Shown here: in pieces, positions 1-64,000 of the stretch
Numbering within the stretch: position 1 is the stretch's first letter
Layout: the number at the start of each line of letters is the position of its first letter
From: Antedon bifida
Lineage: Eukaryota; Echinodermata; Crinoidea; Comatulida; Antedonidae
Length of the DNA: 64,000 nt
Direction: 5' to 3'
Assembly (NCBI GenBank): GCA_963402885.1
Contig: OY727093.1
Coordinates: forward strand, 6,521,501 to 6,585,500
Made by a program: the position numbers and the translations under genes
Notes under the pieces: generated by a model
Seen by the model: the letters and a program-made list of their open reading frames with translations, nothing else
Database searches by the model: none
What the model was told of the DNA's origin: nothing

Positions 1-185
1 TTTCAGTTTGTCCATGCTATACTTCTCTGTTGATCACGGTCATATTTTTAGATGTTATGGTTTACTAGACTGACGTCAAGGGTAATTGAAATAATGATTT
101 TTTTTTTTATAACTACAAAGTATAAAGCTACGTTTTACTCAAAGTTTATATAATAAAATACAAATTAATTGACTGATTCCGTTAC

Positions 186-3100
186 TTTGGCAATACTTGC
201 GTGACTTCTGGGAAATGATGTCGTTCCAAATATCGTCATCTCATCGTCAGTTTCGAACGATATATCCGAGTAATCAATTCGCCATGACATATTTTCTAGC
301 TCTCGTTCGTACAGACGATTCCTAGAAAATCAATAATAATTATTTATAGAATAGTTTACAATATTTGTTATAATAATACTGTCCTTTATTTAACCTCAGG
401 GGGGGGGGGGGGTCTTTTGTTGCAAATAAAATCGCTCTCCTGAACATAACCTAACTTTGAACGAAAATAGACACCCCTTTCGATAAATTGATGTACAGTA
501 TTTGTGTTTTATTTTTTTTTTTTTTTGTAAAAGATTTTTGTCCTACTTTTATTTCAGCAGCTGTCTAAGAATAATAAATATTAATTCGATTAATGTTTAT
601 GAAATAGTGTTTTGCTGAACATTGTTTGTTTCAGTTATTAGTACGTTTTTGTAATGTTATAGATTACCTGTAGAATATATAAACTATGATACACAAAACA
701 CACAGAAGCAAAACAACGGCAGAAATACCAAGAATTACTACTTGATCTGTGTAAAAAAAAAAATATTAAAAGAATTCATAAACATATATAAAATATATGA
801 ATATTTCTAAACATTTTGCAAGCATTGAAATAAACGTCTTCTTGCGGCTTGGAATAGACTTACTGTAACCCCGAATAGTTCGGTGGCCTAATATTTTATG
901 GGTGTTATTTTTATTTTGTAATTGGTTATTTTGGTTTTTATTCATTTTAAGTCTGTGGAGATATTGTCGATTTGGAATGCATAGGGTTCCTTTTCGAAAT
1001 ATCAAACGCTTTATCACAGGTTCTATCGCAAGCGTGATGCAACGCAAGAACGTAGACGCAACGCAAGCAAATTGGCCAAGGGCAACCGACAGTTCGAATA
1101 ATCCATCGCCTGTGATTGGTCAAATCACTTACGTTGTGCTTACGTCCCTAGTCGCGTCTCTAGTGGGCAAGAATTAATAAACATTTACCGAGTGATGTTT
1201 CTTTACACAGTTCGTTATCCCAACCACACGATGGCTCTCCAATAGGCTTTTCATGTCCACCACCAGGCCAAACTACTATGCTTGAAATCTCGTTAAAGTA
1301 AGCATTTCTAAGATGAATCAAGACATTCATGTTTAGTTTGTAGATAGCTTCATAAATTTCGTACAATAATATCACGACAATTTACAAGCATCGCACAGAA
1401 ATTACGTTCAATGTGTTCCTCCAGGGAATAAGCCGCTTATGAGAGCTCACTCCAAGCAAAATTCCGGCCCAAGTTTACACACACCGGGGCGTCAATATTC
1501 AAAGTGCTTGATTGGCTCGAAAGTGTTCTGTACTTTATTGGGCCTTTTCCTCATCTCCAAACCTCAAGCACCCTTTTCCATCCTTACTTAATCCACTACC
1601 TTTTGAAATCCGAAATTCCATAATTCATACAAAACTCAAACAATATCTCACCCCTAAATCAAAAATGGCTAGACACTGTCCCCGAGGGTTTCAAAATGTT
1701 TTCCATTAAAAGGCTTTCTATTAAAAGGTTTCAAATTAAATTATATTTGTAATGCATATTTAGATATTTATCGATAGGCCTTTTTTTTATAAACATCACT
1801 ATATGCCTTTTATTTATTTTTTTTTTTTAGAGAGTGGAAAAGAAAAGCTTGTGAAATTACATGAAGAATGTGAAACCACATGGTTATTAGTAACGTCGAC
1901 CAGGGATGAGTCCGATATTACTCACTCTCACATTGCCTTGACACAATACATATAGAAAATGATTTATCACCTTAAGTAAATTAAACAAGACAATGCTTGA
2001 CTGTTGAAATAATCCCCAGATATAATAATCTTACTTTTTCTAAAGATTACCTGGTGTTAGTTGTGTCACCTACGTACCTGCTTTGAAATGATGCTATTGT
2101 AACCAAAGTTCCATTCTGATTGTTCTGCAACATGTAATTAGGGCGCCGGTCACCTAGGAGGTCAATTGATACCATACCATCAACGCCTACAAGGTGTAAA
2201 TAAAACATAAACACAATTATTATCAACTTCTTTTATGTGATTTGATTTATTTGGATCAAAACATGAATAAAATGACACACAAAATGGAACAGTAAAAACG
2301 AAACTGGATAAACAAAGAAAGTTTATTAGAAACTTATTTCTATCTGGGTATTTACTGATACCTTATAATTATACGTAAACTAACAGTTAATTAAGATCAT
2401 TGTGTATAGATATTGAGTGTGTAATTAATTATGTATATCGAATCGTGTACGTCACTAAAATAATAACAATCTTTTAGAAAGACAATGGTGAATGAACAAG
2501 CACGAATGTGCAATACTCGGGGTACAGCGAAAGAAGCTGTAATGACGTCATAAGACCGGATGTAACGTCACATACACATCAATAACCGCGCTACCAAATA
2601 CGGCTATACGGTACCATCTTCGAGACGTGATATGGCTGCATCCGGTTTGAAATTAAAAAATCAGCTCTATAGATTTGAGGACATGTCCCTGTAGTATATT
2701 CATGCCAAATCCCAGCTCAATACTACAACTAATAAGGGAGGAGTAGTACTTTAAAAATCGCACTTTTTACTCAATAGTGTCCAGATGGAGGAGGAGCACC
2801 GAGTAAAAAGGTATACGTAATTTTAAAACCATTCTAAAACCATAGACGCACTTGTAAAAACAGGGTATTCTCCTAGTGACAAACATGTTACTAGCACTAT
2901 GCTTAGGTATCTATCATTAATATTATTATATTAGATTTTAGATTGCCTTATGGAGTTTTGTTCATTAACTGATTTTTAAAATAATTGTTAGGTAATAGTT
3001 GTACAAGTTAAGTAATTTTACCACTAAATTCCCAATCAAATAGATTTTTCCCAATTTTGCTTCTGTCATCCGGGTCAGCTCCTTCTCCTAAACTCTTGTT

Positions 3101-6100
3101 TAGAGCTAGTGCATAGAGATATACTGAATCGTAGATCAACGCTGCTTCCAGAGATACCTCGTAACAAAAACAAATACACTCTTAGTAATAAAATTAAAAA
3201 ATATAAATCTTTGGGATTTTAATAAAGGGAAATGGTGAACATACCATCGTGTTTGGGTATAACATCATAATATATTGAGGGCGTTAACTTCAACCACTCT
3301 CTCTACTCTGTGTTTTGTAATGTAATCACGTTTTACCTGTTCATCCTCGGGCAACTCATAATTAAATGGTGCTTGGCTAGTTTTCATTCTGACGTCATCT
3401 TTGAATTGTTCATACTCCAAAGAAGATGGTTCAAGCAGTTTTACATCCATTAGACCTAAGAAAACAAAGCATAAACTGAAAGATCGTCGTCAAGCATATT
3501 CGCAAGAGGGCGACAAAGAAGACAACATATTTATCATGTAATGTTCTTCCATTTGAACCACGTAAAATTAAACAAAATAAGCATTCGATGAAATTGAATA
3601 TATTAAACAAACAGAAATCAGAACAAAAATACTAAAGGAAAACTGACGATTATAATAAATTGTAGGTCCGTCAAAAAGATTTAGATTTTGTAATAACAGT
3701 TCGATGAAATACCTAACAGCTATTTATTAGGCCGGCTAAAAGACACATACTTGAATTATTGATTTTGACAATTCCGTACACTGTATACATATGAGTTATA
3801 ATCGACAACAAGACAACACTATAAAATCTAATTCATTTGGGAAATATGATAGACATGTTGATTTTAATGTGTCATTGGGGTGGAAGGTACCGTGGCAAAC
3901 CCCGGGAGGAACACCATTTGTTCCTAATATGATTTTACGGTATTTGAAGTAAATGATTTATATTAAACTATTATACAGGGTTAATAATTGCATGAAGATA
4001 TCTAGTTCATCGCGGTAACCGAATCATCTTTGAACTACACTGATACTTTGTGATTAGTCAGGTCTAACGTCAATAACTTTATTTTGAAATCAATCTCTGT
4101 CTCGCTTTAGGCCTACTGTACTTTGTTTTTTGACAAAATGTGCACAATAACTTACCAGAAATAACGACGTACAATACGTCACGCTTTCTTAAAATGTATT
4201 CACATTTAGGGGGAAAATGGCAAAATCAGCACTGTGGTCATGTTACACAAGAGTTGTCAAAACAATATAGATTATGTGATAAAACTCCTAGACAGTTGAA
4301 AGCCTTTTGCCATTTTCCCCCAGACTGTTCAATACAATATATCTGGTCAAATTGCCTTATAGTTTATTTACCTTCAAATGCCTCGTTAGCCTCTTCATCC
4401 CGTCCATCATTTCCCATCCATCCGTTAGCCCCTAAGCGTGCGTCAAGCGTAACCTCGACGGAGAAGAACGCGTACTCGCCATTCAGCATGTTGGAACTTT
4501 TAGCCAATAGCAACACGTTTCGTACATCGCTTCCATAGGCTAAAATAATGAACACTGTAATGGAAATTAACATATACAATCATTATTAGTATAAATCAAG
4601 ATTATAAATTGATTAACATTGTTTAAAAAATGCTGATCAATACTGTTATGACAACAAAATATCTTATGAAACGAATGAATATAATAACTATTTCATACAT
4701 TAAACAAAAGTATTTTGTAAGTGTTGTTCAAGTATGTGATGTTTAAGAAATCATAAAGTGGCCTAGGTCTACGCCAAGTTGCCTAATCTACTGTCCTGTA
4801 TCAATGTCTTTTTATTTATTTTGATTTACAGTATAGATGTTTCTAATTTATTCCAGTTTAAACAAATCCGAAGTGGCTACGTGCTATTTTTAACTAGGAG
4901 TGACGCACTAGTATGTAAATGTACTAAGACTTGTACCAAACAATGATGTTTGGTTCTAGTCAATCGATGTATTGTAAAGTTCAGCTTCAACGCCACCATT
5001 TTTCTTTAAACTCAGGTGCAATTTTAATTTGTTTATTTTGTTCAGAAGCTTAATCACTGAGACAGTTAGATAAATGTGTAAACCTAAAACCTATTTTTTA
5101 TCCATTCTACATTTTGCAAGTGATGTTTGACATGCTCACGAGAAATAGTATACTAGCATTTTAGAGACCAGTTGTCTACCGTTCAACGTAATGTACTGTA
5201 TATATAAATACCTAAAGAGACAATGATTACCAAATAAATAATATTTGATAAATATCTCTTAATTAAACAATCATCTACCGGTCATCAACTACATTCAGCT
5301 TCCTATAAATCTCGGATTTATTGCCTAATGTTGTCAAAAGATTCGATCTCCGGTAACAAATTCCGCATTAAATAAACTGTTTTGTTAAAACAACGTCAAA
5401 TTCAATTTGAAAATGTTTGGAATCATTTCATCATTATTGACGGAAGTCTTGACCATTGTTTATTTACTATGAGATCCAGACTGTCAAGAGAGTATCTGAA
5501 ATTCATGAGTACTGTAAAAAATGCATCAAAGCAACTTATATCACGTCATGGGTAAAGAATTATAATATAAACCTATCTTTAAGATTGATTATAGTCGTTG
5601 ACATTGAAAGAAAAAATAGAACGAAGGTTGTAAAGGTTCTGATATACAGACTGTTGGAATCACGGTTCCTATGCAAACTAATGATGTCGAGTTTGCTTTT
5701 CAAAGCTATACAGTTAGTTAGTTAATTTTTACTCAGAATAAGATCATAAAATATTATTTCCAATTCATTGAAAATAATATAAAGAAGCGTCTTAGTGTAT
5801 TTTGTTTGAACTTTGTACCAAACGCTAACTACGTCAACGATTAAAGAATGAGGACCAAATACAATAATGTATATTCCACATAATTTTAATTAATCATATA
5901 GTTATCCATATCGCTGAACTAATATTTTCTCACTACAGTACAGCAGTGAAACAGGATGAAACCATTACTAAATCTTGAACTACTGTAGATACCTATATTA
6001 AATACGTTGCTAAAACAAATAGATAATAATTATGAATTAGATAATAATAGTGCTTGGCATGAAGACTATCAATCTCATAGTCACGTATGAGTTTTAGTTA

Positions 6101-9100
6101 GCATTATTCTGTGATTTCCATTATTATTCTATCACCTAGGTCTTGAACTTTACTACAATTAAACGCCAGTAAAAACAGCACAATGCAGAGGAATTTGCAA
6201 ACACTTTTGCAGGATATTTTTAGAAAGTTAAAATTGTTATTTCAGTGAATTGGTTGTTGATGGCAAGACAATAATTGTAATTTTGTAAAGGTCAGATTGA
6301 CAGAAGAACTGAGTTATATCTAAAACAAGATAATGGTGGGCAATGTTCAATCTTATTAGTTTACTTAATATATAATACTGTTGACACGATTGTGCTCCTG
6401 CTTATTGCAGATGTTTTAATTCTCACGTACCCGATGGTAATGGTCAATGATAATGGCCGAATACTTGACCAATATTAATAAATAAACAGTAGAGTATATG
6501 CACTTGATCTGCACAAGTACAACTAATGAATGTTCAAGATGAAAACAAATTACAGTAAAGAAGGAAAGAAGTCGAACACTGCCTTAGATAAAATATTTTA
6601 AATGGAAGATAAATAAATAATAAGTAAGATCGACTAAAAACAGAAGAAAGAAGAAAGTGGTACTAGAGATAGAGTAGGCTAGATAACGAACAGTAACGTG
6701 GGGAATGAAGGAAAGAAGGTAGAATTAAAAAGTGAGGAAAAAAGAATTGGAGGTTGATTGGAGGGAGTGGATAAAAGACAGCAATGTTAAAAGAACTCAT
6801 GGTAATTCATAGTAAATAAAGCATAGGAAACAAGAAGCAAGAATTAGAAGTAAGGTAGAAATAATTAGAAATAGATTGGAGGAAAATAAGAATTGTTGAA
6901 ATAACTAATAGTAACATGAAGAAGATTAAACAGGATAGAAGAATTATTTGAATTAAGATAGAATGAAGAAGAACTAGCAATATAGAAATAACGAATGAAA
7001 ACATGATAGAATGAAAGCGATAGAAACAAGGAGAGAGGAATAAAGAATTATAAGTGAATTGGAGAAAAGGCAAGAATGTTGAAATAACTAATGGAAAATG
7101 AAGCAGACTGGAAGAATTAGAAGTGAGATAGAAATGTTAGAATGAAGGGGCTGGAAACAAAACTGAAGAACGAATTAGAAGAATGAAGAAAAGAAGCAAA
7201 AAAGAGAATAGAACATGTTAGAATAAAGGATTGAAAACAAGTTAGAAGGAGATATATTGGAGAAAATAACGTAGAAATGAACGGAAACATTGTAGAATGT
7301 AAACAGCACAGAAGAAAAGACCAAACTAATGTAAAAAGAAGAGGAAAAAAAGAATGACTACGGCATAGATTAAAGGAAAGACCAAACTTTATAACGCATT
7401 GAAGGAATAGAGACAGCAAAAGTATCTGAAAGTGCGATAATGAAGAAATTTCAAACATCATTCATAAAAATTGACAAAATCTGTACTACATCAATGTTCT
7501 AACTGATTTCGATGACGTGCTTTGGGTTTTATTTTCATACAACACTGGACAAATACGTACAGTAGTTTATTCACAAAATCATAAATAGTTCGTAGTGTTC
7601 ATTTGGGTTTAAAATGACAAGAATTTATCAAAATATGTAATGAAATAATTCAATTGAAATAACAATTAGTATGAGTGTTCATTGATTGTTAATCGTGGGC
7701 AACAAATCACTTCACACAACAATATTATATATACACTCTTTGTTATTAATTTATTTTAGGTATTGAGAAACTCTAAACCGCCTAGTGATATACTGGAAAT
7801 TAGTTACAATAGGAATAACTTCGAAACTTGTTGATGTAAATTGATTTATGTAAGGAAGGTGTTTTTTAAATAAACAAACATACTGCAAGTTGGTTGCCAA
7901 GTTGTATTTAAAAAAAACGAGTTGAGTTGGTAGGCTCAACGAAAGTAGAATATAGAGACTAAGTTTATTATTTAAAGAAATATGACATTTGCTAACGACA
8001 AAAAACATTGATGATTGTGAACACAACATTATAAAGAATGACAAATGATACTATTATAGTAGGTCTAATTAATTGAAAATGATGATAATGGCAATGGAAT
8101 TATTGAAATTGGAATTGGCTGCCTATAATTGTTATATCTTAATTTGGTTTGTTTTCTACAATAAAAGTACATGATAGTAGGCCTCTATTACACTATTGTT
8201 TCTATTTATCTTTTCTGGTTTGTTTGTAATAAATCTTTCATGAACAACCCAACATGTTTATTGCACATAGAACACTTACGTCAAGGGTCGCCAATGCGCA
8301 CCACCCCCAGCTAGGCCAAATAACACACAACACAACTCTAATGGAATGTAGCATCCATAGTTATTCTATGATATCCCGGCCAATTAAAATAATTGTTCAT
8401 TGTTATGAGAGTTTTACCTCGCATTGTGGGAAAATGAAAAAGGATAATAAAACCTATACATGTAACCAATATATTATGAATGCAGGGCCGTAGCCAGCAT
8501 GAGGCAGACGAGGCGCTTGCCTCGTCTGAAATTTTCAATTTTCACCACCCATACCCAAATTCCCCAGCACTGATCGTTATATTTGATATTGATAATTATA
8601 TTTAAAAGAATCTTTGCCTCGTCTGTTTTTAGCCTCTTATTGTTTATATTCTGTTCAGATCATCAACATACGGTTGTAACACTAAATCCTAGTATTTCAG
8701 GAGGGAAGTGAAACTAATAATTCACCTGGCTATACAATGATGAAAACATCAAACATCGTATGGTTATCATTTAATGTAATTGTAAATTAATAGCTATCTG
8801 ATTGCTTTTATTATACTTGAAGCATCTGGGGTTTGTGTGATATGAGAGTAGGAGGAGTGCAAACGCGGATCAAGAGTTGTGTTTCATAAATGTCTTCCAG
8901 TGATAATAAATCGGCTAACCACTTATAAAGTAATCATGTAGAGTATGGTTGAAAGGGGTATAGCTAATTCTCCGGGGAACTAACTCACCAGCCGGTCCAG
9001 ATGATTTTGGGCTAAATCCATCGGTGGATGGATGATGATTCTAATGAATTTCAAAAAATGAACATCATTTTCTCGTGGGAAATCGGCCACGGAGGTAACC

Positions 9101-10584
9101 GAAATTGAGATTTTTTCAAGAGTAATAACTAAAGGGTGATTAGTTTTTATTTCCAGGTGTTTTTGTTTTGGTGGTGATTTACACAACTGAACAGCACAAG
9201 CGGCAAACCCATATTTCTAACGAAATTGTGAAATCAATCTAATTGCCTCGTTTTACTGAAGGCGGCTTATTTAAACATGGTCCATGGCGAATTTGGACAA
9301 AAGGCCACTAGTGTCTAAACATCTTTTTCAATGACTCCCAGAATTACACACATAGTATCATCACATTAAACTATTGGCTTCATATCCGTTTAATGATTTT
9401 TGTACTATTAATTTCACATTTATCACACCTCAGAGCCTATAGTGGCGCCATGGAGCGGCATCTCAAATGAAATCAAATTTCTATTTCGATGCTAATTTCC
9501 GCGAATTATCTTTATTCTACTCTTGTGATTTGGGTTTAAAAACATACTTAGATGGTACCAACAATTTAATTTAAAATAAAACAGGACAATGCCCAGACGA
9601 ATGTATTGGACAACTTACATTTCATAAATAAAAAAAAAAGTAGACTATTATTATTTATTAAAAAGTAGACTATTATGTTATTCAACCAAATTATATTTAT
9701 CTTTTATTTCTATAATTGGGTAGTTCGAGTAGATCGAGACTTTTAGCCCAAACATACAACAATTAGTTTGTATTTCAAATCGATGTGAACACCTGTAGAC
9801 AAAAAGACATTATGCATGCGTAATCTGGCTAGGGGGAACCTATATTAAAAGCATCAGGAAATGATATGTATGTACCTTTAGAAGATGATTTGGCTTCTTC
9901 CAGAGCGTCTCCTTTGATCTGTATTGTACCTGCATCCGATGCCTCGATAGGACTAGCTGGATGTTTTTCATTTTTATCACCTGGTTCAAACACTTGATAA
10001 ATTGCGACCTCTATATCATTGTCTTCGAACGCCGTTTTAAAAGCATCTGCTGTGAGTGACCAGACGTGCTGCGATGAAAAGAATATTCCTACTCTTGCAA
10101 ACTTAAAATGCTGCATAATTTCCACAAAGAATGGTGACATTTTTTCATTTGGGGCAGTTGATCTGGCAAAGTTGGGGTACTGCTCTTTATCAGAAAGTGC
10201 GCTGCTTGAACAAGCCCACGATATCATTGGAATCTGCCAGTGTTTTGCGAGGTAACCACCTGGTTCGCAGACGACACTACAACCTGGTCCAATAAATGCG
10301 TCAACAGCAAACTGCTCATACATATCCAAGATGCTAGCTAGTCCTTTTGAGGTATCACAATCTGTATCATTCCATATGAAAGTAAACGTGTGGCCACCTC
10401 TATGAATTGCAGTTAAAGTTGAATCATTGTTGACCTTCTCTACAGCCACGGACATGGCTCCTCCGGAGCGCTTCCCGACAGGCCAAAATCCATCCCATGG
10501 AACCAAAAATCCAAGACGAAATATTTTACCTGAGCATGTTGAAAATACAAATAAGAAACCCAATAGAACTGTCAAACGAATCAT
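186..10584 (-). CDS. Receptor guanylyl cyclase (natriuretic-peptide/speract receptor type), 5' half, partial
   Basis: Eight exons, read leftwards: 10584-9876, 4554-4372, 3455-3337, 3157-3022, 2186-2078, 1307-1207, 746-668 and 321-186. All have GT/AG borders and every junction keeps phase, giving 524 codons. Residues 1-19 form a signal peptide. An ANF-receptor ligand-binding domain follows, with the typical IGPGCSVVCEP disulfide motif in exon 1 and GEYAFFSVEV in exon 2. The membrane-proximal WPGGG...CGW motif is in exon 6. Exon 7 encodes one hydrophobic helix (QVVILGISAVVLLLCVLCII). Exon 8 starts the cytosolic part with ERELENMSWRIDYSDI, matching the juxtamembrane segment before the kinase-homology domain. 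Known family role: a cell-surface peptide receptor that makes cGMP. The kinase-homology and cyclase domains are not in the window. Intron 1 is 5.3 kb. The family is clear, the ligand is unknown, and the exon 6-7 junction is the least certain. Confidence 0.88.
399..412. repeat. Poly-G run
   Basis: Fourteen consecutive G bases in the intron between receptor exons 7 and 8. This is unusual in such an AT-rich window. It could form a G-rich secondary structure and is a likely sequencing and polymerase slippage site. Confidence 0.9.
2498..2820. repeat. Dispersed repeat, copy 1
   Basis: This stretch inside a receptor intron closely matches 41540-42245. Shared words include TGTAATGACGTCATAAGAC and GAGGACATGTCCCTGTAGTA. 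Both copies end near a GAGTAAAAA motif. No coding potential is seen. It is probably a non-autonomous transposon or old SINE-like family of unknown class. Confidence 0.7.
4209..4321. mobile_element. Short MITE with 17-bp perfect terminal inverted repeats
   Basis: GGGGGAAAATGGCAAAA at 4209-4225 is exactly inverted at 4305-4321, enclosing 113 bp with no coding potential. It lies in the large first intron of the receptor gene, just before exon 2. Size and structure fit a miniature inverted-repeat transposable element; the superfamily was not determined. Confidence 0.7.
6600..7450. repeat. Strand-asymmetric purine-rich tract
   Basis: About 850 bases of the plus strand are almost only A and G with scattered T. 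Degenerate words such as GAATTAGAAG, GAAAGAAG and TAGAAATA recur. Long leucine/phenylalanine/serine-rich minus-strand frames here are by-products of the composition, not genes. It lies in receptor intron 1. The pattern fits a decayed simple-sequence expansion. Confidence 0.75.
8483..8640. repeat. Repeat-like segment with a 10-bp perfect hairpin
   Basis: The words GCAGGGCCGTAGCCAGCATG resemble ends of common metazoan DNA transposons (recalled pattern, not searched). A perfect hairpin follows: CAGACGAGGC at 8505-8514, loop GCTT, inverted arm at 8519-8528. The arm word GCCTCGTCTG occurs again near 8616. It lies in receptor intron 1. Confidence 0.45.
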
Positions 10585-12122
10585 GTCTTTTATGTCCTCA
10601 ATATTTAAACAAAATAGGTTAACCTACTGCAGACCGATATTATCCAATGGACAATGTCCTGTAGTGCTTTTCATTACGCAGAAGATGATAAACAATATAA
10701 TTATATAGTTGAAAATATCGGACAACATACTGTAAGGTCGCACGCGTTATCAGTGTGGTCATATCACTCGCAGTGAATAGTAAAATTTAATCTAATGAAC
10801 AACAGAAATGGATCATCTTGGTAAACACTATTTATCCGAACACCTTACACAGGTAATCAATTAGTTGGAGCGAGAAAACTACAGTGGAGTAGTTTTCCGT
10901 GTATACAGAGGTTTCAAATAACATTGAATATTTAAATTATTATCTAAATGAGGCTGCATACCGGATATAGAAAGTCTACAAGGAAAAAAACGAAGTAGGC
11001 CGTGCAAATAAAATTACGCACGTTCAGTTTTACAACACAGCAATAAATCATAACTAGGCCTATGTCTCGTCTGCTAATGTTTGCCGTACGCTTGCAGCTC
11101 GGATAGTAAAACAATCAACCCAGTATAATAAGCAATAACATATTTGAAAGGTTAAAATCAATTAATAAAAGATAATTACTTTTATGATAAACACCAGGTG
11201 TAGTGTGAACAATTGAGTTTTGTGAATGAATGAATAAACGTACTGTGGACCGCCTAAGTTACAGTCAATGTATAGATGGCGCTAAACTACGGTATAAGAG
11301 ACGCCTCCAAAACGCTTAATGAAATGACAAACCACATTTTCTGAATTTGAAGTTCGACAGTGGTTCTTGGCGCCCGCTATTCCTATTTCACACGTCTAGT
11401 CTTTACAGATTTATTTACGGAGATTTTTTTCCCATATCATTTATATACAACAAAGGGTTTGTTACGACTTATATAGTTTATTACTACATTAGAACTAATG
11501 AATAACAAAATCGTCAATAAATAGGCTAATGTCTCCGTGTATATTGTGGGCAAGATATATATGTTTACTAGCAAAATTTCCCCAGGTTTCGATTTACAGA
11601 GGCAGACAGTAGGTTAAAGGGCAATTTACACAGACGCGGTAACGGTAAACGGTAACCGGAAAACAGAAATGTAGAACAAATTATTACTTTAACCATTTAC
11701 ACAAAACGCGGAGCGAACGGGTGAGCTCAGGATAGATATTCTACGTGGGACACTGCACGCGGTTTTCCGCTTACCGTTACCACACGTCTGTGTGTAAATT
11801 GGCCTTTGGGCTCCGGTAACTCTTATTTTTTATGAAATATAAATCTAAGCAAGAACATAGTAAAATAACTATTTTAAAAAGTGTTAAAATATAGGAAATT
11901 CACGAAAATTGATAAATTGATGTCAATTTAGGACATTTTTAAAAAGTCTATAAATCCAAAGAACAATCAATTTTATTTACCAACGCACTATTTTTTACTC
12001 CAAATAGTTATCTGGTTATCAATTGCAAGTCATTGATTATCAGTGAAATTCCTATCTTATAAAACTTTTTCACAAGGGAACTTATTTCACGACGCTCGTT
12101 CTGCTTCACCGCTGTATAATTG
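10585..12122. other. Intergenic region upstream of the receptor gene
   Basis: No gene is seen. It must contain the receptor promoter and 5'UTR, reading leftwards from about 10.6-10.8 kb, but no clear TATA box or initiator could be assigned. Its only recognisable structure is the MITE at 11616-11807. The rest is AT-rich and unassigned. Confidence 0.6.
11616..11807. mobile_element. MITE of about 190 bp with long imperfect inverted repeats
   Basis: The left end reads AAAGGGCAATTTACACAGACG and then runs of CGGTAACGGTAAAC. The right end is the inverse, finishing GTCTGTGTGTAAATTGGCCTTT. The arms span most of the element, so it can fold on itself. No coding capacity. It resembles hAT- or PiggyBac-derived MITEs, but no target duplication was clear. 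Confidence 0.65.
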
Positions 12123-15100
12123 TAGATGAGTGGAAATAGACTTTTCAGTCAAACAAATTGCAACAGTTTGTTTTTTTGCTGAAACATGCTCAACTATATG
12201 TAGATATTATCATATCCAAAATCTACCCTGATCTGCCCACTATAAATTACCTAATTTGCATAAAATCAAAATGGCTGCCATTTTACAACTTTGATCCCAA
12301 TTATCTCTTAAACCATAAAGAATTTGGTATAAGAATGTATTGAACACAAATATAAACATGACCCCAAATATTCAGAATAATATATTTGAATTGTCTTTGG
12401 GGTCAAGGTCAAAGGTAATTCCAGTATGACATCTAAAATATGCTAATTATCTCTTAATCCATTAGGTATTTTGAATAACAATGTACAAGTACAAATATAA
12501 ACATGACCCTTAAGATTCAGAATAGCACATTTGATTTTTCATCTTACCCTGGGGTCATTGGGTCAAAGGTCACAATATAAAAGCATTCAAATTATCCTTT
12601 AAATCAATTTGCATAGTAGTCTTACTACTACTAAAAACATAGCATATACAGTACAGACATTGCAACAGATTGATGTCTGCACACTGCGCCCACACCCCTC
12701 CCACCCAGAGATTACTATGTAAATGATTTTACAAGTACAAATATAAATGTGACCCTAAAGATTCAAAATAATGTATTTGATTTGTCTTTAGGGTCAAGGT
12801 CAAAGGTCATTCCAGTATAACCTCTAAAATATGCTAATTATCTCTATAATCTATCCATTAAATATTTTGAATAAGAATGTATAACTATAGTACAAATATA
12901 AACATGACCCTAAAGGTTTAGAATAATGTAATTGAGTTGTATTAGAGTTCAAGGTTTAAAAGGTCATCTAATTACACTATATAAAATTTGAAAATAACTC
13001 TCAAAACATCAGGTATTTTTAACAAGAATGTATTTAAAATAAATATGACCCTAAATATTCAGAATAAATGCAATGGATTTGTATATGGGGTCAAAGTCAA
13101 ATGTCATCTAATTATGCCATATAAAATATGCTAATTATCTCTCAAAACATCAGGTATTTTGAACAAGAATGTATTTAATAGAAATAAAAGTGCAGTTTGT
13201 ATTCATATATTATTTAAATACCCTTAGTGTAAACATTTTAAAGTGTTACTGTTACTGTTAATACCAATCTGACCCTCATGTCTCAATACTTTTCAGCTAA
13301 CAAACTTTCTCTTAACCACAAAAAATGTAACTTCATCCTGTTTGGGACCCCTCAGAAAATTAAAAACATTGATACTGCAAACTATAACATTTCTATTAAC
13401 AATCATGATATTCTGTCAGTCCAATCTGCTACATTTTTAGGAGTTCATCTAGACAGTCGACTTTCATGAAAAAATCACATCAATTTTGTTGAGAATAAAA
13501 TTTCCAAAAGTCTAGGCATCATCACTAGACTTTCTTCTTTTTTACCCCCTAACATTCTTCGTATTCTTTACTGCTCACTTATCCTGTATATTGCAATATT
13601 GTCTGGTGCAACTCTTATACTCTTCAAAAAAAAGGCCATCAGGGTTATATCTGGCGCCCCACCCCTGTCTCATTCATCTCATCTTTTTTCTAAGCTTCAT
13701 CTTCTCAAAGTCTTTGATATCAATCTAACCCAACCAGGCTCTTTCATCTTTTCTTCTATTAATTCTAACCTTCCCAAATATCTTTGCTCTATGTTCACTC
13801 CTAATTCTTCAATTCATTATCATCATACCCGTATTAGTTCAAAATTACATGTTCCAACCCATAAAACCAACCACTTTCAACACAACATTAGGTATTCCGG
13901 ACCCACTTTTTGGAACGATCTGCCACTCCCCATCTTAAACTCTGTTTCTAGTAAATCATTTTTATCTAAACTTAAAAGTCACCTTATTTCCAAATATTAA
14001 CTATTCTTCGGTCAATTTTTTATTTATTTATTATTTATATTTAAAAAAATTTTTATTGTCTGTGTCAGTAATAGGTAGTCCTCCAAAATGTGTTTTTCAT
14101 CTTTCTGGGCTAATACCTTCTTCTTTCGAAATTTTGTTCATTGAAATCAATTTTGTATATGAAAGGAGAAAATAAATGTTGCTTTGAATTGAATTGAAAG
14201 TATCAGTATATATTAGGATTAAGTAACAGTATTTATTAATACTTTTATTAGCAAAATGATGCTTTAATCCAGAATGTAATGAATACAGTAAGACAGTAAT
14301 TCATTGTGATACTTACTAAAGTATACTTTAAGAAAATTGGTCCAGAGTATGGCAAAAACATCTTAAAAATAAGTCCATTGACGATCGAGTCCCACCCAAG
14401 AATTATTTAGAAATGTTTGTGACCAATGTTTCAGAAATGTAAGCTTCGTAGGCCTACTAAAGTAGGTAGGCCTATTAAAGTAGGTAAGCCTAAATGTAAA
14501 AGTAATGTATTATCAGAATAAGATATACTGTATGGTATAAAGTAAATGACCTACTGATCTTATGTAAATTTAGTAGTTATAATATTCAATTTTTTTTAAA
14601 AATGTTTAAGGTAAAATCATTGACCTAGTAATCTCTGGGTGGGAGGGGTGTGGGCGCAGTGTGCAGACATCAATCTGCTGCAATGTCTGTACTGTATTTG
14701 CTATGTTTTTAGTAGTTGTAAGACTACTATGCAAATTGATTTAAAGGATAATTTGAATGTTTTTATATTGTGACCTTTGACCCAGTGACCCCAGGATGAA
14801 AAATCAAATGTGCTATTCTGAATCTTAAGAGTCATGTTTATATTTGTACTTGTACAGTCTTATTCAAAATACCTATTGGATTAGGAGATATTAGCATATT
14901 TTAGATGACCTACTGGAATGACCTTTGACCTTGACCCCAAAGACAAATCAAATACATTATTCTGAATCTTTGGGGACATGTTTATATTCGTGTTTAATAC
15001 ATTCTTATACCAATTTCTTTATGGTTTAAGAGATAATTGGGATGAAAGTTGTCAAATGGCAGCCATTTTGATTTTATGCAAATTAGGTAATTTATAATGG

Positions 15101-15224
15101 GCAGATCAGGGTAGATTTTGGATATGATAATATCTACATATAGTTGAGCATGTTTCAGCAAAAAAACAAACTGTTGCAATTTGTTTGACTCAACGCCTAT
15201 TTTTCATCTATTTCCACTCATCTA
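12123..15224. mobile_element. 3.1-kb fold-back element with ~610-bp inverted arms
   Basis: The left arm (12123-12732) is inverted with high identity as the right arm (14612-15224). The outermost word TAGATGAGTGGAAATAG occurs at 12123-12139 and inverted at 15208-15224. Each arm has the same 61-residue spurious frame in opposite orientation. The left arm and adjoining DNA (about 12345-13180) hold about five degenerate ~150-bp tandem units with words like GGTCAAGGTCAAAGGTCA and ATGCTAATTATCTCT. A truncated LINE sits in the middle. The TA bases at both ends could be a TA target duplication (inference). No transposase is seen, so the element is non-autonomous. Confidence 0.75.
13190..14200 (+). 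pseudogene. 5'-truncated, broken LINE reverse transcriptase (CR1/L2/Rex-like C-terminus)
   Basis: The frames at 13278-13469 and 13599-14000 join around a stop at 13467-13469 and a small deletion near 13600. They give the end of a non-LTR reverse transcriptase: NKLSLNHKKCNFILFG, then AIRVISGAP, then the typical tail IRYSGPTFWNDLP...SFLSKLKSHL. Known family: these tails close ORF2 of CR1-group LINEs. The 3' end near 14190 carries a (TTGAA)n-like tail. The palm catalytic motifs are missing, so it is a dead 5' truncation, inserted between the arms of the fold-back element. Confidence 0.85.
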
Positions 15225-15918
15225 TTGTGGTTATTATCAATGTCCCGGAGCTATCCTTTAACAATAGAGCCCATCCCCAATTTTATACAGCAGACCTAGA
15301 TAAAAAGATAAGACTGATTTAGCCAACAATTGAGCGACAAAGCCGGGTTAAACTTTCAACCTGTACACATTACACTTACTGTACCATGTTGTCTGCGTTG
15401 ACAATAACACATTTTGTTATTATTCCACATAACAATAAAAGTGTAATGACATGGCTTACAGCCTCATGGGAAAATTAAGTTCAATAACAAGTTTCGATAG
15501 AAATTGAGCGTTTCAATGAAATGCTTGTCACGCCATAATAATCTTTGTTGTTGATTAGTATTACCTTGATCTATAGGCTTGTCTTTAAATGCTAACATTG
15601 TATTATCCATTCAACACTAGAACAGATATAACAATAATCATAATATTCATAACGGGAACGGAAGGATCACAATCCATGGATTAGTTTTATAATATATTAA
15701 GATCTGCTAACACAGCCTACGCAAATATTGAGGATTTTAATTGTAGTGGGCCTACGAAAGTTGATAAAACTATCTGCGCGCCCCTGGATTTATACTCCCA
15801 TCTTTAAAAAAAAAAGAAAAAGATTTAGGCCTGTAAACATATAGAGTTGAATCACAACAATAAAATTTAATAATTTTGAATGAGAACCTGTTAACAAAAC
15901 AGCATAACTATACTGCTA
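15225..15918. other. Intergenic stretch without recognised features
   Basis: AT-rich sequence between the fold-back element and the first GGTC-type repeat. No gene, clear repeat or RNA gene was recognised. Confidence 0.5.
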
Positions 15919-15939
15919 TTGCTGCAACATGTGTTTTGC

Positions 15940-16275
15940 AGTCGTGTGCGTGCAACGCGACTCTACAGCTCACTATGTTGGTCGGTTGGTCGGTCGGATG
16001 ATCGGTCGATCGGTTGGTCGGTCGGTCGGATGATCGGTCGGTCGGTTGGTCGGTCGGTAAACACTAACTCAAATTTGAGCACGCGACTGCAGCCATGTAT
16101 ATCTAAAAAAAGTACTGTTCTCTAAAAATGTATACAAAAACATGACACACGCAAAAGTACGGGTGAAACAAACTACAGCTCACTATCTATGTCGGTCGGT
16201 TGGTCGGATGGTCGGTCGGTTGGTCGGTAGGTAAACAATAACTCAAATTTGAGCACGCGACTGCAGCCATGTGTA
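15940..16275. repeat. Two GGTC-core repeat elements in tandem
   Basis: Each unit has a left part with GACTCTACAGCTCACTATGT or a shorter form of it, then a core of repeated GGTCGGT(T/C) and GGATGATC words, then GGTAAACA(C/A)TAACT, and ends with GAGCACGCGACTGCAGCCATG. The first covers about 15940-16105 and the second 16165-16275. GTCGCGTGC-like and GCACGCGAC ends look like short inverted termini. It lies 90 bp upstream of the first esterase gene. Related copies are at 16850-16945, 38790-38860, 39275-39355 and 39590-39625. Confidence 0.75.
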
Positions 16276-16365
16276 TGGCCTTGTTAGAAAATAGAATCAT
16301 TCAACCATTCAATCATTCATAACGGTATGAAATTGTGAATCTCGAAAAATTCAGTTGCAGTTCTA

Positions 16366-19300
16366 ATGATCAAGATGAAAGTCCATATATTGTGTCGTCT
16401 ACTGCTTGTTGTAGTTGGAGTTATGGGTTTGTACGACGGATACCCACGAGTAACCACTACAAATGGTGATATTTTTGGTGAAAGAATATATTATTCTGAA
16501 GATCAATATTTAAACTACAGTGGTTATTTCAACCACTTTAAAGGTATTCCTTATGCTAAGCCTCCAGTTGGTGACCTTCGTTTTCGTCCTCCTGAACCAG
16601 CAGAACCATGGTCAGAATCAACCTACAATGCAACTTACTACAGAAATGCATGTACTCAACGAATGGGGGTGGGTAATGAAGAATCACTAGCTGAAGATTG
16701 TTTGTACCTCAATGTACTGGTACCAGAGAATGTAAGTTTATCAATTGTTCTGGCAATCCGATATAATATCTTTCTATGGTAAATATAGTATGCACGCTTT
16801 CCCCTTATCTCAAGAAAATTAGAAATAAAAAGAGAACAAGGCCATATACATGGCTGCAGTCGCGTGCTCAAGTTAGTGTTTACCGACCGACCAACCGACC
16901 GACATAGTGAGTTGTAGAGTCGCGTTGCACGCACGCGACCAAAAAAGAGAATGTTCGATAGTGCTAAAGCTTCGTTCCCACTTCTTGGACGCAACGTAAT
17001 GACGTAAGCGCGCATAATCACGACGCAATGAATCACTCGAACTGTCGCTTGTGATTTGTAAAGTCACTTGCGTTATAACCTACGTAGTTGCTTCGTTTTT
17101 AGTGAGAACCAAACTTTAGAATCTTCAGAAATCTCAAAGGTCGCAGAAACAATTAAAAAGATTTACGAAAACTAAAGAATATACTATTAGGCCTATTCTG
17201 TATACAATTGAGATGTTCAAAAAGGGTAGACCAAAGACATACAAACAATGTCTGATTCATGTTTTTTGTGTGTTTAAAGCTAACTGATGCCGCAACAGTC
17301 TTGGTTTGGATTCATGGTGGGCAATATAGGTTTGGAAGCGGTTCTGATCTTAGGTACTATGGCGTTCCATTAGTAGCAGCGGCTGGAGGTGACGTCGTCT
17401 ACGTCACAATGAACTACAGATTAGGTGTTATGGGATTCCAAACTACGGGTATGTATACCATCATTATCAGGTAAATTACTTAGACACCACTCAAATCCAC
17501 TTGTCTATTCGACAAGACCTATATCAATGAGTCGTTGCGAATAGTAATTGTTGATCCTGTTTAAATTATCAACATTTTCCAAATATATAATGTGGAGCTT
17601 TAGAGTGTAGTATTTATATTCAAATATACATTCATATTTCTATGCTATAAAGGGGATGACGTGTCTCCAGGTAACTACGGCCTAATGGATCAACGCATGG
17701 CATTGGAATGGATTCAAGAAAATATCAAAGGTATAATATTTATTCGGCAAGTTAAAAATGTACATAACAATTTTTTTTCACAAACTAAAAATAGAAACAG
17801 ATTATGGGATAAACACATAGAAACCTACATGCAATTATGAACATGCTTGTCACGATACAATGTTTGCGCCAACAAAATCGCATTGTAACGGTAAATATTA
17901 TTATGAACAACTTTGCAAAAATATTAAATCACTGATTTATAAGCAGCTTAATAGACAATGTATACCATGAACAACAACTTCAAAATAATATCGCAATACC
18001 TGAGTATATTGTTGTGAACACAATGATACAAAAAGTAAAACGCGAAAGAGCGTAACAAGGTCTAGGACGTCTATGCAAAACTTTAGAAAACCATTATACA
18101 GTATGAATTGTCGCATTGAGGCAAGATAGAATGGGATTACATTAGTAGACATAATATTTAATACGTATTTATTTTCTAAATTTAACACCCACGAGATAGT
18201 CTTGTTATAAAATACATGCAAGCAATCGCCTGGATCTAGAATCCACGAAAGAAAAGTGTCACGGAATAAGTGAAGTGCGAACGCACTCCATGTCCCGGCA
18301 TAGTACAAAATGAATTAAAATGACATAGTCTGTAGGTCTTAGGTTGAGCTCGAGCGTCCTAATATTTTATCTTACAGTTTTTGGTGGTGACCCTGAGAAA
18401 GTAACAATATTTGGTCTAAGCACAGGATCAGGCAGTATAACCGCGCAGATATTGAACTCTCCAGAATCAGATCTCTTTCAAAGAGTAATACTACAGGTAG
18501 GCACATGTGGATGATTTTCGTATAAAGTAACTCACGTAGTAGAATTGTAAAAAAACAGTTGACCATAATACATATGTCACACTACCGTAATCGTACTTAA
18601 AAGATCCATATATCTAGTTGTACTTCAAACATAAAAACAAGAAAAGATTCTCCCTGATGACACCTGACATCACATAACATGCACAGTTTTTTTTTGTAAA
18701 ATCGAAAATGTACATTAGTAGGCATAATGAAGGATTTAAATAACACAAACGAAATGTTTTGAACGTTTGATCAACATTTTTCATAGAGTGGTTCAGTTTT
18801 TGACTCGTCCACACTGATAGAACTCAACATATCACGTGCTATTGACGTTAATAAACAAGTAGCTTCCATATTAGGATGTGAGACCGAGTCGTCAACATTG
18901 ATGGTTGCTTGTATGCGCAATGCCAGTGTAAACGATATACTAGAGGCAGAATATGAGGTGAGCTATAAGTACAAGTTTAACTACTAGAATATTTCACTGG
19001 TGGCGTAATTAGATTATGTAAAAACGCACTGACAGTGACATCAAGACGCACTTCAACTACATGGTAAAACCCGTTTCGTATATTCTGCTATCTTCTGATA
19101 GAATCATCTTTTAATTGAGATTTGAAGGGAGTTTTAAGCTCTATCTACGCTATTAAACTAGTTTAACAAAAAATTGTGATGTGCCCAAATATGGTAGTGA
19201 TAATATGTCATAAATGGGCATATCAATTGTTTTCTGTCACATAAATGTTGATAGTGTAGACAGAGCTTTATACAGTATGTAATATTTTATTTATTTTTAA

Positions 19301-20595
19301 AGGTTGAGGAACGTTATGCATCCCCTCGGTCAAGCACTATTCTATTTTATCCAGTAATTGACGGGAAGTTTATTCCTGACACACCGGATAATCTCATAAA
19401 AAGAGGAGATTTTAAGAAAGTTGACGTGATTCTTGGCGTCAATGAGGATGAAGCTGGTACATGGTTGTCTCGAGTCTTTGAAGCAGAAACACTATCTATG
19501 GAAGAACCGCCACTTTTGAATAAAACTTATTTCACTGATCTCTTGAAAGATGTCTATGGAAATGGAAACATGCTTTATATAGATTCAATTGAACAGGAAT
19601 ACACAGATTGGGAGTATGCGGATGACCCATACTATAATTACATTGACCCTTGGGTAAGAGTCAATTCCGATGCGTTGTATCATTGTCCAATTGATGTTAC
19701 AGCTCGGGTGTTTGCTGAAGCTGGACAAAGTGTCTTCCGATATGTAAATACCCATATCCCGTCAATCTATGTAGGACCCAGAACGCTTGCCCCAGAATGG
19801 CATGGTGTAACACATTTCCAAGAGGCAGCGTTCGTTTTTGGATTGCATTTTAATCCACTAATTGATTTCAACAATACAGAAGAAGAAAGAATGATGTCGG
19901 TGAAGGTCATGCGCTACTGGACAAACTTTGCAAAAACAGGGTAATAATTTAATTTTATCAGTTTAACCGAAACATCTACAATATTTAGGAGAAAATAAAT
20001 TAAACATTAATTGATTTATTTTTGTAGTAATCCAAATACGGCAGAACCAAACGTGACAAACGTAGCAGAACCATGGCCTCTGTTTACCGTTCCAGGCTTG
20101 GAATATAAAGAGTTGTCACCAGAAATGCAGAACAATCGAGCCTATGATGCCAGAGAATGCTCCTTCTGGGCCAATTACGTGCCAAAGCTATTACTTTATA
20201 CAGGTAAAATATCAAAAGGCACATAGGGCCTATTTTTTTTCGACAGCCTAAAGAGACAACACGCCATTTTCCTCCATGTAACAAACGATAGTTATAGATA
20301 CAAACAAATCTGCCAACTCGGTATGTAAATCAACATGCACCATGGAAAGAAAGACGTCGTATCAGCTAGTAAATTACAAATGTATCTAATAATGATTTTT
20401 ATCATTTCACATATCCATATAAAGCAATTACGTGTGTACGGTGATAAGGCCTCATATTTTATTTTTTCATTTGCAGAAGATCTTTCAGAATTGGAAGAGG
20501 ACTGGAGAAACAGTTATTATGACTGGAAGGACGAATTGGACGAATGGCAGACATCCTTCGATGAATACAAAGCCGCGACCGAACCATGTAATTAG
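16366..20595 (+). CDS. Cholinesterase-like secreted carboxylesterase A with T-type C-terminal tail
   Basis: Exons: 16366-16731, 17280-17448, 17653-17730, 18378-18496, 18787-18957, 19303-19940, 20028-20203 and 20477-20595. They splice in phase to 611 residues. A signal peptide of about 22-25 residues precedes an alpha/beta-hydrolase of the type-B carboxylesterase/cholinesterase family. The triad is visible: Ser in GLSTG (exon 4), Glu in NEDEAG and His in GVTHF (exon 6). The six disulfide cysteines are present. [10 protein letters not shown] is strongly cholinesterase-like. Differences: the oxyanion motif reads HGGQY (Gln for the second catalytic Gly), the residue after the Ser is Thr, and the first Cys loop is short and lacks the choline-site Trp. 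The last exon has W-x6-W-x6-W-x3-F-x2-Y and a Cys near the end, as in AChE-T tails that bind ColQ or PRiMA. The substrate is uncertain. It has a tandem paralogue downstream. Confidence 0.92.
16850..16945 (-). repeat. GGTC-core repeat element, inverted copy
   Basis: It reads on the minus strand as the family seen at 15940-16275: GACTCTACAACTCACTATGT, GGTCGGT words, AAACACTAACTTGAGCACGC, with the GTCGCG ends. It lies in intron 1 of esterase gene A. Confidence 0.7.
16967..17118. mobile_element. MITE with AAAGCTT...ACCAAACTTT ends
   Basis: About 150 bp with terminal inverted repeats: AAAGCTTCGTTCCCACT on the left and AGTGAGAACCAAACTTT on the right. ACGCAACG-type words lie inside. A related left end, AAAGCTTGGTTCACACTAGGA, begins at 57041. 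A degraded relative may lie at about 1010-1175. It sits in intron 1 of esterase gene A. Confidence 0.65.
19135..19269. mobile_element. MITE, AAGCTCTGTCTACAC family, copy 1
   Basis: The ends are inverted: AAGCTCTATCTACGCTAT on the left and ATAGTGTAGACAGAGCTT on the right. The core has GTGATGTGCCCAAATATGG and its partial inverse. It lies in intron 5 of esterase gene A. Related copies are at 25072-25183 and 57198-57325. Confidence 0.7.
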
Positions 20596-25933
<5,338 letters not shown>

Positions 25934-27658
25934 ATATCTATTTTTTAAAACGTTGTTGGCAAAATGATTAATCAATACACAGATGTTTTGTTAATAACTC
26001 GATTATTTATTAAGTTATTTAAGTGGTTTAGACATTTTACATCTGGATCTGGGCAGGAGCGCACTGTAGTATATACTTTGTCACTTTATTAGAATTTATT
26101 TATATTTGGATCGTTAATGTGTATTTTATTTATCCTTATGTACTGGATGTCTAAGAATGGATAAGCAATTAAGCCTGTGAGCTACAGCGATTTTAGTTGC
26201 TTTTGCTTATCCTTGCCTCCTTAGATTTCCACCTGTCTTATTTTTGTTACCTATGTTTTAAATGTATTTCGATTTTAAAGGGTAAATAAAGAATGAATGA
26301 ATGAATGAGTACATTTATTGCGTGTATAAATAATGTAATATTACAATAATAATTAATTGTAATATTGTCCATTTCAAATAGTACATTGTTGTGGTTAGGA
26401 ACAGTTCCAGTGTCAAAAAGAATTTTGAAAAGCACACACAAAAAGGAAATTATATTTTGTACTTTGGTTTCATGTTTTCAATTTCCTATTTATGGATAGG
26501 CGCCTGTTTGCAATGCCACGATATCATTGAATTCTGTTACGACGACGAAGAATCATACGATTTAGATTATAAGTTGGTTTTTTATATATCAAATCATATG
26601 CAATTTTACGTAAGTGGTGATATTTTGTTATTGTAGAATAGGCACAGTACGCCCCAGTGCAATGGTTGCTGTTTATGTACTAGTATTTTTTAATAATATT
26701 AGTAGAGGCCACAACTCACTGGGCCTAATATAATAATTATTAACATGTAGTTAGTAGTTATAAAACCGACGTTTAAGCTTGCTTGTTTCCAACTGTGTGT
26801 GTACAGAGGCATATTACTAAGTCTACACCCTAGAATATATTATTATGTAATCTCTGTACTTTTACCAACTATATTTGCCTTCAGCATGGATAAAATAAGT
26901 AGGACAGGCATCGGTATATGAAAGCCTAATCCTGCCACATGAATACAAATATAGATATGTAGAAATTTCGACCTAAATAAACGGCGGCACTGTATTTTTG
27001 TTTTGTTTTTTTTTTCGCGCCGCGCCTTAGGCAGTTATATTCAAGAGAACGGAAGAACTTGGGAAACTGTTTCAGGCGAAAGCTATTATAGCACTATGGC
27101 TTCGGGAATGGGAATTTGTATACTCGGAATGGTAATGCTCATGAGTGATTACATCTGAGGGAATTGAGAGAGATTGGAATGTTCCATTCATCGCCAAGCA
27201 ATACGTTTGTATTCTAAGCGTATATTAAATCTATTAAAATAGTACTATTGATAAATTTGCTGGTTTGTCTTCAACATTATAATGCTGTACGCGAGATGTT
27301 TAACCGGTTTTCAGCTATCAAAAACAATTTTTGTAGATTACTCACTTTTTATTTAAATAGTTTTAGAATACTTTTTACAGTTCTTTTATTTTTTATTAAA
27401 ACTTAAATGAACCGACATAAATAATTCAGTTTTGATTTTGGTTTCATTGATAACAAATAATTTATTTGACTTTAGTTACCACTTACTATAAAATAAGATA
27501 TACCAAAGTTACAGTAGTAATAAGCTAGCAGTACAACTCAATTGCCTGCGTTGCTTCGACACAAACAGTAAGTACTTTCTACTACCTTTATAGGCCTATA
27601 GTCACTAGAAAATTAAAATTAATAATACTGTACTATTATTTATATGTCTATAGAAAGA
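25934..27658. other. Spacer between the esterase pair and the sulfotransferase array
   Basis: It holds the 3'UTR of esterase B and a LINE-like 3' tail at about 26100-26312 ending in AATAAAGAATGAATGAATGA. A possible exon pair lies at 26500-27158 (separate entry). The upstream side of the first sulfotransferase copy follows. The remainder is AT-rich with no recognised feature. Confidence 0.5.
26500..27158 (+). other. Possible two-exon coding remnant, unknown
   Basis: An open segment at 26500-26609 starts after an AG and ends at a good donor (TTTTAC then GTAAGT). It encodes CLQCHDIIEFCYDDEESYDL, rich in Cys and acidic residues. A second open segment begins after CGCGCCTTAG at 27031. Read in phase 0 it stops at 27135; in another phase it stops at 27158. 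Neither product is recognised, no start codon is assignable, and both could be chance. Confidence 0.15.
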
Positions 27659-28559
27659 ATGGCTGATCAAGTTTGTGTAATCCTTTGGTGTATACCTCGT
27701 ACGGTGTATACCTCGTACAGTATCTACTGCCTTTTCAAAATGTATGAGCTACCTTGACAAAGCGCAAGTCATAAATGAGCCGTATTTGTCCGCGTACTCT
27801 GTTGGACCTGAACGATTTCCTCCATCAAAAGGTTTGGAAAAAGATGCAGACATGTTCATAAACAAATCAAATGCTGTAGCTTCAGAATACAGTGGTGGTT
27901 TTGAAGCAGACGTGGCAACCTAGAAGTATGTTAAAGAGAATATTTTGGAGGCTGAATATCCAGGCAAGAATGTGGTGTTTGTCAAAGACATGTCGCATAG
28001 CATCACATGGAAACTCCATATGCTGCCTAAAGGCTACCGACATGCATTCTTGATTCGTAATCCTGTCAAAGTGTTTCCTTCTTGGAAGAAAATGTTAAAC
28101 AATTTTCAAAAGGCACTTTCTTCAGAGTTCCGTTTGGAAAACAACAATAATAATGTTCCAAAAAAGTATGGTTTTGGTGAAAGTCTCGAACTGTATGAGC
28201 ATCTTGTAAAGACTGGAATCGAACCAGACCCGATAATTATAGATTCTTGTGATCTTTTGGAAAATCCAGAAATGATTTTAAGGGAGTTTTGCAAGCGCAC
28301 AGGAATTCAGTATGACGACAAATTATTGAATTGGGATACAGGAGAAGGTGTTCTACAGAAATGGAAGGCTAATAATGTATATTTAAAAGGTCATAAAGTA
28401 TTTGGTTATTATGACAAAGTGCTTGCGAGTGAGAGTTTTCACAAACCTAAACCGCCCGCTGATCGTGCGGAACTACCAGAAGATGTGAATGTCTGTATTG
28501 ACGCCGCATTGCCATACTATGAAAAAATGTATTCTCTACGTCTGTGTGGAGAAATTTAG
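27659..28559 (+). pseudogene. Sulfotransferase-like copy 1, disrupted
   Basis: The sequence is nearly the same as copy 3 (34624-35508), including ~180 bases of 3' flank. Two lesions break it. A 16-base tandem duplication (GGTGTATACCTCGTAC twice, about 27686-27717) lies inside the PAPS-binding loop and shifts the frame. A TAC-to-TAG change near 27921 stops it. The rest of the frame (27945-28559) is intact and keeps the 3'-phosphate motif RNPVKVFPSW, so inactivation is recent. The splice site before the ATG (CTATAG) resembles the active copies. Confidence 0.9.
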
Positions 28560-28740
28560 AAAAATAGATAAAGTGTCGTCCAATAAAGTATAAATAATTG
28601 ACTAACAACAAACGAGCATTGATCCTTCATAATATTCTCTATTCTAATATAAATAAGCCCAATAATATATAAGGAAAAGTGAACAAATAATTAAAGATTT
28701 TATCTAGAGAAAGGCTATTTAATACTAATAAGCAATATAT

Positions 28741-30160
28741 ATATTTTTGAAAAAAAGTCAAAACGTAAGAAAAAAACGACTGTTTCCAAAGTGTTATGAG
28801 TCATTTTCAGTAAGTGTCTAAAATCGTGTCCCCATACATTGGTTTATAAACTGAAAATTCATCATTGAACAAATAAAAATTCTTGATTTGTATCATAATC
28901 AACATTATTGTTAAAATAATTAATTACATATTAAACTAAAGATAATAACATTGATATTGTTGAATTAGCATAAAAATGTTTTTAGGCAACTTTTGTTGAA
29001 ATGAAAATATTTTTAACAGTTATGGTCATTCATGATTTTTAAAAATTCAAAATATATCGAAGTACACAGTGCATGTTCACGGTATCTAGCAGGGTATACC
29101 CTGTTTTTGCGTCAGTGCAGCGATAATATTTTCTGAAAAAAAATTTATTGGAACATTTAATGACATAAATCATACTAATAATGTTAAAACAAACATGTTT
29201 TGATTAGGCCTAGAATTAATAATGAAAATAATTTTATAACTTCAAACCATTTATTTATTATGTTATATCTTTGTTTATTCCCTAACTGTGACGGATATGA
29301 CAGAAACATTGAACCATGTTTATAATTAAATACGAATAAAATACGAAATGTAATACAGATTGCGCCTACTCTTGCCATGCAATACATATTCATTTATCTG
29401 AATAAACTTTTAAAATAAATAATATTCAAACAGGTTTTAAAATTGATTTTTATAAACCTGAAGAGACTCACATAGCGTACATTTAAATTTACTTCGTGCT
29501 GTGCATAACAGTACTTCTGTAGGAGGCATAGGACTAATGTATAAATAACTTGGATACAAAAAACTGAACGAGATTTTAAATGAACTTTTTATTACGCATA
29601 ACTACATTAGAGAAAATATGAAAACTGTAATATATAAAAAAGATATTTGTTGGTGTTCTTTCTTAATTTTGTCTCCTTTATTTATTTATTTAAGATTAAA
29701 CAGTATGTCAAAACACCAAAACAGGATCGCCATAAAAAAAAACCGATATTAATTTTGATTTACATGAAAATATATAATTAGTTAGTCAGTTAAAAACTGT
29801 ACTTTAAACAGAATAAAAATTTAGATACAAATTTCATGTACACAGATAAGCAGTTAATGATGCAGCCACCCACCCGCTTAAATTGTTATGCAAATGTTGA
29901 TTAGGGCCTCCTAGGCTATATGCCTAATCAAATTTCTCTAATGAACATTCTTCCTCATAAAAGCTTTTATGCTAGAGATAAAATAACTAATAACATTCTC
30001 TTTTAAAAGTTAATTTCTTCTATTTGAATTGAAACAAACATCACAGAAGAGTGGTAATTGGATCTTGATAAATTGAAGTTTAGGCTTTTCAGTACAGACG
30101 TTACAAAATGTCCCAGGACCTAAGCTGTTATCGTTGTACAATATTGTCGACATACAATAA
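28741..30160. other. Gene-free stretch inside duplication unit 1
   Basis: AT-rich DNA with no supported gene. Its counterpart in unit 2 is about 43881-45300. Small frames on either strand are present in both copies only because the units are nearly identical; they show no family signature. Confidence 0.5.
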
Positions 30161-30164
30161 AGCT

Positions 30165-30440
30165 GCCTAATCCTTAAGTCGCCAAATAAAGAAGTCGCCG
30201 ACAAAGTTATTTAACCGAAACAAAGTCGCTACATGAACAAAATTGTAACCGAATGTTAAAGTTGCAAAGTCACCGCATTAAGGTTGCAGCTGAATGGTAA
30301 CGCCGCATGAAAAAGTAGCCGCCGAATTCTGGAGTGTCCTAGCCGAAGCATAAAAAAGTCGCCGCTAAGTACCAAAGTCGCCGAAGTGTTAAGGTCGCCG
30401 AAAGAAATAGTGGTCGCCGCATTAAAAGGTCGCCGAAAGT
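30165..30440. repeat. Degenerate GTCGCCG tandem array (unit copy 1)
   Basis: Words such as AAGTCGCCG, GGTCGCCG and GCCGCATTAAA recur about every 15-25 bases. The same array is at 45305-45575. A block with the inverse word CGGCGACTTT lies at about 43740-43880, exactly at the left edge of duplication unit 2. Confidence 0.7.
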
Positions 30441-30969
30441 GGAACTCACGGCGTTCCATAGTATGATGAAGGGGTACTGTCTAAAACGGCCGGCCACACG
30501 TGTGAGCCTCTTTAGACTCTAGGGCTACCAGCGAATTAGGCCTGTAGATGGATTCGATGGATTTCTAGGCAAAGGCCTAATCATTTTACACGACCCACCT
30601 CTCTAAAGAGTAATATTTGCAAGATGGCTCCCACTAGGCAAGGCCTAGAATTTAGGGGGCCTCCTCGTAAGCCTAACTTACAACTTGGCCTATCTGTACT
30701 ACAGACAGCGAATTACGATCATTTCAGTGGCGTGTCAATTTAAGTCAATGTTCAATTGTGTAAATCATAGTTAATGGCGCATTCAGCATTATGCGTGCGA
30801 AAATCAATTTAAATTGTTCTAATTTACGTCACAAACATTAACCGTGTTAATACTTTTTGGTGTTCTTTAATAATTTTTTATTGCACTTTAAATAGTTTAC
30901 TATATTAACAGATCAGATTTGTTCAACAAAACAATACAGTACATAAAATACATTACAAAGACCACCTAT

Positions 30970-30990
30970 AATTCGTCAAAGTGACGAATT
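30970..30990. promoter_or_regulatory. Short palindrome upstream of sulfotransferase copy 2
   Basis: AATTCGTCA, loop AAG, TGACGAATT: perfect 9-bp arms about 65 bases before the ATG. The equivalent place in unit 2 (near 46097) has one changed base in the left arm. It contains TGACG, the half-site of CREB/ATF-type factors. Function is a guess. Confidence 0.3.
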
Positions 30991-31054
30991 ATATTCTAGT
31001 TTCATATAGTTATTTAAATAACTTTCTATGAATTATCAATTTGTTATAGGCATA

Positions 31055-31930
31055 ATGACAGATCAAGTTCGTGTAATTCTTTGGTGTATTCCTCGGACAG
31101 TTTCTACTGCCTTTGAGAAATGTATGAGTAACCTTGACGACGTACAGGTCATAAATGAGCCGTACGTGTCCGCGTTCACCATTGGGCCAGAAAAGTTTCC
31201 TCCACCAGAAGGTTTCGAAAAAGATATAGATATATTTATAGAGAAATCAAATGCCATCGAATCAGGGTATGATGGTGGCTGGGAGCCAAACGTGTCAACC
31301 TACAAATTTATTAAAGAGAATATTTTGGAGGCTGAATATCCAGGCAAGAATGTGGTGTTTGTCAAAGATACGTCATATGCCATTACATGGAAACTCCATA
31401 TGCTGCCTAAAGGCTACCGACATGCATTCTTGATTCGCAATCCTGTCAAAGTGTTTCCTTCTTGGAAGAAAATGTTAAAAAATTTTCAGAAGACACTCTC
31501 TTCAGAGTGTTTGGAAACCAATAATAATTTTGTTCCAAAAAAATATGGTTTTGGAGAAAGTTTTCAATTGTATGAGCATCTTGTAAAGACCGGGATTGAA
31601 CCAGATCCGGTAATCATAGATGCTGATGATCTTTTGGGAAATCCGGAAATGATTTTAAGAGAGTTTTGTAAACGCACAGGAATTCTGTATAGTCACGGAT
31701 TATTGAATTGGAATGCAGGAGAAAGTGCTACACACAAATGGAAGGCTTCTAATGTATACATGAAAGGCAACAAAGTATTTGGTTATTATGACAAAGCATT
31801 TGCAAGTGACCGTTTCCACAAACCTGAACCGCCCGCTGATCGTGCGGAATTATCAGAAGATATAAATGTCTGTATTGACGCCGCATTGCCATACTATGAA
31901 CAATTATATGCTCTACGTCTATGTGCATAA
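31055..31930 (+). CDS. P-loop sulfotransferase-like protein, copy 2 (291 aa)
   Basis: A single uninterrupted coding exon. The start at MTDQ was chosen because every paralogue begins there; the nine in-frame codons upstream (MNYQFVIGI) run across a conserved splice acceptor (GTTATAG) and are intronic. The 5' PAPS-binding loop is IPRTVSTAF (residues 12-20), followed by an NEPY motif. The 3'-phosphate motif is RNPVKVFPSW near residue 128. There is no signal peptide or membrane segment, so the protein is probably cytosolic. Known family role: transfer of sulfonate from PAPS to small molecules; the acceptor is unknown. An AATAAA follows the stop closely. It is one residue different from copy 6. 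Unlike copies 3-5 and 7-9, no conserved promoter block is seen just upstream. Confidence 0.88.
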   Translation: MTDQVRVILWCIPRTVSTAFEKCMSNLDDVQVINEPYVSAFTIGPEKFPPPEGFEKDIDIFIEKSNAIESGYDGGWEPNVSTYKFIKENILEAEYPGKNVVFVKDTSYAITWKLHMLPKGYRHAFLIRNPVKVFPSWKKMLKNFQKTLSSECLETNNNFVPKKYGFGESFQLYEHLVKTGIEPDPVIIDADDLLGNPEMILREFCKRTGILYSHGLLNWNAGESATHKWKASNVYMKGNKVFGYYDKAFASDRFHKPEPPADRAELSEDINVCIDAALPYYEQLYALRLCA

Positions 31931-32560
31931 ACTTCCTTAAGAAAATAAAGAGAATGATGCAAGTTTTTGAGAACAGTAGATAAAAGTGTCTTTCGACGTC
32001 TGTATGCCATACAATTTTTAGGAAAATAAACAGAATGATTTAAGTTGGAAATGCCAAATGGTTGATTCAAATTGTTTTCCATCACAAAAATAATTCTAAT
32101 TTTAATTTGATTCATCTGATTTAATTATAGGTTACTCGTACCAAGCAAGATCGGTGCGAGACTATAGGTAACAGAAATATACAAATGGTATGCCTAAATA
32201 TTATTATGGAATTTTTCAAACTTCAACTTTTCAAACAAACATGTTCACGCCTTTTATAGCTCTTTATGGGATTGCTAAATATCAAGCATAGACAATATTA
32301 ATTTTCTGCGTTCGGTAAACTTCAATCGATGTTACTTTAAAAAAATAGTATTATATATTTACTTATATATTGTATTGATGTTCAGGCTGCACACGTGTGT
32401 TAAATATATTACTGACAATTATAAACTTACCATATTAAGTGAATGTAAAAGGATTACTTAATATTGGTCGAGAACATTGTAATTATGAATCTCTGGGCCT
32501 AATAATAAAACGCAATAAAAATGTCTTGTTTGCTATTTTTTTCAATAAAAACTAGTACAG
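31931..32560. other. 3' flank of copy 2 and degraded esterase intron sequence
   Basis: After the sulfotransferase polyadenylation signal, the stretch from about 32200 resembles esterase gene B intron 1 (shared words CACGTGTGTTAA and GTGAATGTAA). It therefore belongs to the dead esterase copy that follows. No gene. Confidence 0.5.
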
Positions 32561-32580
32561 TGCATTTTCTACCCCTACAG

Positions 32581-34106
32581 TAAACTGATGCCGCAGTTTA
32601 TTGGCGGACTGGATCTGAAGCTTTTTACTGCGGCCGCATTATTTATTTTTATAAGGTAAGGCAGAAATCATGAATAATTCATGAGCTTAATGATTTCTGA
32701 ATAACCTCATAGGAGAAAAATATATTGTTGTTTTAATACTTGTAACAGAAATCATGTATAATGAACGAGATTAATTATTACTATGTAAAGATCTACTTAA
32801 ATTCCTCAACTATAAAAAAAAAACATCGAAGATACTGGACAGTTGCGCCATACAAGCTGGCTTGTCGAAAACTGATACAAACTAGAAAGCCACTCCGAGA
32901 GTGCATACCTCCGCCTACTGTAAAATTCTTCTACATAAGATTTCTCCGGGAAAATATAAATATATATAAATTTGTGTGTGTCTTAATGCTGTTTGTGATT
33001 TAGGCTAATTTCACTACAAGCATGTGTATGCGAGTTTGGTGTAATGGTTATGTAACAAGCCTTTCAATTAACAATAGTTTCAGTTGACTAACAATATGAA
33101 CAGCAACGCGAAAATCAAACGAGTGAATTTGAAAAGAAATAGGTTTTTTAAACTACTCGCATAAAAAAAGGTGCACGTTAAATCAAATTATGTTTTAAAA
33201 TTACAAATCACAAATTATAACTCTTGCCTCTTGTACAAAAAAGAAGTTTTTTGGACAAGTAGTTCTCGAGAAAATGCAATCTCAGTTTACTTGTTACTTT
33301 AAGACTGCTCGCCGGCTTTTGAAAAATTCACTAAAAAACACTAGCAGGTCTGAAAAGTATACTAAAAAGTGGTCCAGAATTGGGACCATGGTCCCAAATA
33401 GTCCTTGACCACATATCTATCTGTATATTCATTTTGGTAAAGATCTTGTAATTACTTTTTGAGTAATCCTGCTAACAAACAGACAGATAAACAAACAAAC
33501 ACACGCGATCGATTGCATACACCTCCTTGGTGGAGGTAAATTATTATTATAACTATGACCATGCTTAGGCTTACACTACAAAGTAATTCTAACAAAGGTC
33601 GAGGAATCATTTTAAAATAATAATTGTCCATGTTCTAACTAAACAATGCTATAAACACGTTTAATATAACCGTTACTTACATTTTTATGAAAATAATCCA
33701 TGTTCTGTGTAGCACTGTATACCTTGGAATGTGATTAGGTCCTTCTTTATTACAGTGATCCGAATATGGCTGACAGAGCTGATACGATTGTGGCCGATAA
33801 ATGGCCGTTATTCACAATTCCCGGATTAGAATATAAACAGTTATCACCTGAACTGGAGAATGCTCGAGCAGTTAATGCGAGACAGCGTTCTTTCTGGGCG
33901 ATCTATATACCGAATGTTTCGCAGGTAATAATAAAAATGAATAACATGTGTATTCACCTAACACTGAAGAAAATCAATATTCCAGACTAAAATTAATTTT
34001 CTTAACTTGGCATCATATATCGATATAAAATTTCATTTTTTGTTTTACAGATGAAGTGGAAGTAGATTGGCGAAACAGTTATTACGACTGGAAATATTTT
34101 GCATTG
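32581..34106 (+). pseudogene. Broken cholinesterase-like copy C
   Basis: Three pieces align to esterase gene B. At 32581-32640 a shrunken exon 2 follows an intact acceptor. At 33756-33924 exon 7 is nearly whole (KWPLFTIPGLEY, LSPELENARA, SFWAIYIP). At 34051-34106 exon 8 begins with [14 protein letters not shown], then runs into foreign sequence before the rest of the Trp helix. In exon 7 the disulfide Cys of RECSFW has become Arg (RQRSFW). Exons 1 and 3-6 are absent. It is a dead relic inside duplication unit 1. Confidence 0.88.
33440..33545. repeat. Dispersed element with CACCTCC...GGAGGT terminal hairpin
   Basis: The stretch ...AATCCTGCTAACAAACAGAC, then CACGCGATCGATT, then CACCTCCTTGGTGGAGGTAA resembles an element common in marine invertebrate genomes (recalled, not searched). 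The terminal ACCTCC/GGAGGT forms a small hairpin. Unit 2 keeps only the right part (from about 48727). Confidence 0.45.
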
Positions 34107-34382
34107 TCGGTCATTGTTTTAAGGGTCTTCACACACTTTGTTCCAGTGTCGGACCGGAACCGTGCCAGAACAGGTGTGAAAGACACTTTAACATGGACCT
34201 TAGGAAAAATAATAGCATTTTTTTGTAACCATCCGTATTTTCAATAACAAATAACGTAATTTGTTGTCTCTTGTTTTTTTTATTTTATGGAGATGACTAT
34301 TTTTAACATTCCTGATAAGAAGTGATTGTGATTGCCATGATGACCAATTAACAAATAATACATAGGTTCATGGACTAAGTAC

Positions 34383-34402
34383 TGTTTGGACTTTGTTACT
34401 TA
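34383..34402 (+). promoter_or_regulatory. Conserved block heading the 5' untranslated exon of sulfotransferase copy 3
   Basis: TGTTTGGACTTTGTTACTTA. From the second base on, the block is identical in front of six sulfotransferase copies. It lies 98 bases before a conserved splice donor (GAG then GTAAAC at 34481). The non-coding exon splices to 34619, five bases before the ATG. It is probably the core promoter or transcription start. Confidence 0.6.
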
Positions 34403-34623
34403 TAAAAAAAATGTGATTTATGTTTGACTGATTAAACACATTTAATGTCACATGCTTGTTGCGTCTCCTGAGAGACAGAGGTAAACATTTCTTATTTGTT
34501 ATTTCAATACATTGAAGGTAAGTTTTAAGTTTCATGAAAAAGCTTAATGTAGGCCTACTGTATTTAAATTTCATATAGTTATTTAAATAACTTGCTATGC
34601 ATTATCAATTTGTTATAGGCAGA

Positions 34624-35508
34624 ATGACTGATCAAGTTCGTGTAATTCTTTGGTGTATTCCTCGTACAGTATCTACTGCCTTTTCAAAATGTATGAGCTA
34701 CCTTGACAAAGCACAAGTCATAAATGAGCCGTATTTGTCCGCGTACTCTGTTGGACCTGAACGATTTCCTCCATCAAAAGGTTTGGAAAAAGATGCAGAC
34801 ATGTTCATAAACAAATCAAATGCTGTAGCTTCAGAATACAGTGGTGGTTTTGAAGCAGATGTGGCAACCTACAAGTATGTTAAAGATAATATTTTGGAGG
34901 CTGACTATCCAGGCAAGAACGTGGTGTTTGCCAAAGATATGTCGCATAGCATTACATGGAAACTCCATATGCTGCCTAAAGGCTACCGACATGCATTCTT
35001 GATTCGCAATCCTGTCAAAGTGTTTCCTTCTTGGAAGAAAATGTTAAACAATTTCCAGAAAGCACTTTCCTCAGAGTTCCGTTTGGAAAACAACAATAAT
35101 AATGTTCCAAAAAAGTATGGTTTTGGAGAAAGTCTCGAATTGTATGAGCATCTTATAAAGACCGGAATCGATCAAGACCCGATAATTATAGATTCTGATG
35201 ATCTTTTGGAAAATCCAGAAATGATTTTAAGGGAGTTTTGCAAGCGCACAGGAATTCAGTATGACGACAAATTATTGAATTGGGATACAGGAGAAGGTGT
35301 TCTACAGAAATGGAAGGCTAATAATGTATATTTAAAAGGTCATAAAGTATTTGGTTATTATGACAAAGTGCTTGCGAGTGAGAGTTTTCACAAACCTGAA
35401 CCGCCCGCTAATCGTGCGGAACTACCAGAAGATGTGAATGTCTGTATTGACGCCGCATTGCCATACTATCAAAAAATGTATTCTCTACGTCTGTGTGGAG
35501 AAACTTGA
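34624..35508 (+). CDS. P-loop sulfotransferase-like protein, copy 3 (294 aa)
   Basis: Intact single coding exon behind an untranslated first exon (about 34383-34480; acceptor TTATAG at 34618). The PAPS loop IPRTVSTAF, an NEPY motif and RNPVKVFPSW are all present. The segment at residues 141-163 (LNNFQKALSSEFRLENNNNN) differs strongly from copies 4, 5, 8 and 9 and has an extra Asn run. The C-terminus is SLRLCGET rather than ALRLCA. It is the closest intact relative of the copy-1 pseudogene, sharing the 3' flank. Probably a cytosolic sulfotransferase of unknown acceptor. AATAAA lies about 40 bases after the stop. Confidence 0.88.
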   Translation: MTDQVRVILWCIPRTVSTAFSKCMSYLDKAQVINEPYLSAYSVGPERFPPSKGLEKDADMFINKSNAVASEYSGGFEADVATYKYVKDNILEADYPGKNVVFAKDMSHSITWKLHMLPKGYRHAFLIRNPVKVFPSWKKMLNNFQKALSSEFRLENNNNNVPKKYGFGESLELYEHLIKTGIDQDPIIIDSDDLLENPEMILREFCKRTGIQYDDKLLNWDTGEGVLQKWKANNVYLKGHKVFGYYDKVLASESFHKPEPPANRAELPEDVNVCIDAALPYYQKMYSLRLCGET

Positions 35509-36210
35509 GAACTTTTTAGAAAAATAGATAAAGTGTCGTCCAATAAAGTATAAATAATTGACTAACAACAAACGAGCATTGATCCTTCATAATATTCTCT
35601 ATTCTAATATAAATAAGCCCAATAATATATAAGGAAAAGTGAACAAATAATTAAATGTTTTATCTAGAGAAAGGCTATTTAATACTAATAAGCAATTTCG
35701 TGCATTGTTTATAACAAAAAATTCAGGTTGAACTACCGTATATTGTATTCAGATTTTACATTTTGATTATAAATAAACATAATAGGCCCTTGGTAATTGT
35801 GCTCATTTTCATACTCCGAAAAAGCGCACGCGTACACATTTTTAAGAGCGATATTAGATTTAACCACCTTACAAACAATGTTTTATAACCACATTTTTGT
35901 ACCACTGTCACCTCAATCGGGGAAAAAGAATTTTCCTGTAATACTGGAAAGATTTAGATACAACTGAAACGATTGGTTTTATTACAATTTAAAATAATCA
36001 ATTGTGCTAAGATTCACTTCATAGCAGCATCAATCGAATTTATTTATTTATTTTATTTAAATTTTATTATTTATTTATTATTTTTAGAAATAATTTTTGT
36101 TTAATTTTGTTTATCTGTAGTTGTTTATGCTTAGTATTTTAATTTTTCACGAAAGGTACAAAACAAATCGTGTTGCAATAACTAATTAATACCCGTTTTC
36201 ATGGATCTAT
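35509..36210. other. Spacer between sulfotransferase copies 3 and 4
   Basis: The first ~185 bases repeat the 3' flank of the copy-1 pseudogene; the match ends near 35695. The remainder is AT-rich with ATTTATTT runs near 36040-36090. No gene seen. Confidence 0.55.
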
Positions 36211-36230
36211 AGTTTGGACTTTGTTACTTA
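36211..36230 (+). promoter_or_regulatory. Conserved block heading the 5' untranslated exon of sulfotransferase copy 4
   Basis: AGTTTGGACTTTGTTACTTA, followed by a splice donor at 36318 (ACTGCAG then GTAAAC). The acceptor is at 36786. The intron is about 470 bases because it has taken in the element at 36461-36758. Confidence 0.6.
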
Positions 36231-36460
36231 GCAAACAATATTATTCCTCAATGTAATTATACTAAATACAGTTACGGTCACCAGTTGTTCCAATAAATCT
36301 ACTGTACACTACTGCAGGTAAACATTTTATTTGTTAATATTCAGCAGATAATATAAGTTTTAAGTTCCACGATTACGGCATTATTGTAGAATTACTGCTA
36401 ATTATACATTTGTAATTGTTTGTAACTACTGTGGAGTAGTTTTGCGTCAAGGTGTTGAGA

Positions 36461-36758
36461 AATTGGTCAGATGTTTGCCCTACTCTGACGTAATTTGTAC
36501 TTTATACTAAGTACATTGGGAATATAGGCCTAATACGAATAAAAATTCGCAAGTAATTCTAGGATGGACTCGAACCCACGGCCTCTAGATCTGTCGTTTA
36601 TACCTCTAGTCCACCGGGCTTGCGCTGATGGCTAGCGGTTAGATACGAGCTCAGGTAAGCAGCGGGTACTGCACCAATCGCAAATGTGTTCTCAGGTATT
36701 CTCAATGTACTTAATAATGTACAAATTACGTCAGAGTAGGTCAAACATCTGACCAATT
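36461..36758 (-). mobile_element. 298-bp element: ~62-bp terminal inverted repeats around a tRNA-like core
   Basis: The left end (36461-36523, starting AATTGGTCAGATGTTTG) is inverted at 36698-36758 with few mismatches. Inside, the minus strand carries Pol III-like boxes: TGGACTAGAGG (A-box-like) and GGTTCGAGTCC (B-box). The T-stem does not pair well and no clean cloverleaf forms, so it is tRNA-derived, not a tRNA gene. A related end (CAGGTGTTTGCCCTACTCTG) occurs near 59605. It sits in the 5'UTR intron of sulfotransferase copy 4. Confidence 0.65.
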
Positions 36759-36800
36759 CATTATACCTTCATAGTTATTATTACAGATTTGTTAGAAACA

Positions 36801-37676
36801 ATGACTGATCAAGTTCGTGTAATTCTTTGGTGTATTCCGAGGACAGTTTCTACTGCCTTTGAGAAATGTATGAGCCAGCTTGACGACGTGCAGATCATAA
36901 ATGAGCCGTACGAGTCTGCATTCACCATTGGACCAGAAAGGTTTCCTCCAGAAGAAGGTTTTGAAAAAGAAGCAGATATATTTATAGAGAAATCAAATGC
37001 CATAGAGTCGGGGTATGATGGTGGCTGGGAGCCAGACGTGGCAACATACAAGTTTATTAAAGAGAATATTTTGGAGGCGGACTATCCAGACAAGAATGTG
37101 GTGTTTGTCAAAGATATGTCATATGCCATTACATGGAAACTTCACATGCTGCCAAAAGGCTATCGCCATGCATTCTTGATTCGTAATCCCATCAAAGTTT
37201 TTTCTTCTTGGAAGAAAATGGTGACAAAATTTGAGAAAGGGCGTTCTACAAAACTACCTTTAATAAACAACAACTATGTTGTTCCGAAAAAGTATGGCTT
37301 TGGAGAAAGTCTCCAACTATACGAGCATCTTGTAAAGACCGGAATCGAACCAGATCCGGTAATTATAGATTCTGATGATCTTTTGGAAAATCCGGAATTG
37401 ATTTTAAGAGAGTTGTGTAAACGCACAGGAATTCAATATAATGACGACTTATTGAACTGGGATACAGGCGAAAGTGTTACCCACAAATGGAAGGCTTCTA
37501 ATGTATATATGAAAGGCCACAAAGTATTCGGTTATTATGACAAAGCATTTGCAAGTGAACGTTTTCACAAACCTGAACCGCCCGCTGATCGTGCGGAACT
37601 ACCAGAAGATGTTAATATCTGTATTGACGCCGCATTGCCATACTATGAAAAAATGTATGCTCTACGTCTGAAGTGA
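36801..37676 (+). CDS. P-loop sulfotransferase-like protein, copy 4 (291 aa)
   Basis: Intact single coding exon with IPRTVSTAF, an NEPY motif and RNPIKVFSSW. Compared with copies 2 and 6 the segment after residue 140 is replaced (VTKFEKGRSTKLPLINNN). The protein ends ALRLK and lacks the terminal Cys. The upstream in-frame MLET was not used because it straddles the region just after the splice acceptor; MTDQ matches all paralogues. Cytosolic PAPS-dependent sulfotransferase is the best guess; acceptor unknown. Confidence 0.88.
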   Translation: MTDQVRVILWCIPRTVSTAFEKCMSQLDDVQIINEPYESAFTIGPERFPPEEGFEKEADIFIEKSNAIESGYDGGWEPDVATYKFIKENILEADYPDKNVVFVKDMSYAITWKLHMLPKGYRHAFLIRNPIKVFSSWKKMVTKFEKGRSTKLPLINNNYVVPKKYGFGESLQLYEHLVKTGIEPDPVIIDSDDLLENPELILRELCKRTGIQYNDDLLNWDTGESVTHKWKASNVYMKGHKVFGYYDKAFASERFHKPEPPADRAELPEDVNICIDAALPYYEKMYALRLK

Positions 37677-38084
37677 CTAGAAATTGGGTTGCGTTATGCA
37701 AATATTGCAAATAAGCACAATAATAATGAAAGGTGAAATAAATTTAATAATTCGCCAAATTTCTGCGTGTCTGTCTGTCCCTGTCTGTGTTTATTCAGGT
37801 ACTAGGGGTAGCACGGTATTCAAATTCGGTGGGTGAGTGCATCTCGGTATTAGAAACAACGAGTTTGCGTACGTTAGATCGCCAAGGTCAAAAGTCATGG
37901 TCAAAAGAATTTTCAAATTACTCTGATTGAGCTAATCTTTTGATCTAAAAATGTTTATTTGGTATAAACCGGGTAAATAAAAAAAATTAATAAAGCTGGT
38001 TTAGATAATATTTCAAATGAAAAATATCTCCCAGTTCTAAAAAAAAACTTTTTTCTTCATCAAGGCCATAGTTTATTTATATTT

Positions 38085-38405
38085 TGTATAGAACATCTTA
38101 AATATTCTATAGAAAACATGTGCAACCATTCCATGGAGCTTTTATAGACCTTGTATTGAATGTCTATATAGAGTTTCTACAGTATAAAGGTTTTCTATAG
38201 AGTTTCCATACAATTTCTATAGTTTCAATAGCATTTCTATAGAGTTTCCATAGAATTTCTATAGAGTTTCCATAGAATTTCCATAGAATTTCCATAGAGT
38301 TTCAATAGCAATGTCTATAAAATATCCATAGAATTTCCATATAAAAGTCTATAGAATTTCCATAGAGGTTTATATAGATTTTCTATAGAATTCTATAGAA
38401 AATGT
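38085..38405. repeat. Short-unit tandem array (TTTCTATAGAGTTTCCATAG type)
   Basis: About 300 bases in which CTATAGA and CCATAGA blocks alternate with TTT/ATTT at a period of roughly 14-16 bases, with many substitutions. Non-coding minisatellite. Confidence 0.85.
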
Positions 38406-38789
38406 TTTGTAAAGGAAAGCAATTCTGCAGATAGGGTGAGTATGAATTCGATATCAAGGAGGGCGCCAACCAATCAATTATCAAAATTCAAGTTAAAATT
38501 TTAAAATTGCTCCGATTTAGCTGAAAAAGTCTTCAAACTTGGTGGGCGAGTGCGAGTTTGCGTCGTCAAGGTCAAAGGTCAAATCTCAAACTATTGAACT
38601 ATGCAAGTTCTTTAAATTACTGTATAATAATAGAATTGAACTTAATGCTTGTGAGATAGTACGCAGGTTGTTCGAGTACAGCCTTGGACTATTGATAAAT
38701 CAAATAAATATTTGACTTGGTCATCACTAAACAAAGGAGGTTAGACAGTAATCAGTAGCTTGTAGCATTTCTAGAAAGAAATCGTTTTT

Positions 38790-39355
38790 AGTCGCGTGCA
38801 AGCTCACTATGTCGGTCGGTTGGTCGGTCGGTCGGTAAACACTAACTTGTATATGGTCTTGATATCAGTTTCATCTAGCTAAGTCAATTGAGTATATTCC
38901 TTATGGCCAGGACTCGATGTGGTTATGTTTTTCACGGTGCGCAATCAAAAATTACGCGGTCTACGCACGATTTAACGAAATCACGTTTGTAATCGTATCT
39001 TCACAAGCATGAATCATAATTAAACAAAATTTGGTACTCATAAATTTCAGGTCATATTTCATCATAATAATAATAATAATAACTGGTACTTGATATAGCG
39101 CATTATGCTTAAAGCCTCAAGGCGCTTTACATAGACAGAAACATATAGAAGAATTAAAAAATCAAAAGGCAATACAATCATATGGCAATACAATTACGTG
39201 CGTAGCCCATATAACGCAAAAAATGACAGGCTACGCACGTGTAAATTTAAAAAATATAAATGTTACATGTTCAGCAATTTCGGTCGGTCGGTTGTTGGTC
39301 GGTCGGTAAACACTAACTTGAGCACGCGACTGCAGCCATGTATATGGCCTTGTTG
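38790..39355 (+). repeat. Two GGTC-core repeat elements
   Basis: Copies at about 38790-38860 (GTCGCGTGC end, CTCACTATGTCGGTCGGTTG, then GGTAAACACTAACTT) and 39275-39355 (ending GAGCACGCGACTGCAGCC). A short fragment lies at 39590-39625. Same family as at 15940-16275. Confidence 0.7.
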
Positions 39356-39689
39356 TGTTTCTTCACAAAATCACAACAAATACAGGTAAACACATACACG
39401 GCGGTAATGTTTAATATTTATTTTTATAGTTTATTTTTTCTGTCTAGAACTGATTAAGTTAATTTAAAATTCACTCTCTCTCTTTTTATCATCAGAAGTA
39501 TAAACAAAGTTGAAAAATAATAGCATTTTTTATAACCACCCGTAATTTAAATAACAAATAGGGCCTACTATTTAATTTGTTGTCTCTTGTCGACTCTACA
39601 GCTCACTATGTCGGTCGGTCGGCAAGCACAAGTGATTGTGCTTGCCATGCGGACCAATTAACAAGTAATACCTAGGTTCCTGGACTAAC

Positions 39690-39709
39690 AGTTTGGACTT
39701 TGTTACTTA
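39690..39709 (+). promoter_or_regulatory. Conserved block heading the 5' untranslated exon of sulfotransferase copy 5
   Basis: AGTTTGGACTTTGTTACTTA, 125 bases before a donor at 39815 (GGAG then GTAAAC). The acceptor is at 39954, five bases before the ATG. An (AT)n run lies just after it. Confidence 0.6.
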
Positions 39710-39959
39710 TATTAACAAACAAAATATATATATATATATATTTGACTGATTAAACACATTTAATGTCACATGCTTGCTGCGTCGAAAAATATCCTGTAGG
39801 TCTACACAACGGAGGTAAACATTTCTTATTTGTTATTTCAATAAACTAAAGGTAAGTTTCAAGTTTAATTATATAAAGGCTCCATATAATGTACTCTATT
39901 TCAATTTCATATAGTTATTTAAATAACTTGCTATGAATTGTCAATTTGTTATAGGCAGA

Positions 39960-40835
39960 ATGACAGATCAAGTTCGTGTAATTCTTTGGTGTATTCCTCG
40001 TACAGTTTCTACTGCCTTTGAGAAATGTATGAGTAACCTTGACGATGTTCAGATCTTGCATGAGCCGTATTTGTCCACGTTCTCAATCGGAGCTGAAAGG
40101 TTTCCTCCAGAAAACGGTTTTGAAGAAGAAGCTGATATGTTTGTAGAGAAATCGAATACCGGATCTTCAGAGTATGATGTTGGTTGGGAGCCAGACGTGG
40201 CAACCTACAAGTTTACTAAAGAGAATATTTTGGAGGCTGAATATCCAGACAAGAATGTGGTGTTTGTCAAAGATATGTCATATGCCATTACATGGAAACT
40301 CCATATGCTACCTACAGGCTACCGCCATGCATTCTTGATTCGACATCCCGTCAAAGTTTTTTCTTCTTGGAAGAAAATGGTTACCGGTTTTGAAGATGGA
40401 TTTTCTAAAAAGTGTCCTTTGGTAAACAACAACACAAATGTTCCAAAAAAATATGGTTTTGGAGAAAGTGTTCAATGGTATGAGCATCTTGTAAAGACCG
40501 GGATTGAACCAGACCCGGTAATCATAGATGCTGATGATCTTTTGGGAAATCCGGAAATGATTTTAAGAGAGTTTTGTAAACGCACAGGAATTCTGTATAG
40601 TGAAGAATTATTGAACTGGGATGCAGGAGAAAGTGTTACACACAAATGGAAGGCTTCTAATGTATATATGAAAGGCCACAAAGTATTTGGTTATTATGAC
40701 AAAGCATTTGCAAGTAAGGGGTTCCACAAACCCGAAGAACCGCCCATTGACCGCGCGAAATTATCAGAAGATGTGAATGTCTGTATTGACGCCGCATTGC
40801 CATACTATGAACAATTATATGCTCTACGTCTGTGA
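39960..40835 (+). CDS. P-loop sulfotransferase-like protein, copy 5 (291 aa)
   Basis: Intact single coding exon. The PAPS loop IPRTVSTAF is kept. The Glu-Pro motif reads HEPY instead of NEPY. The 3'-phosphate motif reads RHPVKVFSSW instead of RNP. Residues 40-80 and 141-160 are divergent (GFEDGFSKKCPLVNNN). It ends ALRL because TGC has become TGA, removing the terminal CA. The 5'UTR intron is conserved. Of the intact copies it is among the most divergent around the ligand-binding parts, so acceptor or cofactor contacts may have shifted. Confidence 0.86.
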   Translation: MTDQVRVILWCIPRTVSTAFEKCMSNLDDVQILHEPYLSTFSIGAERFPPENGFEEEADMFVEKSNTGSSEYDVGWEPDVATYKFTKENILEAEYPDKNVVFVKDMSYAITWKLHMLPTGYRHAFLIRHPVKVFSSWKKMVTGFEDGFSKKCPLVNNNTNVPKKYGFGESVQWYEHLVKTGIEPDPVIIDADDLLGNPEMILREFCKRTGILYSEELLNWDAGESVTHKWKASNVYMKGHKVFGYYDKAFASKGFHKPEEPPIDRAKLSEDVNVCIDAALPYYEQLYALRL

Positions 40836-41254
40836 GCATAAACGTCCTTAAGAAAATAAAGAGAATGATTTAAGTTTTTGAGAACAGTAGATAAAAGTTT
40901 CTTCCTACATCTGTGTGCCATACAATTATAAGATTATATACAAGAATTGAAAAACTATTAATTTTCTGCCTTAACACGTTCGGTAAACTTCAATCGATGT
41001 TACTTTAAAAAATAGTATTATATATTTACTTATATATTTTATTGATGTTCAGGCTGCACACGTGTGTTAAATATATTACTGACAATAATAAACTAACCAT
41101 ATTATGTGAATGTAAAAGATTACTTAATATTGGTCAAGAACATTGTAATTATGAATCTCTAGGCCTAAGAATAAACAAAACACAATAAAAAATGTCTTTG
41201 TCTCTTTTTTCAATAAAAACTAGTAGGCCTACAGTGCATTTTCTACCCCTACAG

Positions 41255-41310
41255 TAAACTGATGCCGCAGGTTATTGGCGGACTGGATCTAAAGCTTATT
41301 ACTGCGGCAA
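41255..41310 (+). pseudogene. Broken cholinesterase-like copy D (exon 2 remnant)
   Basis: A CCCCTACAG acceptor is followed by the same shrunken exon-2 sequence as in copies C and E (TAAACTGATGCCGCAG, then GGCGGACTGGATCT), preceded by matching intron sequence from about 40960. No other exon is found nearby. It shows that an esterase unit once lay downstream of sulfotransferase copy 5 as well. Confidence 0.75.
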
Positions 41311-41539
41311 GGCAGAAATCATGAATAATTCATGGCCTTAATTAGGCTCGTACATTTTACATAATTTCTGCCTTAACCTCATAGGAGAAAAAACTATTTT
41401 TCTTTTATAACTTGATGTCTCAGGCAGAAATCATGTATAATGAACGATTAATTATTACTATGTAAAGATCTACTTCTTAAATATAACCTAACCCTCAACT
41501 CATTTGCGCCATACAAGCTGGCTTGTCGAAAACTGATAC

Positions 41540-42245
41540 AACAAGCACGAATGTGCGATACTCGGGATACAGCAAAAGAAGCTGTAATGACGTCATAAGA
41601 CGGGATGTAACGTCACATACACATCAATAACCTCGCTACCAAATACGGCTATATTCCGAAAAGTTACGTCACTTAACAGGAAATGGCATAATTACGGTAA
41701 ATTGTGAAATCTCAAAGTAATTTTTTGCTATTTACGGGAGCAGAAGTGACGTCACAATATCATAAATAGGGTTTACTGTATATATTCTTATTCTCCAAGT
41801 CAAGACCTTTGAAATGACACCAAACACGGCTATATTACGACAAAAATCGTTTGGCACCAAGGTACCATCCTCGAGACGTCATATGGCTGCATCCGGTTTG
41901 AAATTGAAAAACCCGGCTCTATAGCTTTGAGGACATGTCCCTGTAGTATACCCATGCCAAATCCCAGCTCAATACTACAACGAATAAGGGAGGAGTAGTA
42001 CTTTATAAATCGCACTTTTTTCGATTGGTACCATGTTTATGACGTCGTAATTCTGCATCCGGTCGAAGTACAAAAATGTTCTCTCTATAGCTTTGTTCAC
42101 CTATTACCCTAGTATATGCATGCCATGTTTCAGAGCCGTCAGACGACGCGTAAAAAACTAGTAGGACTAGTTGGCTCAATAGTGTTCAGATGGAGGAAGA
42201 AGAAGAGAAGATGAGCGAGTCCTAGACTCGGGTACCCCGAGTAAA
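41540..42245. repeat. Dispersed repeat, copy 2
   Basis: A longer relative of 2498-2820. It begins AAGCACGAATGTGCGATACT, contains TGTAATGACGTCATAAGAC and GAGGACATGTCCCTGTAGTA, and ends with ACTCGGGTACCCCGAGTAAA. No coding capacity. Confidence 0.7.
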
Positions 42246-43399
42246 AAACTATATGACGATGCTTAAGCTGACACTACAAACTACTTCTAAGAAAGTTGCA
42301 ATGATCACCACATTTTCACAAAATCTTTCAAATAATAAAATTTTCCTAAAAATAAGCTTCAGCGTGATCACTCATCCGTGAAGTCATTTATACGCCATTT
42401 TGTAAAATCACATTAATCATATCTCCGTAACTTTTCATCACATATCAGTTAAATTCAATGTACTTAAACTTCAGGTCAAGGGTAAAAATATTAAAAATAA
42501 AAATGTGCGCATACACAAGGTCATGCGTATAAAATAGCGCATTAAAAATTTAAAATGCTTAAAATAACATTTTGATCAATTTAGAGCATGATTTAGGTCA
42601 TTTGCGAGCTTCAAAAAATTACTGCGCAAAAACACGTATTTGCACGCGCAATACTTACGAAATGTAAAAATACTAATTTTTGTACACATTTTTATTCCAT
42701 GCACCTTCCTTTGTACATTTACCAAATTTGAGTTCATTCTGACTTAAAATAGCGCTATACGAGCACGTTAAATATGGCAAAATGCGTAAATTAATTGCAC
42801 AAAAGTGCTAAAAATGGTAAAAAATAAGGCATTTTTAAAATCAAAATAACTCTTCAGAAGTTTCGTCGACCCCCATTTTTTTTTTTATTATCGGGTAGAG
42901 TATAAAGTATAGTTATGATTTCATACATCATTAAGAAGAGCTACAAACCATTATGACGTCATGCTATTGTTATTTAAATAAACAACACGATTTTTATATA
43001 TTTTAAAATCCCATTATACGATTTCAATCATATCTCCATATAATAACACCACCCATATCAACTGAACTCACTCCCATCAATTTCATATCATGGGTTAACA
43101 TATAACATATTTATGTTCGCGTGCGCGCCATCGTGTTAGCGTTCGCGCATGTACATTTTACACAGAGAGAGCTAGAGGTGACACTCGCTTGTCTCACACA
43201 TGAATGGAGAATGAAACCTGATCACGCCCTCATCGCGATAACAGTTGTTGAATTGCATGCTGCAGATCTGCTAGAAGCAAAAGGTACGTACCTTAGAAAT
43301 CTCTTCTCAGCAAATTCGTATTTTATTTTCATCCCGAACAAACAACATTTGTTCATTGTATTGGATAAGTTCCGTTTGTCATTTAGTATTTGGACAACG

Positions 43400-43700
43400 A
43401 CAAGTTCAGTAAGTCATTTTGTGGTAAGTTTGTGGAATAGATTATTTATATAATATATAAATCCATCAATAATCAATCTATTTTTAAAATTAAAGAAAGT
43501 ATCTCATCGTTGATATTCATATATGATTTGATATATTTCGGTTTTATGATATTGTTGCTCTTTACTTTTTATTTTTGTATTGTACTTTTTTATATTACCT
43601 TTATAACATTTTATATGTGATTGTTTGTATTTTTTCTTTGTTATGTATTTTAAATGTATTGTTGAATGGATGCTAAATGAATAAATAAAAAATAATTAAA
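43400..43700 (+). repeat. Probable LINE 3' end
   Basis: LWNRLF-like codons are followed by a T-rich 3' region (TTTTTATTTTTGTATTGTAC) and then GAATGGATGCTAAATGAATA with AAATAAA words. This is the typical layout of a decayed CR1-group LINE 3' end. No reverse transcriptase motifs remain. Confidence 0.4.
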
Positions 43701-46180
43701 ATAAATTATATTATTGAATATGCCGACGAGTCACTAGCGAGCTTCTGTTTCGGGACGGTAGATGAATATGGCGATCTTTTAATGCGGCGCAATGACATTC
43801 AGCAGTGACTTTGTCATTGAGCGGCAGCTACACCATCCGGTGACTTGTGCATACGGCGACTTTATAGTTTGGCGACTTTTATATTTTTGAAAAAAAGTCA
43901 AAACGTAAGAAAAAAACGACTGTTTCCAAAGTGTTATGAGTCATTTTCAGTAAGTGTCTAAAATCGTGTCCCCATACATTGGTTTATAAACTGAAAATTC
44001 ATCATTGAACAAATAAAAATTCTTGATTTGTATCATAATCAACATTATTGTTAAAATAATTAATTACATATTAAACTAAAGATAATAACATTGATATTGT
44101 TGAATTAGCATAAAAATGTTTTTAGGCAACTTTTGTTGAAATGAAAATATTTTTAACAGTTATGGTCATTCATGATTTTTAAAAATTCAAAATATATCGA
44201 AGTACACAGTGCATGTTCACGGTATCTAGCAGGGTATACCCTGTTTTTGCGTCAGTGCAGCGATAATATTTTCTGAAAAAAAATTTATTGGAACATTTAA
44301 TGACATAAATCATACTAATAATGTTAAAACAAACATGTTTTGATTAGGCCTAGAATTAATAATGAAAATAATTTTATAACTTCAAACCATTTATTTATTA
44401 TGTTATATCTTTGTTTATTCCCTAACTGTGACGGATATGACAGAAACATTGAACCATGTTTATAATTAAATACGAATAAAATACGAAATGTAATACAGAT
44501 TGCGCCTACTCTTGCCATGCAATACATATTCATTTATCTGAATAAACTTTTAAAATAAATAATATTCAAACAGGTTTTAAAATTGATTTTTATAAACCTG
44601 AAGAGACTCACATAGCGTACATTTAAATTTACTTCGTGCTGTGCATAACAGTACTTCTGTAGGAGGCATAGGACTAATGTATAAATAACTTGGATACAAA
44701 AAACTGAACGAGATTTTAAATGAACTTTTTATTACGCATAGCTACATTAGAGAAAATATAAAAACTGTAATATATAAAAAAGATATTTGTTGGTGTTCTT
44801 TCTTAATTTTGTCTCCTTTATTTATTTATTTATTTAAGATTAAACAGTATGTCAAAACACCAAAACAGGATCGCCATAAAAAAAAAACCGATATTAATTT
44901 TGATTTACATGAAAATATATAATTAGTTAGTCAGTTAAAAACTGTACTTTAAACAGAATACAAATTTAGATACAAATTTCATGTACACAGATAAGCAGTT
45001 AATGATGCAGCCACCCACCCGCTTAAATTGTTATGTAAATGTTGATTAGGGCCTCCTAGGCTATATGCCTAATTAAATTTCTCTAATGAAAACAGTAAGC
45101 TTTTATGCTAGAGATAAAATAACTAATAACATTCTCTTTTAAAAATTAATTTCTTCTATTTGAATTGAAACAAACATCACAGAAGAGTGGTAATTGGATC
45201 TTGATAAGTTAAAGTTTAGGTTTTTCAGTACAGACGTTACAAAATGTCCCAGGGCCTAAGCTGTTTATCGTTGTACAATATTGTCGACATACCATAAAGC
45301 TGCCTAATCCTTAAGTCGCCAAATAAAGAAGTCGCCGACAAAGTTATTTAACCAAAACAAAGTCGCTACATGAACAAAATTGTAACCGAATGTTAAAGTT
45401 GCAAAGTCACCGCATTAAGTTGCAGCTGAATGGTAACGCCGCATGAAAAAGAAGCCGCCGAATTCTGGAGTGTCCTAGCCGAAGCATAAAAAGTCGCCGC
45501 TAAGTACCAAAGTCGTCGAAGTGTTAAGGTCGCCGAAAGAAATAGTGGTCGCCGCATTAAAAGGTCGCCGAAAGTGGCACTCCCGGCGTTCCATAGTATG
45601 ATGAAGGGGTACTGTCTAAAACGGTGAGCCTCTTTAGACTCTAGGGCTACCAGCGAATTAGGCCTGTAGATGGATTCGATGGATTTCTAGGCAAAGGCCT
45701 AATCATTTTACACGACCCACCTCTCTAAAGAGTAATATTTGCAAGATGGCTTCCACTAGGCAAGGCCTAGAATTTAGGGGGCCTCCTCGTAAGCCTAACT
45801 TACAACTTGGCCTATCTATACTACAGACAGCGAATTACGATCATTTCAGTGGCGTGTCAATTTAAGTCAATGTTCAATTGTGTAAATCATAGTTAATGGC
45901 GCATTCAGCATTATGCGTGCGAAAATCAATTTAAATTGTTCGAATTTACGTCACAAACATTAACCGTGTTAATACTTTTTGGTGTTCTTTAATAATTTTT
46001 TATTGCACTTTAAATAGTTTACTATATTAAACAGATCAGATTTGATTCAACAAAACAATACAGTACATAAAATACATTACAAAGATCACCTATAATCCGT
46101 CAAAGTGACGAATTATATTCTAGTTTCATATAGTTATTTAAATAACTTTCTATGAATTATCAATATTTGTTATAGGCATA

Positions 46181-47056
46181 ATGACTGATCAAGTTCGTGT
46201 AATTCTTTGGTGTATTCCTCGTACAGTTTCTACTGCCTTTGAGAAATGTATGAGTAACCTTGACGACGTACAGGTCATAAATGAGCCGTACGTGTCCGCG
46301 TTCACCATTGGGCCAGAAAAGTTTCCTCCACCAGAAGGTTTCGAAAAAGATATAGATATATTTATAGAGAAATCAAATGCCATCGAATCAGGGTATGATG
46401 GTGGCTGGGAGCCAAACGTGTCAACCTACAAATTTATTAAAGAGAATATTTTGGAGGCTGAATATCCAGGCAAGAATGTGGTGTTTGTCAAAGATACGTC
46501 ATATGCCATTACATGGAAACTCCATATGCTGCCTAAAGGCTACCGACATGCATTCTTGATTCGCAATCCTGTCAAAGTGTTTCCTTCTTGGAAGAAAATG
46601 TTAAAAAATTTTCAGAAGACACTCTCTTCAGAGTGTTTGGAAACCAATAATAATTTTGTTCCAAAAAAATATGGTTTTGGAGAAAGTTTTCAATTGTATG
46701 AGCATCTTGTAAAGACCGGGATTGAACCAGACCCGGTAATCATAGATGCTGATGATCTTTTGGGAAATCCGGAAATGATTTTAAGAGAGTTTTGTAAACG
46801 CACAGGAATTCTGTATAGTCACGAATTATTGAATTGGAATGCAGGAGAAAGTGCTACACACAAATGGAAGGCTTCTAATGTATACATGAAAGGCAACAAA
46901 GTATTTGGTTATTATGACAAAGCATTTGCAAGTGACCGTTTCCACAAACCTGAACCGCCCGCTGATCGTGCGGAATTATCAGAAGATATAAATGTCTGTA
47001 TTGACGCCGCATTGCCATACTATGAACAATTATATGCTCTACGTCTATGTGCATAA
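46181..47056 (+). CDS. P-loop sulfotransferase-like protein, copy 6 (291 aa)
   Basis: Intact single coding exon that differs from copy 2 by one visible residue (SHELLNW here, SHGLLNW there). It is therefore the product of the recent segmental duplication. All motifs are as in copy 2. A small insertion just before the splice acceptor breaks the upstream in-frame ATG present in copy 2, which supports MTDQ as the true start. Probably a cytosolic PAPS-dependent sulfotransferase; acceptor unknown. AATAAA follows shortly after the stop. Confidence 0.88.
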   Translation: MTDQVRVILWCIPRTVSTAFEKCMSNLDDVQVINEPYVSAFTIGPEKFPPPEGFEKDIDIFIEKSNAIESGYDGGWEPNVSTYKFIKENILEAEYPGKNVVFVKDTSYAITWKLHMLPKGYRHAFLIRNPVKVFPSWKKMLKNFQKTLSSECLETNNNFVPKKYGFGESFQLYEHLVKTGIEPDPVIIDADDLLGNPEMILREFCKRTGILYSHELLNWNAGESATHKWKASNVYMKGNKVFGYYDKAFASDRFHKPEPPADRAELSEDINVCIDAALPYYEQLYALRLCA

Positions 47057-47706
47057 ACTTCCTTAAGAAAATAAAGAGAATGATGTAAGTTTTTGAGAAC
47101 AGTAGATAAAAGTGTCTTTCGACGTCTGTGTGCCATACAATTTTTAGGAAAATAAACAGAATGATTTAAGTTGGAAATGCCAAATGGTTGATTCAAATTG
47201 TTTTCCATCACAAAAATAATTCTAATTTTAATTTGATTCATCTGATTTAATTATAGGTTACTCGTACCAAGCAAGATCGGTGCGAGACTATAGGTAACAG
47301 AAATATACAAATGGTATGCCTAAATATTATTATGGAATTTTTCCAACTTCAACTTTTCAAACAAACATGTTCACGCCTTTTATAGCTCTTTATGGGATTG
47401 CTAAATATCAAGCATAGACAATATTAATTTTCTGCGTTCGGTAAACTTCAATCGATGTTACTTTAAAAAAATAGTATTATATATTTACTTATATATTGTA
47501 TTGATGTTCAGGCTGCACACGTGTGTTAAATATATTACTGACAATTATAAACTTACCATATTAAGTGAATGTAAAAGGATTACTTAATATTGGTCGAGAA
47601 CATTGTAATTATGAATCTCTGGGCCTAATAATAAAACGCAATAAAAATGTCTTGTTTGCTATTTTTTTCAATAAAAACTAGTACAGTGCATTTTCTACCC
47701 CTACAG

Positions 47707-49351
47707 TAAACTGATGCCGCAGTTTATTGGCGGACTGGATCTGAAGCTTTTTACTGCGGCCGCATTATTTATTTTTATAAGGTAAGGCAGAAATCATGAA
47801 TAATTCATGAGCTTAATGATTTCTGAATAACCTCATAGGAGAAAAATATATTGTTGTTTTAATACTTGATGTCAGAAATCATGTATAATGAACGAGATTA
47901 ATTATTACTATGTAAAGATCTACTTAAATTCCTCAACTATAAAAAAAACACATCGAAGATACTGGACAGTTGCGCCATACAAGCTGGCTTGTCGAAAACT
48001 GATACAAACTAGAAAGCCACTCCGAGAGTGCATACCTCCGCCTACTGTAAAATTCTTCTACATAAGATTTCTCCGGGAAAATATAAATATATATAAATTT
48101 GTGTGTGTCTTAATGCTGTTTGTGATTTAGGCTAATTTCACTACAAGCATGTGTATGCGAGTTTGGTGTAATGGTTATGTAACAAGCCTTTCAATTAACA
48201 ATAGTTTCAGTTGACTAACAATGTGAACAGCAACGCGAAAATCAAACGAGTGAATTTGAAAAGAAATAGTTTTTTAAACTACTCGCATAAAAAAAGGTGC
48301 ACGTTAAATCAAATTATGTTTTGAAATTACAAATCACAAATTATAACTCTTGCCTCTTGTACAAAAAAGAAGTTTTTTGGACAAGTAGTTCTCGAGAAAA
48401 TGCAATCTCAGTTTACTTGTTACTTTAAGACTGCTCGCCGGCTATCTTCATCTCCTATATACGGAACATCATTTGGATAATAGAACAAATCACATATCTA
48501 CACATAATCAAACATCGTATACTCTATCTCTAACAATATTTCAATCTTCTATCGACTAAAGCTGAAGTATAGTCGTTATCTCGGGACCGTTCTATGGTCA
48601 CCACCAGGTAGGCTTACTTCATCAAGGCTTCTTTGAATGGATGTACTGGTTGGGAGCAGAAAAGCTAGTAGACCATACCCAGTACCGTTTTGATTACGAT
48701 CAATCGGGAAATTACCTCACGACAAACAGACAAACACACGCGATCGATTACATACACCTCCTTGGTGGAGGTAAATTATTATTATAACTATGACCATGCT
48801 TAGGCTTACACTACAAAGTAATTCTAACAAAGGTCGAGGAATTATTTTAAAATAATAATTGTCCATGTTCTAACTAAACAATGCTATAAACACGTTTAAT
48901 ATAACCGTTACTTACATTTTTATGAGAATAATCCAGGCTGTCCATGTTCTGTGTAGGCACTGTATACCCTGGAATGTGATTAGGTCCTTCTTTATTACAG
49001 TGATCCGAATATGGCTGACAGAGCTGATACGATTGTGGCCGATAAATGGCCGTTATTCACAATTCCCGGATTAGAATATAAACAGTTATCACCTGAACTG
49101 GAGAATGCTCGAGCAGTTAATGCGAGACAGCGTTCTTTCTGGGCGATCTATATACCGAATGTTTCGCAGGTAATAATAAAAATGAATAACATGTGTATTC
49201 ACCTAACACTGAAGAAAATCAATATTCCAGACTAAAATTAATTTTCTTAACTTGGCATCATATATCGATATAAAATTTCATTTTTTGTTTTACAGATGAA
49301 GTGGAAGTAGATTGGCGAAACAGTTATTACGACTGGAAATATTTTGCATTG
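47707..49351 (+). pseudogene. Broken cholinesterase-like copy E
   Basis: Same relic as copy C: exon-2 remnant from 47707, exon 7 at 49001-49169 (with the Cys-to-Arg change RQRSFW), and the start of exon 8 at 49296-49351, which again runs into foreign sequence after KYFAL. The shared lesions show that the gene was already dead before the segment was duplicated. Confidence 0.88.
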
Positions 49352-49753
49352 TCGGTCATTGTTTTAAGGGTCTTCACACACTTTGTTCCAGTGTCGGACC
49401 GGAACCGTGCCAGAACAGGTGTGACAGGCACTTTAACATGGACCTTATAGGTCCTTGTTTGAGTGGGGTACCAAATTTATCGGAAATTGAGAAATGAGAA
49501 AGTCATTTACTGGTTCTTTTAAAATTCACTCTCTTACTATACTTTTATCATCAGAAGTATAAACAAAGTTGAAAAATAATAGCATTTTTTTGTAACCATC
49601 CGTATTTTCAATAACAAATAACGTAATTTGTTGTCTCTTGTTTTTTTTAACTATTTTATGGAGATGACTATTTTTAACATTCCTGATTAGAAGTGATTGT
49701 GATTGCCATGATGACCAATTAACAAATAATACATAGGTTCATGGACTAAGTAC

Positions 49754-49773
49754 TGTTTGGACTTTGTTACTTA
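49754..49773 (+). promoter_or_regulatory. Conserved block heading the 5' untranslated exon of sulfotransferase copy 7
   Basis: TGTTTGGACTTTGTTACTTA, 98 bases before a donor at 49852 (AGAG then GTAAAC). The acceptor is at 49989. Promoter parts are kept although the coding region is frameshifted. Confidence 0.55.
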
Positions 49774-49994
49774 TAAAAAAAATGTGATTTATGTTTGACT
49801 GATTAAACACATTTAATGTCACATGCTTGTTGCGTCTCCTGATAGATAGAGGTAAACATTTCTTATTTGTTGTTTCAATACATTGAAGGTAAGTTTTAAG
49901 TTTCATGAAAAAGCTCAATGTAGGCCTACTGTATTTAAATTTCATATAGTTATTTAAATAACTTGCTATGCATTATCAATTTGTTATAGGCATA

Positions 49995-50841
49995 ATGACT
50001 GATCAAGTTCGTGTAATTCTTTGGTGTATTCCTCGTACAGTTTCTACTGCCTTTGAGAAATGTATGAGTAACCTTGACGACGTACAGGTCATAAATGAGC
50101 CATACCAGTCTGCGTTTACCATTGGACCAGAAAGATATATTTATAGAGAAATCAAATGCCATAGTTTCGGGGTATGATGGTGGCTGGGAGCCAGATGTGG
50201 CAACCTACAAGTTTATTAAAGAGACTATTTTGGAGGCTGACTATCCAGGCAAGAACGTGGTGTTTGCCAAAGATATGTCGCATAGCATTACATGGAAACT
50301 TCACATGCTGCCAAAAGGCTACCGACATGCATTCTTGATTCGTAATCCTATCAAAGCTTTTTCATCTTGGAAGAAAGTAACAATCAAAATAGAAAAGAGT
50401 CTTTCTACAAAACTACTTTTGACAAACGACAACTTTATTGTTCCCAAAAAGTATGGTTTTGGAGAAAGTCTCGAATTATACGAGCATCTTGTAAAGACCG
50501 GAATCGAACCAGACCCGGTAATCATAGATTCTGATGATCTTTTGAAAAATCCGGAATTGATTTTAAGGGAGTTTTGTAAGCGGACAGGAATTCTGTATAA
50601 CGACAAATTATTAAACTGGGATGCAGGAGAAGGTGTTACACACAAATGGAAGGCTGCCAATACATTTATCAAAGGCAACGAATTAATGGGGTATTATGAT
50701 GACGCATTTGCAAGTGAACGTTTTCACAAACCTGAACCGCCCGCTGATCGTGCAGAACTAACAGAAGATGTGAATACGTGTATTGACGCTGCATTGCCAT
50801 ACTATGAACAATTGTATGCTCTACGTCTGTGCCCAAAATAA
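49995..50841 (+). pseudogene. Sulfotransferase-like copy 7, frameshifted by a 35-base deletion
   Basis: It starts normally (MTDQ, IPRTVSTAF, NEPYQSAF) and then lacks about 35 bases after 50134, compared with copy 4. The frame shifts and stops at 50177. The remaining frame to 50841 is open and keeps RNPIKAFSSW, so only one lesion is seen and loss is recent. The downstream frame could start at 50095 but would lack the PAPS loop. The coding sequence is a mosaic: the start is like copies 2/6, the middle (ADYPGKNVVFAKDMSHSI) like copy 3, and the later part nearer copies 4, 8 and 9. Gene conversion or unequal exchange is likely. An assembly error at the deletion is possible. Confidence 0.82.
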
Positions 50842-52764
50842 CCTGTAATTTGCAAGGGGGTTTTGGTTGTTTTTTAGAACAGTACAATATTAACTCACTG
50901 AAGAAGGTTATCTAACTGAGTAACTAACAAAGAGACTTACCCCAACCATATCCGCCGTGGAATCGTGCTGTTTAACTCAAATGAATAACATTTGAATGAA
51001 GTAGATTTCCAAATAATTATTTCATACCTGACAAAGAAAAGCAATCATAAATTAATAAATGTTGATTGATGTTTAAAATGTTTAAATTTTTTAACAATTA
51101 AACTATTTTAAGATAGAGGACAATTAATATCAATTTTTGGAATTTGCTTGTGAATATGGTATGAAAAAAATAAATAAATACAGTAGCAAAATATGTAGGC
51201 CTCTTTAAATATCTTTCAATCTGAATATCTTACATTACAAAGAACCACAGTCAGCCAAAAAAATTCGCAGCATACTACTGGACGAGGGGTGGTTATTGTT
51301 CAAGAGACGAGGGGTGGTTATTGTTCAAGAGACGAGGGGTGGTTATTGTTCAAGAGACGAGGGGTGGTTATTTAAGAAAGATGTTCGAGGGAGGGGGAAA
51401 ACCGTTTTAATTTTTATTTTTGTATCAAAGGCTATTTCAAATAAACGCCCCTTCGATATAAAAAAAAATAATACAACACAATTAATCAAGAAGTGATCAA
51501 AATGCTTTGTACAGTATTCAATAAATTGTACCTGTACTACAATAAGGACGTATTTGATAATACAGCAGGGCCTATATAATTGTGGGGTGTTTATTCAGAG
51601 CGTTTATTTGAATAAATACGGTATCATTGCTGTCGTTACGGCACATCATTGTTTCGACTTCATTCAATAAACTGCACACATAACGTATTCTCCATTTGTG
51701 GTGATTTTATTTTCTCAATTAATTCTGGTACTTGTTTGTGTACTTGAACATTATTGATTTCAATACAATTTATTTATTAGTAATTAATTAATATTTATTA
51801 ATAATAATAATTAATTTTTTATATTTCAGTTTCCAATTGACAAATACATTTGTTTTTAATTATAAGAGATTAAAAAAAAACATTATGAAAAGTTCATATA
51901 AATTCTAAAAAAGTCTACATTTTCTTGATTCCGTCAGCAACAAGTAGTGATTTCATAATCCTGTAATATCTCATGATGAATACAAAATTAAAATATAATA
52001 TCATAGGATACTGTTACTATGTTATCTTTTTTTAAAACCAGTCATTAAACTTGGATAAAGTATTATTACACCCCCTCATAATAAATTATTAATATAGATA
52101 CTAAGCTGCTGATATACATTTAATGTTTAAAAATTACTTTAAAAGATAAACTTTTATAATAAATGACCCTATTTTTTTTTTCATTTCAACCGGATACAAA
52201 CTATCTACTATACCGAAATTTTAATTTTCTTCATTTTTTGGATATACTGTCTGTAGTCTTAAAGATATATTGTCCTCCTGAAAAAGTGTTTTTAATTAAA
52301 AATTTGATCAAAAAAACTTGACTGGAAGTCAATGGGTTTTTAGTTGAATGTAACCATTTATTTTATCTTGTGTAAAAACATTATTTTCTTTTAGATATTT
52401 TTCTACGGAAGCGATTAACTTTGTCAATGCTGTAAATTCTTTTTTATTAATCTTCATTTTTCATGTTTTTTGAGGACAATACATCTTTCAGAATTTCATT
52501 ACAAACGTGGCTATTCTACACATTAGAAGGTATCAGGAATGAATACTGAATTTGTTTTTTAAACACACACAAAGAAGGTCACATTAGATTAAGTAATAAT
52601 TTTCATTTTAAAGATGGCATAACATTTAATACCAACGAAAAATGATATTTACATCTTTTGATCAAAGTAGTATATTGTAAGAATTCGCATTATTTTTTTA
52701 CTATATTTAAAGAAACTAGTTTTTTAGGTAAAAGACATTTTATAGATGGAAGGAGACTCCTAGA
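50842..52764. other. Spacer between the sulfotransferase array and AGPS
   Basis: AT-rich. It holds the 25-bp minisatellite at 51281-51374 and AAATAAACGCCCC / GTTTATTTGAATAAA words at 51430-51620 that look like a degraded repeat. No gene was recognised. The 3'UTR of the minus-strand AGPS gene lies at its right end. Confidence 0.55.
51281..51374. repeat. 25-bp minisatellite, about 3.8 units
   Basis: The unit GACGAGGGGTGG plus TTATTGTTCAAGA repeats almost perfectly four times. The units are nearly identical, so the array is young. Because 25 is not a multiple of three, the open frame across it is not evidence for a protein. Confidence 0.9.
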
Positions 52765-57689
<4,925 letters not shown>

Positions 57690-58282
57690 CTACAAGATAA
57701 AACAACAACTTCTTTATAATTCAACACATACATTTGAAAACAAAATCAATAATTTTAATTTACTTAAAATTGCTCATTGTGCTGCAAAAAATTAAATTAG
57801 TGGTAATTGTCGCATTGTAAGTTCACTCACCAATTGAAGGATGTTAAACCAAGTCTAATTTTAGGCATAGGGTCGAGTTGTTTTTCAGTCATGGGTTACA
57901 ACTCTAGCAGTAGGTCAGAATATGAACCCTAGACCTTAGGATTGGTAGGCAAGCATGTTAACCACCAGTCTATAACTCCACTATGCCATACAAAATATTA
58001 AAATGCGTAGGAATATGATATTTATAATTTGGCAGCTACTAAGCTTGTTTGATACCATATTAAATGTGACAGCAAAATTTGTAATACCAAAAACCATTTT
58101 TAAAAATGCCTAAATATGTGATTGTCTGTTATAAATGTTGATATAATAATAATAATAATTCAGAAAGTTTTGATTTTTAATGTCCTGGACTACCTATAGT
58201 CTGAAATAATTTAGACATTTTAGTAGTACAGGTAATGCAATAATTTTGAGCTTGTCCATATTTAGTTCACACCTTAATATTA
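57690..58282. other. Upstream side of the last found AGPS exon
   Basis: The acceptor for the exon at 57689 needs an upstream exon ending in phase 1, but no AGPS-like segment was recognised here. The sequence is AT-rich and without genes. Confidence 0.5.
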
Positions 58283-59579
58283 TAGACTAGTCCAGATTTG
58301 AGAAAAATGAAATGCTGTAGGCATTTCGTGTTAAAAGTGAAAAAAACATGTGTTTTAGGGTAATTTCGGGGTGCTGAATTCAAATCTGCTGTTTACCCGG
58401 CTCAATTTTTAGATCTTCACCCTTAAAATGTGAAAAACAAAATGGCCGCCATTTCAGACTTATTTTGGCTTATAACTTTACTTTTAAGTGATGTAGCAAG
58501 TTAAAAATGGTGTCTATACCTATGTTTGTGATAGTGAAGATTCCAAATATATTGTTAATAAAGTTGTAAATATTCTATTTCAGCCGCCATGTTGAAATCC
58601 AAGATGGCTGCCATTTTAAACGTATTTTGGCTTATAACTTGACTTTAAAGTGACGTAGCAAGTTAAAAATGGTGTCTATACCTATGTTTGTGAGACTGAG
58701 GATTCCAAATATATTGTTATTAAAGTTGCAAATATTCTATTTCAGCCGCCATGTTTGAAATCCAAGATGGTCGCCATTTTAAACATATTTTGGCTTATTA
58801 ACTTTAACTTTTAAGTAACATAGCAAGTTAAAAATTATCTCTATACCTATGTTTGTGATACTGAGGATTCCAAATATATTGTTATTAAAAAGTTGTAAAT
58901 ATTCTATTTCAGCCGCCATGTTTGAAATCCAAGATGGTCGCCATTTTAAACATATTTTGGCTTATTAACTTAACTTTTAAGTAACATAGCAAGTTAAAAA
59001 TTATCTCTATACCTATGTTTGTGATACTGAGGATTCCAAATATATTGTTATTAAAAAGTTGTAAATATTCTATTTCAGCCGCCATGTTGAAATCCAAGAT
59101 GGCCGCCATTTAAAACGTATTTTGGCGTATAACTTGACTTATAAGTAACATAGAAAGTTAAAAACGATGTCTATACCTATGTTTGTGAGACTGAGGATTC
59201 CAAATATATTGTTATTAAAGTTGTAAACAGCCGCCATGTTGAAATCCAATATGGCGCCTATTTTAAACACACACACACATATATATATATATACAGATGA
59301 AGGGCTAGTGTTGCCCGAAAGCTCTGCTAACTTTTCTGGCTGTTTTACTTTATCGTTTTGATTTAGTTTTTCGTTTTTTTTGTATCTCCATTGAGATCCA
59401 GCCACATGATACCCACAGCATTGTCATTTTTTCAGTAATTTGCCTTCTGTAACAAGGGTAAACAGGAGATTTGAATTCAGCACCCCAAAATTACCCTAAA
59501 ACACATATTTTTTCGCTTTTAACACGAAATGTCTACAGAATCTTATTAGAGTGGAAATATGACTATCTGGACTAGTCTA
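58283..59579. mobile_element. 1.3-kb inverted-repeat element carrying a 165-bp satellite
   Basis: The left terminal repeat (58283-58398) starts TAGACTAGTCCAGAT and includes TGTGTTTTAGGGTAATTT and GGGGTGCTGAATTCAAATCT. It is inverted at 59456-59579, ending CTGGACTAGTCTA. Between them lie five tandem satellite units. No transposase, so it is non-autonomous. It lies in the 5' direction of AGPS, possibly within one of its introns. Confidence 0.82.
58440..59262. repeat. Satellite array, five units of 152-167 bp
   Basis: CAGCCGCCATGTT(T)GAAATCC recurs at 58581, 58743, 58910, 59075 and 59227. Each unit also has GATGG(C/T)(C/T)GCCATTTTAAA, TTTTGGCTTAT and ACCTATGTTTGTGA. An (AC)n(AT)n microsatellite ends the array at 59264-59293. 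Confidence 0.88.
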
Positions 59580-61286
59580 TTATGCAAAACATTACTTAAT
59601 TGGACAGGTGTTTGCCCTACTCTGACATTATTGTGCTCAATTTCATTCATTTATTTATTTTAAAACATATTTATGTAACAGACAATACAGATTTATCTGC
59701 TGAATCTGACTTGAATTTGAGAAATGCCAAAGACATTACACAATCGAAGAAAATTCTTAACGAACACCTTAGTAGGCTATTTGGTGCTGAATAGGTTTTC
59801 AACTCCAGTTCTACGACGTAGAAGAGGAAGATCCCATATGTATGTATGTATGTGGGACCCATTAAAGTAAAAACAGGTGACTATGCTATAAATAGACGAA
59901 TCACAGCAGGAAAATGGTCATGAATATTTAGTGTATAATGTTTCAGTATGGGTTAGTTCATAAATGGACAAGGGATTTTGTCAATTGATTTGCATTTTTA
60001 ATAGTTTCTTTTTTGTATACCTTAACTTTAAATTGATAATTATATGTGTATGACTCGAGTTATAGTAATCGCTCTGTAAACTACAAAATAATGTTATGGT
60101 AAATGTATATACCATCGGTTAAAAATTGTCATAGTACCCAACTGGGAATGGATGACACTTACTAGTGCCTAGCCCAAAGTGAAGGTTTTCATCTCCTACC
60201 GATTGGTTAAAGGTAAGCATCTATATTTTTATCTCTCCTAGAATTGTTTTACTATAGTTATTGATTAGTTACTTCATTGTTATACTAGACACAACGCAAT
60301 AGTAGCCTATACTGTCGTTAATGATACGATCGATCGAAGACTGATATGTTATTTTAAATAGTAACACTGTTTTTGTTATATCTCCTTGTGACTGGTTACT
60401 AGCTTCAATAAAAGAATTTCACTTTTCCAAATCAAGAACTGTCTTTGTGGAGGATTTTATTGTGTTTGTGCCAGTGATGCAGCTCCGGAAAATACTACGC
60501 GATACAGCTACGATAAAACTTTAAAATCACAATACAAAGACAGACAATATTTACAATGTTAAGTGAAAATAGAAGGGAAATATAACATGAATTGAGAGTA
60601 TTCTAGACTTGACCCAAGTATCTCAGTCTTTTTATGTTGTTAGTCCACCAATCAGAGTTATTTTAATCTTTGTCTGATTCCAGCTAAAGTATTATACCTA
60701 TGTAACGCTATGTGTGCCAAAATGTACATTTGAGAATAATACTTGTATATTTTCAAATATTCTGATTTATTTGATTCGTGTGGAAACTCATGACAAGCAC
60801 AATCAATCAATACTAAATACACACAAAGACACAAAAGAGAATAAGTATATTTGGTTTTAAATATTTTATCACAATTCAAATATCTTTGTTGATTAAGATG
60901 GGTTTGGGGCACACATGATCAATCAAGATCAAATGTCACTGTTATGATAACACAGGACTTTATTCAAACACAGCAGATGCAAACACAGGTATAAAGGTTT
61001 TCACATTGCCCAAGAGAACTCTGGAGTTGACACACACATACCATAGAAAATGCTGGTATGTCTAAACCCCAGAGTTCTCTTGGGGAATGTGAAAGGGGTA
61101 TTAGTTAACCTTCACAACTGGCCTAAATATCAGTTACTACACAGAAACTAAACCAGTCACCCTCAATAAAAATGGTAATAAAATATATATCCTCAAAAGT
61201 ATAATAAACAAATAGTTAGTCTGAACAGGCTGGTCTCAAGCATATGACTTTTCAATTTTTTCTTTTTAACCAATTGGTCATTGTAC
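59580..61286. other. Gene-free spacer before sulfotransferase copies 8 and 9
   Basis: It contains a fragment related to the tRNA-like element (about 59603-59630), AATAAA words near 60405 and a fold-back element at 60987-61103. No AGPS-like exon or other gene was recognised on either strand. Confidence 0.5.
60987..61103. mobile_element. Small fold-back MITE
   Basis: CACATTGCCCAAGAGAACTC on the left is inverted on the right as GAGTTCTCTTGGGGAATGTG; ACATACCA/TGGTATGT continue the stem inward. The arms total about 45 bases each around a short loop, so the single strand folds almost completely. Confidence 0.65.
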
Positions 61287-61306
61287 AGTTTGGACTTTGT
61301 TACTTA
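61287..61306 (+). promoter_or_regulatory. Conserved block heading the 5' untranslated exon of sulfotransferase copy 8
   Basis: AGTTTGGACTTTGTTACTTA, 134 bases before a donor at 61421 (CTAGAG then GTAAGG). The acceptor is at 61516, five bases before the ATG. Confidence 0.6.
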
Positions 61307-61521
61307 TTGAACAACAAAATATAATTGATATGATCGATAGTTACCCCTTATAAAAATCAAATTGAAGCAGTTACTGTTGCAAATTAGTTGCTTAAAGAAA
61401 TCTCCTATACACAACTAGAGGTAAGGGCCTTGGATTTATAATTATTTTAACACATAGTGAAAGTTTACAGTTTCTTTTTAATAGTCATAGAAAACTTCCT
61501 TTTTTTAATTTTATAGGAAAA

Positions 61522-62400
61522 ATGACAGATCAAGTTCGTGTAATTCTTTGGTGTATTCCTCGTACAGTTTCTACTGCCTTTGAGAAATGTATGAGTAACC
61601 TTGATGACGTGCAGGTCATTAATGAGCCGTATATGTCCGCGTTCAGGTTTGGACCCGAAAGGTTTCCACCGGAAGAAGGTTTAGCAAAAGTTGCAGATAC
61701 ATTTTTAGAGAAATCAAATACAGTAACTTTAGAGTATGATGGTGGCTGGGATGAAAAGATGGCAACATACAAGTTTATTAAAGAGAATATTTTGGAGGCT
61801 GAATATCCAAACAAGAATGTGGTGTTTGCCAAAGATATGTCATATGGCATTACATGGAAACTGCATATGCTGCCTAAAGGCTATCGCCATGCATTCTTGA
61901 TTCGAAATCCTGTCAAAGTGTTTTCTTCTTGGAAGAAAATGGTGACGAAATTTGAAAAAGGACTATCTAAAAAATTTCCTTTGGTAAACAACAACACTGT
62001 TATTCCAAAAAAGTATGGTTTTGGAGAAAGTCTCCAACTATACGAGCATCTTGTAAAGACCAGAATCGAACCAAACCCGGTAATCATAGATTCTGATGAT
62101 CTTTTGGAAAATCCGGAATTGATTTTAAGGGAGTTTTGTAAGCGTACAGGAATTCAGTATGACGACAAATTATTGAAATGGGATGCAGGAGAAAGTGTTA
62201 CCCACAAATGGAAGGCTGCCAATGCATTGCTCAAAGGAAACAAATTATTTGGTTATTATGAAAAATCACTTGCGAGTGAGCGTTTCAACAAACCTGAACC
62301 ACCCCCTAATCGTGCGGAACTATCAGAAGATGTGAATATCTGTATTGACACAGCATTGCCATACTATGAGCAATTGTATGCTCTACGTCTGTGTGCATAA
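61522..62400 (+). CDS. P-loop sulfotransferase-like protein, copy 8 (292 aa)
   Basis: Intact single coding exon behind an untranslated first exon. Residues: PAPS loop IPRTVSTAF 12-20, NEPY 34-37, 3'-phosphate motif RNPVKVFSSW 128-137. Residues 38-80 (FRFGPERFPPEEGLAKVADT and onward) and 141-160 form a distinct subtype shared only with copy 9. No signal peptide. Two AGPS-like changes are not relevant here: this gene is on the opposite strand and unrelated in sequence. It may lie inside a large AGPS intron. AATAAA lies about 10 bases after the stop. Acceptor unknown. Confidence 0.88.
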   Translation: MTDQVRVILWCIPRTVSTAFEKCMSNLDDVQVINEPYMSAFRFGPERFPPEEGLAKVADTFLEKSNTVTLEYDGGWDEKMATYKFIKENILEAEYPNKNVVFAKDMSYGITWKLHMLPKGYRHAFLIRNPVKVFSSWKKMVTKFEKGLSKKFPLVNNNTVIPKKYGFGESLQLYEHLVKTRIEPNPVIIDSDDLLENPELILREFCKRTGIQYDDKLLKWDAGESVTHKWKAANALLKGNKLFGYYEKSLASERFNKPEPPPNRAELSEDVNICIDTALPYYEQLYALRLCA

Positions 62401-62858
62401 AGCACACAATAAACACAATATATCTAATCCTAATATTTAGAACTTATAATTTATAATTATTCTGAGAAGTGATCGTTAAAAGGATGCAAAAAACAACAAT
62501 AGATAAATGATTTCTGCCTCCTACTGTACAGCAAGCTGTGTAATATAATTTTTTTTATTATAGTACACCTTTATTGGTATATCATAGACCTGTAGACCAG
62601 TAATTATTATTATACTGTAGTAGCAAAGATACTCGCCAAAGGGCGAGTTTCAAATGTAGTTTAAACCTTCCGAGAACAATTTTGGTCTTTTACCCGAACT
62701 AAGCAGTAACAATCTCCAGCACCCCACATCCACACATATAATGTTTAATATTGATAATAAATTCAGTTGAGGAATGAATTCAGTAAGTCAATAATATACT
62801 TTAGTCTGAAGCATATGACTTTTCAATTTTTATCTTTTTAACCAATTGGTCATTGTAC
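62401..62858. other. Spacer between sulfotransferase copies 8 and 9
   Basis: 3' flank of copy 8 and upstream region of copy 9. A GACTTTTCAATTTTT-type stretch before the promoter block matches that before copy 8, marking the tandem duplication. Nothing else recognised. Confidence 0.55.
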
Positions 62859-62878
62859 AGTTTGGACTTTGTTACTTA
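62859..62878 (+). promoter_or_regulatory. Conserved block heading the 5' untranslated exon of sulfotransferase copy 9
   Basis: AGTTTGGACTTTGTTACTTA, 131 bases before a donor at 62990 (CTAGAG then GTAAGG). The acceptor is at 63085, five bases before the ATG. Confidence 0.6.
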
Positions 62879-63090
62879 TTGAACAACAAAATATGACTTA
62901 TATCTGATCGATAGTTATCCCTTAAAATCAAATTGAAGCAGTTACTGTCACAAAAAAAATTGAAAGAAATCTCCTATACACAACTAGAGGTAAGGGCTTT
63001 GTATTTAGTTATTTTAACACATAGTGAAAGTTTACAATTTCATATTCTGTACTACTAGAAAACTATTCATTTTTTAATTTTATAGGAAAA

Positions 63091-63969
63091 ATGACAGATC
63101 AAGTTCGTGTAATTCTTTGGTGTATTCCTCGTACAGTTTCTACTGCCTTTGAGAAATGTATGAGTCAGCTTGACGACGTACAGGTCATAAATGAGCCGTT
63201 TATGTCCACGTTCAAGCTTGGAGCCGAAAGGTTTCCATCGGAAGAAGGTTTAGCAAAAGTTGCAGAAACATTTTTAGAGAAATCAAATACTGTAACTTTA
63301 GAGTATGATGGTTGTTGGGATGAAAAGATGGCAACATACAAGTTTATTAAAGAGAATATTTTGGAGGCTGAATATCCAAACAAGAATGTGGTGTTTGCCA
63401 AAGATATGTCATATGGCATTACATGGAAACTCCATATGCTACCTAAAGGCTATCGCCATGCATTCTTGATTCGAAATCCTGTCAAAGTGTTTTCTTCTTG
63501 GAAGAAAATGGTGACCAAAGTAGAAAAAGGACTTTCTAAAAACTTTCCTTTGGTAAACAACAACACTGTTATTCCAAAAAATTATGGCTTTGGAGAGAGT
63601 CTCCAACTATACGAGCATCTTGTAAAGACGGGAATCGAACCAGACCCGGTAATCATAGATTCTGATGATCTTTTGGAAAATCCGGAATTGATTTTAAGGG
63701 AGTTTTGTAAGCGCACAGGAATTCAGTATGACGACAAATTATTGAACTGGGATGCAGGAGAAAGTGTTACCCACAAATGGAAGGCTGCCAATGCACTGAT
63801 CAAAGGAAACAAATTATTTGGTTATTATGAAAAATCATTTGCTAGTGAGCGTTTCAACAAACCTGAACCACCCCCTAATCGTGCGGAACTATCAGACGAT
63901 GTGAATACATGTATTGACGCAGCATTGCCATACTATGAGCAATTGTATGCTCTACGTCTGTGTGCATAA
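63091..63969 (+). CDS. P-loop sulfotransferase-like protein, copy 9 (292 aa)
   Basis: Tandem duplicate of copy 8, exactly 1569 bases downstream, with the same untranslated exon, splice sites and polyadenylation region. The PAPS-binding motifs are unchanged. Differences from copy 8 cluster at residues 37-80 (NEPFMSTFKLGAERFPSEEG, DGCWDEK) and 143-165 (TKVEKGLSKNFPLV, PKNYGFGES), while the cofactor parts are the same. Ends ALRLCA. Probably a cytosolic sulfotransferase with a slightly altered acceptor site; acceptor unknown. Confidence 0.88.
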   Translation: MTDQVRVILWCIPRTVSTAFEKCMSQLDDVQVINEPFMSTFKLGAERFPSEEGLAKVAETFLEKSNTVTLEYDGCWDEKMATYKFIKENILEAEYPNKNVVFAKDMSYGITWKLHMLPKGYRHAFLIRNPVKVFSSWKKMVTKVEKGLSKNFPLVNNNTVIPKNYGFGESLQLYEHLVKTGIEPDPVIIDSDDLLENPELILREFCKRTGIQYDDKLLNWDAGESVTHKWKAANALIKGNKLFGYYEKSFASERFNKPEPPPNRAELSDDVNTCIDAALPYYEQLYALRLCA

Positions 63970-64000
63970 AGCACACAATAAACACAATATATCTAATCCT

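Follow-up and report, generated by a model that had tools for sequence, protein, structure and literature searches.

Tandem gene arrays can grow by unequal exchange, with gene fragments hitch-hiking along. Near-identical blocks, a chimeric gene, and truncated passenger exons, as known from arrays of this origin, are all found in a 64,000-nt stretch of the genome of the crinoid Antedon bifida (the window), which shows no difference in kind from them. Esterases A and B are followed on the plus strand by the sulfotransferases (STs) ST1–ST7, and an exon of alkyl-DHAP synthase (AGPS) on the minus strand separates these from ST8 and ST9, again on the plus strand. We regard the locus as very probably a tandem array of recent origin in which recombination continues, made up of Sulfotransfer_5 genes with one coding exon each beside an older cholinesterase-like pair, with the esterase scraps among the STs being passengers.

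Among described sulfotransferases, cytosolic SULTs and tyrosylprotein sulfotransferases share their fold with the window enzymes, although a sequence search of the PDB with phmmer missed them. The sulfotransferase domains of CurM (4gbm, curacin) and an olefin synthase (4gox), both cyanobacterial, are 11–12% identical to the STs; these domains sit in polyketide synthases, whereas the window STs stand alone. Sulfotransfer_5 (Pfam PF19798) was recognized in all eight frames tested (ST2–ST6, the open part of ST7, ST8, and ST9, with ST1 outside the tested set), the lowest score being 28.5 bits against a curated cutoff of 23.2 bits and the profile aligning by its C-terminal part only (position 138 onward of 226). 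The STs have in common an N-terminal W..PR..ST loop and an R.P.....S segment further downstream. P13, R14, S17, and T18 are invariant in 30 of 30 ST rows, and R128 and S136 are kept in at least 90%; from other sulfotransferases, we take these residues to bind PAPS. The structure predicted for ST4 has the sulfotransferase fold, with TM-scores to known structures of only 0.3–0.5 (Foldseek, two of the 50 listed rows being non-sulfotransferases). In the phmmer search with ST4, 4gbm was the sole sulfotransferase among the matches listed (E 0.51); the top-ranked designed pentatricopeptide proteins were dismissed as chance (23 residues, no stretch significant alone). Profile, predicted fold, and conserved putative PAPS residues together point to PAPS-type sulfotransferases.

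Recent bacterial gene transfer was rejected as the source of the intronless STs, since 49 of 50 bacterial relatives are 21–30% identical over their best segments and the closest piece, in the remaining relative, reaches 39% over 36 residues only; the relatives come from a single scan with two peptide patterns, which may have missed closer ones. The genome stretches fetched hold 48 open ST frames of at least 240 aa, which with the open part of ST1 make up the 49 rows of the ST tree, several further STs having been left out. Of the parts that make up the Sulfotransfer_5 expansion in this genome, the window array ranks among the two largest. Its open members may be cytosolic enzymes that sulfate small hydroxylated metabolites, with a substrate range diverging between copies.

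For the esterases, the closest characterized relatives are butyrylcholinesterase and acetylcholinesterase, which share the catalytic triad with B. Esterase A (16366..20595, plus strand) has eight coding exons (16366-16731, 17280-17448, 17653-17730, 18378-18496, 18787-18957, 19303-19940, 20028-20203, 20477-20595) encoding 611 aa, and esterase B (21507..25933, plus strand) likewise eight (21507-21854, 22413-22578, 22714-22791, 23064-23182, 23572-23742, 24380-25020, 25510-25685, 25806-25933) encoding 608 aa. GT/AG borders were picked by hand, and the spliced frames are stop-free. A first-pass annotation had listed both genes without marking them dead, and the full eight-exon COesterase frames confirm them as intact (Pfam COesterase, 5.8e-133 for A and 7.5e-139 for B). 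The top PDB match of B is a cholinesterase (5.6e-99, aligned over residues 11–606). Ser, Glu, and His of the triad lie in B at what we take to be the butyrylcholinesterase places and in A at the same places via alignment to B; domain and triad thus suggest cholinesterase-like carboxylesterases. The pair is set apart from the true enzymes by Tyr in place of Trp at the presumed choline site and by Gln in place of the third Gly (GGQ) of the presumed oxyanion loop, in A and B alike. Judged by the choline-binding Trp and the three oxyanion-loop glycines, neither would appear to be a true cholinesterase. For the C-terminal tetramerization segment, the AChE_tetra profile gives A 17.1 bits, under its 25-bit cutoff, and does not list B, the tail of which is aligned to a butyrylcholinesterase by phmmer.

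Nine STs lie in the window and a tenth, ST10, just beyond its edge; seven of the nine have an open frame. These are ST2 (31055..31930, a single coding exon), ST3 (34624..35508), ST4 (36801..37676), ST5 (39960..40835), ST6 (46181..47056), ST8 (61522..62400), and ST9 (63091..63969), all on the plus strand, with ST8, ST9, and ST10 spaced at 1,569 bp. The AGPS frame (55801..56190, minus strand; one exon tested) has alkyl-DHAP synthase as its top PDB match (E 9.7e-14) and falls between ST7 and ST8, agreeing with the earlier placement of ST8 and ST9 beyond AGPS. The proposed order from the esterases through ST1–ST9 is largely borne out, the exception being a supposed dead esterase D. ST1 (27659..28559, plus strand) and ST7 (49995..50841, plus strand), which had been called dead, are indeed broken: in the former, 16 bp of the N-terminal loop are duplicated in tandem at 27687 and there is one in-frame TAG, and in the latter, a deletion near 50132 removes 35 bp.

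Recombination within the array shows in a segmental duplication on the plus strand. Copy 1 (28740..34683, with internal gaps) holds ST2, relic C, and the 5′ part of ST3, and copy 2 (43880..50060, right end approximate) holds ST6, relic E, and the 5′ part of ST7. ST6 is a near-copy of ST2 (dS 0.016), and 500 of 503 aligned bases are identical between 33699-34202 and 48944-49447. ST3 is a chimera, ST7-like to ~34683 and then ST1-like from ~34684 into the 3′ flank.

The esterase sequence carried in this block is limited. Relics C (33699..34109, esterase exons 33757-34109) and E (48888..49354, esterase exons 49002-49354), both on the plus strand, had been annotated as dead esterases; they do exist, but as exons 7 and 8 of a B-type gene only, E being a copy of C. 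They span 81 of ~608 residues, so that ~87% of the protein is absent. Because both carry the same 7-bp deletion in exon 7 and lack the same end of exon 8, they represent one event copied once. Dead esterase D, placed between ST5 and ST6, left no esterase signal: the top tblastn match in 40800-46100 has an E of 0.96, and 41541-43880 aligns to the relic C region with a DNA score of 122, within the range of 20 shuffles (mean 98.5, max 130). The sole trace near its supposed place is a 44-bp flank of the shared unit (42252..42295, plus strand, 86%). An esterase-plus-ST block had been proposed as ancestral. In line with that proposal, a segment in which esterase sequence lies ahead of an ST was duplicated, and the STs did multiply on the spot, but what was copied is an esterase tail, with no whole gene.

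In this reading, unequal exchange between similar STs copied whole segments, which is shown by the near-identical block and by ST3 being a chimera. One exchange captured exons 7 and 8 of a B-type esterase gene, and the scrap decayed and was then copied once more along with its ST neighbors, as the shared deletions show. Against this account, ST4 and ST5 sit between the block copies, a placing that a single unequal crossover would not predict, and the upstream flank of ST1 has no match at any other ST. Could the block instead be an assembly artifact, with one haplotype placed twice? The near-identity of ST2 and ST6 is what such an error would give, yet ST3 and ST7 differ widely past their 5′ ends, the flanks of the block copies are unlike each other, and duplication of the same kind is seen in ST copies of greater age within the array, which makes an artifact very improbable.

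A functional reading, in which an esterase and an ST formed an ancestral unit, both acting on metabolites of a single class, sulfated or esterified, draws on the three places where an ST has esterase sequence ahead of it, each time in the same orientation (B-ST1, C-ST3, E-ST7), and on the triad kept in A and B. It is opposed by the single origin and missing bulk of C and E and by the ages of the genes: A and B differ by a dS of ~1.5 (1.52 by Nei–Gojobori with Jukes–Cantor, a rough value near saturation), compared with at most 0.46 among ST copies, and the A-B split long predates these. Co-amplification of esterases with STs is contradicted by this far older split, by C and E being one event, and by D going undetected. 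N termini judged by eye also differ, the STs looking cytosolic and the esterases secreted. Across the genome, at least 25 ST and at least 12 carboxylesterase loci were found, coinciding once, in the window; no esterase was found near the other 24 of the 25 ST loci found. These counts are lower bounds, the esterase protein search having scored the best 72 of 133 candidates and the COesterase search the best 84 of 118, and both may have overlooked distant esterases close to STs; ST positions and representative esterase positions, joined at 100 kb, were the input. Recurrent linkage of the families was looked for in the Antedon bifida genome and not found: of the 12 esterase loci, 11 share no contig with an ST match or keep a distance of 1.06 Mb or more from every ST, a form of the separation that the first-pass annotation had named as refuting its cluster. 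For loci placed at random, adjacency is nevertheless rather improbable, any ST-esterase pair occurring within 10 kb at P 0.02 and within 50 kb at P 0.09, though the window pair was chosen after being seen. With the remaining loci so widely separated or on different contigs, the linkage speaks only weakly for a single pathway, and we consider the ancestral functional unit most improbable. From ages and genome-wide linkage, the esterases appear to be bystanders of the ST array. Relic genes interleaved in an array thus need not mark a functional unit but can be recombination passengers, and checking linkage across the whole genome can tell the two apart.

Selection on the STs was gauged from dN/dS, which is 0.25–0.55 in 44 of 45 pairs and 0.09 for ST2-ST6; it says little on present function because the values do not shift when one partner is the broken ST1 or ST7. 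No positive selection is claimed: uncorrected sliding-window pN/pS in six STs ran from 0.13 to 1.06, and silent changes are very scarce in the lone window exceeding 1.

A role of the STs in making sulfated defense compounds, as the first-pass annotation suggested, is plausible for a crinoid and gains nothing from the esterases. Quinone sulfates of crinoids are reported to deter feeding; in work cited in PMC10887160, the sulfated form of ptilometric acid deterred fish and the free form did not. Sea urchin pigment cells, according to PMC10396339, express pks1 together with an fmo and a sulfotransferase. These possible parallels, mitochondrial evidence for a crinoid host, and ketoacyl-synthase genes in the genome (two of which have open frames 2285 and 2316 aa long) favor a reading in which the expanded STs sulfate polyketide pigments from unlinked polyketide synthases, with the esterases unrelated; steroid, glycan, or xenobiotic substrates are equally possible and the closest ketoacyl-synthase match lies 2.3 Mb away from an ST locus when positions are compared by eye, and we hold this reading possible if rather unlikely. 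By analogy, the Sulfotransfer_5 family is a fair candidate for crinoid quinone sulfation. It is doubtful that its expansion provides the sulfation still missing for the polyketide antifeedants of crinoids, with copy growth and chimeras tracking the diversification of sulfated pigments. Were the STs to sulfate crinoid quinones, they would supply one of the steps called unidentified in the echinoderm pigment literature, where PMC11414698 describes downstream steps still to find and unclustered genes. A physical cluster with polyketide synthases was rejected, no ketoacyl-synthase match having been found less than 2.3 Mb from an ST locus; the matches lie on C8 at 7.2 Mb, C9 at 10.2, 17.3, and 31.6 Mb, C10 at 30.5 Mb, C13 at 22.5 Mb, and C15 at 4.0 Mb.

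Two intact cholinesterase-like genes, esterase A (16366-20595) and esterase B (21507-25933), each complete with eight coding exons and a COesterase match in Pfam, lie upstream of nine Sulfotransfer_5 genes (ST1-ST9) that all share one orientation. An exon of alkyl-DHAP synthase (AGPS) is located between ST7 and ST8 on the strand opposite to the sulfotransferases. The window spans C1:6521501-6585500. Open frames are retained in seven of the nine copies, with ST1 and ST7 broken, and a tenth copy, ST10, is located at C1:6586160 on the same contig (the equivalent of window position 64660), beyond which tblastn with ST4 retrieved no further sulfotransferase as far as C1:6605500 (stretches L027 and L028).

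The cluster is a young sulfotransferase array carrying passenger esterase exons, an ordinary kind of arrangement that is fairly well resolved. A ~6-kb block is duplicated at 28740-34683 and 43880 to ~50060 (identity about 97.5-99%, with gaps), ST3 switches partner inside the gene, matching ST7 at 96-100% over 34204-34683 and ST1 at 94-100% over 34684-35643, and ST8, ST9, and ST10 recur at a 1,569-bp repeat spacing. Phylogenetically, the ten copies constitute one group (100/98) within a larger clade that also contains an array at 20.1 Mb on contig C9, a pair on C8, and two single copies. Nei-Gojobori dS with Jukes-Cantor correction spans 0.016-0.459 among the ten and reaches 1.52, a rough value near saturation, between esterases A and B, so the esterase pair is much older than the sulfotransferase growth. 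Of the 45 sulfotransferase pairs, counting those with a broken copy, 44 have a dN/dS ratio of 0.25-0.55; the exception is ST2-ST6, at 0.09. The C9 array (C9:20125601-20158856) is a second large one with several broken or partial copies, and open frames in its left flank (L009 5032-7693) resemble a retroelement by eye.

The first-pass annotation read the gene order well but overinterpreted three esterase relics (C, D, and E) as traces of an ancestral esterase-plus-sulfotransferase unit. Searching with both esterases by tblastn located relics only at 33757-34109 (C) and 49002-49354 (E), matching B residues 512-566 and 574-592 (numbered on a query with three extra residues); relic D is undetectable, with just 44 bp of unit flank left at 42252. 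Relics C and E lack the same 7 bp of exon 7, lose homology at an identical point in exon 8, and agree at 500 of 503 aligned bases, so they stem from a single capture that was copied afterwards. Since their homology to B begins within intron 6, the copied segment began inside the gene and, unless trimmed afterwards, never contained a whole esterase.

Genome-wide linkage was evaluated in the 315.56-Mb assembly (27 contigs, 11 of them 19-37 Mb), with locus counts being lower bounds drawn from the best-scoring candidates. The ST4 search gave 72 match rows representing at least 25 loci, and esterase A and Pfam COesterase searches gave at least 12. Among those found, one locus is common to both families, the next-closest pair is 1.06 Mb apart, and C10 carries five esterase loci without a sulfotransferase match. 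Random placement (20,000 trials) yielded any pair within 50 kb with P = 0.09 and within 10 kb with P = 0.02, and six other sulfotransferase clusters with their flanks (L009-L026) contained no A/B-type esterase by tblastn at E up to 1. The adjacency is therefore weak evidence for joint function. Three more tandem carboxylesterase arrays (C1:28.91-28.95 Mb, C1:31.23-31.25 Mb, and C9:4.71-4.74 Mb) had no sulfotransferase match within 2.3 Mb in these lower-bound searches.

Crinoids contain sulfated quinones. In work cited in PMC10887160, ptilometric acid 6-O-sulfate, not the unsulfated acid, deterred fish. Downstream steps to echinoderm pigments are still to be identified and the genes are unclustered (PMC11414698), and in sea urchin pigment cells a sulfotransferase is expressed alongside pks1 (PMC10396339). 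On these grounds, the sulfotransferase expansion is a reasonable candidate for crinoid quinone sulfation. Titles and abstract openings of the searched literature naming both crinoid and sulfotransferase make no mention of crinoid sulfotransferase genes. The ketoacyl-synthase genes found lie at least 2.3 Mb from every sulfotransferase locus found; two of them, 29 kb apart (C8:7217352-7218071 and C8:7246210-7246935), sit in unbroken, polyketide-synthase-like frames of 2285 and 2316 aa.

The sulfotransferase coding region is a single exon, directly preceded by TATAG in eight of the nine window copies and by TTAG in ST4, which suggests a non-coding first exon. P13, R14, S17, T18, D105, and H123 are invariant across a 30-row alignment, and the confident ST4 structure model best matches bacterial curacin and olefin synthase sulfotransferase domains, followed by tyrosylprotein sulfotransferases. 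By eye, the N termini of both esterases are hydrophobic and resemble signal peptides, a feature absent from the sulfotransferases. Esterase B keeps the butyrylcholinesterase triad residues but differs at the choline-site Trp, replaced by Tyr, and the third oxyanion Gly, replaced by Gln; the sequence of A carries the same two replacements (oxyanion loops at 17280-17448 in A and 22413-22578 in B). Engineered changes to this Gly in butyrylcholinesterase reportedly alter organophosphate turnover.

Elsewhere in the window, an open frame at 9829-10623 (-) encodes an ANF_receptor ligand-binding region and probably belongs, as one exon, to a natriuretic-peptide-receptor-like gene. Inverted repeats of ~620 bp (12123-12732 and 14611-15224, 92.7% alike) enclose an open frame (13470-14000) that by eye resembles the final part of a LINE-type reverse transcriptase and gave no match in a Pfam search. 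Minisatellites occupy the ST7-ST8 interval at 51281-51372 (25 bp x 3.7), 54160-54667 (49 bp x 10.3), and 58431-59227 (162 bp x 4.9).

Contig C27 (15,844 bp; 26.4% GC in its first 8 kb) looks mitochondrial by its frames, named by eye as nad3, nad4, nad4L, nad5, nad6, and cytochrome b. The mitochondrial evidence identifies the animal as a crinoid with good, though incomplete, confidence. In cytochrome b, nine AAA codons occupy positions that are often Asn in other animals, such as those in HANGAS and GSNNPTG, as the echinoderm code would have it. Three published crinoid mitochondrial genomes measure 15,792, 15,878, and 15,887 bp, two with 73.68% and 72.73% A+T (published abstracts and PMC7687491). 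The gene order on C27 is nad4-nad4L-nad5, and a nad4L rearrangement in crinoids appears in the title of a work cited by PMC7687491.
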